Source: Funiculus sociatus GB2-C1 (GTDB lineage: Bacteria > Cyanobacteriota > Cyanobacteriia > Cyanobacteriales > FACHB-T130). Taken from it: a DNA stretch of 64,000 nucleotides. Where the stretch lies: assembly GCF_039962115.1 (NCBI RefSeq), contig NZ_JAMPKJ010000015.1, positions 1 through 64,000 on the forward strand, in the 5' to 3' direction. The notes under the pieces were generated by a model that saw nothing but the letters and a program-made list of their open reading frames with translations, ran no database searches and had not been told where the DNA came from. This document shows, piece by piece, positions 1-64,000 of the stretch (the stretch's first letter is position 1; every line of letters begins with the position of its first letter). Position numbers and translations under genes: made by a program.

Positions 1-46
1 CAAGAATTTCCCATTCTGCATCAGTGAGGCTGCTGGAATACTTCAT
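1..46 (-). mobile_element. IS5-family transposase, N-terminal fragment cut by window edge
   Basis: Reading the minus strand from an ATG at 46 gives a start of the form MKYSSSLTDAEWEIL, which runs off the left edge of the window. This opening, with the L-T-D-x-E-W motif, is the typical N-terminus (DUF4096 type) of IS5-family transposases. The 47-93 stretch upstream should hold the end of the element, but with the other end outside the window its terminal inverted repeat cannot be confirmed. It borders the thioesterase gene, so the biosynthetic locus begins next to an insertion sequence. Only 15 codons are visible, so intactness is unknown. Confidence 0.6.
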
Positions 47-120
47 ACTGCTTAGATTCAAGGGTTGGGTGTAGCTTAATTCAGTCCCCTAAAGATGTCA
101 AATGGGTTCTATAAAAGATT

Positions 121-891
121 TCACACAAATCCTAGTACCATAAGTTGCTCTATTTTTTTAGCAACCATTTCTAGAAGTAGCGGCCGACTACTGTTAATAA
201 AAAAGTGGTCGCCGGGAAGCATTTCTAGGGAAAATAAAGAACTTGTTTGCACACTCCAGCTTTCAATCATTTCTGGTGTCTCTCCGGAATCTTCTATTCC
301 ACCAAAGGCAGAGATAAAACAATCAAGGGGAGGTTCAGTTAGGTAAGTATATGTTCCACAGATTGAAAAATCGGCTCGCAAGATGGGCATTAACAGTTGC
401 ATCAATTCATAATGTTCTAGCACCTGTTTGGGTGTACCATTCAATTGACGTAGCTCTGACAAAAATTCAGGTTCTGGTAGCGTATGAATTAAAGGATTTC
501 GATCGGGTATCTGAGGCGCACGGCGACCCGAAATGAAGAGATGATTTGGGGTTGGCGCTTGCTCGGAGCGGAGTTTACGAGCCAGTTCAAACCCGATCAG
601 CGCACCCATACTGTGACCGAAAAAAGCGAAGGGAATATCCAAATAGGGATGGATAATTTCTGTTAGTGTCTCGACCAGAGGTGAGAGATGAGTAAAGGGT
701 GCTTCCTTAAGCCGATCTTCTCGACCAGGGAGTTGAATAGTACAAACTTCTATGTACGATGGTAAGCTATTCGACCATGTGCGAAAAATTGAAGCAGCGC
801 CTCCAGCATACGGGAAGCAGAATAAGCGAAAGTATGCTTGTGGATTCGGATTAGGACATCTAACCCAAGAATTAAAAGTTGGTGTAGTCAC
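121..891 (-). CDS. Type II thioesterase (alpha/beta hydrolase, GrsT/SrfAD family)
   Basis: This is a 256-residue stand-alone thioesterase of the kind that removes aberrant or stalled acyl groups from carrier proteins of PKS/NRPS lines. The nucleophile motif GHSMG gives Ser94. The likely acid is Asp201 (in GGIEDS) and the likely general base is His229 (in PGDHFF). The N-terminal FCFPYAGG segment is typical of the family oxyanion region, and the length matches the usual 230-260 residues. No signal peptide is seen, so it should be cytosolic. It lies on the opposite strand from the FAAL/PKS genes, beside the glycosyltransferase and exporter genes, which fits an editing role for the PKS at 12.3-18.3 kb. 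Family assignment is firm; the partner is inferred. Confidence 0.88.
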   Translation of the reverse strand: MTTPTFNSWVRCPNPNPQAYFRLFCFPYAGGAASIFRTWSNSLPSYIEVCTIQLPGREDRLKEAPFTHLSPLVETLTEIIHPYLDIPFAFFGHSMGALIGFELARKLRSEQAPTPNHLFISGRRAPQIPDRNPLIHTLPEPEFLSELRQLNGTPKQVLEHYELMQLLMPILRADFSICGTYTYLTEPPLDCFISAFGGIEDSGETPEMIESWSVQTSSLFSLEMLPGDHFFINSSRPLLLEMVAKKIEQLMVLGFV

Positions 892-1036
892 AATTGGCGG
901 TGTTACAGATACGTCTCCAAGCCACTAGAACGGAGCGATCGCTTTATAGTCGCTGCGACTTAACTGCGGCTATCGCTGGACTGCTGAGCAGGGTTCTGTT
1001 GTAAAAACTTGCAAAAATACTATTTGTCGTGGTATT

Positions 1037-2338
1037 TCAATTTATAGCATCGCTACAGATAGTGCTTGAAAAATTTTTGGCAATAGAGTTCTGAAAGCCC
1101 TCAACTGCCCGCGCCACACCGTCTTCTGACCGAATCTGCTGGCTCAAGGCAGCCACGCGAGCCTGCATGGTCTTGTCACTGGTAGCGGTATGGATAGCGT
1201 CTGCTAACCGCTCTACAGTCAGCTGTTTTTTCGGAATCGGTGGCGGTCCTACCCCTAAATCAGCAACCCGCTGCCCCCAAAAGAAGGTTTCACCAAAGGA
1301 GGGTACGATGATTGAGGGTAAACCAGCACGCAGACCAGCAAACGTTGTCCCCGAACCGCCATGATGAACCATAGCCGCCATTTGCGGTAAGAGCCAGTCA
1401 TGGGGAGCCGAGTCCGATGTGACACACAACACCTGATCTGACAATTCAGGATTGCTCAGACCCCCCCACCCCATATCCAAGATTGCCCGCACTCCCGTAA
1501 GAGCTATTGCTTCCAGCACCAACTTTGTCAGCGCTTCCGGGTTACGGTCAATTATACTGCCGAAGGTGACATACACCGGGGGTGAACCAGCAGCTAGGAA
1601 ATCAACGAGATCGGCTGAGGGCTGCCAGTCCGGTGGGCGATCCAGAAACCAGTAGCCGGTAACGTACACCCAATCGGGCCAGTCCGGCGGCTTGGGAAGC
1701 ACGGCAGGGCTGTAGCAGTAGAAAGTGGGCGACTTATAGAACCAACTAGGGACTGTGAGCGGCATGGGGGGCAGATTCAATGTTTTTTGCCGCCACTGGT
1801 TAACCGAAGACCGAATGGATTGCCAGACAAGTTGCTGAAACAAGATGTAGGTTAGCCAGTTGTAGGTGCCGCCCAAACGCAGCCCGGTCGGGGCCCAAGG
1901 AATGGGGAAAGCACGAGTCTGGGTTGCTGGATTAGTCCATGCGCTGTAAAATGGCACGCCCAATTTTTCCGCGATATGGTAGCCCGCGATCGCCAGTGGC
2001 ATACTGATAATCGCTTCCGCTCCCTGACAGGCACGCCACGAGTCAGCTAGTAAGTCTTCCATGATCGGGCCGATGAAGTTACCGATAAAGTTGCGTGTGA
2101 AGCGAATGGTGTTGCGACCGGATTCTGAAAAAATGACTTGCCCCTCTTCTGTTGCAAACAATTCCTTGAGATTGCCAGCCAAGGGGGCGAAGTCTAGCCC
2201 CTGGCTACGCACAAAATTCTCAAAGATGGCATGGGTGGCCAAACAAACTTTATGACCTGCCGCTTGCAACCCCAGCCCTAGAGCTACGTAAGGTTGTACA
2301 TCACCACGCGAACCAATTGTCAAAATCGTGATGTGCAT
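1037..2338 (-). CDS. GT1-family glycosyltransferase (MGT/sterol glucosyltransferase-like)
   Basis: A 433-residue GT-B enzyme. The N-terminus TIGSRGDVQPYVALGLGL is the classic start of the UGT80/vancomycin-type GT1 group, and the C-terminal donor-binding domain contains HHGGSGTT followed by AGLRAGLPSIIVP. Such enzymes move a sugar from a nucleotide sugar onto lipids, sterols or polyketides in the cytosol. At the end of the donor motif, where relatives usually read FGDQxFWG, this protein reads FGETFFWG. The usual Asp-Gln pair that touches the sugar is therefore Glu-Thr, which may alter donor choice. Its position between a type II thioesterase and a DevBCA exporter, facing a PKS, suggests it glycosylates the PKS product. 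The acceptor and sugar are not known. Confidence 0.88.
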   Translation of the reverse strand: MHITILTIGSRGDVQPYVALGLGLQAAGHKVCLATHAIFENFVRSQGLDFAPLAGNLKELFATEEGQVIFSESGRNTIRFTRNFIGNFIGPIMEDLLADSWRACQGAEAIISMPLAIAGYHIAEKLGVPFYSAWTNPATQTRAFPIPWAPTGLRLGGTYNWLTYILFQQLVWQSIRSSVNQWRQKTLNLPPMPLTVPSWFYKSPTFYCYSPAVLPKPPDWPDWVYVTGYWFLDRPPDWQPSADLVDFLAAGSPPVYVTFGSIIDRNPEALTKLVLEAIALTGVRAILDMGWGGLSNPELSDQVLCVTSDSAPHDWLLPQMAAMVHHGGSGTTFAGLRAGLPSIIVPSFGETFFWGQRVADLGVGPPPIPKKQLTVERLADAIHTATSDKTMQARVAALSQQIRSEDGVARAVEGFQNSIAKNFSSTICSDAIN

Positions 2339-2459
2339 ATTTCCTCCTAGTTATTAGCACGGTTGGGACACTGGGACAATTACGGTTGCTCCTTAAATAA
2401 GATTGAGTTAGTCAACACATCTAAAACACCTCCGTCATAATTACTGAATTTTTATAAAA

Positions 2460-3158
2460 CTAGTGAGTCGTGCTGTTGATCGTAACGAGTTGACCATCTT
2501 CCATATGAACAATACGGTCAGCAATATCAAGAATGCGATTATCGTGAGTCACCATGAGAACAGCACACCCCTGTTCCTTAACCAATTGCTGCATGAGTGT
2601 CACTACGTCTCGACCCGATTTACTATCCAAAGCGGCAGTAGGTTCATCAGCTAGAACCAGCTTGGGATGACACACTAAAGCGCGTGCGATCGCTACCCGC
2701 TGTTTTTGTCCTCCTGATAGATTTTCTGGATAGTAATTAATCCGGTTCCCCAACCCAACAGCCTCAAGTGCATCTGCTGATTTTCTACGTGCTTCGAGAA
2801 TAGGAACATTTTCATGTAATTTAATAGACATTTGTACATTTTGTTGAGCTGTTAATGAGCGCAGCAAATTGTGAGATTGGAAAATATAACCAATATGGCG
2901 ACGGATTTTGATGAGTTGTGCATCACTGGCTCCCCGAATCTCTTGGTCAAGAACTTTAAGGCTTCCTTCATCAACAGAGCGCAACCCCCCAATCAAAGTC
3001 AATAAGGTTGTTTTTCCCGAACCAGAGGGCCCCGATAAAATAACTATTTCTCCGGTTTTGACTTCTAAATTGATATTAGACAAAACTCGTTTGCGTAATG
3101 CTCCATTACCAAAGTAATGATTGAGATACTTAATAGAGACAATAGATTTTTGATCCAT
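2460..3158 (-). CDS. devA: DevA-like ABC transporter ATPase
   Basis: A 232-residue ATPase of the MacB/LolD class. Walker A GPSGSGKTT is at 43-51, the signature LSGGQ at 147-151, Walker B LVLADEP at 167-173, and the H-loop is MVTHD near 201. It follows devB and devC in the same direction, with only about 30 bases between the end of devC and its start. That is the standard devBCA order. In heterocystous cyanobacteria DevBCA with a TolC-type outer membrane protein exports heterocyst envelope glycolipids; homologues also occur in species without heterocysts. Here it probably powers export of a lipid or glycolipid. No TolC gene is in the window. Confidence 0.9.
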   Translation of the reverse strand: MDQKSIVSIKYLNHYFGNGALRKRVLSNINLEVKTGEIVILSGPSGSGKTTLLTLIGGLRSVDEGSLKVLDQEIRGASDAQLIKIRRHIGYIFQSHNLLRSLTAQQNVQMSIKLHENVPILEARRKSADALEAVGLGNRINYYPENLSGGQKQRVAIARALVCHPKLVLADEPTAALDSKSGRDVVTLMQQLVKEQGCAVLMVTHDNRILDIADRIVHMEDGQLVTINSTTH

Positions 3159-3188
3159 TAGCTTTCTAGAGTTTGTATGCGTAAATCT

Positions 3189-4340
3189 TTAAAAAATATC
3201 TGCTGGATCTGTACTACGCAGTCTCCGGACAGCAATAAAACCAGAAATAGCACACATCACTATTGTCAATAGCAATACTATTAAAGCTCGGTCATAGGTC
3301 ATTGCAATAGGTAAAAATGTAGCATTTTTAGTTAAATCGTACAGCCCTAGTGAAAGAGCAAATCCAGGGATATAACCTAAAACTGCAAGAATAATGGCTT
3401 CTTGGAAAACAACTAATTCTAAATATAAGTTTTTATATCCCATCGCTTTTAAAGTCGCGTATTCTGAAAGGTGATCGGAAACATCTGTATAAAGAATTTG
3501 ATAAACTATAACTGTACCAACAATGAATCCCATTCCTACACCTAAAGTAAAGATAAAACCAATTGGTGTACTTGTTTTCCAGTAGCTTTTCTCAAAATCT
3601 ACAAAACCTTGATGGGTTAAAACTCTAACATCTTTAGGTAAAGTAGCTTCTATCTGCTTAAGAATTTTTTGAGCATCAGCATTAGGTTTAAGCTGAATAA
3701 GTCCAATATCGATTTCTCCTAATTTACGATCTCTAAATAGATCCAAAAAATTTAAATCATTCACGATTACATTTCCATCAGCTCCAAAAGAAGGACCTAG
3801 TGTAAATAAACCAACAACGTTGACTCTTCTCCCGCCTAATTCGGTAGTAATGAGTTTACCCTGCTCAAATTCTGGAGCAATAGATCCATACTCTTGACGA
3901 GAAGCTCGATCGAACAAAATATTTTCACTAAGTTTAAGCTTATCTATATTCTGGGCGACTTCCGGCAATTTAAAAACAGAATCTCCTGGTCGAAAGCCAT
4001 AGACATATATGGCTCGAAAGGTTCCATCTTCAGGATTTCTCCAATCTCGAAAGCCAACATATATAGGGCTAATAGATTCAACGCCATCAAAGCTCAAAAC
4101 TTGATATAAACGTCGCCAAGAAAAAGTTCTCGTATAACCCAGAGACTTAGAACGAGTGCTGAGCAAAACTAAGTCGCCTTGCAAACTCTGATGTAGTCGT
4201 GTAGCGCTATCATAGAGAGCAGCTTGAAATCCTAATTGCATAAACATGAGAATAACGGCAAAAGCAATGCCTGCTAAAGCAACCAGCAGACGAAGTTTTT
4301 CTCTAGTTAGTTGCAGCCATGCTAAAGGTATATCAAACAT
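3189..4340 (-). CDS. devC: DevC-like ABC transporter permease (FtsX/MacB type)
   Basis: A 383-residue membrane protein with the FtsX/MacB layout: one transmembrane segment near residues 18-38, a large periplasmic domain to about residue 260, then three further transmembrane segments (about 263-285, 313-335 and 348-370). The first residues MFDIPLAWLQLTREKLR and the closing RRLRSTDPADIF are characteristic of DevC proteins. It sits between devB and devA, and the three genes form an apparent minus-strand operon. The periplasmic domain is expected to contact the DevB adaptor and pass substrate to an outer membrane channel, a mechanotransmission scheme known for MacB. The substrate here is inferred from the neighbouring PKS/glycosyltransferase genes only. 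Confidence 0.9.
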   Translation of the reverse strand: MFDIPLAWLQLTREKLRLLVALAGIAFAVILMFMQLGFQAALYDSATRLHQSLQGDLVLLSTRSKSLGYTRTFSWRRLYQVLSFDGVESISPIYVGFRDWRNPEDGTFRAIYVYGFRPGDSVFKLPEVAQNIDKLKLSENILFDRASRQEYGSIAPEFEQGKLITTELGGRRVNVVGLFTLGPSFGADGNVIVNDLNFLDLFRDRKLGEIDIGLIQLKPNADAQKILKQIEATLPKDVRVLTHQGFVDFEKSYWKTSTPIGFIFTLGVGMGFIVGTVIVYQILYTDVSDHLSEYATLKAMGYKNLYLELVVFQEAIILAVLGYIPGFALSLGLYDLTKNATFLPIAMTYDRALIVLLLTIVMCAISGFIAVRRLRSTDPADIF

Positions 4341-4399
4341 TATTGCTCTGGTTTATTAAGAGGAAAATTTATTAATAGTTTTATTGTTTTCAGGGGCAT

Positions 4400-5608
4400 C
4401 TACATATCAATTACTACATTAACCTGTAAATTGGTTAAAGCTGAAACTCTTTGGCTATCCGCTGGGTTTAGACTAATTTTTACCTCAACAATTCTCCGAT
4501 TCACGTCGGCGGTGGGGTCGGTACTTAAGACATCTTGTGGATTAACCTGTAGCCCGATTTGAGTGACTGTTCCGGATAAATTGCCTGGGAAAGCATGGCT
4601 AGTAATAGTAGCTTTTTGCCCAACTTTTACTTTGCTAACATCTAATTCATAAACCTCTGCAATTACATTCATCTGATCTGTTTGTCCCAAAGCAACAATG
4701 CCTTTATTACCAGCTGTCTCTCCGGGTCTGGTATTAATTTTTAAAATTTTTCCCTCTATAGGCGCTCGAATATAGGCTAGCTCTGAATCTGCTTTAGCTT
4801 TCTTCACATTGGCAAGCGCTCTATCAATTTCAGCTTGAGCAGCTTGCACATCTGTAGGACGAATCTCAGCCATTTGATTTAGAGTTGCTTGAGCAGCTTT
4901 TATTTGCTGTTGAAAAGTTGATTGAATCCGGTTTTGATTAACTTGGGCTTCATTTAGCTGCTCTTGTGTCGTTTTCATGAGCAGCTGCTTGCTATCTAAT
5001 TGTGAAGCTGTAACTGCACCGCTTTGGAACAATTTATCATAACGTTGGTACTCGATTCGAGCGTTGTTAAACTGAGCCAAAAGCCGCGCGATCGCTTGGT
5101 CTTGAGCGGCTTGTTGTCCAGCCAATTCGGCTTCTAAGCCTTCAATAGTCGCTTTTTGAGCTTCCAATTCTCCTGTTTTGGCTCCAGCCTTTACTTTAGC
5201 AAGATTGGCTTGAGCGACTTTGACATCTTCTAAAGCCAGTTTTACAGATGTTTGGAGATTTTCCAGGCTATCCAAAATAGCGATCGCTTGTCCTGTTGTA
5301 ACTTTATCGCCTTCCTTGACTAAAAGTTTGGCAACTCGACTTGCTCCCAATCCATTAAGAGCAGTAGGCGCAGACAAGTAAACTACTTCCCCTTCTGGTC
5401 TTAAATGTCCTAAAGCAGAAACGGCTTTATTTGTGGGAGCGATCGCTACAGGATTTGATAAGGAGGCGGACTCACTGCGTTGGAATCTCAATACATATTG
5501 TAAAGCAGCTCCGCTAAGGGCTAAAGCTGTGACAACTGTAGCAATGATAGTCCATCGTCCTGAAGGCTTCAAAAAGGGTTTATTTTTTGAAATAGAATCA
5601 GGCTTCAT
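4400..5608 (-). CDS. devB: DevB-like periplasmic adaptor (HlyD/MFP family)
   Basis: A 402-residue membrane fusion protein. A single N-terminal transmembrane anchor (about residues 19-40) is followed by a lipoyl-like half (LVKEGDKVTTGQAIAILDS). A long alanine- and glutamine-rich coiled-coil hairpin (about 120-260) comes next, then the second lipoyl half (YIRAPIEGKILKINTRPGE) and a beta-barrel/membrane-proximal region. The order and the AIAILDS motif match DevB. It is first in the minus-strand devBCA operon and its start faces the 1.6-kb divergent intergenic region shared with the FAAL gene, so the exporter and the biosynthetic genes may share regulation. No clear NtcA box was found directly upstream of it. 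Confidence 0.9.
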   Translation of the reverse strand: MKPDSISKNKPFLKPSGRWTIIATVVTALALSGAALQYVLRFQRSESASLSNPVAIAPTNKAVSALGHLRPEGEVVYLSAPTALNGLGASRVAKLLVKEGDKVTTGQAIAILDSLENLQTSVKLALEDVKVAQANLAKVKAGAKTGELEAQKATIEGLEAELAGQQAAQDQAIARLLAQFNNARIEYQRYDKLFQSGAVTASQLDSKQLLMKTTQEQLNEAQVNQNRIQSTFQQQIKAAQATLNQMAEIRPTDVQAAQAEIDRALANVKKAKADSELAYIRAPIEGKILKINTRPGETAGNKGIVALGQTDQMNVIAEVYELDVSKVKVGQKATITSHAFPGNLSGTVTQIGLQVNPQDVLSTDPTADVNRRIVEVKISLNPADSQRVSALTNLQVNVVIDM

Positions 5609-7183
5609 AGTTTATTGACTGCTTCTCCATTGCTCCAATTTCTCAACCCTGGCGCGAAACTCATCTTAAACCGCCAGAAGCTTATTGTCTTAATTGGAAT
5701 GAGTCAATTCAGGAAATATCCGATGTGTGGTTATCGTTCATAAAGACAGACCTCTAGACGAACAAGAGAACACTTCACAAAACTCAAGGTAAACGTATCT
5801 ATAATTCTGTGGAAAAGTGCATCCCGCTTTTGTCACCCACACCCTCAAGAGTGAGACGACACCTATCGTCCGCTGAGGCGGACTTAAGACATAGCCTGCT
5901 AGTCACGGCGAGAGTTTGTTCGCCCTTGACTTTATTTGTCAGGTGTTTATAGCCATATTCAGCTTCATTGACTCATGAGATTTTGCGGTTCAAAGATTAA
6001 TTGATGCAACTCACTCGTTCAATGAGGCTTTTATCCAGGCAAGTGACATACATTACTATGACTTACTGCGTGATTTTATCAGGCTAGTCTTTACAAGATG
6101 GAGATTGGACGAATGACCGATATAGTAGCGCTCCAGGTAAGTGAGTTAGCCGCGCAATTGCTTATTCTTGGGGAATTTTGGGGATTTATAGCTCATCGTT
6201 GAGTTCTATACTAGAATGCCAATTTAGTTTTTTCAAGTAGTCTTTGCTACTTTTTTCAGATGAAGTTGATAAAAAAGCCGAAAACCTACTTGCCAAATGA
6301 ATGAAAATATATCAAAAGGATGATGCAAATAATAATTTTTGCTGAAACTCCGAACCTTATGCTCTCCTCGAAGCTAGTTTTTAGCTTTTTTCTTTCTCCA
6401 GATAGTTAGTTACAAACTTTGCTGTTAAACACTTCTATCCTTTCTCTAGTACTCTGATGTATCCATAACAACATACTTATTTAACATTGAGTATGCCTTT
6501 GGGCTGATCCAGTAGAAACACGTAGTCATTTATGTTGTTTTGATGAAGTTGCGAAAAACAACTAGACATATTTATGAAAAGTATGCTAGCTTTCCGTTAG
6601 AAAATCGCCAAAAGATCCATTTTCAACAAAGTGTTCCGAGCCTGAGAGAGGGCAAATAAACTTTTCTCTAACCGCCAAAACTTGCAACTCTACATGAGAT
6701 GTTTTTGATTGTAAAAATATCTGAAACCTTAGTAATGTCGAGTATTGCAGACTTATGAACAAGCAAAAAATACCAAGTGTCTGGCTTTCATCTTGGGTAT
6801 CAAGGGTTACATATTTGATGAGATTTACAGTATGTTTCTCAAGAAAGTCTATCTAGAAAATGTTTTTTTGAGAATCGTTCAAAGGTCGAAAGCTTTTTGA
6901 TTTCCACTGTTATCTGTCTGTACAGGTAACAAATATAAACTATAAAAATCTAGCTTCAGCGAAGTAAAGAGCTGAATGAATTAGTTTTTATAGAAACTTG
7001 GATAAAGTATATTTATTGAACAAATAAATATTTACTGAATTTTTGGGATAACCTGACAGGAGAGTAAACAAAGTTACGGTTTTTTCAATAGAAAATTAGG
7101 TTGATTCGGTGAATTGTCCCTAAAGGAAATGAACTGATATCCATAGGGAAGCAGGTATTTGAAGATATTCTTAGGAGTACGGA
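5609..7183. other. Gene-free divergent intergenic region, 1.6 kb
   Basis: No open reading frame with coding character is seen between devB (leaving left) and the FAAL gene (leaving right). The stretch becomes AT-rich toward the right. It includes an imperfect inverted repeat at 6909-6930 (arms GTTATCTG and CAGGTAAC) that could be an operator, a TTCAGC/GCTGAA pair near 6954-6979, and the NtcA-like box at 7064-7077. It is unusually long for a cyanobacterial intergenic region and could hold a regulatory RNA or a long leader, but nothing in the sequence proves it. Confidence 0.5.
7064..7077 (+). promoter_or_regulatory. Candidate NtcA box and promoter of the FAAL gene
   Basis: GTAAACAAAGTTAC is an exact GTA-N8-TAC match to the NtcA consensus. 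A TANNNT-type -10 hexamer, TAGGTT, starts 19 bases after it, slightly closer than the usual 20-24, and the FAAL start codon is at 7184. By chance about 16 such boxes are expected in a window of this size on base frequencies alone, so the position and the -10 are what make it noteworthy. It would place the lipid locus under nitrogen control. Confidence 0.4.
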
Positions 7184-9022
7184 ATGACTACTTGTTTAGA
7201 TTATTCGACGGACATCGGGCATGAATTTTCGACTTTGGTAGACCTGCTGGACTACAGAGCGAAAAATCAGCCAGACTCTACAGCTTATACCTTTTTGCAG
7301 GACGGAGAAACAGAAGCTGTTACGCTGACATACAAAGAATTGGATCGACAAGCGCGAGCGATCGCATCTCAACTTCAGAGCCTGGATGCCCCAGGTTCTC
7401 GTGCTTTGCTGCTTTATCCACCAGGTTTAGAGTTCATTGCTGCCTTCTTTGGGTGTTTATATGCCTCTGTTGTAGCTGTCCCAGCATATCCACCAAGGCG
7501 CAATCAGAATATGTCCCGATTGCAAGCGATCGCATCTTCTTGCCAAGCAACAATAGCCCTCACAACCATATCCTTGTCTGGCAGCATAGAAGATCGCTTT
7601 ACCGAAGATGCAGAATTCGGCAGATTGCAGTGGCTAGCCACAGATAACATCAACAGCGACCAAGCCCAGACATGGCAGAAACCAGGCTTGGGCCAGAGTA
7701 CCCTAGCTTTTATTCAATACACATCAGGCTCTACGGGTACGCCCAAAGGAGTCATGATCACTCACGGCAACCTGTGGCACAACTCCGCCTTGATCCATCA
7801 GAGTTTCGCTGATACGCCCAACTCTCAGGGCGTAACCTGGCTGCCGTCCTACCACGATATGGGATTAATTGGGGGAGTGCTGCAACCCCTATATGTTGGC
7901 GCGCCGATGGTTTTGATGCCAGCAGTAGCGTTTATGCAAAGACCCTTCCGCTGGCTAGAAGCTATTTCCCGCTATAAAGCGACTACTAGCGGCGGGCCTA
8001 ATTTTGCTTATGACCTTTGTATTCGTAAAATTACCCCAGAACAACGAGCAACTCTTGACCTGAGTAGCTGGGAAGTAGCTTTCACCGGAGCTGAACCCGT
8101 CCGCGCCGAAACCCTAGAGCAGTTTGCCAGCACCTTCGCTGATTGTGGTTTCCGCAAAGAAGCATTTCACCCCTGCTACGGAATGGCGGAAACAACCCTG
8201 ATTGTTTCGGGAGGATTGAAAAAAGCTCCACCGATTATTCGTCAGGTTGATGGCGCAGCCCTTGAGCGAAACCGCGTAGTGGCATCTGTTGGCAAGTCGG
8301 AAAGCACCCGGACAATTGTCGGTTGCGGTCAGACTTGGTTAGACCAGAAAATCCTGATTGTCGATCCTGAGTCTTTAACCCCGTGTCTAGATACCCAAAT
8401 CGGAGAGATTTGGGTATCCGGGCCGAGTGTAGCTGACGGCTATTGGAACCGACCAGAGGAAACAGAAAAAACTTTCCACGCCTATCTAGCAGATACGAAA
8501 GAAGGGCCATTTCTGCGTACAGGGGACTTGGGATTTTTGCAGGATGGCGAATTGTTTATCACCGGGCGGATTAAAGATGTGATTATCATCCGGGGGCAAA
8601 ACCATTATCCCCAGGATATTGAACTGACAGTAGAAAAGAGCCATCCAGCACTGCGGCCTGGTTGTGGGGCAGCGTTTGCGGTGGAATTAAAAGGCGAACG
8701 ACTGGTAATCGTTCAGGAAGTTGAGCGAACTTACCTGCGGAAGCTGGATGTGAATGAAGTAGTAGGGGCTATTCGCCAGGCTGTGGCGGCGGAACACGCT
8801 CTACAGATTTATGCAACAGTGCTGGTGAAAACTGGCAGTATCCCCAAGACTTCGAGTGGTAAAATTCAACGCCATGCTTGTCGGTCTGGGTTTCTCAGTG
8901 GAAGTTTGAATGTCATCGAGGATTGGAGTGAGAATCCTCAGGGCAAATCTAAGTTTCTCAATCTACAGGCTGAGGTCGAATCCGTATTACAGAAATTATC
9001 CACAGGCAAACAGCTAAGCTGA
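7184..9022 (+). CDS. Fatty acyl-AMP ligase (FAAL)
   Basis: A 612-residue adenylate-forming enzyme. The A3 core YTSGSTGTPKGVM is near residues 180-192, SYHDMGLIGG is the characteristic FAAL segment, and RTGDLG and a C-terminal KTSSGKIQR motif follow. FAALs activate free fatty acids as acyl-adenylates and transfer them to an acyl carrier protein rather than to CoA. The ATG at 7184 is preceded by AGGAG at the right distance. The gene opens the plus-strand set that continues with a regulator, a free ACP, a diiron enzyme and a PKS. In the cylindrocyclophane pathway the order FAAL-ACP-diiron halogenase-PKS is known, so this enzyme most likely loads the ACP at 10.4 kb. Chain length cannot be read from the sequence. 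Confidence 0.92.
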   Translation: MTTCLDYSTDIGHEFSTLVDLLDYRAKNQPDSTAYTFLQDGETEAVTLTYKELDRQARAIASQLQSLDAPGSRALLLYPPGLEFIAAFFGCLYASVVAVPAYPPRRNQNMSRLQAIASSCQATIALTTISLSGSIEDRFTEDAEFGRLQWLATDNINSDQAQTWQKPGLGQSTLAFIQYTSGSTGTPKGVMITHGNLWHNSALIHQSFADTPNSQGVTWLPSYHDMGLIGGVLQPLYVGAPMVLMPAVAFMQRPFRWLEAISRYKATTSGGPNFAYDLCIRKITPEQRATLDLSSWEVAFTGAEPVRAETLEQFASTFADCGFRKEAFHPCYGMAETTLIVSGGLKKAPPIIRQVDGAALERNRVVASVGKSESTRTIVGCGQTWLDQKILIVDPESLTPCLDTQIGEIWVSGPSVADGYWNRPEETEKTFHAYLADTKEGPFLRTGDLGFLQDGELFITGRIKDVIIIRGQNHYPQDIELTVEKSHPALRPGCGAAFAVELKGERLVIVQEVERTYLRKLDVNEVVGAIRQAVAAEHALQIYATVLVKTGSIPKTSSGKIQRHACRSGFLSGSLNVIEDWSENPQGKSKFLNLQAEVESVLQKLSTGKQLS

Positions 9023-9172
9023 CACGCCTTAGCCAGTCGTCATCTTAAGAGCTGTCAAGTTGAAACGAAGTTCTGTTCTAGCAACTTTCCAACCTTATAA
9101 CGGCAACTGACAACAGAGTAGCTATTTTCCTTATTTTCTTTGTGGATAAGGGTGTGTATGGGAGCAGATGTG

Positions 9173-9970
9173 ATGAAAAAAATTCTAGTAATTGAACAGC
9201 AAACCCCTACCCGAAACCGTTTTCTCAAAGGTCTTAAAGCTAAAGGTTTCTACACTATCAGTGCTGATAACGGTCGAGTTGGGGTTCATCTGGCACAGGA
9301 GAATTTACCCGATGTGATAATTTCCGGCATTATGATGTCGGAACTCGATGGTTACGATGTTCTGACGGCGGTGCGCTCTAACCCAGTGACAGCGATTATC
9401 CCCTTCATTTTTGTCACTGCCAAGCTGACTCGGAACGATCTTCGCAAAGCTATGGAACTGGGAGCGGATGACTATCTCACCAAACCCTGTAGTTTAGAAG
9501 AATTACACCGAGCGATCGCTGCCCAATTGGAAAAACAGACCGTCCTTCGGCAGTTATACTCCCAACCATCTCCGCCAGTCCCAGCAGCATCATCCACAGA
9601 AACTGCCACTATAACAATAACAACTGCCGCGGACTTAACTTTTCCCTGCAACCCTCCCTTGAGTGAGGTATTTCGTTTCATCGAGGCTAATTATCATCGC
9701 GCGATCGCTCTCGGCGATGTCGCTCAAGCAGTTGGTTACTCCCCAGCTTACTTAACTAACCTGACCCGACGACAGACCGGACAAACCGTGCAACGCTGGA
9801 TAATCCAGCGCCGGATGGCAGCAGCCCGTTCCTTACTTCTAGAGACTGACCAGGCAGTAGAGCATATTGCTCCTAAAGTGGGCTATCACAATGCGGTTCA
9901 TTTCTTCCGCCAGTTTCGCCAATTCCACGGCACAACTCCCCAAGCTTGGAGAAACACCAATCGCAGCTAG
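9173..9970 (+). CDS. Atypical receiver domain fused to an AraC-type DNA-binding domain
   Basis: A 265-residue transcription regulator with a receiver fold (about 1-120), a Thr/Ala/Pro-rich linker (about 125-160) and an AraC double helix-turn-helix (about 165-262, ending FRQFHGTTPQAWR). The receiver is degenerate. The phospho-acceptor position reads IISGIMMSELDG, so Gly52 replaces Asp, and the N-terminal acidic pair is Glu8-Gln9. Thr82 and Lys104 are kept. It therefore probably does not respond to phosphorylation in the usual way. The ATG at 9173 is chosen because GGGAG lies 8 bases upstream; an upstream alternative start at 9140 lacks such a site. Placed between the FAAL and ACP genes, it is likely the local regulator. 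Confidence 0.82.
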   Translation: MKKILVIEQQTPTRNRFLKGLKAKGFYTISADNGRVGVHLAQENLPDVIISGIMMSELDGYDVLTAVRSNPVTAIIPFIFVTAKLTRNDLRKAMELGADDYLTKPCSLEELHRAIAAQLEKQTVLRQLYSQPSPPVPAASSTETATITITTAADLTFPCNPPLSEVFRFIEANYHRAIALGDVAQAVGYSPAYLTNLTRRQTGQTVQRWIIQRRMAAARSLLLETDQAVEHIAPKVGYHNAVHFFRQFRQFHGTTPQAWRNTNRS

Positions 9971-10426
9971 ATCGACACAAACAAGATCGAAAGAATTGTT
10001 AGTCAGATCGACAAATTAATCATTGTAATAGCATCAAACATTTTCTAAGCTTCTTGTAGCAGCCTCTTTAATATTCTTGGGGAAGAGTAAACAAAGAGGA
10101 GATTAGATCAATGAGAACTTTTTAGCTCTCAGGCACCATTTCGCACGATAAGCGAGAAGAAATCGTCGATATCAGGTTGTCTTTAAAAAATATCTTTTTG
10201 TCATAATGGCAACCTGAAGCCAATTTTTGTCAGCTTGGTCATTAGTTCAACCGCAAATAAAGCTAATACGGCTTGAACCAAAGGCACAGGAAATTTTGAG
10301 AATTTATATCAGTTGTGCTGGAGTCTAAACAGCAGCTTTACCTACATTTATGGCACTCATTTCTTAGCCATCAGTACAACTGACAGTCAGCAAAAAACAG
10401 CACTTGAACCCCTGAAGGTTGAAACA
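9971..10426. other. Intergenic region before the ACP gene
   Basis: No convincing gene. The left part has two close copies of AGATCGAC. Around 10167-10217 there are widely spaced inverted arms CAGGTTG and CAACCTG. A long upstream extension of the ACP frame is open to 10313, but the natural start is at 10427. The region may contain a promoter for the ACP and diiron enzyme genes; no clear box was identified. Confidence 0.4.
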
Positions 10427-10741
10427 ATGCAAATCCAGAATCTTCAAGCCACAAATATGTCTACGGCTTCGGGAATGATTATCAAAGAAGCCCCGACGGC
10501 ACCAGAAATTCAAGCGTGGATTGTCTCCTATCTAGCTGAACTACTAGAAATCGAGCCGGATGAAGTTAATGTCACGATTCCCTTTGACCAATACGGTCTA
10601 GACTCTTCAGCAGCAGTTGGTATGACCGGGGACATGGAAGATTGGATGGGAAGAAAACTCGATCCAACCCTACTGTACGATTACCCTACTATTCAGGGTT
10701 TGGCTAGGCATTTGGCTGAGGAATTAAAAATCAAAGTGTAA
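10427..10741 (+). CDS. Free-standing acyl carrier protein
   Basis: A 104-residue acyl carrier protein. The phosphopantetheine site is YGLDSSAAVG with Ser60, followed by helix II/III features (LLYDYPTIQGLARHLAEEL) of PKS-type ACPs. A poorly conserved 20-25 residue N-terminal tail precedes the domain. The ATG at 10427 is preferred over the open upstream extension because the extra N-terminal sequence is not ACP-like. It lies about 100 bases before the diiron enzyme gene and downstream of the FAAL gene, so it should receive the acyl-adenylate and present the acyl chain to the diiron enzyme and then to the PKS ketosynthase. A dispersed G-rich repeat lies between this gene and the next. Confidence 0.9.
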   Translation: MQIQNLQATNMSTASGMIIKEAPTAPEIQAWIVSYLAELLEIEPDEVNVTIPFDQYGLDSSAAVGMTGDMEDWMGRKLDPTLLYDYPTIQGLARHLAEELKIKV

Positions 10742-10742
10742 G

Positions 10743-10776
10743 GCTGGGGACTGGGGGCTGGAAACTGGGAACTGGA
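10743..10776. repeat. G-rich CTGGGGA/CTGGGAA-type dispersed repeat
   Basis: A short run of near-repeats of the form GGGGACTGG, GGGGCTGG, GGGAACTGG sits between the ACP gene and the diiron enzyme gene. It belongs to the same class as the heptanucleotide-like tracts seen at 27102-27127, 45847-46010 and 60412-60456. Confidence 0.6.
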
Positions 10777-10843
10777 AATAAGAAATTCCTAGTGAAAGAA
10801 GAATCAACATTTGCACTCTTACGCTTTTAGGAAAAGGTTAATT

Positions 10844-12220
10844 ATGGTAGATACAGCAACACCAGCTTTAAAATTTGAATCTTCAAGTTTATCGGAGGAG
10901 AAGGTAAAAAAGCATATCAAAATCACCGAAATCAACTATCGTCGGAACACTGATTCCGACTACACTGAGAAAATCGAGGAATTAGACAAAAACTTCAACT
11001 ACAGCAGCAACAGCGATTATTATTGGAGTCAGCCGGAGCTTTCAATGCTTTACGGCACCCCACTTTATGAACAAGCCTCCGACTCCCAAAAGAAAGCTCT
11101 AAATCACGTTTATTGGGCAACGCAGTATAACCAAACTGCTGCTACCGAAGCTAATGCCGTACTTTACAATCAGGTGACTGCTGGCGTTTTTTCTCAGATG
11201 AGTGATTACACAACACTCTGCCAAGAACTAGACCTAGAAACAGAACAGGAACGTCATCACATTCATGCTTTTCACACAATTGGTTATAAAACAAAAAAAG
11301 CCCTGCTAGGGAAGACAGCATTTAGTGCGCCTAAGCAAGGGAAGTCAAACCAATTGAACAAAAATCAACCACAACTTTTCAGCTTTAACTTGCAAAGTTC
11401 GCCGATGTCGGCGTTTCAGGACACCGCCTTTCGCTTTATCACCAATAAGGTGATGCTGAAGAACCAAGCACAGTATTATTCCCACTATTTGAGAGAATTG
11501 GAGCAAAAAGGCGAGTTTATTCCAGCACAAACGACTGGCTTGTTGGGGCAAATAGCGCCAAAACCGATGTTACAGTTTTTTACCTTAAACTGTGGCAGTT
11601 CGCCCTTCTTGGCTTGCGTGTTCTACGTCACGCGGTTTTTAGCCAATATGTTGCTCAAGAACTATGAATACCGCTATGTCCAATACTACAGGGACTTAGA
11701 GAGGCAAGGCGAGTTTATCCCAGCCCCGACAGCTGTCTCCTATAACCATCTGATGGATGAATCTTTTCACACTACAACGAGCGAGCTAATCGCTCAAGAT
11801 TTGTATAAGGATTTCTCGAAGCCAACAGCATATGAGAAATTCATCGCTAATGTAACGATCTATCGGGCGCAAAGTGTCGGTTTGAGCGGTCTTTCTGGGG
11901 GACTACCGGGGATATTTAGAACTGATGCTTCTTTCATGCTCTCGTTTTACAAGTTGCTTCAGTCTCCTGTATTTAATATGTCCTCCCAAGAAGCACTCCA
12001 GTGGGTTGAGAAGTGTTTGTGTCAAGAACACGAGGGTTTCTATATAAATCTCAAGTATCACCAACGCCTGCTGATAGATTTGCGTAGGTTTTTTGAGGAG
12101 ATGGATTACCTTTGGCCTGTCAACCGTGAAATGCGCCTGATGGCTACAGGAGGCTCGATTGAGCGGGCTATCAAAACTAATATTAAGGCTTTTGACGAGT
12201 TATCCCGATCTGTCGCCTAA
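10844..12220 (+). CDS. Non-haem diiron enzyme of the AurF/CylC type (putative halogenase or oxygenase)
   Basis: A 458-residue protein. Counting from the ATG at 10844 (GGAAAAGG just upstream), the metal-ligand pattern of AurF-like diiron proteins can be read: Glu102 in ATEANAV, Glu136-x-x-His139 in QERHHIHAF, and His302-x3-Glu306-x2-His309 in HLMDESFH. Between these lies an internal duplication: FRFITNKVMLKNQAQYY with GEFIPAQT (about 196-230) is echoed by TRFLANMLLKNYEYRYV with GEFIPAPT (about 263-297). CylC-type dimetal halogenases occur after a FAAL and an ACP in cyanobacterial pathways and modify unactivated carbons of ACP-bound fatty acids. The gene order FAAL-ACP-this-PKS matches. Hydroxylation or desaturation instead of halogenation remains possible. 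The fold call is good, the reaction is inferred. Confidence 0.6.
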   Translation: MVDTATPALKFESSSLSEEKVKKHIKITEINYRRNTDSDYTEKIEELDKNFNYSSNSDYYWSQPELSMLYGTPLYEQASDSQKKALNHVYWATQYNQTAATEANAVLYNQVTAGVFSQMSDYTTLCQELDLETEQERHHIHAFHTIGYKTKKALLGKTAFSAPKQGKSNQLNKNQPQLFSFNLQSSPMSAFQDTAFRFITNKVMLKNQAQYYSHYLRELEQKGEFIPAQTTGLLGQIAPKPMLQFFTLNCGSSPFLACVFYVTRFLANMLLKNYEYRYVQYYRDLERQGEFIPAPTAVSYNHLMDESFHTTTSELIAQDLYKDFSKPTAYEKFIANVTIYRAQSVGLSGLSGGLPGIFRTDASFMLSFYKLLQSPVFNMSSQEALQWVEKCLCQEHEGFYINLKYHQRLLIDLRRFFEEMDYLWPVNREMRLMATGGSIERAIKTNIKAFDELSRSVA

Positions 12221-12234
12221 GTCTGTCGCCTAAG
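12209..12234. repeat. Tandem 13-bp duplication over a stop codon
   Basis: TCTGTCGCCTAAG occurs twice back to back. The first copy contains the stop codon of the diiron enzyme gene. This looks like a recent slippage duplication with no effect on the protein. Confidence 0.85.
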
Positions 12235-12352
12235 AAAGTGCGGTGTAGGTTGGGTCTTCGGTACTCAACCATTCGTGTCCTGTCAACTGGATAAATGGTT
12301 GGGTTTCCCGACAGTAATCCCGACCTGAAAATTGACCATGAGAGGCTTTGCA

Positions 12353-15300
12353 GTGGAACCTATAGCAATTATTGGTCTTGGTTGTCGTTTTCCGGGAGCT
12401 AACGATCCGGAAGCCTTCTGGCAACTATTGAGTAACGGTGTGGATGCGATCGCGCAAGTGCCAAAAGAGCGATGGGATATTGACGCATTCTATGACCCAG
12501 AACCAGGTAAGCCGGGAAAAATGAGTACCCGCTGGGGTGGCTTCTTGGAACAAGTGGATCAATTTGAACCCAGCTTCTTTGGGATTGCTCCCCGCGAGGT
12601 GGAGCGAATGGACCCCCAGCAAAGGCTGGCGTTGGAAGTAGCTTGGGAAGCCCTGGAAAATGCCGCAATCGTGCCATCAAAGCTGAGTGGCACTCAAACA
12701 GGGGTTTTCATGGCAATCGGCAACTATGACTATTGCAGATTGCTAACCAAAGATTTAAACCTGGTTAACGCTTACGATGGCACTGGCAATACCCTCTCTA
12801 TTACCGCCAATCGTCTATCGTACATTCTGAATCTGCGCGGGCCAAGTGTGGTAATTGAAACTGCCTGTTCTTCTTCTCTGGTTGCATTGCATTATGCTTG
12901 CCGAAGTTTGGAGAGTGGAGAGTCTAATTTGTGCTTGGTAGGTGGAGTCAGTTTGATGCTGTCTCCGGAGCCATTTATTACCTACTCCCATGCGCGGATG
13001 ATGGCGGCGGACGGTCGCTGTAAGACTTTTGATGCCAGTGCGGATGGTTATGTCCGGGGAGAAGGATGCGGTGTTGTAGTCCTCAAGCGTCTTTCGGATG
13101 CTCTCCGAGATGGAGACAACATTAAAGCAGTTATCAAAGGTTCGGCTGTTAACCAAGATGGCCTAAGCAATGGACTCACAGCACCGAATGGCCCTTCTCA
13201 GCAAGCGGTGATCCGTCAAGCTTTGGAAAATGCTGATGTGCAAGCAACGCAGATTAGCTATGTTGAAGCTCATGGTACTGGCACATCTTTAGGAGATCCC
13301 ATCGAATTTAAATCTCTAAAAGCTGTGCTAATGCAGAATCGCGAGCCAGATCAACCTTGTTGGATTGGCTCGGTTAAAACTAATATTGGTCATTTGGAAG
13401 CTGCTTCTGGGATGGCTAGTGTCATCAAGGTGGTACTTTCGCTACAACATAAAGAAATTCCACCGCACTTGCATCTCAAGCAGCTGAATCCTTATATTTC
13501 TTTGGAAGGGACGACCTTTGCTATTCCTGCTGAGTCTCAAGCTTGGGATGTTGGTACACAGAGACGCTTAGCTGGGATTAGTGCGTTTGGTTTCGGGGGG
13601 ACGAATTGCCATGCAATTTTGGAGGAAGCACCGCAGAACCTTACCCCGCCTCCTGCTACCGCTCCCATCTGGGCAAGTTTAGAGGGGTTGGGGGTGACGT
13701 GCGATCAGCCAACGGATGATATCACAACTCTCGAACGTCCTCTGCATCTTCTTACCCTTTCGGCAAAGACTGAGAACGCTTTGAGGGAATTGGCACAACG
13801 TTATGCAAATTTCTTCGCGACGCATCCTGAAGCATCCCTGGAGGATGTTTGCTTTACTGCAAATACAGCGCGATCGCATTTTGACCATCGTTTTGCTGTA
13901 ACAGCTGAATCTACTGTGCAGTTGCAAGAGCAGTTAACGGCTTTTGCTGCTGGTAAAGAAACTGTCGGACTGGTCAGCAACCCGGTAAAAAGCAATAAGC
14001 GCCCGAAAATAGCATTTTTATTTACTGGTCAAGGTTCGCAGTATGTGGGGATGGGACGCGAACTCTACGCAACGCAACCTATTTTCCGCCAAGCACTTGA
14101 TGGTTGCGATCGCATTCTGCGTCCTTATTTAGAACAACCCTTACTATCAGTTCTATATCCCGAATCTGGGATGAATTCCCCTTTAAATGAAACCGCATAC
14201 ACGCAACCTGCATTATTTGCACTGGAATATGCACTCTTCCAGTTATGGAAATCTTGGGGTCTAACTCCGGATGTTGTCATGGGTCATAGTGTAGGGGAAT
14301 ATGTCGCCGCCTGTGTTTCGGGGGTATTCAGCCTGGAAGATGGTCTAAAATTGATTGCCGAACGCGCCCGTTTGATGCAGGCTTTGCCCGCAGGTGGTGA
14401 GATGGTGGCGGTGTTTGCTTCGGAAAGCAAAGTGCAAGCAGTCATCCAACCATATATCCAAGAGGTTGCGATCGCAGCCATTAATGGCCCAAAGAGTATT
14501 GTTATTTCTGGTCAGGCTGAGGCTGTCGGACAAGCGATCGCATCTTTGCAAGCTGAAGGCATCAAGACGAAAAAGTTGACCGTTTCCCATGCCTTCCACT
14601 CTCCCTTAATGTCGCCCATGCTGGCAGATTTTGAGAGAGTCGCCGCAGAAATTCCATATTCTTCGCCAAAAGTCAAGTTAGTTTCCAATGTTACTGGGGA
14701 ACTAGCAACAGATGCGATCGCCACCCCTGAGTATTGGTGTCGTCATGTGCTTGAGCCAGTCAGATTTGCCAAGAGCATGGAAACCCTTTATCAGAAGGGT
14801 TATAAGGTATTTGTCGAGATCGGTCCGAAGCCGATTTTGTTGGGGATGGGACGCTACTGCTTGCCAGATGCAGAGACATTCGCATCTTTACCAAGTTTGC
14901 GTCCAGAGTGTTCAGATTGGCAGCAAATCCTCCAGAGTTTAGCAGAACTATATGTGCGTGGAGTGGCTGTAGACTGGTCTGGCTTTGACCAAGATTACCC
15001 CCGTCGCCGTCTGCAACTACCAACTTATCCATTCCAGCGACAGCGGTATTGGGTAGAGTTCTCTGAAAATGGTCACTCAAACGAAAAGCCTCTCACCCCA
15101 ATGGTTAAGCTTCTGAACCAGGGGGATACTCAACAGCTAATTCAGCAGTTAGAAACCATAGGGAAACTTTCAGAAGATGAGTTGAAATTATTGCCGAAGC
15201 TGCTGGAATTATTAGTTAAGCAAAATAAACAGCCGCTAACAGCAGCATCTATCAAAGATTGGCTGTATGAGATAGAGTGGCAACTTAAACCGCGTCAGTT

Positions 15301-18300
15301 GACGGAAAACCAAACGATTCAGGCTCCTGAGTCCAGTTCCCCTCCCCTGCGAGGGGAGGGGCTAGGGGAGAGGTCTGGCCGTTGGCTGATTTTTGCAGAC
15401 TTGGGGGGTGTAGGGGAAAATTTAGCGATTTTGCGCGATCGCTGCAACTGTATTCTGGTCTATCCGGGAGACACCTATCAAACCACAGAACCCGGAACTT
15501 ACACCATCAACCCTTCCAATCCAGCCGACTTTGAGCGTTTATTCCAAGAAATAGGGAATCCACCTTTACAGGGAATCCTCCACCTGTGGAGTTTAGAGGC
15601 GGGATTGGCAGATAAGTTAACAATTCCCTCTCTAGAAAATGCACAAACTCTAGGCGTTGCTAGTGTACTAAATTTACTGCAAACTCTGACTGGGAAAGAA
15701 AATCAATTCTCAATTTCCAATTCCCAACCCAAGTTGTGGTTAGTAACGCGGGGTGCAGTACCAGTTGGTGGTTCGCTTCCGGGAGTTGCTCAAGCACCCT
15801 TATGGGGACTGGGCAAAGTCGTGGCTCTGGAACACCGGGAATTGTGGGGTGGAATGCTCGATTTAGCCCCTGAAGCAACTGAAGATGAAGCCGCGAAGCT
15901 GTTAGCAGAAATTGAGAATGCACAAGGGGAAGACCATCTCGCCTTCCGGGATGGACAGCGTTATGTCGCCCGTTTGGTGCAAAAGGAACTACCAGAATCT
16001 CAAGGCGTGGCGTTAAATGCTGATAGCACTTACCTGATTACTGGGGGTTTGGGAGCCTTGGGGCTGAAAGTTGCCCAGTGGATGCTGGAACAGGGCGCTA
16101 AACACTTGGTACTAACTGGACGCAGTGCAGTTTCCAGCCAGGCGCGGGAAGTTATTACCCAGATGGAGCAAGCAGGAGCCGAGATTTTAGTTGCTCAGGC
16201 AGATGTCTGCAATGGGGGGGATATGCTCAGAGTGCTTGAGGAAGTTGAAGCCTCAATGCCACCCCTACGAGGGGTTATTCATGCTGCTGGGGTTTCTCGA
16301 TATGAAGCGATCGCAGATATGGATTTAAACGCCCTTAACTCTGTGTTGCGTCCGAAGTTAGTAGGAACTTGGATTCTGCATAAACTTACCCAAGAAATTA
16401 AGCTTGACTTTTTCGTTAGCTTCTCCTCAATATCTGCGGTGTGGGGTTCTAAAGGACAAGCGCACTATGCGGCGGCGAACCATTTCCTAGATATGTTGGC
16501 ACATTATCGTCTTGGACTTGGGCTACCAGCTTTAAGTGTAAATTGGGGCCCTTGGGCTGGCGGCGGTATGGCGCTAGAAGAATTCCAGACATTCTTGACG
16601 CGGATGGGAGTGGAAGCATTGCAACCACAGCAAGCACTTTCCGCCTTGGGATATCTTCTAGGAGCAGGTTGCGTTCAGACAACAGTGGCGAATGTCGATT
16701 GGACTTTATTCAAAGACCTTTATGAAGCCAGAGGAAAGCGATCGCTATTAGAACTGCTTGAGGTGCGATCTCCCGAAACGCCACAACAGTCGGTGCAACG
16801 ATCGGAGATTCTACAACGATTGGAGACAACTCCTGTAAGCGATCACCACTCTCTGTTAATAACTCACCTCCAAAGTGAAGTTGCAAAAGTGCTGCGCTTA
16901 CCTCAATTGCCAGATCCGCAGCAAGGTCTATTTGATCTAGGAATGGACTCTCTCATGGCAGTTGAGGTTGTCAGTTTGATTCGCTCTCAATTACAAATCG
17001 AATTACCTGTCAGGGAGTTTCTAGAAGCATCAAACATTACCCTCCTGGCAGCCCTATTGCTTAAGCAACTGACACCAGATATTTCTACAGTAGATGTGAC
17101 AGTAAATGTCTTAAATCTCTACGATGAAGCTGTCTTAGATGAGGCAATTAATCCCAACACAGCAAATGAGCAGACGGGAGCAGCTTCGATTCTCCTAACT
17201 GGTGCCAGTGGATTTTTAGGAGCCTTTTTGCTTAAAGAACTCCTCGAACAGACTGACACAAACATCTATTGCTTAGTACGGGCTGCTGATGCTGAAGTAG
17301 GCAAGCTGAAAATCCGAAACAATCTGAAATCTTACGACCTATGGAAGGAGAAGTACAATTCGAGAATTATTTCAATTGCTGGAAATTTATCTCAGCCACG
17401 GTTGGGGCTTTCAACAGAACAATTTAAAAATCTTGCCCGCACAATTGATATTATTTATCACAATGCGGCAACTTTGAATTTTGTTTATCCTTATTCAGCA
17501 TTAAAGCCAACTAATGTTTTGGGTACGCAAGAAATCCTCAGGTTAGCTTGTCAATTTAAAGTCAAACCCCTGCATTATGTTTCAACTGATGCCGTTTTTG
17601 ATTCATCTGGTTATTACGGAAAGGAGGTGAAAGAATCAGAGCCAACTATTCATATTGAGGGAATAGACCTTGGTTATACCCAAACAAAATGGGTAGCGGA
17701 AAAGTTAGTTACCATAGCACGCGATCGCGGACTTCCAGTTTCTATCTACAGACCGCCTTTAATTGCCGGAGACAGCAAAACAGGAATTTGGAATACAGAT
17801 GATTTTACCTGCCGATTTCTTAAAGGCTGTATCCAAATGGGTAGTATGCCAAATATGAACTGTGGCATAACTATTGTGCCTGTGGATTATGTCAGCCAAG
17901 CGGTTGTCTATCTATCAAGGCAGAAAGAATCAATCGGAAAAGCTTTTCACTTAAATAATCCTAACTTTTCGAGTTGGGATGAAGTAGCAAATTGGATCGA
18001 TGATTTGGGCTATCCAGTGCGACAGATTTCCTATGAAGAATGGGAAGCAGAGTTAATAGAAACAGTTGGTTCTAAAGACAATGCTTTAAGCGGTCTTTTA
18101 CCTTTCTTTCTGCGGAGATGGTCTGATGAACAACTGACCTTCGCCGGACTAGGACAACGAAGAGTCAAACTCAACTGTCAAGATACAGTAACCAAGCTTG
18201 CAGATTCTGCGATCGCTTGTCCTCGCGTAGACTCTAAACTGCTGAAAACCTATTTCTCATACTTCAATCGTAGTGGATTTCTAAATGCACCAAAAGTGCG

Positions 18301-18307
18301 GGCATGA
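12353..18307 (+). CDS. Type I polyketide synthase, KS-AT-KR-ACP-thioester reductase
   Basis: About 1,984 residues. The ketosynthase has Cys172 in TACSSS plus EAHGTGT and NIGHLE. The acyltransferase has Ser646 in GHSVGEY and the malonyl-type motif HAFH. The ketoreductase has GGLGALG near 1230 and Tyr1372 in AHYAAAN. An ACP with Ser1533 in GMDSL and a C-terminal NAD(P)H thioester reductase (GASGFLG near 1617, Tyr1775/Lys1779) follow. No dehydratase or enoylreductase is seen between AT and KR. One round would add two carbons, leave a 3-hydroxyl and release an aldehyde or alcohol. GTG at 12353 is chosen for GAGAGG 7 bases upstream; ATG at 12338 is the alternative. An in-frame dispersed repeat lies in the linker before the KR half. 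The likely starter comes from the upstream ACP. Confidence 0.9.
15335..15376. repeat. Palindromic dispersed repeat inserted in frame in the PKS
   Basis: CCCCTCCCC followed by GGGGAGGGG and a GGGGAGAGG tail form a hairpin-like element inside the PKS coding sequence. It encodes [14 protein letters not shown] in the linker between the acyltransferase post-region and the ketoreductase structural half. It keeps the frame, so it is tolerated as an inter-domain loop. Confidence 0.75.
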
Positions 18308-18365
18308 GTACCAGTTGATTGATAAACTGTTCATTTAGTTTGAATGTTTGCTGTGAGGGGAATTA

Positions 18366-18390
18366 CTAATCATTAGCAATTAATGATTAG
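18366..18390. terminator. Perfect 10-bp inverted repeat after the PKS gene
   Basis: CTAATCATTA, a 5-base loop, then TAATGATTAG. The AT-rich hairpin lies about 60 bases after the PKS stop and just before the GTG-start gene at 18415. It may attenuate readthrough or be a small dispersed repeat; there is no T-run. Confidence 0.4.
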
Positions 18391-18414
18391 CAACTAATAT
18401 CGGAGGAGTAACTT

Positions 18415-20709
18415 GTGGACAAGCAGAAGTTTTACGATCAGATTTTAGCTGAAGGAATCAAACCAGGCGGGAGTATTAGCAAAAAGGTTAAAGACCTGTT
18501 TTCGGGTAAGTCTGGAGTGGATATCCCGGAGTCTAAGAAGAACCCTAAAAAGAACCTTCCCGAAGGATTCCGAGAAAGTGAAATCTCCAGGGTTAGCAAT
18601 GAAGTCACTATCCCAGAATTTACGATTCAAGTTTACACTCCTGGCAGCGACCTTGCCGCAGCGACCGCAAAAAATCAAGTCATTTATGCTCGCGATGGCA
18701 ACGATACCCTGATTGGGCTTGACCCTTTTAATAATAAAGCCGGTCAAGTTCAAATTGATATTTTAATCGGCGACTTGCCAATAATACAGCCGCCCAATCC
18801 GCGTGATTGGACAGACAGATTTGTTCTTGGTGATTCAAAACAGCCTTACTACGTAGATGGCGGTTTCAAGGACTTTGCTCTAATTTTAGACTTCAACCCC
18901 AGCCAGGATATCATTCAACTACACGGTTCTCGACAAGACTACCTACTGGCAGAATCGGGTCTGGGAACAGAGATATACTATCAGCCGAAAAAAGGTACAT
19001 CTGAATTTATTGGCTTTTTGCCTTTTGTTTACGATCTGAGTTTAAAGGGTGGCTATTTCCGGTATGAGGGAAAAGGGAACACCCCACCTAATAAGCCAGT
19101 AGTAAAGCAGGCTGAGCAATTGGGAACCTCCCGTTTTGACATCACTGCTAGTGTAGTTGCGGATGCCTTTGGTAATGTGTACACCGCAGGAGGAACCAGT
19201 GGTTCTTTGGGAGGAGCCAATGCTGGGGAGCGCGATGCCTTATTGGTCAAGTATGACAGCGATGGCAACCAGACGTTTATTAAACAGTTTGGTTCTTCCC
19301 GTGCTGACACTGTTTATGGTATGGCTACTGATAGCCAAGGCAACGTTTACTTAACAGGAATTACCGCAGGCAATTTGGCGGAACCCAAGCAAGGAACGTC
19401 TACTGATGCCTGGGTAGCCAAGTATGACCGCAGTGGCAAACGGTTATGGATTGACCAGTTCGGAACTGACATTATTAATCAGTCCTTTGATGTCGATGTT
19501 GACGACGATGGCAATGTCTATGTAGCGGGAATAACTGTTAAGTCAGGCGAACCAGGAGGAACGCTTCCGGCTACGGACGATTACTGGGTAACAAAGTATG
19601 ACACCAATGGCAAGCGCCAGTGGTTTAAGGAGTTTGATAGTACTAGCGCTAATCCCAGCGATCTTGATTTCGACGAAGCTTACGGCGTTGCAGTCACTGG
19701 CGATGGCAATGTCTACGCTTCAGGATGGACTCTCGGCAACTTGGCGGGAAAGAATGCTGGGCTTTATGATGCCTGGGTAGGCAAATATGACACCAATGGG
19801 AACCAAGAGTGGGTTAAACAGTTTGGGACTTCGACTTATGAATTCTCCTGGGATGTGGATACCGATACTCAGGGCAATGCCTACGCTGTAGGATGGACTC
19901 TAGGAGACTTGGGGGGAAAGAATGCTGGGCTTTATGATGCTTGGTTAGTCAAGTATGACAGCGATGGAAACCAGAAGTGGCTTAAGCAGTTTGGTACGAG
20001 TGGTGATGATGAAGCCTTTGGCGTGGAGACTGACTTAGCTGGCAATATCTATGTTGTAGGATATACCGATAAGAGCTTGAAAGGAACCAATGCCGGGTCT
20101 TTTGATGCCTGGGTGGTCAAGTACGACACCAATGGAAACCGGAAGTGGACTCAACAGTTTGGCACTCCTAATCTCGATCAGGCTCTCGGTGTTAGCATTG
20201 ATGACATTACTGGTAGCCTCTACGTTACAGGCGCTACTGAGAGTTCTTTTGGGGATAGCCCTGCTGGAAGTGTCGATAGCTGGGTAGCCAAATTGGATGC
20301 AAACTCCGGAAGCCTGCAAAGCTTTACAGGTACTGCTAACAATAAACCAAGTGGAAAGAATGTTACTGGCACTAATGGCGACGATCGGATTATTAGTGCC
20401 AAAGGTCGGGATATTATCACTGGTCTTGATGGCAGCGATATTTTTGTCTACAACAGCTACAAAGACGGGGGCGACACTATAACTGATTTTTCAGCCAATG
20501 AGGATTTCATCGACCTTAGTCCCATCTTCGCCAGCCCAAATTACAGAAGCACAGAGCCATTTGATGACTACGTGCAGCTGGTTCAACTGGGTTCTAGTAC
20601 GGCGGTTCAAATCAACCCAGTCGGCGATGCTCGCGATACTTTCCGGACGCTAGTCACCCTGGAGAACTTTACTGCCAGTAACTTAAGCGCCGACAATTTT
20701 ATTGTCTGA
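18415..20709 (+). CDS. SBBP-repeat beta-propeller protein with RTX-type C-terminus
   Basis: A 764-residue probably secreted protein starting at GTG with GGAGGAG upstream. Residues 60-220 form a domain shared with the protein at 24.6-26.6 kb. From about 230 to 630 there are some eight repeats of about 50 residues with the SBBP pattern (GNVYxxGxT, D-A-W-V-x-K-Y-D, G-x-x-x-W-x-x-Q-F-G), predicted to fold as a beta-propeller. The C-terminus (about 645-764) has GTNGDDRI and GLDGSDIF, calcium-binding RTX-like nonapeptides, and ends with the hydrophobic tail usual for type I secretion substrates. No classical signal peptide is present, in keeping with type I export. A 38-bp perfect palindrome follows the stop. 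Function is unknown; surface adhesion or binding is plausible. Confidence 0.82.
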   Translation: MDKQKFYDQILAEGIKPGGSISKKVKDLFSGKSGVDIPESKKNPKKNLPEGFRESEISRVSNEVTIPEFTIQVYTPGSDLAAATAKNQVIYARDGNDTLIGLDPFNNKAGQVQIDILIGDLPIIQPPNPRDWTDRFVLGDSKQPYYVDGGFKDFALILDFNPSQDIIQLHGSRQDYLLAESGLGTEIYYQPKKGTSEFIGFLPFVYDLSLKGGYFRYEGKGNTPPNKPVVKQAEQLGTSRFDITASVVADAFGNVYTAGGTSGSLGGANAGERDALLVKYDSDGNQTFIKQFGSSRADTVYGMATDSQGNVYLTGITAGNLAEPKQGTSTDAWVAKYDRSGKRLWIDQFGTDIINQSFDVDVDDDGNVYVAGITVKSGEPGGTLPATDDYWVTKYDTNGKRQWFKEFDSTSANPSDLDFDEAYGVAVTGDGNVYASGWTLGNLAGKNAGLYDAWVGKYDTNGNQEWVKQFGTSTYEFSWDVDTDTQGNAYAVGWTLGDLGGKNAGLYDAWLVKYDSDGNQKWLKQFGTSGDDEAFGVETDLAGNIYVVGYTDKSLKGTNAGSFDAWVVKYDTNGNRKWTQQFGTPNLDQALGVSIDDITGSLYVTGATESSFGDSPAGSVDSWVAKLDANSGSLQSFTGTANNKPSGKNVTGTNGDDRIISAKGRDIITGLDGSDIFVYNSYKDGGDTITDFSANEDFIDLSPIFASPNYRSTEPFDDYVQLVQLGSSTAVQINPVGDARDTFRTLVTLENFTASNLSADNFIV

Positions 20710-20714
20710 CATCC

Positions 20715-20752
20715 GCCAGTGGTTTTTATGCGATCGCATAAAAACCACTGGC
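20715..20752. terminator. 38-bp perfect palindrome centred on the HIP1 octamer
   Basis: The sequence reads the same on both strands from GCCAGTGG through GCGATCGC at the centre to CCACTGGC, starting 6 bases after the stop of the beta-propeller gene. Its inner arms are T-rich and A-rich, so it could work as a terminator, though the HIP1 core is unusual there. Confidence 0.6.
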
Positions 20753-20898
20753 TCCTCGGAGAGGTTTACTTCCTGAATGTGTGACTAAAAACAATTATTG
20801 TACAAACGGATTTGATATAAGCTGTCTTCTCTGAATACAAAATTAATTCTCTTTTGTAAATTTCTGCTTGTTTTGAATAAATATGAGGATTGAATTTA

Positions 20899-22152
20899 AT
20901 GGACTCCTCTAAAATGTACACCCTAGCTTTTCTTGTAACCGGCTTTCCTCCTGACGTGAGTGGTGTTTCTCACTTCAACTGGGAACGCGCTTTATGGTTT
21001 GCCAAGCAGGAGATGTATCGTGTGGTTGTATTTGCACCCGATTGGCAAAATGCGCTAGATACCCCATTAGCACCATTAAATTTAAAAGGAAAGTTGATTA
21101 TTGAACGTTATCCGTCAAAGCCTTGGCTACCTTATAAATTGACTCATGTTCCCAAGTTTAGCGCAGCACAGGAAATCAGAAAAAAGCTAGCTTACTACCA
21201 ACCTGATTTGATTATAATAACGGATGTAGAACGCTTTTTCTTATTAAGCACATGGCAGTTACCAGGTAGACGCTATGCCAGAAAGTATCATATTCCGTAC
21301 ATAGCCGAATATCATACCGACCTGTACAATTTTTCAGCAGCTTATCCGGGTTGGCAATGGTTGCGAAATGCTGCGCGTAGTTCTCAGTTAGCAAGTTATT
21401 TATATCGTCAAATCGATATGACAGTATGCGCTAGTACATCGGCAAGCCAAAGCTGTCAAGAATTGGGAATTCCCAAGGTTAATACAATTCCCTTTTTAGG
21501 AATTGATGTTTCCACATATAGCCCCAGTCGTCGGAACCGGAAATGGTTAGAACCGTGGTTAAGCGCTAAAGAGAAAGACAACAAAGTATTACTATTTCTG
21601 GGCCGTCTTGGCTTCGAGAAACGAGCCGATTTACTAATCGAAGCTTTTGGGAAATTAAAACGCCAATACCCTAATTATTCTCTAATAATTGCTGGTGATG
21701 GGCCTGAGAATGTCGTTAACCAATTAAAACGTCTTGCCCAACAAGTTCCCGATATCCACTTTACAGGGTTTCTGCTGGGAGAAACAAAGGCTAATGTATT
21801 AGCTTCATGTGATGTATTTTGTAGCCCTTCACCTTACGAAACTTTTGGGCGAACAATCGTGGAAGCAATGGCTTCAGGTATTCCCGTTGTCACTGTTAAT
21901 AGCGGCGCGGTGTCAGAGTATATATTCGATGGTGTCAATGGGTATCTTGTCCCAGCTAATGATGTTGATGGATTAGCGAATGGCATTCACCGAGTATTAT
22001 CCATCAATAACACAGAAGTTATTCAACACGCCTCGCGAGATGCGAAGCAGTTTTCTCTCGACCAAGGATGTCAAAATCTTAGCAATTACTATCAGAAACT
22101 ATTAGGGGTGAGTAAGGATTATAAAAATTTGAAAAGTCTAAGTAGGATGTGA
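20899..22152 (+). CDS. GT4-family glycosyltransferase
   Basis: A 417-residue GT-B glycosyltransferase. The N-terminal acceptor domain begins with TLAFLVTGFPPDVSGVS, where a Pro-Gly-type loop meets the donor phosphate. The C-terminal GT4 (glycos_transf_1) domain has FLGRLGFEKRADLLIEAF, IAGDGPE and the retaining EX7E-type motif SPYETFGRTIVEAMASG. It is related to the GT4 enzymes that add mannosyl, glucosyl or sulfoquinovosyl groups to lipids. The ATG at 20899 has GAGG about 11 bases upstream; a TTG at 20890 is also open. It is followed after about 50 bases by a methyltransferase. Acceptor and sugar cannot be decided; it could act on a lipid or surface polysaccharide. Confidence 0.85.
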   Translation: MDSSKMYTLAFLVTGFPPDVSGVSHFNWERALWFAKQEMYRVVVFAPDWQNALDTPLAPLNLKGKLIIERYPSKPWLPYKLTHVPKFSAAQEIRKKLAYYQPDLIIITDVERFFLLSTWQLPGRRYARKYHIPYIAEYHTDLYNFSAAYPGWQWLRNAARSSQLASYLYRQIDMTVCASTSASQSCQELGIPKVNTIPFLGIDVSTYSPSRRNRKWLEPWLSAKEKDNKVLLFLGRLGFEKRADLLIEAFGKLKRQYPNYSLIIAGDGPENVVNQLKRLAQQVPDIHFTGFLLGETKANVLASCDVFCSPSPYETFGRTIVEAMASGIPVVTVNSGAVSEYIFDGVNGYLVPANDVDGLANGIHRVLSINNTEVIQHASRDAKQFSLDQGCQNLSNYYQKLLGVSKDYKNLKSLSRM

Positions 22153-22205
22153 GGGAACTTAGATACTTTTTCAACATTTAAGAACATTTGTTAGGTGAAA
22201 CTGAC

Positions 22206-23186
22206 ATGATTGAGTTTAACTCAAATCCTAACTATCTTGAAAATTCTGCCTTGTCCGTATTTTATAAGCCAAGAAAAAACAAACAGCGCCTTGACTGTTT
22301 GATCTGCAATCATCGCATTGATCCGAATGACGAATCTGCGTTCGTAACGTTTTCTTGTAACGTCAAAGCTTTTGGAGATGAGATATTCAAGGTTTGGCGA
22401 TGCCCAGGTTGCATGACGATTCATTGTTTAGATGTCGTTCATCTCGCACACTACTATGCAAAATACCCTTTTGCCCAAACCGTACTTAAATTACCATTGC
22501 GCTTATCCTATGGGAATCTATGCCGACAACTGACAAAGCAGGGGTTTTCTAAAGCTCATTCGCTGCTCGATTATGGCTGCGCCAACGGTATGTTTGTACA
22601 GTATCTGCGACAAAACGGCTTTGCAAATTGCCACGGATATGACCCTTATGCCCCAAAGGAAGGATTTGGCGATCGCGCAACTCTCCAGCGAGGCCCTTTC
22701 GATTACATTTTGCTCCAAGATGTAATCGAACACGTTGAAGATCCCAAAGCACTATTGTGCGAGTTGGATGCCCTTCTCGCCCCTGGCGGTCATATTCTGA
22801 TTGGCACGCCAAACGCAGCAAATATCGACCTAACCCAGCCCAATGTTTCCGATTACTATAATCCGGTTCATGTTCCCTATCACCTTCATCTTTATACTCG
22901 CAAATCTATTGAATCCTTGGGGTGTCACCAAGGCTGGGAGCCGGTAGATTTCTTTGACCAACCTTATCACGATACACGCTGGTTCGGCACAAACTCTCGT
23001 GCTTGGAATGAGTATCAACGCCTCTTTGACGGCACGATCAACGTTATTTTTGAACCAATAAAACTATGGAAAGCGCTGACTTCTTACAAATTCATGTTCT
23101 ACGCGATTTTTGGCTATTGGCTTAGTTTCAAAACTGAGATGGCGATCGCGTTCCGCAAAACTGGAGGTGATACTAATGCCACTTGA
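22206..23186 (+). CDS. SAM-dependent methyltransferase with N-terminal Cys-pair domain
   Basis: A 326-residue class I methyltransferase (Methyltransf_23 type). Two cysteine pairs, C31-x-x-C34 and C66-x-x-C69, could bind zinc before the Rossmann core, whose motif I is LDYGCANGMF at 121-130; ILLQDVIEHVEDP and LAPGGHILIGTPN follow. A similar zinc-binding N-terminus occurs in sugar or polysaccharide C-methyltransferases, so a sugar or glycan substrate is possible given the GT4 gene just upstream. AGGTGA lies 7 bases before the chosen ATG; an upstream TTG at 22188 is open but lacks a ribosome site. Its last 11 bases overlap the start of the fabF relic. Confidence 0.8.
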   Translation: MIEFNSNPNYLENSALSVFYKPRKNKQRLDCLICNHRIDPNDESAFVTFSCNVKAFGDEIFKVWRCPGCMTIHCLDVVHLAHYYAKYPFAQTVLKLPLRLSYGNLCRQLTKQGFSKAHSLLDYGCANGMFVQYLRQNGFANCHGYDPYAPKEGFGDRATLQRGPFDYILLQDVIEHVEDPKALLCELDALLAPGGHILIGTPNAANIDLTQPNVSDYYNPVHVPYHLHLYTRKSIESLGCHQGWEPVDFFDQPYHDTRWFGTNSRAWNEYQRLFDGTINVIFEPIKLWKALTSYKFMFYAIFGYWLSFKTEMAIAFRKTGGDTNAT

Positions 23187-23453
23187 ATTTAAACAAGTAG
23201 TAGTCACAGGGCTGGGAGCAATTAGCCTTGTAAGAAACCCAGTAAAAGAATACTGGAAAAAACTGCCTGGGGGGTACAGGGCATTGGTTTGATTACTCTG
23301 ATAGATGCAATTACTCCCACAATAAATCTAAAGAATCCCGATTCAGCTTGTGATCTTGATTATGTTCCCCAGCTTTGCCCAACTCAACGGGTAGAAGTTT
23401 CTCTTTCTAATTCCTTTAGTTTCGCAGTTCACAATGTCACCTTGGTACTTTAG
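23176..23453 (+). pseudogene. fabF (3-oxoacyl-ACP synthase II) relic with large internal deletion and frameshift
   Basis: From the ATG at 23176 the first 15 codons read MPLEFKQVVVTGLGA, the usual start of FabF/KAS II, followed by NPVKEYWKKL. The frame stops at 23290. In another frame GIGLITLIDA continues the N-terminal FabF sequence, then jumps directly to the C-terminal part NPDSACDLDYVPQ and VEVSLSNSFSFAVHNVTLVL. Some 300 residues, including the catalytic Cys-His-His region, are missing. GGAGGTGA lies 5 bases before the ATG, an excellent ribosome site inside the methyltransferase gene, so a 38-residue peptide could still be made. It implies that a complete KS gene once stood beside fabZ. 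Confidence 0.8.
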
Positions 23454-23486
23454 ATTCTTTAATGCTTGTTAGGATTAAAGAATCTA
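23451..23486. terminator. Perfect 13-bp inverted repeat after the fabF relic
   Basis: TAGATTCTTTAAT and ATTAAAGAATCTA flank a 10-base loop, and an A-rich then T-containing tail follows. The hairpin begins exactly at the old fabF stop codon and is a likely terminator between the upstream operon and fabZ. Confidence 0.6.
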
Positions 23487-23599
23487 AAAAAAGTTTTGTG
23501 AGCATCTTGCTGATTACATTTTTAAAAATTAAATCCGTTGCTCAGCTTATCGACTGATTTATAACTCATTCCAACCAAATCCCTAATCAAAATTTACTC

Positions 23600-24100
23600 A
23601 TGACAACTGTACTCGACGTTAATTCAACCAATTCTTCTGCCCCTAATCCGGTTGCTTTGACAACTAACCCAATTCTCACAGTCGAAGAACTTCAGAAAAT
23701 ATTGCCCCACCGCTACCCCTTTTTACTTGTAGACAAAATTATTGAATATGTTCCAGGCGAACGAATTGTGGGAATTAAAAATGTCACCTTCAACGAACCT
23801 CATTTTCAAGGACATTTTCCAGGTAAACCGATTATGCCTGGGGTACTGATTGTAGAAGCAATGGCCCAAGTTGGCGGTGTGGTGCTGACCCAGATGCTAG
23901 AGTCGAAAAGCGGACTATTTGTATTTGCTGGTATTGATAAAGTCCGGTTCCGCCGTCAAGTGATACCAGGCGATCAGCTGGTAATGACAGTCGAATTATT
24001 GTGGATTAAACAGCGACGTTTCGGTAAGATGCAAGCGCGTGCTGAAGTTGATGGCAAGTTGGCTACTGAAGGCGAACTGACATTTTCTCTAGTGGATTAA
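23600..24100 (+). CDS. fabZ: 3-hydroxyacyl-ACP dehydratase FabZ
   Basis: A 166-residue hot-dog-fold dehydratase. [11 protein letters not shown] is at 36-45, catalytic His72 in [15 protein letters not shown], and catalytic Glu86 in VEAMAQ, the normal 14-residue spacing. It removes water from 3-hydroxyacyl-ACP in fatty acid elongation. The first 25 residues form a longer-than-usual N-terminal tail. In cyanobacteria the housekeeping copy usually lies with lpxC and lpxA, which are absent here. Next to a fabF relic and within reach of a PKS that lacks its own dehydratase, this may be a dedicated or extra copy. Whether it acts with the PKS cannot be told from sequence. Confidence 0.9.
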
Positions 24101-24184
24101 CAACAGTGGAAATAAAACCCCTCGGAGTTTTCCTAAGTAGTATTAGGTTACTAGCAAGCTCATTTCCATCTTTGGGAGTTGTGT

Positions 24185-24460
24185 ATGAAAGACCAGATAA
24201 TTAACGAACAAACTAACATCCTTCCTGAATCTTCGTTATGGGAGCAAATTCCCGATGAAACTGCCGCCACCTATACCGGAGGTGTACTTAGTGGAGCGCT
24301 GGATATAGTATTTTTATTGCTTATAAAAGCTGTGGTTAATACTATGATGGATGATTTCAGCACTGGTGTGATGACTAACTTTTTTGGGAGCCTGGTTGAT
24401 AATTTGTTTGGTATTGGGAGTTTAGAACGCGATCTCGCTCCTACCCATCCTGTCGAGTAA
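24185..24460 (+). CDS. Small double-glycine-leader peptide (bacteriocin-like precursor)
   Basis: A 91-residue peptide with GGGAG six bases before the ATG. Residues 18-33 read LWEQIPDETAATYTGG, which resembles cyanobacterial double-glycine leaders (L-W-x-x-I/L-x-D/E-E-x-A-A-x-x-x-G-G). Cleavage after Gly33 would give a 58-residue, strongly hydrophobic product (VLSGALDIVFLLLIKAVV near its start) with no cysteine. Such peptides are normally cut and exported by ABC transporters with a C39 peptidase domain; none is in this window. It is flanked by fabZ and, convergently, by the PEP-CTERM beta-propeller gene. The leader assignment is by pattern only; a small membrane protein is the alternative. Confidence 0.55.
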   Translation: MKDQIINEQTNILPESSLWEQIPDETAATYTGGVLSGALDIVFLLLIKAVVNTMMDDFSTGVMTNFFGSLVDNLFGIGSLERDLAPTHPVE

Positions 24461-24557
24461 CAAATTGTTTGTCGTCATTACCAAATTAATGTCGCTTTTA
24501 CGGAACCATGATATATGGGAAGACGACAAGTATGTTACTCGACAACCTTGCTGGTAA

Positions 24558-26570
24558 TTACTCAATCGATATTCTAGACTTGCTCGGACTTATTTTACGC
24601 CCTCGCAGCATAGCATCGACACATGAGACAGCAGCAAACATCAATAAACCAATTCCAGAAGATGCTTCAGGTACAGGGGTAGGTTCGAGAACGTAAGGGT
24701 TACGAATAAGATTTGCTAACCCCGATCCATCCGTCCCGATACCTGTAGAAGAAAGAAACTCCTCAAAAAAGTTTGTCAGATAGTCTATCTGCTGGCCAGT
24801 GATTTGGGGTGAACCTACGTTACTAGCAAACAAGTTTAGCGATGGAAAGGGATTAACAGACTGTGGAGTACCGTTAAAGTTTTGCAAGTTTCCCGACGTT
24901 TTGTCGATCTTAGCCACCCAACCATCAAAAGATCCAGCATTAGTACCCCCAAAAGAACCCTGAGTAATACCTGTAGCGTAGAGGTTCCCGGCGTTATCAG
25001 TGCTAATACCATAGCCTTGATCAAATTCGGGGGTTCCATACTGTTGAATCCACACTTGATTACCATCAGTGTCAAACCGAGACACCCAGGCATCAAAAGA
25101 CCCAGCATTGGTTCCTCCCAAGTTGCCGTTGGTATATCCTGTCAGGAAGATATTGTCGTCATTGTCGATGTTTAGGCGGAAAGTTTGATCGTCACCAGCA
25201 GAGCCAAATTGTTTAATCCACAGCTGGTTTCCGTCGCTGTCATACTTAGCTAAGAAGGGATCGTAAGACCCGGCACTCTCTGCTGCTAAGTCACCCAGAG
25301 TCCATCCTCCAGCGTAAACATTGCCCTGAGTGTCGGTGTCTACACCCCAAATCCAGTCAAAATCAGCAGTCCCAAACTGTTTAGTCCACTCAACGTTACC
25401 ATCATTGTCTAGCTTGGCTAAGGCAGCATCATAAAGTCCGGCATTGGTTCCCCCAAAATCGCCTAGAGTCCATCCACCAGCATAAACACTGCCATCGTTG
25501 CTGACAGCAACGGCGTAAGGTTCGTCAAAAGCGGGACTTCCAAACTCTGTAAACCACTGGCGGCTGCCATTAGTGTCATACTTAGTCACCCAGAAATCAT
25601 CTGTAACAAAATCTGGAGATGACCTAACAGTTATTCCCGATAGGTAGACATTGCTATCTTCGTCAATATCGAGGCTAAAGGCGGAATTAATTAGCTCACG
25701 TCCAAACTGCTGAATCCACTGCTGGTTTCCATTGCTGTCAAACTTAGCTACGAAGGCATCAGCACCTTCTGCTTGCTTGGGTCCCCCCAAATTACCTTCA
25801 GTCGTTCCGCCTACGTATATGTTGCCTTCAGGGTCAACTTTGATACCATAAATTGTATCAAAATTGGCAGAGCCAAACTGTATAGTCTGCAATTGATTGC
25901 CATTGCTGTCATACTTCACTATTACCGGATCGCGAGAATCTCCGTTATTGGCTCCTCCTAGAGAACCAGTGGTTCCTCCTGCTACATACACATTGCCGGA
26001 AGTATCGGTGGCGGTGACAGGAGTTACATCAAAACCCGGAGTCCCCAATTGCTTAGCCTGTGGTAGGACTGGTCCTGGTGGTGGGGTGGAACCTCGGAAT
26101 TGGAAATACTTACCTCCTAGATTCAAATTAGAACTACCAAGCAAAAAGCCGACGACATCAAGTCCAGTTTGCTGTTGCTTGAGTAGCGCCGACCCAATCC
26201 CCAGGTCTACCAGCTGGTAATCGTTTGCGGTGCCGAATAACTGAACGAAATCCTGCCCAGAGTTGAAGTCAATAACTAAACCAAAGTCGTTTACACCTAA
26301 GGGGACATCTGGGTCGCCGTTGGCATAGTAGGGCCGGCTCCAATCCCCAAGAATAAATGTGTCGCTCCACGAACGAAAAGTGGGATCTTCTATTGCTAGA
26401 TCGCCAATAAAAAAATCAATCTGTGGTTGATTGAGATTAGGTGTAAGAGGTTGATAACCAAGTAGAGTATCGTTTCCAGCGCGGCTATAGATGAGTTGGT
26501 TTAGTTTAAAACCTACGGCAACGTCGCTGTTAGGTGTGTATGTTTGAAGGGTAAAGAACGATTCAGCCAC
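24558..26570 (-). CDS. SBBP-repeat beta-propeller protein with PEP-CTERM-like C-terminus
   Basis: About 670 residues, a paralogue of the protein at 18.4-20.7 kb. The same N-terminal domain (FFTLQTYTPNSDVAVGF here, FTIQVYTPGSDLAAAT there) is followed by SBBP repeats (GNVYVGGTT, DAFVAKFDSNGNQQW). The C-terminus instead has VPEASSGIGLLMFAAVS followed by a basic RGRK, a PEP-CTERM-like sorting signal (P-E-x plus hydrophobic segment plus basic tail) recognised by an exosortase. The GTG at 26570 is preferred because GAGGAG lies 10 bases upstream and the resulting start matches the paralogue; a TTG at 26594 is open. No clear N-terminal signal peptide is visible, which is odd for a PEP-CTERM protein. 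Expected location: cell surface or sheath. Confidence 0.78.
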   Translation of the reverse strand: MAESFFTLQTYTPNSDVAVGFKLNQLIYSRAGNDTLLGYQPLTPNLNQPQIDFFIGDLAIEDPTFRSWSDTFILGDWSRPYYANGDPDVPLGVNDFGLVIDFNSGQDFVQLFGTANDYQLVDLGIGSALLKQQQTGLDVVGFLLGSSNLNLGGKYFQFRGSTPPPGPVLPQAKQLGTPGFDVTPVTATDTSGNVYVAGGTTGSLGGANNGDSRDPVIVKYDSNGNQLQTIQFGSANFDTIYGIKVDPEGNIYVGGTTEGNLGGPKQAEGADAFVAKFDSNGNQQWIQQFGRELINSAFSLDIDEDSNVYLSGITVRSSPDFVTDDFWVTKYDTNGSRQWFTEFGSPAFDEPYAVAVSNDGSVYAGGWTLGDFGGTNAGLYDAALAKLDNDGNVEWTKQFGTADFDWIWGVDTDTQGNVYAGGWTLGDLAAESAGSYDPFLAKYDSDGNQLWIKQFGSAGDDQTFRLNIDNDDNIFLTGYTNGNLGGTNAGSFDAWVSRFDTDGNQVWIQQYGTPEFDQGYGISTDNAGNLYATGITQGSFGGTNAGSFDGWVAKIDKTSGNLQNFNGTPQSVNPFPSLNLFASNVGSPQITGQQIDYLTNFFEEFLSSTGIGTDGSGLANLIRNPYVLEPTPVPEASSGIGLLMFAAVSCVDAMLRGRKISPSKSRISIE

Positions 26571-26594
26571 TTTATTTGATCTCCTCAAAGGCAA

Positions 26595-27747
26595 TTGAAT
26601 AGGACTTCAACGAATCGAAACACGCGCTTTTGTGCTGAAGTTGAGGTTTACTAGCAACTGCAAGAGTCTTCGTAAAAAAAAACTCCAACTGCCTGCTAAT
26701 TGACACTAAAAGCTGCTGCAAGTCGGTTTTGGCTTGCATCACTCTGCTTTCAGGGCGCATGGAGATGTCAGGAACGCACAGTACCCCCAACTCCAGCGCA
26801 GCTGAAAGAGAATTGTAATTTTGTAAATAAAATACCAAGCAACCTAGTAGGATTACTTAGGTGCTTAATCTCGTAAGCCGCTGTAACTCTTTGTCTCAGC
26901 GCATCTTGGCATTACCACGATGAATATGTCCATAGTTCCCCGGTATCTTTACCGAAAAAACATATTCAGAACTTCCGTGCCATTAGTGTAAATATCTATC
27001 CTAATCGGCTGTAAACCAGATCACATCTAATAACTTTTACGAATAATACTTAAGATAGAGGTAATTTTCCATTTACAAAAACTTTATCGAAATGGCAGGC
27101 AATGGGGGACTAGGGGCTGGGGAGTGCCTACGGATCGATCCTCATGGTTGAAATAAGGAAAAAATCTGTTGGCTTTAGAGGAATTTTGGGAAAATATTTG
27201 CCAGCGAATTTGTTAAATGCTTGCTGGGATTGACTTTCAGCGTTTGAGGCTCTAAACATCCCTTCCGGTAGGCTAAAGCGTTCTAGCGTCAATACTTCTG
27301 GGATAAGGCAAACCTAACCCAATACGGTTCCCGAAGAAGTTAAAAATCCAAAACCTACAATTGTCAATTGGGGTGCCCAGGGTATCCAGCCTGATGTCAC
27401 CCCAATTTCCCAGTTTGTCTTCACGATAATCGCGATAATATGCGGAACTTGAGGGAGCAGAAACCAGGCGGGAAATTTTGGATTTGTATCACCCGCGCCA
27501 GAATCTCTAACAAGTTGGGGTTATGAAAACGGTTAAAGCAAGCTGAACAGCGGACACCACGTTATGCGATCGCTTTGACAAGCTCACTCAACCACTAACA
27601 CCTTGCTCTCGTAACCTGGATCTGGAAGACACAGGGTATCCGCGCCCGATAAATTATATACAAGTGTGCATTGTAAGTAATACCATTCCTAAATCATGGC
27701 TATAATCGCTCAATAGCTGCAATATAATTACGAATTACTCAATATCA
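26595..27747. other. Long region without a convincing gene
   Basis: A TTG-start frame of 88 codons (26838 down to 26572) ends one base before the GTG of the beta-propeller gene but has no recognisable features. The rest shows no coding pattern. It holds a G-rich dispersed repeat at 27102-27127. The region may include promoters for the two flanking divergent genes. Confidence 0.45.
27102..27127. repeat. G-rich dispersed repeat
   Basis: GGGGGACTAGGGGCTGGGG is the same type of heptanucleotide-like tract found at 10743-10776 and, in opposite sense, inside genes at 45847-46010. Confidence 0.5.
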
Positions 27748-29025
27748 ATGCCTTACCCTACTCTTCCTTCCAGTATCCGCGAAATCTTGCTTGAAGTGTT
27801 GTCTACACTACCTCTGCAATTGTGCATTGATTGCTGGGGTACAGAGCAACTATCATCCACAAGCACTAATAACCATCTTTCTAAATTCACATTGCAGATT
27901 CATCATCCCGGAGTAATCAGGATTCTCATTCTCACTCAAGATATTTTGGTGTTAGGTGAAGCCTATCTTCAGGGCTTCGTGGACTTTTCAGGTGACATCA
28001 ACGACCTACTACGATTAGAGAATATTTCCTACTCCCACATCAAACGCAGCAAATTAATCAAGTCTTGGACTGAAGCCCTGACTTTACCCCAGTTACCTGT
28101 ATCGCTTCAAGAAAATTCACCTTGGCAAAAACTTAAATTTGGCACTAAAGAACGTGACCAAGCAGTTATTCAACATCACTATGATGTCGGCAATGATTTT
28201 TACCGCCTTTGGCTCGATCCTTTGCTTATTTACTCATGTGCTTATTTTGAAAGTGAACAGATGAGCCTCAAAGAAGCTCAGGAAGCTAAACTTGATAGAA
28301 TTTGTCGTAAGCTGCGGCTGAAATCAGGAGAGTATTTACTAGACATTGGCTGTGGCTGGGGTGCTTTGCTACGCTGGGCTATAAGCCATTACGGAGTGAA
28401 AGGTTATGGCATTACTCTGAGCAAAGAACAACTGGATTTTAATCAGAGAATAATTGAAAAAGAAGGTTTGGGCGAACAGATGCAAGTTGAGCTTTTAGAC
28501 TATCGAGACTTACCCAAGCAGCCAACTTTCGACAAAATTGTTTCTATTGGTATGGTTGAACACGTAGGAGTTAATAACTATCCAATATATTTTCAGAATA
28601 CTTTATCTGCTTTGAAGCCTGGAGGTTTGTTCCTTAACCACGGCATGACTGCGATGGAACAATCGGATGGTTCTAGTCTTAACGATCGTTTTATTGAGCG
28701 TTACATTTTTCCGGATGGAAAATTGTCCAATCTGTCTACCAATTTAGCTGCCGCAGAGGAAAGGGGATGGGAAATTGTCGATGTTGAAACTTGGCGATCG
28801 CACTACGGCAAAACTTTCAGATGTTGGGCTGCTAACCTAGAGGTAGCGATGGAGCAAGCGATCGCTTTAATCGGAGAACCGAAAGCGCGATTATGGCGGC
28901 TTTATCTGACTGGTTTTGCCCAATCCTTTGAACAGAACTATCTGGCAGTCTATCAAATGTTACTGCGACGGCAGGCTGATAAAGAATGGAATTTGCCTCT
29001 TACTCGTAAGGATTGGTTATGTTGA
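27748..29025 (+). CDS. Cyclopropane-fatty-acyl-phospholipid synthase family methyltransferase
   Basis: A 425-residue protein with an N-terminal SCP2-like lipid-binding part (about 1-120) and a CFA/mycolic-acid-type methyltransferase domain. QHHYDVGNDFYRLWLDP, SCAYF, LLDIGCGWGALL (near 200), VSIGMVEHVG and LNDRFIERYIFPDGKL are family hallmarks. These enzymes add a methylene or methyl group from SAM across a cis double bond of an acyl chain in the membrane. True cyclopropane lipids are uncommon in cyanobacteria, so methylation of an unusual lipid should be considered. It is followed within 75 bases by the giant hybrid kinase in the same direction. No link to the PKS product can be shown. Confidence 0.87.
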   Translation: MPYPTLPSSIREILLEVLSTLPLQLCIDCWGTEQLSSTSTNNHLSKFTLQIHHPGVIRILILTQDILVLGEAYLQGFVDFSGDINDLLRLENISYSHIKRSKLIKSWTEALTLPQLPVSLQENSPWQKLKFGTKERDQAVIQHHYDVGNDFYRLWLDPLLIYSCAYFESEQMSLKEAQEAKLDRICRKLRLKSGEYLLDIGCGWGALLRWAISHYGVKGYGITLSKEQLDFNQRIIEKEGLGEQMQVELLDYRDLPKQPTFDKIVSIGMVEHVGVNNYPIYFQNTLSALKPGGLFLNHGMTAMEQSDGSSLNDRFIERYIFPDGKLSNLSTNLAAAEERGWEIVDVETWRSHYGKTFRCWAANLEVAMEQAIALIGEPKARLWRLYLTGFAQSFEQNYLAVYQMLLRRQADKEWNLPLTRKDWLC

Positions 29026-29098
29026 GTGCTTTGATAAAGCTACGGGGTTGCATCTATCCTAAATATTGATTAATTTAAGTTTCTATAAATTTAAGATT

Positions 29099-32000
29099 AT
29101 GCTTACCATTCCTGGCTACAAAAATTTAATAAAAATTCACGAAAGTTCAAAAACAGTTGTATACCGGGGATATAGCGATCGCGATCGGCAACCGATTATC
29201 GCTAAATTTCTTCGGAAAGAGTATCCCGATTTAACGGATGTTGCCAAATTCACACATCAATATGAAATTACAAAAAATCTGAATTTACCAGGAATAGTTA
29301 AACCAATAAAATTACAAAAGCACAAAAACTTTTTGGTTTTAATATTTGAAGATTTTGGCGGAGAAAGCCTAAAAGATAATATTACATCTCAAAGGATAGA
29401 ACTACTGGATTTCCTGCAAATAGCTATTCAACTTTCAGAAACAATTGGTCAAATCCATAAATATAAAATTATACACAAAGATATTAAACCTCAAAATATT
29501 ATCATTAACCCTGAAACTGGTCTAGTAAAAATTACTGACTTTAGCATTTCATCCCTATTGTCTGTCGAGAACCAAACAATTAGTAATCCCAATTTGCTCG
29601 AAGGCACTCTTGCCTATATGTCACCAGAGCAAACTGGGAGAATGAATCGCTCAATTGATTACCGCACAGACTTCTATTCTTTAGGTGTCACCTTTTATGA
29701 AATGCTGACGGGTCAGTTACCTTTCCAATCTAGCGACCCGATGGAATTGATCCACTGCCACATTGCTAAACAACCAGAAATACCCCATGCTCTGAATAAA
29801 GACATTCCGCAAGCACTATCAGCGCTGGTAATGAAGCTATTATCTAAAACTGCTGAAGACCGCTATCAAAGCGCTTTTGGAATAAAAGCTGACCTGGAAT
29901 GTTGTCTAAATCAGCTAAATAATACTGGAAGAATTGAAAACTTTTTACTAAGTAAATATGATATTTCCGATAAATTTCAAGTTTCCCAAAAACTCTACGG
30001 TCGGGAAGCTGAAATTGCGGTACTAATGAATGCTTTTGAAAGAGTTAGTCTAGGCACAACTGAAATCGTGCTAGTTTCCGGCTTTTCTGGTATTGGTAAA
30101 TCCGCATTGGTAAATGAAATTCATAAGCCAATTGTGCGGCAAAGAGGTTACTTTATTAGTGGTAAGTTTGACCAGTTTAAGCGAAACGTTCCTTATGATT
30201 CTTTAATTCAAGCTTTTCAGAAATTAATGAGGCAGTTGTTAACAGAAACTGAGGAACAGATATTTGTCTGGAGAAGGAAACTTTTAAAATCTCTCAGCTC
30301 CAACGGTCAGGTAATCATTGAAGTCATTCCTGAGGTAGAACTTATTATTGGCAAACAGCCTCCTGTTCCTGAACTAGAACCCGCAGAATCACGAAATCGC
30401 TTTAACTTAGTTTTTCAAAAATTTATTAGTGTCTTTACTACTAAAGAACATCCGCTAGTTCTATTTCTGGATGATCTACAATGGGCTGATTCTCCTTCTT
30501 TAAAGTTGCTTCAGCTACTGATGACTACTCCGAATAGCCAATATTTATTAATGATTGGTGCTTATCGAGATAATGAAGTCAATGCAACTCATCCTTTGAT
30601 GCTGGCTTTGAATGAAATTGAGGCTTATAGAACTGTTATAAATAATATTGCCCTTCAACCTTTAAGTATAAAATATGTCAATCAATTAGTTGCTGATACT
30701 CTTCATTGCTCAATAGAAAAAACAACCTTTTTAGCAGAATTAATATTTCATAAAACCCACGGCAATCCCTTTTTTTTAACCCAGTTTTTAAAGTCGCTTT
30801 ATGAAGAAAATTTAGTAACTTTTAACTTAGATAGTAGTTACTGGCAGTGGAATCTAGAGCAGATTCAGACAATGGAGATCACAGATAATGTGGTCGAATT
30901 AATGGTTAAGAAAATTCAAAAACTTGGCCAGACTACACAAAATGTGATGAAGCTGGCAGCTTGTATCGGTAATGAGTTTAATTTAAAAATACTTTCTATT
31001 GTCAATGAAAAGCCACAGATAGAAACCTCCGATACTCTCCAAGAAGCGGTAAAAGAAGGACTAATTTTACCAATAGGTGATGCCTATAAATATATTCAAT
31101 CTTATGTAGATGATGCTGATGGTAATAATACTAATCAGGAGATAGTAGTTTCCTACAGATTTTTACACGATCGCGTACAGCAAGCCGTTTATTCTTTAAT
31201 ACCAGAAGCAGATAAACAACAGGTTCATCTCAAAGTTGGACAGTTGATTATTATAAATGCTAGTGCTTCAGAGTTAGAAGACAAAATTTTTGATATTGTT
31301 AATCAATTAAATCTAGGTAAGAACTTAATTGCTTCTCAAGAAGAAAAATATTTCTTAGCAAAATTAAATCTCAACGCTGGCAGTAAAGCAAAATTATCTA
31401 GTGCATTTGAACCAGCTTTGAAATACATTACTGCTGGTATGGAGCTGCTAGTAGAACATAGCTGGGAAACCCAATATGATCTGACTCTATCTCTTCACAT
31501 GGAGCGTGCCGACTGTGAATATCTGAATGGAAATATTGAAGAATCTGAAAAGTTTTTTGAAATAATTCTAAATAAAGCAACTTCAAAAATAGAAAAAGCT
31601 AACGTATATATTAGTAAAGTTATTATTAAAACTGCGCTGGTCAAGCCGCAAGAAGCTGTTAAAATTAGCAAGGAAGGTTTGAGGCTGTTTGGCATTGACA
31701 TTCCCGATAATGAAACAAAATTAAAAAGTCTAATAGATCGGGAAAACGAAATTTTAAAACTAAATATTAAAAACAAGAAAGTTACAGAATTAATTAACGC
31801 CCCTGAGATGACTGATCCAGAGCAAATCATTTTAACAAAATTGCTCACAAACACGATTATGCCTGCTCGCTTTGTAAATAAAGATTTAGCGTATGTAGTA
31901 ATCTTAAAAACCGTAAATATATCTTTAACCTATGGCAATTCAAATGTAACATCTTTTGCCTATATGTCTTATGGATTAGCGCTGGCAGGGATTGATGAAT

Positions 32001-35000
32001 TTGAAACTGCTTATGAATTTGGCTCTCTAGCTTTAAAGCTTAACGATAAGTTTAATAACTTAGCTTTGAAGCCACGGCTTTATTCAGTATTTAGTAACTA
32101 TATTAATCATTGGAAAAATCATTTAAAAACTGATTATAAATATCTGAAGCATGGGTTTGAGACTGCAATTGAAGTAGGTGATTTTCAATGGGCTACTTAC
32201 CTGGTTTTTTACTTGGTAGTAAAGCTTTTCATGAAAGGAGAGGCTTTAGATAGTTTATATCAAGAATATCAAAAATATAATGAATTCTTAAGGCAGAAGT
32301 CTGGAGCTTTTTATGATTTTTTAAAGTTGACGCAAGAAATTATCTGTATATTACAGGGTGAGACGATAAAGGATGAGAGTTTTGAACGAGAGAAGCATAT
32401 AAACGAAATAAAAAAGCTTGCCGGAATTCAGATTACTTATTGTATTTTTGAGTCTCAGAGACTCTATCTATATGAAAATTATGCCGATGCCGTGGTAATG
32501 GCAAGAGAAGCTGAAAAATTGGTGTCGGCTGTGTTTGCATCAATTTTAGTGCCGGAACATTATTTTTACTACACTTTAATTCAAGCAAATCTGTATCCGG
32601 GTTTGTCAGATATGGAGAAAGAGCCAGCAATGGAAAATATGTTGGCTAATACAGAAACGATGAGAAAGTGGGCTGAGTCGTGTCCGCAAAACTTTTTTCA
32701 TAAATACTTACTGATGTCAGCTGAGTTGGCTCGAATTACTGACAAACCTCAAGAGGCTATGAATTTATATGAAAGGGCAATCAAATCAGCACAAGAAAAT
32801 GATTACATTCAAAATGAAGCTGTTGCTAATGAATTAGCGGCGAAGTTCTATTTGGCGAAAGGATTTGATTTGATTGCCAAAGCCTACTTTACAGAAGCAC
32901 GTTATAGCTATCTAAAATGGGGCGCGATCGCTAAAGCAAAAGCTTTAGAAGAAAAATATTCCCAGTTCTATTCTGCCACTTCCATAACAAACACTAAAGA
33001 AGCTAAAGCTGGCAGTGTAGCCTCTACTAGCGGGGAAGCGGGAGCGTTAGATTTGACAACGATTGTTAAAGCTTCTCAAGCCTTGGCTGGTGAAATTGTT
33101 CTGAGCAAGCTGCTAGAAAAATTAATGAAAATTGTCATAGAAAATGCAGGAGCGCAGAAAGGCTTTCTCATTTTAGAAGAATCTGGCAATTTAGTTATTG
33201 CTGCTGAAGGGGCAGTTGATCAAAATGAGATAAGTGTTCTGCAATATACTCCCATAGAATCTAGCCAAAAAGTTTCAATAGCGATTGCTAATTATGTCAA
33301 GAGAACAAAAGAAAATTTGGTTTTAAACGATGCCGTTAACGAAGGTTTATTTAAGTCAGATATTTATGTATTACAACATCAACCTAAATCTATATTATGT
33401 ACACCGATTATTAAACAAACGCAACTGCTCGGTCTGCTTTATCTAGAAAACAATTTAACGACAAATGCCTTCACTCCAAAACGGCTGGAAGTTTTAGAAA
33501 TTTTATCTTCTCAAATTGCGATTTCTCTGGAAAATGCCAAATTATATGATGAGATGACTGCCTTAAATGCGGATCTCAAGCAAGAAATCAGTGAACGCAA
33601 GCAAGCAGAAGCGCAGTTAAGCGATAGCGAAGAAAGGTTCCGGATTATTGCCGAAACAACTCCAATCCCGTTAATCATCACCCGCATAACCGATGGTTTA
33701 GTTCTTTACGCAAACGATGTTTGTAGTTCCAGTTTGGGTGTATCAACTAAAGAGTTAATTGGTCGCAAGGCTCCCGACTTTCAATACTACCCCACCGAGC
33801 GGCAAAAAATTGTAAAAATACTTGCTCAGAATGGCTACGTTCACAACTACGAATTACTGGCAAAGAAGCTAGACGGAACGCTGTTTTGGATTAATCTATC
33901 TATTCAACCAATTACATTTAATGGCGAACGAGCGATGCTCAGTGCGTTCTTTGACATTAACGATCGCAAGCGGATGGAAGAACTTAAAGACGAATTTTTA
34001 GCTAACACTTCTCATGAACTCCGCACCCCACTTAATGGCATTATTGGTATTGCCGAATCTCTAATTGATGGTGCAACTGGAAAACTACCTGAAAAAACCA
34101 TTTCTAACCTAGCAATGGTGGTATCAAGTGGTAGAAGATTGTCTAACTTAGTCAACGACATCCTCGATTTTGCCAAACTGAAACACCGGAATTTAGCGCT
34201 GCAAATCAAGCCAGTAGCAATGGACGCGATCGCTAACGTCGTGCTTACCCTCAGCCAGCCTCTCATCGGTACAAAACCTTTGCAACTGCGAAACTCAATC
34301 GATTCCTTAACTCCCCCCGTTGATGCTGATGAAGATCGCTTGCAACAGATACTCTCCAATTTGGTTGGAAATGCGATTAAATTTACAGATACTGGTGTAG
34401 TCGAAGTGTCGGCTAAGTTAATAGAATCTAGCATAGAAAGTGAAGAGTTAAATCTAAACTCTTCAACTCAAAAATCTCTTACCCCTTGCTTAGAGATTTC
34501 AGTGTCTGATACTGGCATTGGTATCCCCGCAGATTCATTAGACAGAATTTTTGAATCTTTTGAACAAGCTGATGGCACAACCGCCAGAGTTTACGGAGGA
34601 ACTGGTCTTGGTCTTGCCATCACTAAACAACTGGTAGAATTGCATGGCAGTAAAATTTGCGTTGAGTCCACCGTTGGTAAAGGCTCCCGGTTTAGCTTTA
34701 CTCTGCCACTTTCGCAAAATGTAGAGATACCAACAACATCCTTACAGAAAACTCCCTCACTCACAAAATTTAAAGAGTTACCGGAAATCTCTAAGTCGAA
34801 ACTTAATATTCAAGGCAATACCACCCAGCAAAGTTTAACAGAGATCAAGACGAATGAAGGAGATTTTAAAATATTAATAGTAGATGATGAGCCTATAAAT
34901 ATACAAGTTTTAGTTAACTACCTTTCCGAGCAAAACTACATACTTACCCAAGCCTCAAATGGCATAGAAGCCTTATCAATGATTGAGAACGGCTTAAGAC

Positions 35001-36313
35001 CCGACATGATATTACTAGATGTAATGATGCCGCGAATGACAGGGTATGAAGTTTGTCAAAAAATCCGCGAACAGTTTTCACCATCAGAACTGCCTATATT
35101 AATGTTGACCGCAAAAAATCAAGTATCAGATTTAGTGGAAGGATTCAACTCAGGGGCTAATGATTATTTAACTAAACCTATCTCAAAAAATGAACTTTTA
35201 GCGCGAATTAACATTCATCTTCAACTGGCTAATTTGGAGGCACTGCAACAATCTGAAGAGAGAGAGCGGGAGAAAGCGCAACAGTTAGAACTTACTTTAC
35301 GGGAATTACAACGTACTCAATCTCAACTAATTCAAGCAGAAAAAATGTCTGCTCTTGGGCAACTGGTAGCAGGAGTAGCTCACGAAATTAACAATCCTGT
35401 AAACTTCATTTACGGTAATCTCAGCCATGCAAATAGCTATGCTCAAGACTTACTTAAACTCTTGGAACTCTATCAGCAACATTATCCCAATCCTGTGCCA
35501 GAAATTGTTTCCCAGGTGGAGGAAATTGAGCTGGAATATTTGAAAGAAGATTTGCCAAAAATTATCAACTCAATGGAGATGGGAGCTGAGCGCATTAATC
35601 AGATTGTGCTATCTTTGCGAAATTTCTCCAGGCTAGATCAAGCCGAAATGAAGGCAGTTGATATTCATTCTGGGATTGATAGTAGTTTGGTTATTTTGCA
35701 AAGTCGCCTGAAAGAAAGACCCGGACAGCCTGAGATTCAAATTATCAAAGAGTATGGTGATTTGCCCCCTGTGTATTGCTACGCCGGACAATTAAATCAG
35801 GTGTTTATGAATCTGCTTACTAATGCGATTGATGCTTTGGAAATGGTGGGTGAGGGCTGGGAAATGAGCAATGGGGAATTTGCAATCCAAAATCAGGGGA
35901 TGTTTTGGGAAAAACCGGAGGTTGGAGGAATAACCAGTCATCCCTCAAATCCCTCGTCAATCTCCCCCAAAATTGCTTCAAAATCAGGCGATGTTTTAGG
36001 AATAATTAATCTCCCCAAAAACCAAGCCGAAATTAAAAATCGGGAGATTCGGATTTGTACCGAAGTTTTAGAAGGCGATCAAATAGCGATCCGTATTGCC
36101 GACAATGGGTTAGGGATTCCTCCGGAAGTACAGCAGCGAATATTTGACCCCTTCTTTACGACTAAACCTGTAGGGAAAGGTACAGGGCTAGGGTTGTCTA
36201 TCAGTTATCAAATTGTGGTGGACAAGCACGGTGGTCAAATAGAGTGTCTGTCTACACCAGGGAGAGGAACAGAGTTTATCATTATCGTTCCTATTCGACA
36301 AAACTGCCTCTAA
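29099..36313 (+). CDS. Giant hybrid kinase: Ser/Thr kinase-ATPase-GAF-PAS-His kinase-receiver-His kinase
   Basis: About 2,404 residues. Ser/Thr kinase at 1-270 (HKDIKPQN near 125; the DFG position reads DFS). A predicted ATPase with Walker [10 protein letters not shown] near 327, followed by a TPR-like helical region of some 900 residues. GAF (about 1320-1480), PAS (about 1510-1625), HisKA with [10 protein letters not shown] near 1637 plus HATPase with DTGIGIP and GTGLGLA. Receiver with VDDEP near 1926 and the acceptor Asp near 1975 in LLDVMMP. A second HisKA (GVAHEINNP near 2092) and HATPase ending in GTGLGLS. An insertion of about 45 residues interrupts the second HATPase. ATG at 29099 is taken over an upstream TTG. 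Such kinases in filamentous cyanobacteria integrate stress and development signals; its targets are unknown. Confidence 0.9.
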
Positions 36314-36317
36314 TAAA

Positions 36318-36452
36318 ATGAATTCCTCGCATTGGTGTAAAGGTTGGAAACTACTAATTTGTTTCTTGTTTTTGAATGCTTGTACTGCCAGCAATGCTAA
36401 TGCGGCAATACTAGCGATCGCGCGTTTAGTCAGTCCAATTTTATCTTGTTAA
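36318..36452 (+). CDS. Possible 44-residue secreted or lipoprotein-like peptide
   Basis: An ATG five bases after the hybrid kinase stop opens a frame of 44 codons with a basic start (KGWK), a hydrophobic stretch (LLICFLFLNAC) and an alanine-rich tail, like a small signal peptide or lipobox (LNAC). There is no clear ribosome site and no relative is recognised. It may be a chance frame. Confidence 0.22.
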   Translation: MNSSHWCKGWKLLICFLFLNACTASNANAAILAIARLVSPILSC

Positions 36453-36476
36453 AAAAAGCTACAGCACCCGACAGAC

Positions 36477-38399
36477 TTACAGACTAAAGCCCTTTCTCAT
36501 TTTGGAAGAATCTCTAAGTTGCCGCTGCATCAATTCAATGATGCCTTCATCTAAATCTTCAGCTAAATCGAAAACAACAATATTACAATCATCGCCTTTA
36601 GCATCTTTGTATCTCCGGGTATCAAGATTATCAAAATATTTGACATTAACGCCTTTACCTAACCCAATAATTAGGATTTTTATAATCCGGTGATCCTCAA
36701 CTTTCAGAGTGCTTTCGGTTATAAACTGCTCAAAAGCAAGAGGGTCGTCAAATTGTCCATCGGTGTAGATGATAAAGAAAGCTCCTTTTTCATTCCCGTC
36801 TTTAATGTCTTTAAGGGTAACTTTCTCCCGTCCATTGAGCCACATATCAAAGCAGTGACGCAGAGTAGGCACTACAAAACTATTGGCATCCGGGCGATTT
36901 TCTAAGAATATATCTTCTACATTATCTGCATCTGAAATCATATAGAAATTGCCTCTATATTTATTCAAATTAAACGTAGTTGCATAAACTTGTTCGCAGA
37001 TTTTAACCTGTGCGTCGCTGCCATCATCTCTTTCTAAAATCGTCGCCACATGACCTGTGATTAACTCTTCCAAAAGCTTCCAACGTGTCTTTTCACCTCC
37101 ATCTTTTTTTAGAGTCGATGCACTCTGGTCAATTAACATGAATACATCTCTGTTATAAATTCGACTTAGTGGCTCTGCCATCATGCCCTCCTGTAAAGCT
37201 TCTTCTTTTTCGTTAACCCAATTTAAAGTAAATACTTGCTCGTAAATCCGGTTACTAACTTTCAGAAAATCATCATTATTTCTAGCCACTAATCCTGATA
37301 TTAGCAAATCCCAATGCTTAGGATCGTTCTGTTCAAACCTAATTTTGTCTTTGTTTAGAATTTTTCTATAAAGACTCAAAGCTGCCAGCTTTTCTAACTT
37401 CTGGCTAGAATCAACTCGGATAAACCAATTTTCAATTTCTTCTAGGTGGGATAATCTATAGAGTCTATCTTGCCGCCTCCAATCTTTGATAACATTACTT
37501 ATTACTAGCTTTTCAATGTACTCTTCTATATCAGTGCTGTCTTGTATTTTACGTCCCACGGCAACTAAGTGACAAAGAGCCTGAGTAAGAAATGGTTGCC
37601 CTCCCGTCCAATCTAAGATGTAGGAGAGGACTGTTTGCGGGTCGTCGGTAACGTCTTCGAGTCCTTGCCAAAGCGGGTTACAATTGCTTTCTTGCAGTCC
37701 TCCTAGTTCAATGCGCTCTCCCAAATTCAAAGCAACCTTATAATCAGTTACCAGGTCTGTAGGTCTGGCAACGCCAAGCAGAACAAACGCCAGTCTCCGG
37801 AGAGCAACTGGGCGATCGCTTTGGGAAAGAGACTTAATAAACCCGATAAAACTGTTCTGCTGTTTGTAACCAATTATGTTTTGAATTTCGTCAATAAAAA
37901 TAATTAGCTTTTTGTCATCTTTCTTTTTGAGGATATGTTCAATTAGAAAATTTTTAAATCTTAGTTTTGGATCGAGGTCTGGGGTTTCATTCCAAGTAGC
38001 ATTGAGTAATTTAACCCAATAGTTATCTGCGTCTATATCAGATATTTGGCGGCAGATTTGATTAAGAAGGCTGTAATAAAGGGTTTCGTCAGATTCTGCA
38101 CTACTACTGAACTCTTGAAAGTCAAGTTGGATACAGATAAATTCCTCATCAGGCAACTGTCCAATTGTCTTTACCATCAAGCTAGTCTTCCCGGTTTGGC
38201 GGGGAGCTAGGATAAAACACATTCGGCTGTTTACGCGATTTAGTTGGGTAAATTGACGCAGTTTCTCATCTGCATCTCTCTCCACATAAGTCTGTTCTGT
38301 TAGCGGGATACCACCTGCCTCAATCCGATAAAAGCTGTCTATTCCATTAATGCCCATTAGCCACCTAAAGATTGTTGGTAAAGTTTCAAATATGTCCAT
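36477..38399 (-). CDS. AAA_35-like ATPase fused to a von Willebrand A domain
   Basis: About 640 residues. An N-terminal AAA/STAND-like NTPase has Walker A APRQTGKTS at 65-73 and Walker B LIIFIDEIQN, with sensor-like LAFVLLGVARP and the C-terminal GGQPFLTQALCHLV helix. A helical linker leads to a vWA domain whose MIDAS reads DQSAS near residue 420, followed by FFIIYTDG. The ATG at 38399 lies within the last 14 bases of the upstream AAA gene (overlap with its TGA), so translation is coupled and the two proteins probably work together. NTPase plus vWA pairs occur in cyanobacterial signalling and conflict systems (VMAP and MoxR-vWA classes). No effector domain is recognised here; function is unknown. 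Confidence 0.8.
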   Translation of the reverse strand: MDIFETLPTIFRWLMGINGIDSFYRIEAGGIPLTEQTYVERDADEKLRQFTQLNRVNSRMCFILAPRQTGKTSLMVKTIGQLPDEEFICIQLDFQEFSSSAESDETLYYSLLNQICRQISDIDADNYWVKLLNATWNETPDLDPKLRFKNFLIEHILKKKDDKKLIIFIDEIQNIIGYKQQNSFIGFIKSLSQSDRPVALRRLAFVLLGVARPTDLVTDYKVALNLGERIELGGLQESNCNPLWQGLEDVTDDPQTVLSYILDWTGGQPFLTQALCHLVAVGRKIQDSTDIEEYIEKLVISNVIKDWRRQDRLYRLSHLEEIENWFIRVDSSQKLEKLAALSLYRKILNKDKIRFEQNDPKHWDLLISGLVARNNDDFLKVSNRIYEQVFTLNWVNEKEEALQEGMMAEPLSRIYNRDVFMLIDQSASTLKKDGGEKTRWKLLEELITGHVATILERDDGSDAQVKICEQVYATTFNLNKYRGNFYMISDADNVEDIFLENRPDANSFVVPTLRHCFDMWLNGREKVTLKDIKDGNEKGAFFIIYTDGQFDDPLAFEQFITESTLKVEDHRIIKILIIGLGKGVNVKYFDNLDTRRYKDAKGDDCNIVVFDLAEDLDEGIIELMQRQLRDSSKMRKGFSL

Positions 38400-39756
38400 T
38401 ATTAAAGTATTTTTGATATAGTTCAATAACCTTTACAGCATCCTCATCAATTTTAAGCAATCCTGCTTTGGTTAGTTGATATTTAGCGAGGTCGTCATTA
38501 CAGTTATCGCCCTTGAGAATCTTTTGAAAGCAATGGAAAAGGTTTTTATTATTTTCCAAAAGTTCTGATGCTCTAGATAAGTAATCCCAAAAAGGGCCAT
38601 CTGTTTGAGTTGCTTTGTTTTCTAGTTGTGCAAAAGTCATTCCTTGACTAATTTGATAAAGTGCTTGATTGATTAAAGCCGGATGTCCTCCCGTCAGCTT
38701 CATCAGGAACTCAACTTCCGGTTTTGTTAAAGGAGTGGATAAGTTGTATTTTGTAGAAAGGTCTACTATTTGCTCTTGGCTAAATTCTTTTAACTCTACT
38801 ACTGTGCCTACATTTTGAAGAACTGAGCCTCTGATTCCCAGGATAGAGTATGGTTCTGTGGAGTAGGCAATCACAATACTAGGCCAAATAATTGGGGCTT
38901 GACTTACGACTTTCATCCTTTTTTCATTCCAAGAGCGCAAAAATTTTAGGAATGGGTCTTGAGTAGGTTTGCCTAAAACTTCATCTATGCCATCTATTAG
39001 TAAAGTTTTCGGCTGTTTTATGGGTAAAAAAATATGGTCGTGCAAATAGTTAGCACAGTTTAGTTGTGGGGTTAAATTTGCGTTCCAATGCTCTTTTAAA
39101 TCGGGCAAATTTTTTAAATCGTTGAGTCCGCGTCTTTGCAGTGCATCGCTAAAGGTTTTGATGAGCGCACTTGTGAACTGATACAAGAGTGTATCTAGGT
39201 CGTTGAATACATCTGTATAAAAATATTCGTCTCCTCCTAAATCTACAAAGCCAACTATATGATTTTGTTGCTTTTCTAAAAAGTATTGGATTCGCCGTAG
39301 TAGGGAAGATTTCCCCATCTGCTTAGGCGCTCTAATTCTGATAAAGGGTCTAGAGCCTTCTCTACTTGCGCCGAGTTTCAAATTTTGGATACAAATTTCA
39401 TCTGCTTCTCGTTTCAAATATAGTGGGGAATCAAGAGGGACAATTCCTGTCAGAGGAGCAATTTGCTTTGTTTCATCAACTTTTTTGTAATGACTGTATT
39501 CTAACCAAGTAATTTTATAGGGATTGTTACCTTTACCTTGACGCTCCATAGAAATGCGCCCGACTTCCTGAAGTCTCAGGAGTTTTCTTCGAGCTGTGGC
39601 AGTGGAACAATTAAGGGCATTTTTTTGGCAAAGTTGGGCAAAGTCATTTTGACTTAGATAGGCACTTCCTTTGCCATCTATTAATTCATTTTCCAAAATT
39701 TTCCAATATTCTTCTTCTTCAGTGGTTAAGGGTTTTATGGCTTTCGGGGTGGGCAT
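38386..39756 (-). CDS. Winged-helix AAA_35-like ATPase
   Basis: A 456-residue protein. Residues 10-90 look like a winged helix (SQNDFAQLCQKNALNC then STATARRKLLRLQEVGRI). The ATPase core has IRAPKQMGKSS (Walker A, 143-151), Walker B TLLIDGIDEVL near 245, and LTGGHPALINQALYQIS toward the end, the usual AAA_35-like tail. It is the first gene of a two-gene minus-strand operon and overlaps the vWA-AAA gene by 14 bases. The first ATPase may regulate DNA or sense a signal through its winged helix and act on the second. The pair resembles paired NTPase sensors of multicellular cyanobacteria; the exact role is not known. Confidence 0.8.
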   Translation of the reverse strand: MPTPKAIKPLTTEEEEYWKILENELIDGKGSAYLSQNDFAQLCQKNALNCSTATARRKLLRLQEVGRISMERQGKGNNPYKITWLEYSHYKKVDETKQIAPLTGIVPLDSPLYLKREADEICIQNLKLGASREGSRPFIRIRAPKQMGKSSLLRRIQYFLEKQQNHIVGFVDLGGDEYFYTDVFNDLDTLLYQFTSALIKTFSDALQRRGLNDLKNLPDLKEHWNANLTPQLNCANYLHDHIFLPIKQPKTLLIDGIDEVLGKPTQDPFLKFLRSWNEKRMKVVSQAPIIWPSIVIAYSTEPYSILGIRGSVLQNVGTVVELKEFSQEQIVDLSTKYNLSTPLTKPEVEFLMKLTGGHPALINQALYQISQGMTFAQLENKATQTDGPFWDYLSRASELLENNKNLFHCFQKILKGDNCNDDLAKYQLTKAGLLKIDEDAVKVIELYQKYFNNGHI

Positions 39757-40324
39757 AAGCTTTGAGCGGATATTTCACTTAAACTATTGTAAATGGCTTA
39801 AATTAAAATTTTTTATACTAATGCTTCAGGTAATGCTTCAAATTTTGAAAATTATGCTTTATTAATACCTCTGATTGCTTCAATGATTGCTTTAATGCGT
39901 CGCCAAAATGAAGTAATGAACTAAGGTAATTTTCCCGGATTTTGTTTATGAATAGAGTTATCAACTCCACGATGGTTTCACAGAGGAAACGATGGATTTT
40001 TTGTTCTGCACCATGAAAGCGTCTTGTAGGTATGGTTGGGTTCGGAATGCCGAAAGCAACACTCTGCAAGAGGGAACTATTAAACAGTCTAACGAGATTG
40101 AAGGGGTGCCGTTGAGAAAGCCAACCTCTACGTTTAAGGGGATTGGAAGGGGTTGGGTTCCGGAAACTGGAAATGGTGCGTAAGTTTTATATTTTGCAGC
40201 ATTGGGAAGAATGGGAGGCTTCTCCCAGCTTTCATTCCCAGAGCCAGCTTGGGAACGAGGATAAATGGTTGGTCTTTAAAAGCTTAGTTTGCTGTGTTTT
40301 GGGCGTGATTTTCGCGTTTTTGGA
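39757..40324. other. Intergenic region with short ATGCTTCA-type repeats
   Basis: Divergent between the AAA operon and the small membrane protein gene. Near 39820-39900 the motif TGCTTCA or TTGCTTCA recurs several times. Only short frames without coding features occur. The promoters of both flanking genes should lie here, but no box is clear. Confidence 0.4.
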
Positions 40325-40777
40325 ATGAAAACCTTCCCTAATATGCCACTTCAAGGCGCGTCGGGTCGCCAGCCGCTTCAAGCGCCATCATTCAAACCAA
40401 TATATGTGGTGGTCGGTGGTAGTCTGCTGGCCGGTGGCTATCTGTTAGCTGCTTTCGGTTTGCCGTTCAATTTACCGTCTTCTGTGCCAAAACCTAACAC
40501 CAAAGAGCGCAGCCTCTTATGTTCTGAGATTGTAGAGCCGAAGGCGGTGCTATCGCGGGAGCAGTTGGCGCAATTGATGACTGTGCCTGAACGCAGTCAA
40601 CGCAGCAAGGTGCAGGAGATTGTCAAGCAGCCTTATTGCAGGTTGCCGGGTTTGAGTATTCGTGTGGGGGCGACGACTGAACGGGAGCTTTATCCGTTGT
40701 CGTTTGACCCGCAGACATCGCTACTTGTTCTCTATGAGGGACAAACTTACGTAGGCTATGGATTTAAACGTTTTTAG
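40325..40777 (+). CDS. Small membrane-anchored protein of unknown function
   Basis: A 150-residue protein. Residues 20-50 include one hydrophobic segment (PIYVVVGGSLLAGGYLLAAFGL) that could be a membrane anchor. The C-terminal part (SREQLAQLMTVPERSQRSKVQEIVKQPYCRLPGLSIRVGATTERELYPLSFDP is split over the tail) is soluble and contains a repeated acidic/basic pattern with one cysteine. I do not recognise the family. It overlaps the open frame of the next gene and precedes two M23-like envelope proteins, so an envelope-associated role is likely. The ATG at 40325 is taken because the extra upstream codons are not hydrophobic or conserved-looking; no strong ribosome site is seen. Confidence 0.55.
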   Translation: MKTFPNMPLQGASGRQPLQAPSFKPIYVVVGGSLLAGGYLLAAFGLPFNLPSSVPKPNTKERSLLCSEIVEPKAVLSREQLAQLMTVPERSQRSKVQEIVKQPYCRLPGLSIRVGATTERELYPLSFDPQTSLLVLYEGQTYVGYGFKRF

Positions 40778-40814
40778 GGTGGCGATTCAATACTTCTGGG
40801 CTAGTAATGTTCAA

Positions 40815-40861
40815 TCTCAGGAGATCCCCCCAACCCCGTCTCAGGAGATCCCCCCAACCCC
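40815..40861. repeat. Two 23-bp direct repeats followed by C-run/G-run hairpins
   Basis: The unit begins TCTCAGGAGATCCCCCCAAC and occurs at 40815-40837 and 40839-40861. It leads directly into hairpins of the CCCCCC-TTTTTAA-GGGGGG type up to about 40912. The whole cluster fills the space before the lipoprotein gene and keeps an open frame. Confidence 0.85.
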
Positions 40862-40952
40862 CCTTTTTAAGGGGGGCTTTTCTCTCGCCTTTTTAAGGGG
40901 GGCCAGGGGAGATAAAGCTTTAACCCAGAGGTGTTGGGTAGCGATACTGCTA

Positions 40953-41390
40953 ATGCAGTCGCTTCGCTACGCATCAATATTACTTTTGATTGTTGGTTGC
41001 ACAAAAAAACCTCCTACGGAAGCGCCTAGGGAGATCAAGCTTTACCAAAACTGGGAACTGCAACCGGGTCAAGTTGTGGGGGGGCATGCGGTGGTTAGCG
41101 GTTTGGGTGATTTATCCATTGCTTTGAAGGGGGATGCGGTGTATGCGCCGTTTGATGGTCGGGTGCAACCCCACAACTCAAGTTGCGTGATTTTTTCCAG
41201 TGAGGAAATTCCAGTTTATTTGTTTCGCTTGTGTGGGTTGCGATCGCTTAATTTTGGTTTCCTCAGTGCAGGTGACACTATCGGTAGTGGTAAAGAGTTG
41301 CAGATTGCGGTGCTAACACGGCAACCGGATGGTCGCTGGGCTTTGGTTGAGCCTTCTAAGAAGATTATCGAGCAAATGTTGTTGCGGTAA
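40953..41390 (+). CDS. Lipoprotein with degenerate M23/LytM-like domain
   Basis: 145 residues from the ATG at 40953: a signal peptide (SILLLIVGC) with a lipobox cysteine at position 16, then a beta-rich domain with VYAPFDGRVQPH and LSAGDTIGSGKELQIAV, which follows the layout of M23/LytM peptidases but lacks the HxxxD and HxH zinc ligands. A catalytically inactive regulator or envelope-binding protein is therefore likely. The frame is open back to 40758, overlapping the previous gene, but that extension is made of dispersed repeats. The chosen start codon lies in a repeat-like GCTAATGCAG element. It is followed about 100 bases later by a complete M23 peptidase. Confidence 0.6.
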   Translation: MQSLRYASILLLIVGCTKKPPTEAPREIKLYQNWELQPGQVVGGHAVVSGLGDLSIALKGDAVYAPFDGRVQPHNSSCVIFSSEEIPVYLFRLCGLRSLNFGFLSAGDTIGSGKELQIAVLTRQPDGRWALVEPSKKIIEQMLLR

Positions 41391-41488
41391 GTCAATGTCA
41401 GTAACGTTTGATTCCCCAACTGCCCATAAATTGGGGGCTTTGTTCAAGTTGCATATTGACTAATTTCGCTAATTAATTACACAGGGCT

Positions 41489-43210
41489 ATGAAATTTCAT
41501 TTTGCTAAATTGATCGGCAGTTTCTTAATGTTGCTGCTGGGAAGTCAAGCTGCTGTAGGTTTAAAGGTGCTATCTGAGGAGATGTCAGAAAGTGTTGCTT
41601 TTAACCCAACGCCTGTCACCCTAGATTTTGGGGTTGAGGCTACTGAACCTACAGCTAAGACTGATACGACAAGTGATGATGCAGAGAACTTAAATGCGAT
41701 CGCTTCCAAAACTGCATCAAAGCTATTTGCTACTAAAAAATCTCCTGGTAGCATCGCTATAGGAGCCGCAGAGGGCAACTTCACTCTGACTGGCGAAACC
41801 ACATCCTTGTATTTTGGTCACACAGATCCGGGCAACCATGTTGTAAATAGGGGATTTTGCAGCTGGAATCGCGCCAAAAATCTAACTTTGCAAGAGGCAA
41901 ATCGGCGTTGTCTCAAGGCACTGCAACGTCAAGGAGCATCCACAGAACGAAAACTCAAAGCACTCTCAATTGACGCATCAGCCCACACTGAAGCTTTGGT
42001 AAATGGAACTGATTTGTGGAACCAATCTAACTCTGCTGGCCCCAAGTTTGCTTTAGCATACCAGAAAGCTTTGAATAAAGGACTGACGGGAAGGCGTGCC
42101 TATACATACGCACGAGTCGAAGCGTTCCGTAGGAAAAATGGAGTTCTTGATGCTAGTGGACTATTTGGTATCTGCACTAGAGAACCTTACTATCGAAACC
42201 GACTTATCGGGTATCCTCCCTACTCAGAATCTTGGCGATGGAATTGCATTGCTCTGGATCAAGAACGGCGAGTCAAAATAGTTAGCAAAGCTTTAAGGCA
42301 GAACATTCAGAAGGCTACAATACGATCGCCCCAACCTCCTTTAAAAAGGGAGGCTGTAAAAGGCAAAAGTGAAGAAAGACAAAAAAGTGGTGTAGCGGCG
42401 AGTTCTTCCGATAATATCAGCCGCCAAAAGATATCTTCAGTAAACCCGCCTTCTTTACAACAGCCTAGCGATCCAAATTCTGTAGCGTTAAGCTTTGAAC
42501 CTGCTGTGGAAGCGGTTCCCATTGCATCGACGATAGTATCTAGTGAAGATGCGATCGCTACCGATGAAAACCAGATAGATTTAAACGTCAAAGAGCAAAA
42601 CGCAGCAAATAACTCGTCTGTACTTCTATTTGACCCTTTCGTAGAACAAGTTCCTATCTCGCCCGCCCAACAATCGAACGCCCAAAAAGTTACAGATTAT
42701 ACAACTTTTTCCAGCATTGATCAGTGGACACCAAACCTGGAAAAGACACCCAAAAGAGGCGATTATCTTGCAGGTTATGGAGTAACATCTTCTTATGGCA
42801 GACGGGTTCACCCGGTCACTGGAAAAGTACATTTTCATGGCGGAGTGGACTTGGGAACTCCCATGAATACACCGATTTATGCCATTGGTAGACCTGGAAC
42901 AAAAACAGGTTTGTGGTGTTGGATAGATGCTAATGGTGGGGGGCTGGTGGCGACGATGACCTCTCCATCTTTCCCGTCTTTGAAGTTTGATGCTCTCCAC
43001 CTATCTTGGTGCAAATCTATTACCAATGGACCTAAGATTAAAATCGATGCTGGGTCAATTATCGGCGGTACTGGTAACTCAGGGCGCAGCACTGGCCCGC
43101 ATCTACATTTCCAGGTGCGCGACTTGAAGACGGGTAAGAAAATCTCTCCCAACAAAGGACAATTATCATGGGTGTTAACTGGAAAGTCGCCTAAACCATC
43201 TAATAAATAA
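41489..43210 (+). CDS. Secreted M23-family peptidase
   Basis: A 573-residue protein with an N-terminal signal peptide (LIGSFLMLLLGSQAAVG), a long low-complexity central part and a C-terminal M23 (LytM) domain. The zinc ligands are visible: His450-x3-Asp454 in FHGGVDLG and His538-x-His540 in PHLHF. Such enzymes cut peptidoglycan cross-links or, when regulatory, activate amidases during cell division. An unassigned domain near 130-260 has several cysteines and repeated aromatic residues. A short palindromic repeat (42329-42356) encodes part of the linker in frame (PQPPLKREA). It follows the degenerate M23-like lipoprotein in the same direction, so the pair may act together in the periplasm. Confidence 0.85.
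   Translation: MKFHFAKLIGSFLMLLLGSQAAVGLKVLSEEMSESVAFNPTPVTLDFGVEATEPTAKTDTTSDDAENLNAIASKTASKLFATKKSPGSIAIGAAEGNFTLTGETTSLYFGHTDPGNHVVNRGFCSWNRAKNLTLQEANRRCLKALQRQGASTERKLKALSIDASAHTEALVNGTDLWNQSNSAGPKFALAYQKALNKGLTGRRAYTYARVEAFRRKNGVLDASGLFGICTREPYYRNRLIGYPPYSESWRWNCIALDQERRVKIVSKALRQNIQKATIRSPQPPLKREAVKGKSEERQKSGVAASSSDNISRQKISSVNPPSLQQPSDPNSVALSFEPAVEAVPIASTIVSSEDAIATDENQIDLNVKEQNAANNSSVLLFDPFVEQVPISPAQQSNAQKVTDYTTFSSIDQWTPNLEKTPKRGDYLAGYGVTSSYGRRVHPVTGKVHFHGGVDLGTPMNTPIYAIGRPGTKTGLWCWIDANGGGLVATMTSPSFPSLKFDALHLSWCKSITNGPKIKIDAGSIIGGTGNSGRSTGPHLHFQVRDLKTGKKISPNKGQLSWVLTGKSPKPSNK
42329..42356. repeat. CCTCCTTT/AAAGGGAGG-type palindromic repeat in the M23 gene
   Basis: CCCCAACCTCC and GGGAGGCTG flank a TTTAAAAA centre, a common cyanobacterial intergenic repeat, here read in frame inside the linker of the peptidase. 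Confidence 0.65.
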
Positions 43211-43214
43211 CCAG

Positions 43215-43391
43215 AGTTTATCAAGAACCTTAGAAGAGGGTCGCCAGGAGGGTTTTGAGCAAGGTCAGCTACAAGCTAAGTTAGAAATGATGCTCCGGCT
43301 ACTACAAAAAGGATTAAGTATGGAGCAAGTACCAGAGATTTTAGAGCTAGATGTTGAAACGGTGAGACAATCAGCGCAGGAGCAACCCTAA
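43215..43391 (+). pseudogene. C-terminal fragment of an Rpn/PD-(D/E)XK-type gene
   Basis: A frame of 58 codons without its own start reads LEEGRQEGFEQGQ, then LEMMLRLLQKGLSMEQVPEILELDVETV. The E/Q/G-rich heptads and the closing helix are typical of the C-terminal tail of Rpn-family recombination-promoting nucleases or putative transposases common in cyanobacteria. The upstream nuclease domain is absent, its place being taken by the end of the M23 gene. It is a deletion remnant. Confidence 0.55.
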
Positions 43392-43461
43392 ACAGTATGT
43401 TGCTGTCTAATTTATTAATAAGTAGCGACACAGAGGGCAACTATCTACAGTGCTTTTAAAG

Positions 43462-46400
43462 TTAGCTAAGTGTGGCAAGCTGTGGAATATCAGCAAAAAG
43501 GCTTTCATCAATAGCCCCTAACATTTTAAGTGTAGATCTCTGCGCTTCTGTTAAACCAGTAACGCCAGTTATGTTTAGTGCCTCGTAGGGTCTAGGAACT
43601 TGTAGGGTTTGAATGCACTTACTGTTGGTTGTCCGTTGTCCGTTGTTAATTGTTTTTGACCAGCGATCGCTAACATCCCAAAGTTTAATTGTTTCATCTT
43701 GGCTACAGCTGGCGAGGATTTGCCCATCCGGATTATAGGCGAGAAACCGAACCCATTTAGTATGTCCTTGGAGATGGCAGCACTGCAAAGTCGAAACATC
43801 CCAGAGTTTCACTACTGCATCAGCACCAGTACTGGCGAAGGTTTTCCCATTAGGATCGAAAGCAACTGACAAAACTGGGCCAGTGTGTGCTGAAATTTGG
43901 CGACATTTCCCTGTATTGACGTGCCAAAGTTTGACAATTCCATCAGCACTACCGCTGGCGATGGTTTGTCCATCCGGACTGATGGCACAAGAACGAATCC
44001 AACTATTATGTCCCGACAAAGTGCTGATGCAGCGACTTGTGCGGACATCCCAAAGTCTGAGGGTTTGATCTTGACTGCCACTAACGAGGATTTGCCCATC
44101 TAAACTTAGGGAAATTGACCAAACGCCGCCATTGTGTCCCTGCAATGTTTGGCGACAGAAACCTTGGGGGATATGCCAGATTTTGATGGTTCCGTCGAGA
44201 CTACCACTCAAAAGGGTTTGCCCGTCGGGACTAAAGATGACGGAAAATACTGCATCTGTATGTCCTTTGAGAGTTCGCAGATGTTCTCCTGTCCGGGTGT
44301 CCCAGAGTTTAATTGTCCGGTCTTCACTACCACTGGCAAGAATTGAACCTTGAGGGTTGAAAGCTAAAGACCAGATCCAGCTGGTGTGTCTTTGTGTAGA
44401 GATGTTACTTGTAACGTCTCTACATTTACCAGTTTTAACGTCCCAAAACCGAATTCCCCGATCCTGGCTACCACTGGCAATCATCCCCCCTAACTCCCCT
44501 TGGTAAGGAGAGTTAGGATTGAAAGCTACAGACCAAATTCCATTGCTATGTCCCTGCAAAGTCTTGAGACAGAGATTGGTGCGACTATCCCACAATCGCA
44601 CAGACCGATCTTCGCTGCCACTCGCCAAAAGACCGCCATCGGGACTGAAGGCGACAGATGAAATCCAGCTAGTGTGACCTTTGAGAACTCGCAAGACTTC
44701 ACCTGTACGCTGATTCCAGAGTCGTACAGATTGGTCATCGCTACCACTAGCGAGAAATTGTCCATCAGCACTAAAAGCTACGGTTCGGATTTGTTTGGAG
44801 TGTCCTACTAAGGATTTTAGAAGGTTTCCGTTGCTGACATTCCAAAGTTTGACAGCGCGATCGCTACTTCCACTCGCTAAGACACAACCATCGGGACTGA
44901 AAGCAACTGACCAAACTCTTTGAGTGTGTCCCTGCAAAATTCTCACACACTCACCTGTACTCACATCCCACAATCGCACGGTACAATCGTAACTTCCACT
45001 GGCAAGTAAGAGTTTTGAATTGTAGAGACGCGATGTATCGCCTCTTGAGTTTTGAGTTGAAGCGGGAGTATTTGAGTATGCTTGTGGAGAAAAGGCAACA
45101 GAACGAACTTCATCAGCGTGTCCTGACAAAGTGCTGACGAGTTCACCCTTTTTCACATCCCATACTCGCACTAAGTGGTCTTCGCTGCCACTGGCGAGAA
45201 GACGACCATCGGGGCTGAATGCCAAAGAAAACACCCGGTCGGTATATCCTTCTAGTGTATATAGACATTCCCCGGTTCTCACATCCCACAGCTGGACAAT
45301 TCGATTGGCGCTGCTTGCCAAAAGACGACCGTTGGGACTAAATGCAACGCACCAAATCCAGCCAGAATCTACTTTACAGGTTAGCAATTGTTTGCTGTTC
45401 TCTACTTGCCAAACGTGAATTTCATGATTGACATCGCCAGTCGCTAATAACTTGCCATCTGGACTGAAAGCTACAGATAAGATTTGGCTGAAGGTTTCTG
45501 TGAAAACTGATTTAGACACATCCGCACCAGCAAAGTTAACTTGATGCAGATTGACGTGACATAGATATGCCTGCCAAACTGTCAGATGAGAAAAATCCCA
45601 ATCTTTCAAGTCTGAGGAAATTTGGCAAAGTAGGTTTAGGATATTACCGCTGACATAACCTGTTTCTTTGGGAGATTTGCCGCGTAAGTTAGATAAAAGT
45701 TGTCTAAATTTGTCTTCCAAGTTTCCAGTGTTGTTGACATTTAGCAGCTTATCTACAACTGGCTTGAGAATTAGGCGAATTTGAGTTTCCCGAATATAGT
45801 CTTTTGCCGTAGCTTTGATTAAAGCATGGCTTTTGAAAAGGCTAAGGGGTAATTGGGAATTGGCGATTGGGGAAGAGGGATTGGGGAAGAGGGATTGGGT
45901 AGACTTCGGAAAAGCTTCTTTGACCTCCTTGTCCTCCTTGTCCTCCTTGTCCTCCTTGTCCCCAGTCCCCAATCCCCAATCGCCAATTCCCAGTCCCCAG
46001 TCCCCACCCCCGATTTCTTGGCAAATTTGTTCGATTAAGCGATCGCTCATGTACTCCATTACCACTGGTTGCAGGGTAAACTGGGTGCGGTATTTTTCAA
46101 TAAGCGATCGCCTCTCCAGAGATGTTAGCGCCTCCAGCAAGTTACCCAGCGATACTTGGGGGACGAAATTCGCCCGTAATTCTGATAAAGTAACTGGTTC
46201 CCGGTCAATTGCCAGCCAATACATCACGTGTTGCTCTAATTCTGACAGGCGTTCGATCTGACGTGCTAACAAATCCCGAATATCGCCAAAAACTGAGCTT
46301 CCCTGGCCCAGAACTTCGAGAAAATCGCCAATACTGCCATCAAAGAAATCTTTGATGACGGGTGCTACCATTTTTAAAGCTAAAGGGTTGCCTGCATAGT

Positions 46401-47328
46401 GTCCGATTAAGATTTTCCATTGCGACTCTGAACCTGAGAAATTACCCTTGACATTAAATATATTTTGTGCACCAAAAGTCGATAAACCAGTTAATCGTAG
46501 CGATCGCATCTGGCTTATTTCCCCAACTTTTGCAGCGATTCCTCTAGGTTCTTCCCGACTCGTCAACACCAGAACGCTTTTATGGTTGGTTTCCCCAACG
46601 CATCGCAACAGCTGACCGTAACCTTCATACCCAGTTTGGTAGCCACTATTGCGATCGCCTGGTTGCATAATCGTCTCGCCGTTATCTAAGACCAGAAGAC
46701 AACGACTTAAGCGTAAGTAATCCAAAAGACGCAAGATGCGACCATCCAGAGTTTCTGGCAAATCAGTTTCCTGATGATTTGAAAGAAACTGGAGCAAATC
46801 TGCCAACAAATCTAAAATTGGTGGCGCATTACGGAGACTGCGCCAGATAACATACTCAAACTGGTGCTGAATTTGTTTGGCTAACTTCACCGATAAAGAT
46901 GTTTTGCCAATTCCACCCATACCAAACAAACCAATAAAGCGGACGCTTTCGCTTAAAATCCAGCGTTCCAGCGTCGCCAGTTCCTGAGTGCGATCGCTCA
47001 AAACTGATACATCCGTCGCATCACCCCAGTCAGTTTTGGGGATTGGGAATTGGGAATTGGTTTTCTCTTTCTCTCCCACTCTCGCCTTCCGCTTCAGAAT
47101 TAACTGCACATTACTTTTAGTCACCTTTTCCCCAAACGCCTTAGAAAGCAATTGCCATAACTGGGAACCCGTCTGCTTGAGATAACCAACCTCATAGCCA
47201 AGTTTCCTCGAAATGTCCTGATATGATTGTTCTTCCCAGGCATACCGAAATACCGTTACTTGCAGCTTGCTTAAACGTTCTTCGCTTAAGGCTTTTTCAA
47301 CAAATAGCAGTGCTTCTTCAGTATTCAT
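43462..47328 (-). CDS. VMAP-type HTH / NB-ARC / WD40 signalling protein
   Basis: 1,288 residues. Residues 1-80 match the helical HTH found at the N-terminus of vWA-MoxR-associated (VMAP) proteins ([34 protein letters not shown]). An NB-ARC-type STAND NTPase follows: P-loop GMGGIGKTS at 136-144, [10 protein letters not shown] and [10 protein letters not shown]. From about 600 there are 14 WD40 repeats, enough for two seven-bladed propellers. Several dispersed repeats are inserted in frame in linkers and loops: a [10 protein letters not shown] tract and a KED tandem run, plus others in the WD40 part. Such proteins are thought to sense a signal through the propeller and oligomerise. No effector domain of its own is seen; the HTH may recruit one. 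Confidence 0.88.
43619..43652. repeat. GTTGTCCGTTGTCC-type repeat inside the WD40 gene
   Basis: A heptanucleotide-like tract of TTGTCCG units, encoding NNGQRTTN between WD40 blade 14 and the C-terminal tail. The same class of repeat, in opposite sense (CAACGGACAACTGACAAC), occurs at 47685-47706. Confidence 0.6.
44396..44423. repeat. 28-bp near-perfect palindrome (GTAGAGA type) in the WD40 gene
   Basis: GTAGAGATGTTAC and GTAACGTCTCTAC flank TT; one mismatch. This is a widespread cyanobacterial palindromic repeat, here encoding part of the loop between WD40 blades 8 and 9. Confidence 0.75.
44487..44518. repeat. CTAACTCCCCTT/AAGGAGAGTTAG palindromic repeat in the WD40 gene
   Basis: An imperfect palindrome that encodes [10 protein letters not shown] inside WD40 blade 8, in frame, extending the loop before the conserved ASGSQD strand. 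Confidence 0.7.
45022..45048. repeat. GTAGAGACGCGAT palindromic repeat in the WD40 gene
   Basis: GTAGAGACGCGAT, GT, ATCGCCTCTT: the common GTAGAGACGCGAT-type cyanobacterial palindrome, imperfect here, encoding the extra residues [11 protein letters not shown] in WD40 blade 4. Confidence 0.7.
45847..46010. repeat. Tandem-repeat tract in the NB-ARC/WD40 linker
   Basis: GATTGGGGA-type heptads, then four copies of the 9-bp unit CCTCCTTGT at 45924-45959, then CCCCAGTCCCCAATC heptads in the opposite sense. On the coding strand this gives [13 protein letters not shown], a KED/KEDKED run and [10 protein letters not shown]. The 9-bp unit is frame-neutral; the heptads are not. Confidence 0.85.
47037..47062. 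repeat. Short GGGATTGGGAATTGG tract in the WD40 gene
   Basis: Heptad-like repeats encoding NSQFPIPKT between the N-terminal HTH and the NB-ARC domain, in frame. Confidence 0.55.
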
Positions 47329-47727
47329 AAAATTTAAAAAAGCAAAAAAGTAATTTTTGATTCAGTTTTTATTTCACAAAAGTGAATTTATATCTTGCAC
47401 CTGTCTTAAATTGAGGCACCTCAATATTTTCCTTATCTGTCCGCAGCCTGCTTGATTATTTAGCACTATCCCTGGAAATGCTTTGTTTTTTTGCTTAGAT
47501 GCAGATATTAGAGTTTTCTTAACCTGGCCTTTGTTACTTTGATTACATTTTTCGCAGAGGGATGTAACCTTTAACGAACTTTTTCCGAACCTTTAAAATT
47601 GACGAACGCTGCTAAACTCTTTTTTAAAGCAAGACTAAACAAAAATAACCTATTAGTCAGCAGCCATTGGTAAGCGACGCAAGCAACAACGGACAACTGA
47701 CAACAGACATTCGCGCAGGAGAGAACA
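47329..47727. other. Divergent intergenic region upstream of the first BMP operon
   Basis: AT-rich stretch between the WD40 gene and the first binding-protein gene. It contains the NtcA-like box at 47532-47547 and a CAACGGACAACTGACAAC repeat near 47685-47706. No gene is seen. Confidence 0.5.
47532..47547 (+). promoter_or_regulatory. Candidate NtcA box upstream of the first BMP operon
   Basis: TGTTACTTTGATTACA fits the TGT-N10-ACA form of the NtcA site with one change from GTA-N8-TAC. A TAACCT hexamer follows 18 bases later, somewhat close for a -10 box. The same pattern, TGTTACTTAGGTTACA, precedes the porin gene. Confidence 0.35.
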
Positions 47728-48912
47728 GTGAACGCTAAAAAGTCTTTCCACCTACCCCGCCGTCAAGTCATTCGCGGAATATTAGCCACCACAGCATTTG
47801 GTATCACAGCGAAATTTGGGACTGGATGCAGTTCTTCTGCACCGGAAACTCAAGCCACCTCAAGTGGAGAAGCCAAGCCAATAGTCATGGGATTTATTTA
47901 TGTGGGGCCAAAAGATGACTATGGCTACAACCAAGCTCATGCTGAAGGGAGAACAGGCGTTGCTAAATTAAATTGGGTAAAAACCGTTGAAGAAGCCAGC
48001 GTTCCGGAAACTACATCAGTAGAAGAAACGATGCGGAACATGATTGAACAGGATGGCGCAACGGTGGTGTTTCCAACATCTTTTGGCTACTACGATCCGC
48101 ATATCTTGAAACTTGCCAAAGAGTATCCAGAAGTTCAATTTTTCCACTGCGGCGGACGTTATGAAGAAGGGAAACATCCCAAGAACGTTGGCAGCTATTA
48201 TGGCTACATTGATGAAGCTGAATATGTAGCAGGTATCGTGGCTGCTCATACTTCCAAATCTGGCAAATTAGGCTTTATTGCTGCTAAGCCAATTCCCCAG
48301 GTACTCCGCAATATTAACAGCTTTGCATTAGGCGCACGCAGCGTCAATCCGAAGATTACGACCCAGGTACTTTTCACCGGAGATTGGGCGGTTCCCGTTA
48401 AAGAAGCGGAAGCTGCTAATAGTATGGCAGACCAGGGTATTGATGTACTCACCTGTCACGTAGATAGCCCAAAAGTCGTCATGGAAACGGCTGAAAAACG
48501 CAGTATTTTCTGTACTGGCTACCACGCGAATCAAGCCACGTTAGCACCTAAAGGATATTTGACGGGTGCGGAGTGGGACTGGGCGAAACTTTATTCAGAT
48601 TATGCCCAAATGATCAAGGCTGGCAAAACTTTGATGAATGGGGGAATTCCGCATTTAGTGCGCGGTGGTTTGAAGGAAGGCTTTTTAAAATTGTCGCCTT
48701 ACGGTTCTGTCGTCTCTGCGGATGCAAAAAAGGATGCTGATGCGGCTAAAGAGAAGTTTATGGAGGGCAACATGGTGGTTTACAAGGGCGGAATTAAAGA
48801 CAATACAGGCAAAGTTGTCATTCCCCCAGGTAAGGATTTAAAACAGCAGGACGGGGAACTAGAAAAGATGAATTGGTTGGCGGAAGGAGTTCTCGGTAGT
48901 GTCAGCAGTTAA
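47728..48912 (+). CDS. BMP-family substrate-binding lipoprotein, first importer
   Basis: 394 residues from GTG with AGGAG upstream. The N-terminus has PRRQVIRG, a twin-arginine-like motif, then a hydrophobic core and a lipobox with Cys34, so it may be a Tat-exported lipoprotein. The rest is a BMP (PnrA/Med) periplasmic-binding fold: GFIYVGPKDDYGYNQAH, VVFPTSFGYYDP, HCGGRY and GYHANQATLAP. BMP proteins deliver nucleosides or purines to an ABC importer. Two permeases follow, then enzymes and the ATPase, an operon of eight genes. The twin-arginine motif and binding-pocket residues differ from the second binding protein at 61.3 kb, so the two importers probably carry different substrates. Confidence 0.88.
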   Translation: MNAKKSFHLPRRQVIRGILATTAFGITAKFGTGCSSSAPETQATSSGEAKPIVMGFIYVGPKDDYGYNQAHAEGRTGVAKLNWVKTVEEASVPETTSVEETMRNMIEQDGATVVFPTSFGYYDPHILKLAKEYPEVQFFHCGGRYEEGKHPKNVGSYYGYIDEAEYVAGIVAAHTSKSGKLGFIAAKPIPQVLRNINSFALGARSVNPKITTQVLFTGDWAVPVKEAEAANSMADQGIDVLTCHVDSPKVVMETAEKRSIFCTGYHANQATLAPKGYLTGAEWDWAKLYSDYAQMIKAGKTLMNGGIPHLVRGGLKEGFLKLSPYGSVVSADAKKDADAAKEKFMEGNMVVYKGGIKDNTGKVVIPPGKDLKQQDGELEKMNWLAEGVLGSVSS

Positions 48913-49065
48913 CTGGTTAGGTCAAGATGGTTAATTGTAATAGCATTTCCTATTTGTGAGTGTACGGATGAAATCCCCCTAACCTCTGTTTAAGGGGGAA
49001 ATAAACAGCTAAAGCGTAGCAGTAAAAAAGTGAATTAGTGTAAGCAGCAATTAGCGAAGGAGTTT

Positions 49066-50175
49066 ATGATTAACCGTCGCAATTGGCGTGGGATAGAAGC
49101 AATTTGCATTCCGGTCGCCGCCTTATTTTTTTCATTGTTACTGTTTGGAATTTTTTGTGCATTGGCGGGGGCTAATCCCTTCGCCGTCTATGCTTCAATT
49201 TACAAAGCAGCTTTTGGCAGTTGGCGTTCTTTTCAGAATTCTCTGCTACGGGCGGCTCCTTTGATGCTAAGTTCCCTTTGTACGGCGCTTCCGGCTCGTT
49301 TGGGACTGGTGATTATTGGTAATGAGGGGGCGCTGGTAGTTGGGGGACTGGGGGCTGTAGCTGCTGGTTTAGCCTTGTCTACTGCACCGCCAACAATTGT
49401 GCAAATTGCGATGGCGCTGGCTGGGATAATTTGCGGTGGTTTGTGGATTGGGGCGGTAGGAGCGTTACGTCACTACCGAGCTGTGAATGAAACGATTAGT
49501 AGTTTGCTGTTGAATTATATAGCGATCGCTCTCCTCAATCATCTAGTCGGCGGCCCGATGCGCGATCCTAGTTCCTTAAATAAGCCTTCCAGCTACCCGA
49601 TTGCTGACATCAACATGATTGGGAGTATCCCGGGAACGCGAGTTCACTACGGTTTGATTTATGGGTTGATTGCGTGTGCGATCGCATATTTCCTGATTCA
49701 GCGTACCACTTTCGGTTTTGCCGCCCGCACCGCCGGAGGTAATATCCGCGCCGCTAGAATTGCTGGACTCCCGGTAGGTAAGCTGACTATGGCAATTTGT
49801 TTTTTGGCTGGTTCGTGTGCTGGGTTAGCTGGGATGGTGGAAGTAGCTGCTGTGCATGGTAGAGCTAACGAATCCCTAAATGCAAACTATGGTTACGGTG
49901 GGATTTTGGTAGCATTTATTGCTCGACATAACCCGTTAGCTGCAAGTTTAGTGGCAATTTTACTCGGCGGTATTCTTGCCAGTGGCGGCATTTTGCAACG
50001 AGCGCATAATTTACCAGATGCAACTGTTTTGGTTTTTCAAGGGTTAGTTTTTTTGGTGGTTCTGTATAGCGAATCGCTTTATGGACGGTTGCCAATTTTC
50101 AAAGAAAGGGAACCTGGGAAAGGAACAGATTCTTTACCTCCAATTCCGAATCCGCAAGCACCGATTCCTAGTTAA
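49066..50175 (+). CDS. BMP importer permease, RbsC-like (first subunit)
   Basis: A 369-residue permease with about ten hydrophobic segments of the BPD_transp_2 class. Typical elements are NPFAVYASIYKAAFGS near the N-terminus, NEGALVVGGLGAVAAGLAL, NETISSLLLNYIAIALLNHLVGGPMRDP and, late, YGYGGILVAFIARHNPLA. The last 25 residues are a Pro/Asn-rich tail, partly built of a heptad-like repeat (PIPNPQAPIPS). It forms a heterodimeric channel with the next permease. It starts 150 bases after the binding-protein gene, with a C-run/G-run hairpin between, and ends 57 bases before the second permease. The ATPase lies four genes downstream. Confidence 0.88.
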   Translation: MINRRNWRGIEAICIPVAALFFSLLLFGIFCALAGANPFAVYASIYKAAFGSWRSFQNSLLRAAPLMLSSLCTALPARLGLVIIGNEGALVVGGLGAVAAGLALSTAPPTIVQIAMALAGIICGGLWIGAVGALRHYRAVNETISSLLLNYIAIALLNHLVGGPMRDPSSLNKPSSYPIADINMIGSIPGTRVHYGLIYGLIACAIAYFLIQRTTFGFAARTAGGNIRAARIAGLPVGKLTMAICFLAGSCAGLAGMVEVAAVHGRANESLNANYGYGGILVAFIARHNPLAASLVAILLGGILASGGILQRAHNLPDATVLVFQGLVFLVVLYSESLYGRLPIFKEREPGKGTDSLPPIPNPQAPIPS

Positions 50176-50232
50176 AGATATTTTTGAACGCTCTCGTAAC
50201 GCAAAGGTTTAGTAGGTAGGAGGAATCTAGAA

Positions 50233-51153
50233 ATGACTACAGAAGCATTAGGCTGGTGGGGCGTACCGTTAGCGATCGCAGCGGGAACTTTGCGGGGAAG
50301 CGCTCCGTTTCTGTTTGTATCTTTGGGCGAATGTTTGACGGAAAAAAGCGGGAAAATTAATTTGGGACTTGAGGGAACGCTACTTACAGGTGCGATGAGT
50401 GCTTATGCTATTTCTTATCTGACTGGTTCGCCTTGGTTAGGGGTTTTAGTAGCAGGATTAGCGGGAATGGTACTCGGTTTTATTCATGCTTGGCTTTCTC
50501 AACAGCCAAGGGTAAATGATGTTGCTGTTGGCATTGCGATGATTATTTTTGGTAGTGGTATTGCCTTTTTCTTCGGTAAATCGTTTATTCAACCTTCAGC
50601 ACCACAATTACCGACTATAGATTTAGGAACTTGGAGCAGTATTTCAGCGATACAATCAGCTTTAAAAATCAGTCCTTTGTTTTTGATTGGGGTAGCGATC
50701 GCGCCTTTGATGCAATGGTTTTTTAAATCAACTCGTTGGGGTTTATTTATCCGCGCAGTTGGCGATAGTCCTGATGCGGCTAAAGCGATGGGAATTTCTA
50801 TCAACAAAGTGCGAATGATCTGCATTATTGCCGGGAGTTGTTTAGCAGGAATTGGTGGCGCTTACCTATCACTTTACTACCCTGGTAGTTGGAACGAGCG
50901 TATTTCTAGCGGTCAAGGTTTAATGGCCGTAGCACTGGTAATCTTTGCCCGTTGGAACCCAGTTCAATGTTTGTATGCTTCTTTGTTGTTTGGAGGAGCG
51001 CAAGCGATTGGCCCTGCTTTGCAATCAGTCGGGATAAATTCTTACTACTACTTATTCAATGCTTCTCCCTACATTCTGACACTGCTAATTATGATCATCA
51101 CCTGTTCGCCAAAACGAACTTTAACGGGTGCGCCAGGAGCATTAGGACAATAA
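50233..51153 (+). CDS. BMP importer permease, second subunit
   Basis: A 306-residue membrane protein with about eight hydrophobic segments. LGECLTEKSGKINLGLEGTLLTGAM is the hallmark of the second permease in purine/nucleoside BMP importers; the later ARWNPVQCLYASLLFGGAQAIG completes the pattern. AGGAGG lies before its ATG. The paralogue in the other importer is at 57.6-58.6 kb. In this family the substrate passes from the BMP protein to the two permeases and is driven by a double-domain ATPase (here at 52.5 kb, separated from the permeases by two enzyme genes). Confidence 0.88.
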   Translation: MTTEALGWWGVPLAIAAGTLRGSAPFLFVSLGECLTEKSGKINLGLEGTLLTGAMSAYAISYLTGSPWLGVLVAGLAGMVLGFIHAWLSQQPRVNDVAVGIAMIIFGSGIAFFFGKSFIQPSAPQLPTIDLGTWSSISAIQSALKISPLFLIGVAIAPLMQWFFKSTRWGLFIRAVGDSPDAAKAMGISINKVRMICIIAGSCLAGIGGAYLSLYYPGSWNERISSGQGLMAVALVIFARWNPVQCLYASLLFGGAQAIGPALQSVGINSYYYLFNASPYILTLLIMIITCSPKRTLTGAPGALGQ

Positions 51154-51217
51154 ATTTTAAGGGCTGATGGCTAATAGAATAACCCTTGATTATTCTATTA
51201 GCATTTAGGGAAATAGG

Positions 51218-51598
51218 ATGCAACAAGCTATACCTTTGGCAGTAAATGGAACATTGATGAGGGGATTAGAGTTAAATGGAAATCTCCTAGCAGTTGGAGC
51301 AACATTTGTGAGAGAGTCCATCACAGAACCAACATATAGGCTTTGGTCAATTGATGACAGCTATCCAGCAATGCTGCGAGTGACGACTGGAGGGAACGCG
51401 ATCGCGCTCGAAATTTGGGAAGTTCCTATCCCTAGCCTGTCCACAATCTTATTACAAGAACCTCCCGGATTGTGCATCGGTAAAATCCACCTTTGGGATG
51501 GTGAAATAGTTCTCGGAGTCTTAGCAGAACCTTACCTATGCGAAAACAGACAAGAAATTACTAAATGGGGCGGTTGGCGGGAATACAAAAAAACGTAA
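51218..51598 (+). CDS. Stand-alone allophanate hydrolase C-terminal domain protein
   Basis: A 126-residue protein equal to the C-terminal domain of allophanate hydrolase (AtzF/DUR1). It has LAVNGTLMRGLELN, TYRLWSIDD, AIALEIWEVPIPSLSTILLQEPPGLCIGKI and the closing KWGGWREY. In the full enzyme an amidase domain comes first and this domain finishes the decomposition of the product. No amidase gene is in the window. It lies between the second permease and the biuret-hydrolase-like gene, so it should act on a ureide or carbamoyl intermediate made from the imported compound. A bare decarboxylase-like role is possible. Family call is by pattern; function of the free domain is not established here. 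Confidence 0.75.
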   Translation: MQQAIPLAVNGTLMRGLELNGNLLAVGATFVRESITEPTYRLWSIDDSYPAMLRVTTGGNAIALEIWEVPIPSLSTILLQEPPGLCIGKIHLWDGEIVLGVLAEPYLCENRQEITKWGGWREYKKT

Positions 51599-51733
51599 AA
51601 AGCAAAAACATTAAATTGCTTATCCGGCTTCTGTCAAAACTTGTCTTCTCTCTGCGTCCGGGAGCATCTGTGCGGTTCGTTTTTCTTCTTCCTCTTTTCT
51701 AAGCGCTATCGCTAACGCGCATGGCGAGAGCTA

Positions 51734-52444
51734 ATGCAGTTTATTCCTTCTTATACTATTATGGGCAAATTTGTTGAAGCAGACCCCTATCCCTATCCCT
51801 ACAACGGCGAATTGCGCCCAGAAAACACCGTTCTGCTAATCATCGATATGCAGAGTGATTTCTGTGGACATGGCGGCTATGTAGACAAAATGGGCTACGA
51901 TTTATCCCTGACTCGCGCACCAATTGAGCCGATAAAACGGGTCTTAAAAACGGTGCGTGCAAAAGGTTTTCACGTAATGCACACCCGCGAGGGACATCGA
52001 CCCGACTTGTCAGATTTGCCAGAAAATAAACAGTGGCGCAGTCGCCAAATTGGAGCCGGAATTGGCGACCCCGGCCCCTGTGGAAAAATTTTAGTAAGAG
52101 GTGAACCAGGTTGGGAAATTATTCCTGAACTCGCGCCAATTCCCGGAGAAGCTGTTATCGATAAACCGGGAAAAGGGTCATTTTATGCCACAGATTTAGA
52201 CCTATTACTAAAACGCCGAAACATCCAAAATATTGTCTTAGCAGGAATTACCACAGATGTTTGCGTTCATACTACGATGCGCGACGCTAACGACCGGGGT
52301 TATGAATGCCTCATGTTATCTGATTGTACAGGTGCCACCGACTACGGCAACCATTTAGCAGCGCTGAAGATGATTAAAATGCAAGGCGGCGTTTTTGGAG
52401 CAGTTGCAGATTCATGGGCATTTATCGAGGCAATCGAGGAATAG
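51734..52444 (+). CDS. biuH: Biuret-hydrolase-like cysteine hydrolase (isochorismatase superfamily)
   Basis: 236 residues. The opening [20 protein letters not shown] is the start typical of biuret amidohydrolases. The catalytic set is Asp38 in IIDMQSDF, Lys144 in DKPGKGSF, Cys177 in TTDVCVHT, and Gln217 in KMQGGV. These match by a constant offset of two the residues reported for Rhizobium BiuH (D36, K142, C175, Q215). Biuret would be split to allophanate and ammonia. The ATG at 51734 lies in a GCTAATGCAG repeat; a later ATG at 51761 is the alternative. Gene neighbours are an allophanate-hydrolase C-terminal domain and the importer ATPase, which supports ureide use. A related ureide such as a carbamoyl-amino compound remains possible. 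Confidence 0.78.
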
Positions 52445-52495
52445 TTATTAGTTATTAATTAACAAGTCTAAAACCAACTATAAGGCGTACATGCA

Positions 52496-54064
52496 ATGAC
52501 AGAAGCAACAGAGTCTTTAATCCAAAATTCAAAATCTAAACTTCAATATTCTGAGCCGCCACCCGAACTAGAAGTGGTGAGTATGACCAAACAATTTGGT
52601 ACTTTTACCGCTTTAGATAACGTCTCGCTGCACCTAAAACCGGGAACTTTTCATGCCTTGCTGGGGGAAAATGGAGCGGGGAAAAGTACCCTAGTTAAGT
52701 GCATCATGGGTTTCTACACTCCTACTTCTGGCGAGGTGTTGATTGATAAACAAACTCGCACCATCGACAGCCCCCGCGATGCTCACAAATATGGCATAGG
52801 TATGGTCTACCAACACTTTACCTCTGTACCTGCTATGACTGTAGCTGAAAATTTAGTTTTATCTCGCTTCGATAATTCCAACCTAATTAAGTGGAAACAA
52901 GAACGCGATCGCTTAAATGCGTTTATGCAAAAAGCTCCTTTTCAGGTTCCTTTAGACATCCCCATTACTCAATTAGCCGCCGGACAGAAACAGAAATTAG
53001 AAATACTCAAACAAATTTATCTTCAGAGTCGCATCTTGATTTTAGACGAACCTACTTCTGTGCTGACTCCGCAAGAAGCTGATGAAGTTTTGGGGTTATT
53101 GCGGGAGGAAGTGACGGCGAAACGGTTAAGCGTATTGATGATCAGCCACAAATTCCGCGAAGTGATGGCTTTTGCGGATGAAATAACTGTACTGCGTAAA
53201 GGTAAACTTGTGGGTTCTGGAGGAGTGAAGGATTTAACTATCTCAGAGATGTCTGAGATGATGATGGGTGAAAAGCGGGAACCGCAACAGGTTGAAAAGA
53301 TAGCATTCCCCTCTATAACTCCAGTTCTGGAAATTAAAGATATCCATGCTAATAAAGATAATGGACTGGAGGCAGTTGCAGGGGTAAATCTGACAGTCCA
53401 CAGTGGGGAAATTGTGGGTATTGCTGGTATTTCTGGTAATGGTCAGGGGGAACTGGTGGAGGTGCTGGCGGGACAGCGGGAGGCTACCGGAGGAAAAGTT
53501 TTGGTGAATGGGGAAGTTTATACCGCAACGCGATCGCAAATGTATCGTCATCGAGTTTTTGCGTTACCGGAAGAACCGTTACGCAATGCCTGCGTGCCTC
53601 ACATGAGCGTAGCAGAAAATATGGCTCTGCGGACGTTTGACCGTGCGCCGCAAGCTAAAGGGGGTGTGTTGCTTGTCCTTGACGCTATTCGAGATGCGGC
53701 TAAGAGTTTAATTAGTCAATTTTCAGTGAAAACACCCTCGCCAGAAACGCCTGTTGGCAATCTTTCGGGGGGAAACGTGCAGCGCACTGTTTTAGCAAGG
53801 GAACTTTCTGCTGAACATATTAAGTTGCTAATTGCTGCTAATCCCTGCTTTGGACTGGATTTTGCGGCTGTGGAGTTCATTCACGGTCAAATAATTGAGG
53901 CGAGAAATCGCGGCGTAGCGGTGTTGTTGGTGAGCGAAGATTTGGATGAATTGCTGAAATTAACTGACCGAATTGTGGTAGTCAGTGAAGGAAAATTTGT
54001 TTATGAAAGTGAGACAAAAGATGCTGATTTTAGCGAACTAGGTAAGCGGATGGCAGGACATTGA
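52496..54064 (+). CDS. BMP importer double-domain ATPase (first importer)
   Basis: A 522-residue protein with two ABC domains, like the ATPases of simple-sugar and nucleoside BMP importers. Domain 1 has Walker A GENGAGKST near 57 and Walker B LILDEPTSVL; its signature LAAGQKQKLEI departs from the usual LSVGEQQRVEI. Domain 2 has the degenerate loop GISGNGQGE and LSGGNVQRTVLAREL, and the D-loop region reads AANPCFGLD rather than AQPTRGLD. The first 20 residues are a low-complexity tail. It lies after the biuret-hydrolase-like gene and before the cupin. The changes are more than in the paralogue at 59.7 kb, suggesting divergence of this importer. Confidence 0.88.
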   Translation: MTEATESLIQNSKSKLQYSEPPPELEVVSMTKQFGTFTALDNVSLHLKPGTFHALLGENGAGKSTLVKCIMGFYTPTSGEVLIDKQTRTIDSPRDAHKYGIGMVYQHFTSVPAMTVAENLVLSRFDNSNLIKWKQERDRLNAFMQKAPFQVPLDIPITQLAAGQKQKLEILKQIYLQSRILILDEPTSVLTPQEADEVLGLLREEVTAKRLSVLMISHKFREVMAFADEITVLRKGKLVGSGGVKDLTISEMSEMMMGEKREPQQVEKIAFPSITPVLEIKDIHANKDNGLEAVAGVNLTVHSGEIVGIAGISGNGQGELVEVLAGQREATGGKVLVNGEVYTATRSQMYRHRVFALPEEPLRNACVPHMSVAENMALRTFDRAPQAKGGVLLVLDAIRDAAKSLISQFSVKTPSPETPVGNLSGGNVQRTVLARELSAEHIKLLIAANPCFGLDFAAVEFIHGQIIEARNRGVAVLLVSEDLDELLKLTDRIVVVSEGKFVYESETKDADFSELGKRMAGH

Positions 54065-54135
54065 ATAGTTATTAATCTTTGGCTAAGGTCTGGATGGCTA
54101 ATAGCTTTTGAACAATCCCTAATCCCCGATTTCCA

Positions 54136-54495
54136 ATGACCAATGACAACCAATTGCTCCTCAAGGATTTACTCAATATCGCCACGCGACAGGATGATTT
54201 GCTTTGGGAACCCTTCCACCCTGGTGTTGATATTTACCGACTTTATGGAGATGGTAAAGGCGCTGCTGCTGCTTTGCTTCGATATCAGCCGGGAGCAAGT
54301 GTTCCAAAACACGATCACACGGGGTTTGAACACATCTTCGTCTTATCTGGTTCGCAAACTGACCAAAATGGCGAATATCAGGCGGGAACTCTGGTGATTA
54401 ATCCACCTAGCAGTAATCACAGTGTTATTAGCGTGTCTGGTTGCATTGTTTTGGCAATTTGGGAGAAGCCTGTCTCTTTAGTAGCTAATGGGTAA
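54136..54495 (+). CDS. Cupin (ChrR-like) protein
   Basis: 119 residues forming a single cupin barrel. The metal motif is [15 protein letters not shown], with the second half around [15 protein letters not shown]. It resembles ChrR-type anti-sigma cupins without the N-terminal zinc domain, or small metal-binding cupins that act as enzymes. It overlaps the extended frame of the next hydrolase gene and closes the transporter side of the operon, 72 bases after the ATPase. In such a cluster a cupin may be a cyclase or isomerase acting on the imported compound, or a ligand sensor. Metal and reaction are not determined. Confidence 0.7.
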
Positions 54496-54547
54496 TGGGA
54501 TTTTTCTACTACCTATTAGCAATCATTCAATTAGCAATCCTTCAATT

Positions 54548-55249
54548 ATGGTATTAATTTCTGCTTTACCTTACGATTATGAATTGCCTACCTCTGATGG
54601 TTTGGCGCTGTTAATTATTGATATGCAGCGAGATTTTTTGGAACCGGGGGGCTTTGGGGATGCTTTGGGAAATGATGTCAGCCGTCTACAGGCAATTGTC
54701 CCTATTTTAAGAGAATTATTGTCCGCGTTTCGGGCGCGAAACCTGCCGATTTTTTACACGGTTGAAGGTCATAAACCTGATTTATCTGATTGTCCGCCAT
54801 CGAAGTTGCATCGAGGCCAAGGTAAGTTAAAAATTGGCGATGTTGCTTCTATGGGGCGCATTTTAATTTTGGGAGAACCAGGAAATGAAATTATTCCAGA
54901 ATTGTCGCCTTTACCTGGTGAAACGGTGATTCCAAAACCAGGGAAGGGTGCTTTTTATCATACTAATTTGGAGTTATTACTGCGGGAAAAGAAGATTACT
55001 CATCTGTTGGTTACTGGGGTAACTACTGAAGTTTGCGTTCAGACGACGATTCGCGAGGCGAATGACCGAGGTTATGAGTGTTTGCTGGTAGAAGATGCGA
55101 CGGAAAGCTACTTTCCTGATTTTAAACAATCCACTTTGGAAATGATTCGCGCTCAAGGTGGAATTGTTGGTTGGACTGCACCTGCTGCGAATATTTTCCC
55201 AGCTTTGGAAAAGTGGAAACCGCGTGAAAAGTTAGGCATCAGGAGTTAG
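54548..55249 (+). CDS. Second isochorismatase-superfamily cysteine hydrolase
   Basis: A 233-residue paralogue of the biuret-hydrolase-like enzyme. It has Asp25 in IIDMQRDF, Lys130 in PKPGKGAFY, Cys163 in TTEVCVQT and Gln203 in RAQGG, and shares HKPDLSDC and [12 protein letters not shown]. The ATG at 54548 is preferred because the frame upstream overlaps the cupin gene and adds residues not seen in the paralogue. Its first 20 residues, the [14 protein letters not shown] region and the C-terminal half differ from the first enzyme, so it may hydrolyse another ureide or an N-carbamoyl compound such as a carbamoyl-amino acid. It is the last gene of the first operon. Confidence 0.75.
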
Positions 55250-55331
55250 CGTATTTATTTACAATGATTTGGAATTTGTCAAGAATTAGGAGTTATTAAT
55301 TCATAACTCCTAACTTTGCTATAGCAGTCCT

Positions 55332-55382
55332 AAATGATTCGTGAAGGCAAGATACCCGATTTCTTTAAGAAGTCGGGTATCT
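55332..55382. repeat. Dispersed repeat with 15-bp hairpin, first copy
   Basis: AAATGATTCGTGAAGGC leads into a hairpin with arms GATACCCGATTTCTT and AAGAAGTCGGGTATC (one mismatch, 2-base loop). An inverted copy is at 62536-62587, and a partial copy of the flank at 61230-61262. It lies between the first operon and the porin gene and may serve as a terminator. Confidence 0.8.
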
Positions 55383-55445
55383 GAACTCTAGCGAGGATTG
55401 CAATATTCTCTGAACTATATGCGATCGCTTATTATTTTTACGCAT

Positions 55446-55461
55446 TGTTACTTAGGTTACA
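55446..55461 (+). promoter_or_regulatory. Candidate NtcA box upstream of the porin gene
   Basis: TGTTACTTAGGTTACA has the TGT-N10-ACA form of NtcA sites and closely matches the box at 47532-47547. A TAACAAT-like -10 follows 22 bases later and the porin start is 58 bases further on. With GTT in place of GTA it is weaker than consensus. Confidence 0.35.
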
Positions 55462-55518
55462 TAATTAAATTTGTAAAATTGATAACAATATATGGAGGTT
55501 GAATTGGTGTGAGGAACT

Positions 55519-57513
55519 ATGGTTAAGGCTGCAAATACCTGTGACTACCTGCGATCGCTTGCAAGTAATTTCTGGTTGGGTTTGTTACTTTCTAGCGCTG
55601 TAACGCCTTTCGTGCCATCGCCAGCGATCGCAAGTGAAGTTCAACAGGCTGGGGTGTCACCGGAAGCATCAACAACTGATGAAGTTACCCCGGTTGCCGA
55701 ACCTACGATAAATGAAGTAAAAATTGATACAGACATTTCAGAGACTGTAATATCGCAGTCCGCATTAGAAGAGGTTACTCCTGCTGGTAATGTAGCCCAA
55801 CCATTGCCAATTGATGATGTAAATTCCCCTACCGATTTTAATTTGGAGTCGGAAGCGGAAAACATCGATGCGGCGATGGAACAAGTTACCAATGTTTCGC
55901 AATTGCGAGATGTGCAACCGACAGATTGGGCGTATGAAGCATTGCGAAGCCTTGTAGAACGTTACGGTTGTATAGCAGGATATCCTGATGGCACCTTTCG
56001 CGGCAATAGAGCTTTAAGTCGCTATGAATTTGCTGCTGGTGTAAATGCTTGTTTGCAGCAAATTGAGAAATTAATTGCTGTTAGTACGGCTGATTTTGTC
56101 ACCAAAGAAGATTTAGCAACACTGCAACGATTAATTAGTGAATTTGGCACAGAATTAGCAACGCTACGCACTCGCGTGGATAATTTGGAAGGTCGCACCA
56201 AATTCTTAGAAGAAAATCAGTTTTCTACTACTACTAAACTCAGCGGACTTGCCTGGTTTAATGTTACTGGAGCCTCTGCTAGTGATGATATTACAGTTGA
56301 AGCCGCAGGTTCACTTACACCTTTGGTACTCAGAAGTCCCGGACGAGATGCGAAATTTAGACCAATTCAGCAAAAAATAAAAGACGATCCTAATATCACT
56401 CTTAGCAATTTGGTATGGCTAACGCTAGAAACGTCTTTTACTGGTAGAGATAGCTTGGTTACTCAGTTAGCTGCGGGTAATGGAGATTCACCAGCTAACG
56501 CCTTTGCTTCTGCGGGACTTTATAACACATTTGGAACACCATTTCTTGACCAAACTGCGGGTGTCCAAGGAGACAACAATGATGTCATCGTGCGGGAATT
56601 GTTTTACAGCTTCCCTCTCAGGGAGAATATTCAGGTAGTGGTAGGGCCTCGGATTAACTGGTATCGCTACTTTGACAACAATGCTTTCAGCTTTTTCTTG
56701 ACGGGTGCAACTACCTTTAACTCTAACGGCAGCACTTTATTAAATACCATTGACCGGGGTGCAGGTGCAGCTGTTTTGTGGGATATTAATCGGCAGTTCA
56801 AGCTGCGCGTTGCTTATTTAGGTGAGAGTGATGAATTTTTACCCAGTGGGATATTTAACACCGCATCCGACCCGCGTAAAGGTGTATTTAGTCCTACTAA
56901 CACCGCTACTGCTGAGTTAACTTTCTCGCCTACTGAGAGAATTAATCTCAGGTTAATTTACAACTATTCCAATATCGACCCGTCTTTCCCAATTTTCGAC
57001 CAAAACGGCAACATCACTGGGTTTGGAATTGGTGGTGCGCCGGGAGAACCAATTTATGGGGTAGCTGATGATGGTTTTGGTGGTTCGATTAATAATGCGA
57101 TCGCGCACACCTTTGGACTAAACTTTGATTGGTTAATTACCCGTGGTATTGGTGTCTTTGGACGCTATAGCTACGGGAGTACCAACATTGACCCCAAAAC
57201 CCCAGGTCGTGGCGGTGGAGATGTTAACGCCCAGTCTTTGCAATTAGGGCTTGCTTTCCCCGATTTAGGTAGAAGAGGTGCGTTGGCAACAATATCTTAC
57301 CTGATACCGTTCTCCGTATTGGATGGTCGTAGATTCTTGGCTGCTGGTGGCGGTGATGGTGGCGTTCAGTATGAGGTTGAAGCCGCATATTTCTTCCCCA
57401 TAACTCAGAATATAGCGATTGTTCCCGCCTTTTATTTCATTGGCAACCCGAACAACTTCAGCGACAACCCCAATATCTATGTGGGTAACTTGCGAACGCA
57501 ATTTAGCTTCTAG
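55519..57513 (+). CDS. SLH-domain outer membrane porin (OprB-like / iron uptake porin family)
   Basis: A 664-residue precursor with a signal peptide (about 1-39, ending SPAIA). An S-layer homology domain at about 125-185 (LRDVQPTDWAYEALRSLVERYGCIAGYPDGTF) binds the peptidoglycan-linked polymer. A coiled coil (about 205-235) follows, then a beta-barrel of the OprB/cyanobacterial Som type, ending in a phenylalanine (LRTQFSF), as usual for outer membrane barrels. Cyanobacterial porins of this type let small solutes and inorganic ions cross. Placed between two BMP importer operons and preceded by an NtcA-like site, it may admit the nitrogen compound taken up by them. Its own substrate is not known. 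Confidence 0.88.
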   Translation: MVKAANTCDYLRSLASNFWLGLLLSSAVTPFVPSPAIASEVQQAGVSPEASTTDEVTPVAEPTINEVKIDTDISETVISQSALEEVTPAGNVAQPLPIDDVNSPTDFNLESEAENIDAAMEQVTNVSQLRDVQPTDWAYEALRSLVERYGCIAGYPDGTFRGNRALSRYEFAAGVNACLQQIEKLIAVSTADFVTKEDLATLQRLISEFGTELATLRTRVDNLEGRTKFLEENQFSTTTKLSGLAWFNVTGASASDDITVEAAGSLTPLVLRSPGRDAKFRPIQQKIKDDPNITLSNLVWLTLETSFTGRDSLVTQLAAGNGDSPANAFASAGLYNTFGTPFLDQTAGVQGDNNDVIVRELFYSFPLRENIQVVVGPRINWYRYFDNNAFSFFLTGATTFNSNGSTLLNTIDRGAGAAVLWDINRQFKLRVAYLGESDEFLPSGIFNTASDPRKGVFSPTNTATAELTFSPTERINLRLIYNYSNIDPSFPIFDQNGNITGFGIGGAPGEPIYGVADDGFGGSINNAIAHTFGLNFDWLITRGIGVFGRYSYGSTNIDPKTPGRGGGDVNAQSLQLGLAFPDLGRRGALATISYLIPFSVLDGRRFLAAGGGDGGVQYEVEAAYFFPITQNIAIVPAFYFIGNPNNFSDNPNIYVGNLRTQFSF

Positions 57514-57564
57514 TTTTGTTTACTCCTTATTGCCTTTGACAAAAGCATCCTACCCCGCAAGCAA

Positions 57565-57600
57565 GTAGGTTGGGTTTCGCGATCGCAAAACCCAATCTAC
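57565..57600. terminator. Bidirectional terminator-like palindrome (GTAGGTTGGGTTT type)
   Basis: GTAGGTTGGGTTT and AAAACCCAATCTAC flank CGCGATCGC. The hairpin lies between the convergent porin and permease genes and belongs to a widespread cyanobacterial repeat; HIP1 is again in the loop. Confidence 0.6.
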
Positions 57601-57613
57601 AATTTTTCTAGTG

Positions 57614-58582
57614 TCAACGTTTCCCCTTAAAATACGGCACGCCCAAAGCAGCGGGAACATCACTGCGAGGGGTACGTTGCAACAACACCACTAATGTAAG
57701 AACATAAGGCAGCATCAGCAAAAACTCATAAGGCAACTCCTTTGAACCTAATGCTTGTATGCGAAACTGTAAGGCATCGGCAATGCCAAACAGCAACGCC
57801 CCCCAAAGCGCCCGCGCAGGTCGCCAACGGGCAAAGAATACTAAAGCAACAGCTATCCAACCGCGTCCGGCGGTAATTCCCTCCCGGAATATGTGCAGCT
57901 GGGCAACTGTCAGGACTGCGCCACCCAAACCTGTTAGCGCTGAACCCAGCAATAAGCTTGCATAGCGGGTGCGTTCCACATTAATTCCGGAAGTGTCGGC
58001 GGCGGCGGGATTTTCCCCGACGGCGCGAATTTGTAAGCCCCAACGAGTCCGAAATAGGAGAAACCAGCAACAGAAAACCAATGCCACGCTGATGTAAACC
58101 ATGACATTGTGGGTAAACAGTAACTCACCGATGATGGGAATCTGCGATAAAACTGGCAACGGTAAATCTACTAAACCTGTAACTCGCGCCGTCAGGGAAC
58201 CAAACTGCTGTCGGTAGAGATAGGTTGTTAATCCCTGACCAAACAGTACCATTGTGACTCCTGCTACTACTTGGTCGGCTTTGAATGTCACCGTCATTAC
58301 TGCCATTAACAACCCCATCAACATTCCTGCTAGCAGTCCTGCACCCAAACCCGCCCAAGCGCCGATAAGCGGTAGTTTTGCAGTGTTCTCCAGTCCGTAG
58401 GCAACTGTAAAGCCTGCCAGTCCTCCGACTAGCATCACGCCTTCCAATCCCAGGTTTAACACTCCCGCACGTTCGGTAATTATTTCTCCCAATACGGCGA
58501 GTAATATGGGGACAGCGAGGCGAATACCTGCTGCTATTAAGGCAATTAGGAAACTCCAGGTGAGAATTTGTTCCCAAGGCAT
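57614..58582 (-). CDS. BMP importer permease, second subunit (second importer)
   Basis: A 322-residue membrane protein with the same plan as the permease at 50.2 kb: LGEIITERAGVLNLGLEGVMLVGG near the start, TSGINVERTRYASLLLGSALTGLGGA, and ARWRPARALWGALLFGIADAL near the end. It is the last gene of a minus-strand operon (binding protein, ATPase, permease, permease) and ends beside the porin, with a bidirectional terminator between. Forty-one bases separate it from the upstream permease gene. It has AVLTVAQ and GENPAAAD, typical of nucleoside or purine BMP permeases. Confidence 0.88.
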   Translation of the reverse strand: MPWEQILTWSFLIALIAAGIRLAVPILLAVLGEIITERAGVLNLGLEGVMLVGGLAGFTVAYGLENTAKLPLIGAWAGLGAGLLAGMLMGLLMAVMTVTFKADQVVAGVTMVLFGQGLTTYLYRQQFGSLTARVTGLVDLPLPVLSQIPIIGELLFTHNVMVYISVALVFCCWFLLFRTRWGLQIRAVGENPAAADTSGINVERTRYASLLLGSALTGLGGAVLTVAQLHIFREGITAGRGWIAVALVFFARWRPARALWGALLFGIADALQFRIQALGSKELPYEFLLMLPYVLTLVVLLQRTPRSDVPAALGVPYFKGKR

Positions 58583-58623
58583 AAAGGTAAAAAATAAAAG
58601 AATTCTCTGTTTCTTGGGCTTTT

Positions 58624-59700
58624 TTACTTGTTGCGAGCGATCGCATCCCCGACAATTACAAATAGCACCACTAGCGCTTGTATAACTTGGGAAACGGCAG
58701 CTGGTACTTGCAAAGAAACTTGCAAACCTTCTGCCCCAATTGTCAAGGCAGAAAACAACACAGCTGCAATTAATACGCCCACTGGATGCAACTGTCCCAG
58801 TAAGGCTACCAGAATCCCACTAAATCCATAACCGCCAGAAATGTTCCCCTTCAGGCGCGTGTAGGTGTAACTTACCTCGATAATCCCAGCAACGCCAGCC
58901 AGTGCGCCACTCAGCATCAAGGCGGTGAGAATGCTACCCGTGACGTTCATTCCAGCTGTGCGCGCGACGCTGGCGCGAGAACCAACTGCCCGCAACTTAA
59001 ATCCCAGAGGTGTGCGCCAAAGCAAAATATATATTACGAGTACCAGTACCAGCGCCAGCACTACGCCCAGATGCAGCCGTCCGCCAAACAAAGTTGGAAT
59101 TTGTGCTGCTGCACTAAATTGCGTTGACTCTGGCAAAAAACCATTCGGATCTCTTAAGGGACTGCGGGCGACGTACTGAACTAGCAAGATGGCAATATAA
59201 TTCAACATCAGGGTGCAGATGATCACATTCATGCCCCGCTTGATGTGCAGCAATCCGGCGATTCCACTCCACAGCATTCCGCCAATTCCGCCTGCAATTA
59301 GCATTAGGGGAATTAGTAACCAAGGAGATAAGTTGGGCAGTGTCAGGGCGACAATGCTGCCACATAATGCGCCGATATAATATTGTCCTTCTGCGCCGAT
59401 ATTCCAAACTTTGCTGCGAAAGGCAACTGTTAGCCCTAAGCCAATAATTAATAAGGGTGTGGCTTTAAGAATTGTTTCTGTAAGTTGCCGAGTTCCCCCA
59501 AAGGCCTCAAACACCATCACCTGATAGGCTTTTAAGGGATTAACTCCAGCTAGGGCAATTAATATTCCTCCCAAGGCGAGGGCGAGGATTGCACCGAAGA
59601 AAGGCTTCAAGCGATTTCCCCAACCAGCAAGAGGCAAAAAAGAAGATGGTTTTTGTTTGTGGTTCTTTTTAGTGTTTTCTTTTAATTTTTCAATTACCAC
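58624..59700 (-). CDS. BMP importer permease, first subunit (second importer)
   Basis: A 358-residue permease with a basic N-terminal tail of about 25 residues rich in Lys and Asn, then about ten hydrophobic segments. Family features are GVNPLKAYQVMVFEAFGGTRQLTETILKATP near the start, NIGAEGQYYIGAL, NVIICTLMLNYIAILLVQYVARSPLRDP and GYGFSGILVALLGQLHP. It pairs with the next gene. It follows the ATPase gene after only 19 bases. Compared with its counterpart at 49.1 kb, the region before the third segment reads NIGAEGQ rather than NEGALVV, showing that the two importers are old paralogues and not a recent duplication. Confidence 0.88.
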   Translation of the reverse strand: MVIEKLKENTKKNHKQKPSSFLPLAGWGNRLKPFFGAILALALGGILIALAGVNPLKAYQVMVFEAFGGTRQLTETILKATPLLIIGLGLTVAFRSKVWNIGAEGQYYIGALCGSIVALTLPNLSPWLLIPLMLIAGGIGGMLWSGIAGLLHIKRGMNVIICTLMLNYIAILLVQYVARSPLRDPNGFLPESTQFSAAAQIPTLFGGRLHLGVVLALVLVLVIYILLWRTPLGFKLRAVGSRASVARTAGMNVTGSILTALMLSGALAGVAGIIEVSYTYTRLKGNISGGYGFSGILVALLGQLHPVGVLIAAVLFSALTIGAEGLQVSLQVPAAVSQVIQALVVLFVIVGDAIARNK

Positions 59701-59719
59701 TCTCCCTCCTGTTAAGTTT

Positions 59720-61210
59720 TTAATGTTTTCCTGCCATCATTAATCCTAAGTGGCGCACATCAGCATTAGCATCAACGATACCCGCGATCGCGCCTTCGTA
59801 AAGTACCGCAATGCGATCGCTTAAATTTAATATCTCTTCGAGTTCTGTGGAAATCAGTAACACTGCTGCACCTGCATCTCTTTGGGCAATTAGTTGTTGA
59901 TGTACGTACTCAATGGCGCTAATGTCTAATCCCCGTGTTGGTTGGGCGGCTAAGACAATTTGAGGACTGCGCGAAAGTTCTCTAGCGATCGCTACTTTCT
60001 GCGCGTTTCCACCGGAGAGTTTCCCGACGTGGGTGTGGGGGCTGGGGGTGCGAATCAGGTAGCGTTCTACTAGCTGGGTGCAGTGGCGGACAATTGCAGC
60101 TGGACGCAGTAAGCCTTTTTTGTTGAATGGTGGCTTTTGAATATCCCGTAAAACTAAGTTATCAGCAACGCTAAAATCTGGGATTAACCCCATTGTGTAA
60201 CGGTCTGAGGGAATGTGGGCGAGGGTGCCATTTAGATTTATTTCGCCGCGTATTGGGCGTAAAGATGCGATCGCTTCCTCTAATTCTCGCTGTCCGTTAC
60301 CATCGACTCCAGCAATTCCCACAATTTCTCCGGCATTAACTGCGAGATTTATTCCCTTTAATGCTGGCAATCCTCGGTCATTTTCTACCCACAAATCACG
60401 AATAATTAACGGGGGATTGGGGATTGGGGATTGGGGATTGGGGATTGGGGATTGGGCCTGTCTCTCAATTCTGATAACTTTATTAACTTCTCGTCCTACC
60501 ATCAAATGAGCTAATTCCCGCTCATTTGATGCAGATGTTAACACTGTGGTAATTGTGCGTCCATCTCGCAGTACAGTTACGCGATCGCATATTGCCAAGA
60601 CTTCATTTAATTTATGACTAATGAAAATGATTGATGTACCCCCAGCAGCCAAATTTCTTAATGTCTGCAAAAATCCTTCTACTTCCTGGGGAGCCAAAAC
60701 TGCTGTAGGTTCATCTAATATTAATACTTTCGCGCCTCGATAGATGGCTTTGAGAATTTCTACCCGTTGCTGTTCTCCCAGCGATAGTTGCCAAACTTCT
60801 GCTGCTGGGTCGATTTGTAATCCATACTGTTCTGCTAAGTTTCGCAGACGCTGATGGAGTTTTTTCGGGTTTTCTCGGATTAGCGGTTGTCTAGCTTGTC
60901 CCAAAACTAAATTGTCTGCAACCGTGAGACTTTCTACCAGCATAAAGTGTTGATGTACCATGCCGATACCGGATGCGATCGCTTCCCCTGGAAAGCGAAA
61001 TTGCACCGATTTCCCCTCCAGCAAAATCTCCCCTTCATCTGGTTCATACAAGCCGCAGAGAATATTCATCAGCGTGGTTTTCCCCGCTCCATTCTCTCCT
61101 AAAAGAGCATGAATTTCCCCTGATTGCAACTCAAAATTTACGCTATCGTTGGCAACAATACCAGGAAATTTTTTAGTAATGCCCCGCATTTCTACTACAG
61201 GAGTTTGCAT
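59720..61210 (-). CDS. BMP importer double-domain ATPase (second importer)
   Basis: A 496-residue two-domain ABC ATPase. Domain 1 has GENGAGKTT, LSLGEQQRVEI and LILDEPTAVL; domain 2 has GIAGVDGNGQRE, LSGGNAQKVAIAREL and AAQPTRGLD, all canonical. Between the two domains, around residues 250-267, six copies of the heptanucleotide GGGGATT (60412-60453) encode [14 protein letters not shown] in frame. Because the unit is 7 bp, gain or loss of one copy would shift the frame and cut off the second domain. It is the second gene of the minus-strand operon, about 100 bases after the end of the binding-protein gene. Confidence 0.9.
   Translation of the reverse strand: MQTPVVEMRGITKKFPGIVANDSVNFELQSGEIHALLGENGAGKTTLMNILCGLYEPDEGEILLEGKSVQFRFPGEAIASGIGMVHQHFMLVESLTVADNLVLGQARQPLIRENPKKLHQRLRNLAEQYGLQIDPAAEVWQLSLGEQQRVEILKAIYRGAKVLILDEPTAVLAPQEVEGFLQTLRNLAAGGTSIIFISHKLNEVLAICDRVTVLRDGRTITTVLTSASNERELAHLMVGREVNKVIRIERQAQSPIPNPQSPIPNPPLIIRDLWVENDRGLPALKGINLAVNAGEIVGIAGVDGNGQRELEEAIASLRPIRGEINLNGTLAHIPSDRYTMGLIPDFSVADNLVLRDIQKPPFNKKGLLRPAAIVRHCTQLVERYLIRTPSPHTHVGKLSGGNAQKVAIARELSRSPQIVLAAQPTRGLDISAIEYVHQQLIAQRDAGAAVLLISTELEEILNLSDRIAVLYEGAIAGIVDANADVRHLGLMMAGKH
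60412..60456. repeat. Heptanucleotide tandem repeat (GGGGATT x6) inside the importer ATPase
   Basis: Six perfect copies of GGGGATT, plus GGG, read on the plus strand. On the coding strand this is AATCCCC repeats in the linker between the two ABC domains. It is of the STRR class known from cyanobacteria. Confidence 0.9.
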
Positions 61211-61229
61211 AATTGCTAATGGTTATAGC

Positions 61230-61262
61230 AGTCCTATTTGCTCCGTGAATGTTGTTAAGGCA
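61230..61262. repeat. Partial copy of the 55.3/62.5-kb repeat flank
   Basis: TTATAGCAGTCCTATTTGCTCCGTGAA resembles the flank before the first hairpin copy (TATAGCAGTCCTAAATGATT, then CGTGAA); the hairpin part is missing. Confidence 0.45.
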
Positions 61263-61312
61263 ATTAACTACTCTAGGCGCGACCGGGCGCAGAGGAAAGC
61301 GGGTGCATATCG

Positions 61313-62368
61313 CTATTTCGGCACAAACGGAACTTTGAGTTTACCTGAAGAAATTTCCTGGCGCGTCTCTTCTATTTTTTTCAAAGTTTCGTCTCCCAAC
61401 TTATCCTTAACTGTGGAATTAGTATTCACCTGAACCACATCTTCTGCAACGGAAAGCCGATAATACTTGTTAGCAAATTGCCCAGATGTTGTGTCATTTA
61501 ACATCTGCTTAAAGATAGGTTCCATATTCCACAGCACGTTAGCCGCCACCACATTTTGACCCAAGGCAGTCATATCTCCCACATAACCTGTAGCATAGCC
61601 TCCCTTTGCTTTGGCTGCTTCAATTGTTCCCAAAGTTGGCGCTTGACCGCAACCAATCCAGTAATCTACTCCCGTTTCTGCCTGTGCGGTTCCTGCCTCT
61701 TTCGCCTTAGCAATATCGTACCAGTCTCCCACCGCCGTAGCTGTCAGCGTAGCATCGGGACGGACTGTTTTGGCACCTGCTAACATCGCTTGTCCCATTG
61801 CGTGACAAGCGGGAATATCAAAGCCGTAAAGCGCCCCTAATTTACCGCTTTTACTGAGTTTTCCTGCTACTAAACCAACCATATAAGCACCTTGATAAAA
61901 AGGTTGGTCGTAGTCGGCGACATTTTCCGATGTTTTGCCTACAGCGCCTGCCCATGCGAAATTAGTTTTAGGAAATTCTTTCGCTACTTGAAATACTGCA
62001 TCTCCGTGATTATAGGAATGCCCGATAATCACGTTGTAACCTTTTTCAGCGTACTGGCGCAAAACTCGCGCTATATCAGCATCAGCAACAGACTCAGAGA
62101 TAGCGACATCATAGCCTTGAGCTTTGAGTTTTTTAGCAGCATTGTCGGCTGCTTCATTCCAAGAATCATCGTTAGCGGGGCCACCCAAAACAATTGCTAA
62201 CCGAGGCTTTGTGCTGTCAGCGGTAGGACTCGCCTGTGTTTCTGTTGTGGGTGCTGGGGATTGAGAGGTTTGCTGTTGAGTACAACTAGCTATCAGAGTC
62301 AGGGGAATTATTAAAGATAAACAGCCAAGAATTTGTCTAATTTGTTTTAGTTGCATTAAAGGTATCAT
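61313..62368 (-). CDS. BMP-family substrate-binding lipoprotein, second importer
   Basis: About 351 residues from the ATG at 62368. A basic n-region (QLKQIRQ) and hydrophobic core end in a lipobox (LIASC) with Cys29. A Thr/Ala/Pro-rich linker follows, then a BMP fold: PRLAIVLGGPANDDSWNEAADN, VIIGHSYNHGDAVFQVAKEFP, GALYGFDIPACHAMGQAM. The frame is open to an ATG at 62425, but that start would put about 48 residues before the lipobox and lies only nine bases from an NtcA-like box, so the later ATG is preferred. It heads the second importer operon. The ligand is expected to be a nucleoside, purine or related N-heterocycle. Confidence 0.88.
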   Translation of the reverse strand: MIPLMQLKQIRQILGCLSLIIPLTLIASCTQQQTSQSPAPTTETQASPTADSTKPRLAIVLGGPANDDSWNEAADNAAKKLKAQGYDVAISESVADADIARVLRQYAEKGYNVIIGHSYNHGDAVFQVAKEFPKTNFAWAGAVGKTSENVADYDQPFYQGAYMVGLVAGKLSKSGKLGALYGFDIPACHAMGQAMLAGAKTVRPDATLTATAVGDWYDIAKAKEAGTAQAETGVDYWIGCGQAPTLGTIEAAKAKGGYATGYVGDMTALGQNVVAANVLWNMEPIFKQMLNDTTSGQFANKYYRLSVAEDVVQVNTNSTVKDKLGDETLKKIEETRQEISSGKLKVPFVPK

Positions 62369-62433
62369 TGATTGCCCGATTGTACTGCCCAAATCCACTG
62401 GTGTTAGCTTGACAAAGTGCAGCATTTATAATT

Positions 62434-62447
62434 GTATGCCAAGTTAC
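62434..62447 (-). promoter_or_regulatory. Candidate NtcA box upstream of the second BMP operon
   Basis: GTATGCCAAGTTAC is an exact GTA-N8-TAC. It lies 65 bases before the preferred start of the second binding-protein gene. No clear TANNNT hexamer sits at the ideal distance (a weak TAACAC lies about 27 bases downstream on the minus strand). It is the best-matching of the three boxes in this cluster by consensus. Confidence 0.4.
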
Positions 62448-62535
62448 AAAAATTGCGATTGCCAGCATCTATAGCAATTCAAGGCTTGGGTGCAATACAT
62501 CTGTAGGGAAATGACAATGCAGGTGCCAAACTTTC

Positions 62536-62587
62536 AGATCCCCGACTTCTTAAAGAAGTCGGGGATCTAGCCTTCACGAATCATTTA
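62536..62587. repeat. Dispersed repeat with 16-bp hairpin, inverted second copy
   Basis: Arms AGATCCCCGACTTCTT and AAGAAGTCGGGGATCT, one base apart, then GCCTTCACGAATCATTTA, the reverse of the flank at 55332. It is the inverted partner of the copy at 55332-55382 and lies between two minus-strand genes. Confidence 0.8.
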
Positions 62588-62624
62588 AAACTACTAAATA
62601 TCGCGTCTTTACAATTCACTTTCT

Positions 62625-63584
62625 TTAGTAGGTTGCTTGTAATCTACTCAGGAGATAGTCTCCCGCTGAAATGGGCGGATAAAGTGGGGGACGATTTTCT
62701 CCTTGACAACTCTCAATACAGGCAATTTCCGCGTCGTTGTTGGGATGGCAGAAAAAAGCAACGGAATAACGCGATCGCTTGACTCTATCATCGCTGGGAA
62801 CCATTACCCGATGCTTGGTGGAGCAAAATTCGTGATTCGTCCACTGTTGCATCAAATCTCCTGTATTCACGACAACAGTACCCGGAATGTAGGGTGCAGC
62901 GATCCACTCGCCATCAGCAGTGCGAACTTCTAAACCGCCAACTTCATCTTGAAATAGTAAGGTGAAACTGCCATAGTCGGAATGTTCCCCAGCACGCACT
63001 TGTCCGGGTTTAGCTAGTTGCTCCAGTGGGGGATAATGAAGTAGCCGTAGAGTATAATTTTGCTGATCGTGCTTGTCAGCGAAGAAGGACTCTGGTAAAT
63101 CGAGAGCGATCGCAAATGCTTGGCATATTTTATCAGCAGCTTCAGCACAAGCTTGATAAAATTCCAAAACCGTCTGGCGAAACTTGTCTTCTCCAACAGG
63201 CCACTGATTCATAATTAAAGAAGACTTATCCTGCGTTGAGATTTCTTCAGGATTAACTTCTTTCCCTACATTAAATGCTTCTTTCAAATCTCCTGGCTTA
63301 TCCGGATTGAGACGTTCTCGCTCTACACCAACATAACCGCGGTTGCTGAATTTATCAACCCACGCCAGTTTATTTTTTACGTCAAATGGTAGCTCAAAAA
63401 ACAATTTAGTTTGAGCAAACAAATTGTTTATTAACGTTGCTGGTATTCCCGGATTTAGGTACATAAATCCGATTTCATGGCAAGCATGATAAATTTGTCT
63501 AGCAACAGCTTGCCGAGCTTCGGCATCACCGCTGAGAAAAGGTTCAAAATCAATGATAGGAATATTAACCAATGTTTTAGTCAT
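62625..63584 (-). CDS. Fe(II)/2-oxoglutarate oxygenase of the isopenicillin N synthase family
   Basis: A 319-residue jelly-roll oxygenase. The facial triad is His201-x-Asp203 in GEHSDYGSF and His258 in STKHRVMVP, and Arg272-x-Ser274 would bind 2-oxoglutarate. The N-terminal VNIPIIDFEPFL is the standard start of the IPNS/flavonoid group. The family includes plant and fungal hydroxylases and fungal thymine 7-hydroxylase, which oxidises a pyrimidine methyl group. Lying between a nucleoside-class importer and a cytosine/purine permease, it may oxidise an imported base or ureide. The start ATG is followed by TKTLVNI; no strong ribosome site is visible. The substrate is inferred from context only. 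Confidence 0.82.
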   Translation of the reverse strand: MTKTLVNIPIIDFEPFLSGDAEARQAVARQIYHACHEIGFMYLNPGIPATLINNLFAQTKLFFELPFDVKNKLAWVDKFSNRGYVGVERERLNPDKPGDLKEAFNVGKEVNPEEISTQDKSSLIMNQWPVGEDKFRQTVLEFYQACAEAADKICQAFAIALDLPESFFADKHDQQNYTLRLLHYPPLEQLAKPGQVRAGEHSDYGSFTLLFQDEVGGLEVRTADGEWIAAPYIPGTVVVNTGDLMQQWTNHEFCSTKHRVMVPSDDRVKRSRYSVAFFCHPNNDAEIACIESCQGENRPPLYPPISAGDYLLSRLQATY

Positions 63585-63681
63585 CGTTTTTTTTTCTGAT
63601 ATCCGTGTATCGCAGGCGAATGATAAATTATACAGCCGCGTCCAATCTCAATAATTGTTGCAAAAACTCTAACTTCAAGAA

Positions 63682-63999
63682 TCAATAAATTGCCTTTTTT
63701 GACGAAGATTGCGGAATAACCTTGCTCAGAACAAAGTAGAGAATTACCGCTGTAACAATGCCGTTAACAGGCTTAACTCCCGGCGCAATGTATGCGATCG
63801 CACTCGCTAACACATAAGCAATAATCCCAGCCCAATTAAACGCGGGTTGCCGTTCTTCTAAAGATGGAAACTCACCCCGATGACGCAACCAATAATCTGC
63901 CATCACCACACCGCCAATGGGAGGAATGAAGGTTCCGAGTAGGATTAGGTAAGGAATTAGCATATTATAAATACCACCCCAAGCCAAAACTAGAGCCAC
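63682..63999 (-). CDS. NCS1-family cytosine/purine permease, C-terminal part (cut by window edge)
   Basis: The last 105 residues of a membrane permease whose start lies beyond the right edge. It has LAWGGIYNMLIPYLILLGTFIPPIGGVVMADYWL, where IPPIGGV-x-x-ADYW is the family signature of CodB/NCS1 cytosine, uracil, allantoin and hydantoin carriers, then two more membrane segments and a basic end. Such proteins take up nucleobases or related heterocycles with protons or sodium. It lies about 100 bases upstream of the oxygenase gene in the same direction, so the two may form an operon: uptake of a base followed by oxidation. The exact base is unknown. Confidence 0.85.
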   Translation of the reverse strand: MALVLAWGGIYNMLIPYLILLGTFIPPIGGVVMADYWLRHRGEFPSLEERQPAFNWAGIIAYVLASAIAYIAPGVKPVNGIVTAVILYFVLSKVIPQSSSKKAIY

Positions 64000-64000
64000 C

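Follow-up and report, generated by a model that had tools for sequence, protein, structure and literature searches.

A compact ngl-like gene cluster in Funiculus sociatus, predicted to yield a chlorinated glycolipid for CylK-type enzymes

In the DNA analyzed here, a cluster of FAAL, ACP, diiron halogenase, PKS and glycosyltransferase genes with two CylK homologues is best explained, with moderate likelihood and as read from sequence, as a compact ngl-like pathway in which CylK-type enzymes would turn a cryptically chlorinated glycolipid into ether-linked oligomers. The predicted product is a mid-chain-chlorinated 1,3-diol glycolipid that is exported and O-alkylated. The window is the whole analyzed stretch of 64,000 nucleotides (Funiculus sociatus GB2-C1, contig NZ_JAMPKJ010000015.1, positions 1 to 64,000).

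Gene content of the locus

Every gene that the sequence-only reading had named, on both strands, lies at the given place according to open reading frames and domain profiles (Table 1). Its minus-strand calls of a thioesterase, a glycosyltransferase and DevBCA agree with Pfam and curated profile scores, the adjacent DevA, DevB and DevC all scoring above their curated cut-offs. The stretch covered by that reading ends at position 18307, about 100 bases short of the gene of CylK homologue 1; the response regulator and all genes beyond this position are absent from it.

Table 1. Features of the cluster and the evidence for their assignment
Feature	Position	Strand	Evidence
Type II thioesterase (TE)	121..891	-	Pfam Thioesterase 171.8 bits
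GT28/GT1-type glycosyltransferase	1037..2338	-	Pfam Glyco_transf_28, EryCIII-like_C
DevA, exporter ATPase	2460..3158	-	TIGR02982 370.7 bits, cut-off 295.8
DevC, exporter permease	3189..4340	-	TIGR01185 553.3 bits, cut-off 290.35
DevB, membrane fusion protein	4400..5608	-	TIGR02971 362.2 bits, cut-off 129
Fatty acyl-AMP ligase (FAAL)	7184..9022	+	AMP-binding 231.7 bits; FAAL models
Response regulator, AraC-type DNA-binding output	9140..9970	+	Response_reg and HTH_18 (Pfam)
Stand-alone acyl carrier protein (ACP)	10313..10741	+	PP-binding 57.8 bits
CylC/NocO-type diiron halogenase (predicted)	10811..12220	+	QERHH and HLMDESFH motifs
Type I PKS module KS-AT-KR-ACP with terminal thioester reductase	12332..18307	+	Domain profiles, motifs
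CylK homologue 1, RTX / type I secretion tail	18415..20709	+	PDB CylK, E 7.4e-149; TIGR03661
GT4 glycosyltransferase	20890..22152	+	Glycos_transf_1 135.3 bits
Methyltransferase	22188..23186	+	Methyltransf_23 (Pfam)
FabZ-type dehydratase	23600..24100	+	TIGR01750 198.7 bits, cut-off 155.15
CylK homologue 2	24558..26594	-	55% identity to homologue 1

The FAAL resembles FadD32-type ligases, its best FAAL models reaching 350-468 bits, under their curated cut-offs. The PKS comprises KS, AT, KR, PP-binding and NAD_binding_4 domains by Pfam, and its reductase end scores 362.5 bits with TIGR01746 (cut-off 213.35). Single full-length matches in relatives are 57-80% identical to the FAAL and 51-71% identical to the PKS of the window.

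CylK homologues

Homologue 1 aligns over residues 94-666 of CylK (match to the PDB sequence), spanning the N-terminal Ca-binding and the C-terminal beta-propeller domains, and its RTX tail scores 35.5 bits (cut-off 17.6). Homologue 2, separated from it by the GT4, methyltransferase and FabZ genes, aligns to its residues 59-643 and clusters with the CylK homologues of related loci. The tail of homologue 2 appears PEP-CTERM-like by eye. PEP-CTERM export of this protein is a weak candidate, as NCBIfam and Pfam make no such call and no signal peptide is seen by eye.

CylK uses alkyl chlorides as electrophiles. Equivalents of its alkyl-chloride residues Arg105 and Tyr473 are present in all 14 homologues from the window and related genomes, and in 31 of 31 when further genomes are added (18 of 22 further CylK loci analyzed, with L101, L102, L103 and L107 left out and L089 yielding no open frame; the number of further loci is a lower bound, few candidates having been scored per genome). 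For these enzymes the chlorine probably serves as leaving group, a role that escaped the sequence-only reading because its stretch ended just before the CylK gene.

Two other positions bear on the nucleophile. Where CylK has Asp440, the homologues from the window and from related genomes have Glu, the residue also reported at this site in BrtB and NglO, which carry out O-alkylation. This Glu departs from the high conservation of Asp440 reported in eLife for CylK homologues having both halide residues, and counts against our best explanation. The Glu374 position, where BrtB reportedly has Arg, is never Glu in the 14 homologues, being Gln, Asn, Ser, Thr or Pro instead. The same chlorinated glycolipid might be linked by CylK to a free fatty acid, giving a BrtB-like ester, rather than to the hydroxyl of another chain. 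The Glu shared with BrtB and the absence of Glu at the Glu374 position in all 14 homologues agree with such an ester, which we nevertheless regard as unlikely, since the residues replacing Glu374 differ from the Arg of BrtB, and the common GT4, methyltransferase and RTX-tailed CylK indicate ngl.

In 9 of 11 loci a CylK homologue lies on the contig of the cluster, at most about 7 kb away from the PKS end, while in L015 it is found on a different contig from the cluster, and a search of the L019 genome found none. The latter two loci, together with the accumulation of nostochloroside monomers as chlorinated lipids (PMC10849952), would fit a pathway that ends at the chlorinated 1,3-diol glycolipid, with the CylK homologues acting otherwise or on another substrate. 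The presence of both halide-binding residues in 14 of 14 homologues and the proximity of CylK in most loci make this end point less probable still than the ester. Deletion of nglO has been reported to cause a rise in the chlorinated monomer.

Glycosyltransferases, export and accessory genes in related loci

Thirteen related loci (L009-L021) were compared, G289, G394 and L017 being treated as a single genome and counted once. Cultured carriers of the cluster include Myxacorys almedinensis A, Phormidium tenue FACHB-886 and Mastigocoleus testarum BC008. FAAL, ACP, diiron protein and PKS co-occur in these relatives, hence their arrangement is not due to chance. The PKS carries a reductase end in all 11 loci that reach its end, and a thioester reductase probe has no match in 18 comparison stretches. 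Downstream counts leave out L010, L013 and L014, whose contigs stop before the PKS end; the DevC count leaves out L014 and L018, and the counts of the thioesterase and of full DevBCA also leave out L010 and L013.

All 11 loci that extend far enough have a glycosyltransferase gene after the PKS or after the PKS and CylK, and in 10 of 12 loci the FAAL has DevC as a neighbor. These counts support the modified, glycosylated and DevBCA-exported lipid that had been proposed from the sequence. The same proposal was to be abandoned if homologous clusters consistently lacked the glycosyltransferase and DevBCA, and the opposite was found, although just 5 of 10 loci show the complete set of DevB, DevC and DevA, and L019 and L021 show none of the three near the cluster. 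The GT1 gene, taken earlier as evidence for glycosylation, has no match in L009-L021; the conserved glycosyltransferase is a GT4 in eight related loci (as at 20890 in the window) and a GT28 in two relatives. Since GT1 is unconserved, the glycosyltransferase family varies by locus and the Dev set near the cluster is often incomplete, these genes could be unrelated neighbors of a core that makes an unglycosylated chlorinated hydroxy-aldehyde or diol; the constant position of a glycosyltransferase and the frequent DevC beside the FAAL render this improbable.

Among the accessory genes, the thioesterase is also found in L011, L012, L016 and L017, a response regulator homologue adjoins the FAAL in 8 of 13 related loci, and a FabZ homologue lies downstream of the glycosyltransferase in L012, L015, L016 and L017. 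A search of 17 other genomes gave methyltransferase homologues (61-66%) in four, and the gene is shared with ngl-like loci.

Diiron halogenase

The diiron protein reaches 20.1 bits with Pfam AurF, whose cut-off is 29.6, and would go unnamed on Pfam evidence by itself; PDB sequences give nothing at E up to 1. Its predicted class, a CylC/NocO-type halogenase, is assigned by the published motif description, according to which the signature of these dimetal enzymes consists of QExxH, HxxDExxH and two further Glu, nine residues in all (PMC12101540). Both motifs are present in the window protein and 13 relatives, and the nine positions are invariant in 14 of 14 aligned sequences; PMC12101540 is the source for assigning the seven residues of the motifs and Glu286, which precedes the Asp by 30 positions (cf. 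NocO E252/D282), while the ninth, Glu113, is our own assignment by position. The Gln found in place of Asp135 of AurF is kept among the halogenase homologues. In the tree, whose homologues were identified by context only, the window halogenase forms a clade with those of at least 13 other assemblies (found by exact peptide patterns), apart from ngl-like halogenases. The structure predicted from the 14-sequence alignment has pLDDT 36.6 and pTM 0.23.

Of the hydroxylated or chlorinated lipid suggested by the sequence-only reading, the chlorinated form is the more likely, given the halogenase motifs and the two CylK homologues beside the diiron gene. Hydroxylation or desaturation of the acyl chain, leading to a non-halogenated lipid like heterocyst glycolipids, has oxygenases among AurF-type enzymes and a 1,3-diol glycoside known in hgl-bearing strains (PMC11804610, section 11) on its side, and is very improbable in view of the conserved halogenase motifs, including the Gln, and of the neighboring homologues of the alkyl-chloride-using CylK.

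Proposed pathway

From the gene families, catalytic residues and conserved linkage described above, we infer the chlorination, starter, product, ether formation and place of action as follows. The FAAL would activate a long-chain fatty acid and load it onto the stand-alone ACP, where the CylC-type enzyme would put chlorine on an unactivated mid-chain carbon. The PKS would add one malonyl unit, its KR turning the new ketone (starter C1) into a hydroxyl, and the terminal reductase would release a 3-hydroxy aldehyde or 1,3-diol. The GT4 would attach a sugar, GT1 and the methyltransferase may decorate the lipid further, and DevBCA would export it. One or both CylK homologues would then activate the C-Cl bond and swap chloride for an oxygen nucleophile. 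The likeliest nucleophile is the 3-hydroxyl of a second chain, and the products would then be ether-linked oligomers. With palmitate as starter and chlorination at its C7, as in ngl, the monomer would be a 9-chlorooctadecane-1,3-diol hexoside (C24H47ClO7) with a monoisotopic mass of about 482.30, raised by 14.02 on methylation, and its ether pseudo-dimer would lie near 928.63, as calculated by hand.

More tentatively, and rather doubtfully, exported CylK-type enzymes could polymerize the DevBCA-exported chlorinated glycolipid outside the cytoplasm, with chloride as the leaving group, into an envelope layer of ether-linked lipid. The RTX / type I secretion and PEP-CTERM-like tails are the basis for placing CylK action there.

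Comparison with known systems

The cylindrocyclophane (cyl) and bartoloside (brt) clusters have the same pairing of a CylC-type halogenase with a CylK/BrtB-type enzyme. They differ by a resorcinol-forming enzyme such as the type III PKS of cylindrocyclophane (CylI); a Pfam scan of 20 ORFs in the window found no CylI-type or other resorcinol-forming enzyme. The type I PKS class of CylC clusters (chlorosphaerolactylate, columbamide, microginin, puwainaphycin-like; PMC8406957) shares the order FAAL-ACP-CylC-type I PKS, to which the window adds the reductase end, glycosyltransferase, DevBCA and CylK.

The hgl islands and 1,3-diol glycoside HG analogs (PMC11804610) resemble the predicted pathway in the 1,3-diol glycoside, in release by reduction and in export of the Dev/Hgd type. 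However, hgl uses PUFA-synthase-like enzymes and the window PKS is not of this (HglE) type (390.5 bits, cut-off 1010.1); the terms 'halogen', 'fatty acyl' and 'AurF' are absent from the main text of PMC11804610. An hgl island was rejected, the best PUFA-synthase-like match of the genome lying elsewhere (G000:C16, 804.6 bits, same cut-off). CylC loci of Gloeothece and Stanieria contain sulfotransferase and Dev genes. A chlorosulfolipid was rejected for the window, where the scan of 20 ORFs with Pfam gave no sulfotransferase.

The combination that the sequence-only reading could not name has a near match in ngl, the cluster of the nostochlorosides (PMC10849952), the best-matching published system; by its genes the window cluster is a distinct, shorter type, ngl-like but not ngl. 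The ngl (pks3) cluster of Nostoc punctiforme ATCC 29133 has the same FAAL, CylC-type halogenase, type I PKS, glycosyltransferase and RTX-tailed CylK homologue with an Arg/Tyr/Glu site (PMC10849952), all of which occur together in the window. By experiment, ngl makes chlorinated glycolipids, which the CylK homologue NglO oligomerizes by joining them through an ether (PMC10849952). Within the Nostoc UHCC 0926 genus, a different genome holds an ngl-like locus that has FAAL, ACP, CylC, RTX-tailed CylK and DevB in common with the window, along with the GT4 (59%) and methyltransferase (64-65%); only 2 of 6 published ngl oligonucleotides match this locus. Unlike the multi-module PKS line of ngl, which gives a C21 tail and has no reductase end, the window has one KS-AT-KR-ACP-reductase module, a second CylK homologue and a separate halogenase clade.

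The ngl cluster is about 36 kb long and was called hard to express by its authors, who left open whether NglO attacks via O2 or O6 and favored O6 (PMC10849952). The chlorine on lipid C12 of nostochloroside A derives from palmitate C7 (PMC10849952), so that the hydroxyl-bearing lipid C6 is palmitate C1. With a single module, the sole free aglycone hydroxyl in the window's product would sit on the same carbon, starter C1, as O3 of a 1,3-diol glycosylated at O1, with no equivalent of O2. If the window's CylK homologues form ethers, the O6-type linkage would be supported and could be tested with far fewer genes, the two CylK lineages and the loci without CylK nearby offering natural comparisons. 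No paper among those covered by a literature search was seen to describe the reductase-ended type. The ngl kind of cluster is already known, and what appears new, judging from gene content, is its one-module, reductase-ended, shorter type.

Gene content and extent of the pathway region

The sequence-only reading had placed at 121-18307 a locus encoding a FAAL, an ACP, a diiron protein, a PKS with a reductase end, a GT1 glycosyltransferase and DevBCA, with a hydroxylated or chlorinated glycolipid as the proposed product. Its ORFs and family assignments are borne out by ORF inspection, Pfam and curated models; in particular, the PKS reductase end exceeds the cut-off of TIGR01746 (362.5 bits vs 213.35). 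The region so delimited stops at 18307, and a CylK homologue (homologue 1) begins beyond it. Since a second CylK homologue (homologue 2) also lies past this point, with GT4, methyltransferase and FabZ genes between the two, the pathway region extends over approximately 121-26594.

Positions of selected features in the window
Feature	Position	Strand	Description
PKS	12332-18307		KS-AT-KR-ACP-reductase
CylK homologue 1	18415-20709	+	beta-propeller repeats and RTX motif; PDB sequence match to CylK
CylK homologue 2	24558-26594	-	55% identity to homologue 1
2415-aa protein	29066-36313		by eye, Ser/Thr kinase, histidine kinase and receiver regions

Elsewhere in the genome (6.47 Mb), a PUFA-synthase/HglE-like synthase region (G000:C16:17508-26820; 804.6 bits, below cut-off) marks a possible island similar to the heterocyst glycolipid (hgl) one.

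Conservation of the locus

When one genome was scanned for each species, 13 related loci emerged, with relatives at 65-75% identity; this is a minimum count, as the scan relied on exact peptide patterns. Twelve of them are labelled as cyanobacteria, and one is a MAG labelled Chloroflexaceae. Of 386 genomes sampled from the phylum, only two, the window's and that of locus L017, showed the close type (this tally is a lower bound).

The reductase end of the PKS is present in all 11 loci reaching that point, the window included. Again counting the window, a glycosyltransferase follows the PKS in 11 of 11 loci: nine have a GT4, whereas L011 and L018 have a GT28/MGDG-synthase-like one. The window GT1 has no counterpart in the 13 related loci. 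DevC adjoins in 10 of 12 loci, window included (absent from L019 and L021). Ten loci extend 6 kb or more upstream; five of these contain DevB, DevC and DevA together (window, L012, L015, L016, L020), and five contain a thioesterase (TE) (window, L011, L012, L016, L017). The reductase probe gave no listed match in 18 comparison stretches (L052-L068, L071); in L109, the partner stretch of L052, a reductase-like gene stands alone (22% identity, PF07993 90 bits).

In 9 of 11 loci (window, L009, L011, L012, L016, L017, L018, L020, L021), a CylK homologue is found on the same contig, at most approximately 7 kb from the end of the PKS. In the L015 genome it sits on a separate contig, and a homologue search of the L019 assembly found none. 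For the short contigs L010, L013 and L014, it is located on another contig of the assembly.

Four loci (L009, 19199-20449, Pfam-checked; L012; L015; L019) have a stand-alone ketosynthase gene after GT4, which may serve acyl-chain extension; none was seen there in the window. The L011 PKS is split over two ORFs (11577-17630), and in L019, the Chloroflexaceae-labelled MAG, FAAL and PKS (7934-17228) are broken into several pieces, consistent with frameshifts, decay or assembly error.

The diiron protein

The AurF model of Pfam scores 20.1 bits on the window diiron protein vs the cut-off of 29.6, and Pfam alone is insufficient to name it. Chlorination by NocO requires nine residues, seven of them within QExxH and HxxDExxH (PMC12101540). 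Both motifs are found in the window protein and its 13 relatives; Glu286 stands 30 residues ahead of the motif Asp, matching the NocO E252/D282 spacing, and the ninth residue, Glu113, is assigned by position only. All nine positions are invariant in the 14 aligned proteins, and the same nine letters occur in 31 of 32 homologues. The exception, a distant second homologue on contig C24 of the same genome, has Gln at the Glu286 position, as noted for a small subset (PMC12101540). This protein (G000:C24:38825-39952, stretch L071; 31% identity) possibly belongs to a Rieske-associated class.

In the tree, window-type proteins form a single clade (support 1.000), separate from 18 other homologues. 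Motifs, context and 47-58% identity to proteins in the equivalent place of FAAL-ACP-X-PKS loci, rather than to authenticated CylC or NocO, suggest a CylC/NocO-type protein, a predicted halogenase.

CylC homologues also occur near DevB, DevC, DevA and sulfotransferase genes on plasmids of Gloeothece verrucosa PCC 7822 (L067, 3752-30382) and Stanieria sp. NIES-3757 (L068, 11932-19064, here also with P450); exported chlorinated sulfolipids are possible products.

PKS motifs

The catalytic motifs of KS, AT and KR are intact in nine aligned PKSs, as are those of ACP and reductase in the window PKS, where they were checked. The AT motif HAFH is the one we take to be malonyl-type. The LDD motif is present in the KR of L012, L015, L016, L017 and L020 and missing from those of the window, L009 and L021, with Trp ahead of the catalytic Tyr, and of L018, with Phe there. 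By the A/B-type rule, this family of otherwise syntenic PKSs may have undergone a switch in 3-hydroxyl configuration.

CylK homologues and their C-terminal tails

Homologue 1 matches CylK residues 94-666 (E 7.4e-149, PDB sequence search). In CylK and BrtB the electrophile is an alkyl chloride produced by a CylC-type halogenase (PMC8916777, PMC7081238). In the alignment, Arg105, Tyr473 and Asp440 of CylK correspond to Arg93, Tyr451 and Glu421. Both halide residues (Arg105, Tyr473) are kept, and Glu occupies the Asp440 position, in all 14 homologues from the window and related genomes; with 17 more from further genomes, these counts are 31/31 and 30/31 (Leu in G412). Glu in this position is reported in the O-alkylating BrtB and NglO, the CylK homologue of the Nostoc punctiforme nostochloroside cluster (ngl), although Asp440 has been called highly conserved among CylK homologues retaining both halide residues (eLife).

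Homologue 2 clusters with CylK homologues from L009-L013, L015-L018 and L020 (support 0.993), and homologue 1 with that of L021, Mastigocoleus testarum (support 1.000). Of 9 genomes having a CylK match, 7 carry the CylC-type and CylK-type genes on one contig (lower bounds, few candidates being scored per genome).

Homologue 1 and the L021 protein have a C-terminal type I secretion target domain (TIGR03661, 35.5 and 29.1 bits vs cut-off 17.6). RTX repeats exceed the Pfam cut-off (23) in homologue 1 and the copies of L021, L011, L016 and L017; those of L009 and L010 narrowly exceed the PEP-CTERM cut-off of 16 (16.3 and 16.9), and that of L012 carries DUF4114. No export-type domain was found in homologue 2, L014 and L015 (Pfam, NCBIfam), L020 (NCBIfam only) or L013 (Pfam only); the truncated L018 copy was left out of the scans. 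In the window's genome, two HlyB-type exporters and two exosortases exceed their cut-offs. According to a suggestion of the ngl authors, the RTX domain of NglO might associate with membranes (PMC10849952). An extracytoplasmic CylK step in the window-type pathway is possible.

Tails of CylK-type orthologues vary (RTX, PEP-CTERM-like, DUF4114, none). By eye, L074, L076, L080 and homologue 2 have PEP-CTERM-like tails and no visible signal peptide.

Comparison with known systems

FAAL-ACP-CylC-PKS clusters are an established class (PMC8406957), BrtB/CylK homologues have been described from clusters with type I PKS genes (PMC7081238), and a resorcinol-forming CylI is clustered with just 19% of the CylK homologues that retain both halide residues (PMC8916777); therefore, members of the window type may already be listed in supplements. 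The literature searched, supplements excluded, yielded no account of a reductase-ended type carrying GT and CylK. Non-chlorinated 1,3-diol glycosides are known in hgl-bearing strains (PMC11804610).

The closest known system is ngl, which produces chlorinated gulose glycolipids, NglO linking monomers through an ether (PMC10849952). The L052/L109 locus, from a genome congeneric with Nostoc sp. UHCC 0926, contains TE, FAAL, ACP, CylC, PKS modules, SDR, GT4, two methyltransferases, an RTX-tailed CylK and, three other genes past the latter, DevB. Compared with the window, identities are 59% for GT4, 64-65% for the methyltransferases and 45% for CylK. Its CylK terminates in TDFRIV, near SDFRIV read by hand from a published primer. 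Two of six published ngl oligonucleotides match L052/L109 with two mismatches each, in a methyltransferase and the DevB gene, the former also fitting the window's methyltransferase with two mismatches; the other four have no match among the loci compared. As this evidence matched in part, we call the locus ngl-like, on gene content and oligonucleotides rather than N. punctiforme genes. A search of 17 other genomes found methyltransferase homologues (61-66% identity) in four: those of L052/L109 and L021 and two other CylC-CylK genomes (G167, G101).

In nostochloroside A the C12 chlorine derives from palmitate C7, and C6 bears the internal hydroxyl (PMC10849952); therefore, by our arithmetic, C6 is palmitate C1, and its hydroxyl fits ketoreduction following the first extension. 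In the ngl-like locus, a KR is encoded by the first PKS gene. The window's single module would place a hydroxyl on the same starter carbon, which upon reductive release would become O3 of a 1,3-diol. With starter and chlorine site borrowed from ngl, we infer by analogy that the window product would retain the hydroxyl-chlorine spacing proposed for NglO and lose the alternative O2.

Follow-up and report, generated by a model that had tools for sequence, protein, structure and literature searches.

The gene at positions 10844 to 12220 of the window, by which we mean the whole stretch of 64,000 nucleotides of Funiculus sociatus DNA analysed here, encodes, to judge from its sequence, a relative of the dimetal (CylC/NocO-type) halogenases and is a new member of this known family. 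The product is most likely an iron enzyme that chlorinates a fatty acid during the assembly of a chlorinated glycolipid. Taken as a whole, our results are best explained by a diiron CylC/NocO halogenase acting in a glycolipid pathway built on a fatty acyl-AMP ligase (FAAL), an acyl carrier protein (ACP) and a polyketide synthase (PKS), with a helix duplication that arose in the FAAL/ACP lineage. We give this reading a probability of about 0.8.

Relatives share the MVDT/MLDT-like N-terminus of the 458-residue protein. A scan of bacterial genome contigs yielded 20 loci with relatives at 46-76% identity, nearly all cyanobacterial; in two broader searches the family turned up in 33 of 386 genomes from the phylum and in 113 of 391 from the order. 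One very distant member (L061:8667-9962, reverse strand, genome G382) lies in a PKS cluster and scores 34 bits against the first family profile. General models gave little: PF11583 (AurF) matches the protein around E102 with 20.2 bits, below its cut-off of 29.6, and the organism's own genome contains no PF11583 match above threshold. NCBIfam has no model matching the protein, and sequence and profile searches of a PDB copy with the protein or its alignments returned no match.

The assignment to the family comes from the active site. As reference we used the nine residues published as required for chlorination by NocO in a study of 2025 on NocO and CylC (PMC12101540), seven of which lie within the motifs QExxH and HxxDExxH; alanine variants of each abolished chlorination (PMC12101540). 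All nine are found in the 458-residue protein: E102, Q135, E136, H139, E275, H302, D305, E306 and H309. Conservation was read from an alignment of 85 sequences, in which plasmid-derived rows had been dropped or swapped for identical proteins from other loci. The gene and its active-site residues are located as follows.

10844..12220, forward strand: halogenase homologue gene, an intact open reading frame from the ATG at 10844 to the stop at 12220, encoding 458 residues (P0001)
11147..11149, forward strand: E102, first-helix ligand, invariant in the 85 sequences
11246..11260, forward strand: Q135-E136-x2-H139 (QExxH), a halogenase motif, invariant in the 85 sequences
11666..11668, forward strand: E275, equivalent of AurF E196 and NocO E252, 27 residues before H302
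11747..11770, forward strand: H302-D305-E306-H309 (HxxDExxH), a halogenase motif, invariant in the 85 sequences

Eight of the nine are invariant in the alignment, and the exception is the third-helix Glu, which is Gln in a Rieske-type group; Gln at this position has also been reported for a small subset (PMC12101540). The 27 residues between E275 and H302 are the same distance as in NocO (E252 to H279) and in AurF. The original prediction had proposed an AurF/CylC-type diiron protein with the ligands Glu102, E136-x2-H139 and H302-x3-E306-x2-H309. These motifs proved exact and invariant, and the assignment can be sharpened to the CylC/NocO halogenases, since all nine published residues are present and Gln replaces AurF Asp135. 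Its list lacked Q135 and D305, both invariant, and the third-helix Glu E275.

The genes around the halogenase homologue point to a glycolipid pathway.

121-891, reverse strand: thioesterase, possible outer cluster member (Pfam)
1037-2338, reverse strand: GT28/EryCIII-like glycosyltransferase, possible outer cluster member (Pfam)
2460..5608, reverse strand: DevA/DevC/DevB-type exporter genes (2460-3158, 3189-4340, 4400-5608), from an ABC ATPase match and DevB/DevC similarity
7184..9022, forward strand: FAAL, a conserved neighbour (Pfam/NCBIfam FAAL-type models)
9140..9970, forward strand: response regulator with AraC-type DNA-binding domain, kept in relatives (Pfam)
10313..10741, forward strand: free ACP (Pfam PP-binding, 1.3e-15)
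12332..18307, forward strand: type I PKS, KS-AT-KR-ACP-thioester reductase (Pfam/NCBIfam; TIGR01746 above cut-off)
18415..20709, forward strand: CylK/NglO-type alkyl-halide-using enzyme with C-terminal RTX repeats (phmmer E 7e-149 to solved CylK)
20890..22152, forward strand: GT4-like glycosyltransferase, in the same place in relatives (Pfam)
22188..23186, forward strand: methyltransferase, possible cluster member (Pfam)
23600..24100, forward strand: FabA-like dehydratase, possible cluster member (Pfam)
24558..26594, reverse strand: second CylK/NglO-type protein (phmmer E 1e-146 to solved CylK)

About 16 relatives have the core genes in the same order. FAAL and ACP genes beside the halogenase gene are a feature of the type I PKS class of CylC/NocO halogenases, and both are present here. 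The DevB and DevC proteins resemble annotated DevB/DevC proteins encoded next to halogenase genes on Gloeothece and Stanieria plasmids. The PKS has a single module, and its thioester-reductase ending suggests release as an aldehyde or alcohol rather than an acid; many relatives likewise pair such a PKS with a CylC homologue, and we found no product for this combination. The same cluster also appears in a Chloroflexaceae MAG (L013/L100) with PKS and FAAL split over several frames, where cyanobacterial contamination or sequencing errors are possible. Farther along the window, at 47728-54064 and 59720-62425, two sets of genes for a PnrA-like (Bmp) substrate-binding protein and an ABC transporter ATPase lie on opposite strands and are unrelated to the halogenase.

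With CylC and NocO the protein and its cluster share the nine residues, both motifs and the FAAL-ACP-type I PKS neighbourhood (PMC12101540, PMC8406957), while the partner PKS differs by ending in a thioester reductase. The nostochloroside (ngl) pathway of Nostoc punctiforme likewise comprises a FAAL, a CylC homologue, PKS, a glycosyltransferase and a CylK homologue (PMC10849952), the last of which, NglO, polymerises chlorinated glycolipids through ether formation (PMC10849952). However, the ngl PKS set is described as having DH, ER and inactive KS domains (PMC10849952), whereas Pfam found no DH or ER domain in the KS-AT-KR-ACP-thioester reductase protein beside the halogenase. The present cluster further differs in having one PKS module beside the halogenase, two CylK-type genes and adjoining DevABC-type exporter genes. 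These CylK-type genes sit on opposite strands of one cluster, and their products match CylK (structures 7ron, 7fh8) at E about 1e-147 and keep the equivalents of the alkyl-halide residues Arg105 and Tyr473, but both have Glu at Asp440 (positions read by eye from alignments). NglO has a Glu base and a C-terminal RTX domain (PMC10849952); the 18415-20709 protein has both, the RTX region being a further difference from CylK, and the 24558-26594 protein has the Glu.

Because the chemistry of the halogenase and of the pathway is read from homology, we propose the following sequence of events as a working scheme. FAAL would activate a fatty acid and load it onto the free ACP. The halogenase would then use two irons, O2 and chloride to install chlorine at an unactivated carbon of the chain carried by the ACP. 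The PKS module is expected to add one malonyl unit, to reduce the β-ketone and to release the chain reductively as an aldehyde or alcohol, after which the glycosyltransferases could attach sugar and the DevABC-type exporter could carry the glycolipid out. The CylK/NglO-like enzymes may use the C-Cl bond as an electrophile, probably for ether formation as in the nostochlorosides.

The second peculiarity of the protein is the distance between its second and third motifs. E136 and H302 are 166 residues apart; in AurF the equivalent residues, E136 and H223, are separated by 87 residues, and most of the AurF-type proteins found have about 86-88. That the long spacing is special to this protein was considered and rejected: it characterises an entire branch of the family, and the published NocO numbering implies it too. 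When the family was grouped by the distance from the QExxH Glu to the first His of HxxDExxH, three groups were obtained: long forms (150-190), short forms with Glu at the E275 position (109-114) and short forms with Gln there (110-111). The long forms also have Glu at this position, and the Gln forms are the Rieske-type group. For most of the short forms with Glu, the cluster includes PfaD and/or KASIII genes. In Fischerella-type genomes (L017-L020 and L132) insert-less homologues adjoin genes for PfaD and/or KASIII as well as a CylK-like gene, and at two of these loci (L019 and L020) there is a flavin (tryptophan-type) halogenase in addition, so that one pathway may draw on two types of halogenase. 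A second CylC homologue in the genome studied here (L058, G000:C24:38804-39955) has no insert and has Gln at the third-helix position; it sits among genes for a fatty acid hydroxylase and three Rieske proteins, which matches the published description of the Rieske class.

The additional residues of the long form contain a copy of a neighbouring part of the protein. The two copies lie at the following positions.

11396..11536, forward strand: copy 1 of the duplicated unit, residues 185-231, no metal ligand; defined by self- and profile alignment, three short helices in the model
11597..11734, forward strand: copy 2, residues 252-297, the third bundle helix with E275 and the following turn; defined by alignments, helix 254-287 in the model

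Between them 22 of 46 aligned positions are identical (48%), with one single-residue gap. When the protein was aligned locally with itself, the score was 92 (z = 17.7 relative to 1000 shuffled sequences), the top value among 64 distinct long relatives, 46 of which have z above 4. Profiles of the two segments, built from 63 relatives, match each other with a probability of 98.8% and E = 6e-17, while six control segments from the same proteins reach at most 0.4%. On these alignments the internal repeat is a genuine duplication of a 46-residue unit, far beyond chance, and the unit consists of the E275-bearing helix and the turn that follows (SSPF...R...LKNxE...YYRxLExxGEFIPAPT). From the sequence comparison, copy 2 is the original, since it is the Glu of this copy that lines up with the corresponding Glu in AurF-type proteins. 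The position in copy 1 that matches E275 is A209, and it is A, K, E or S across the family. Copy 1 has conserved positions of its own in the long forms, namely Y212, S213 (88%), Y215, L216 (88%) and G232 (98%).

An AlphaFold2 model built from the 85 sequences (pLDDT 90.2, pTM 0.87), which replaced an earlier one from 18 relatives (pLDDT 56), places the ligands on long helices at 80-116, 120-155, 254-287 and 294-323. Copy 1 is modelled as three shorter helices (187-204, 206-211 and 214-221) between the second and third of these. Against the PDB, Foldseek ranks AurF highest in probability (0.94-0.95), but the match is weak, with E about 0.3 and TM 0.55-0.58 by AurF length; other weak matches include ACP desaturases and R2-like oxidases, and a viral structure library gave weak matches only, the best being a phage rubrerythrin. 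Local profile alignment with AurF-type proteins gave E about 0.001 at low probability. The model thus lends weak support to an AurF-like assignment, at the level of the fold. With AurF, the p-aminobenzoate N-oxygenase of PF11583, the protein shares ligand order and local spacing, but it differs in Q135, found here and throughout the family in place of Asp135, in the 79 extra residues between the second motif and H302, and in remaining below the Pfam cut-off.

The original prediction had also described a longer gap between the second and third motifs than in AurF, filled by an internal duplication that might carry a second set of helices. Both the gap and the duplication were confirmed by the values given above, and the predicted structure agrees with the extra helices. 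A second set of metal ligands does not follow, since copy 1 has lost the Glu at the position matching E275, and we discarded copy 1 as a second metal site on this ground. The comparison with CylC that it had called for was made through the published NocO residue numbers, in which E129 and H279 are 150 residues apart (PMC12101540), implying a comparable insert.

This spacing of NocO leads to the history of copy 1. A group of long forms with NocO-like spacing (L121, L122, L126, L128 and L062) has a decayed copy 1, with z near 0-3, unlike the nearly intact copy in our protein; in L062 the spacing is exactly 150, and a neighbour containing adenylation- and KR-like regions hints at a chlorosphaerolactylate-like cluster. 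Despite the decay, the insert in this group can still be aligned with copy 1 (probability 96.7%, E = 4.5e-10). Copy 1 is absent from the PfaD/KASIII-cluster and Rieske-cluster homologues. In a tree built without the insert columns, a branch with an SH-aLRT support of 92 separates the long forms from the rest. The simplest reading is that copy 1 was gained once. It is unlikely, though well worth weighing, that copy 1 was instead lost in the short forms after a duplication that predates the split from the Rieske-type homologues: a support of 92 is not decisive, and a smaller tree mixes long and short forms with weak support, but the two insert-less groups are nearly equal in spacing (109-114) and the outgroup has no insert.

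The presence of copy 1 goes along with the supply of substrate. Of the 54 long forms flanked by 3.5 kb or more on each side, 47 have FAAL and a free ACP gene nearby and 51 have an ACP gene; the exceptions with neither are L054, in a Stanieria P450/sulfotransferase cluster, L130 and L131. FAAL is near none of the 20 insert-less forms, and an ACP gene is near two or three of them. As the long forms are one branch, this association amounts to about a single evolutionary event and is no proof of function. The duplication of the unit, the third bundle helix with its turn, most simply happened once, in the lineage with FAAL/ACP-loaded substrates; the downstream copy retained E275, and the upstream copy lost its Glu and, we hypothesize, became an extra small helical element. 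This element may act in the handling of ACP or of the acyl chain, where it would most likely shape substrate entry or the contact with ACP. In its widest form the proposal is tentative: a ligand-bearing helix was duplicated, and the spare copy, on losing its metal ligand, became a new subdomain adapting an AurF-like fold to FAAL-loaded acyl-ACP, with a single origin at the root of the fatty-acid-chlorinating CylC enzymes.

Other explanations differ in how deeply they touch this picture. It is very hard to sustain that the segments are alike through convergence, as two amphipathic helices with similar turns. Similarity is indeed weak (z 4.0 or below) in 18 of the 64 long forms, but the identity over 46 residues, the profile match with its negative controls and the alignment of the decayed insert with copy 1 all speak for a common origin. 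The enzyme itself could instead be a diiron oxidase working on acyl-ACP, for instance a hydroxylase or desaturase, as the fold family contains such enzymes (the ACP desaturases and R2-like oxidases among the weak matches) and no chlorinated product of this cluster is known. However, Q135 and the HxxDExxH residues are exactly the halogenase set, and the cluster also encodes two enzymes of the CylK type, whose known relatives have alkyl chlorides as substrates; we regard an oxidase as improbable.

A far closer contender, to which we would give only slightly less than even odds, concerns the role of copy 1. The duplication would be real, but copy 1 would merely stabilise the fold or the complex with FAAL and ACP, or be tolerated with no role, and it would shape neither the pocket nor the ACP contact. 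Copy 1 has decayed past recognition in the group with NocO-like spacing and yet NocO is active (PMC12101540), and CylC is reported to need partner proteins for solubility (PMC12101540). On the other hand, copy 1 is found in nearly all FAAL-linked forms and keeps its own conserved positions (S213, L216 and G232) across the long forms.

In summary, our results indicate that a copied core helix is common to nearly all the fatty-acid-loading relatives and, as far as we found, has not been described before; in the open-access journal papers found, the text examined made no mention of a duplication in CylC-type enzymes. The published account, in the parts available to us, leaves carrier-protein recognition and the choice of one carbon unexplained (PMC12101540). 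A helix duplication that coincides with FAAL/ACP-loaded substrates provides a concrete, testable element, for which the insert-less relatives are natural controls, and the window holds a conserved, apparently uncharacterised chlorinated-glycolipid-like cluster shared by about 16 cyanobacterial relatives.
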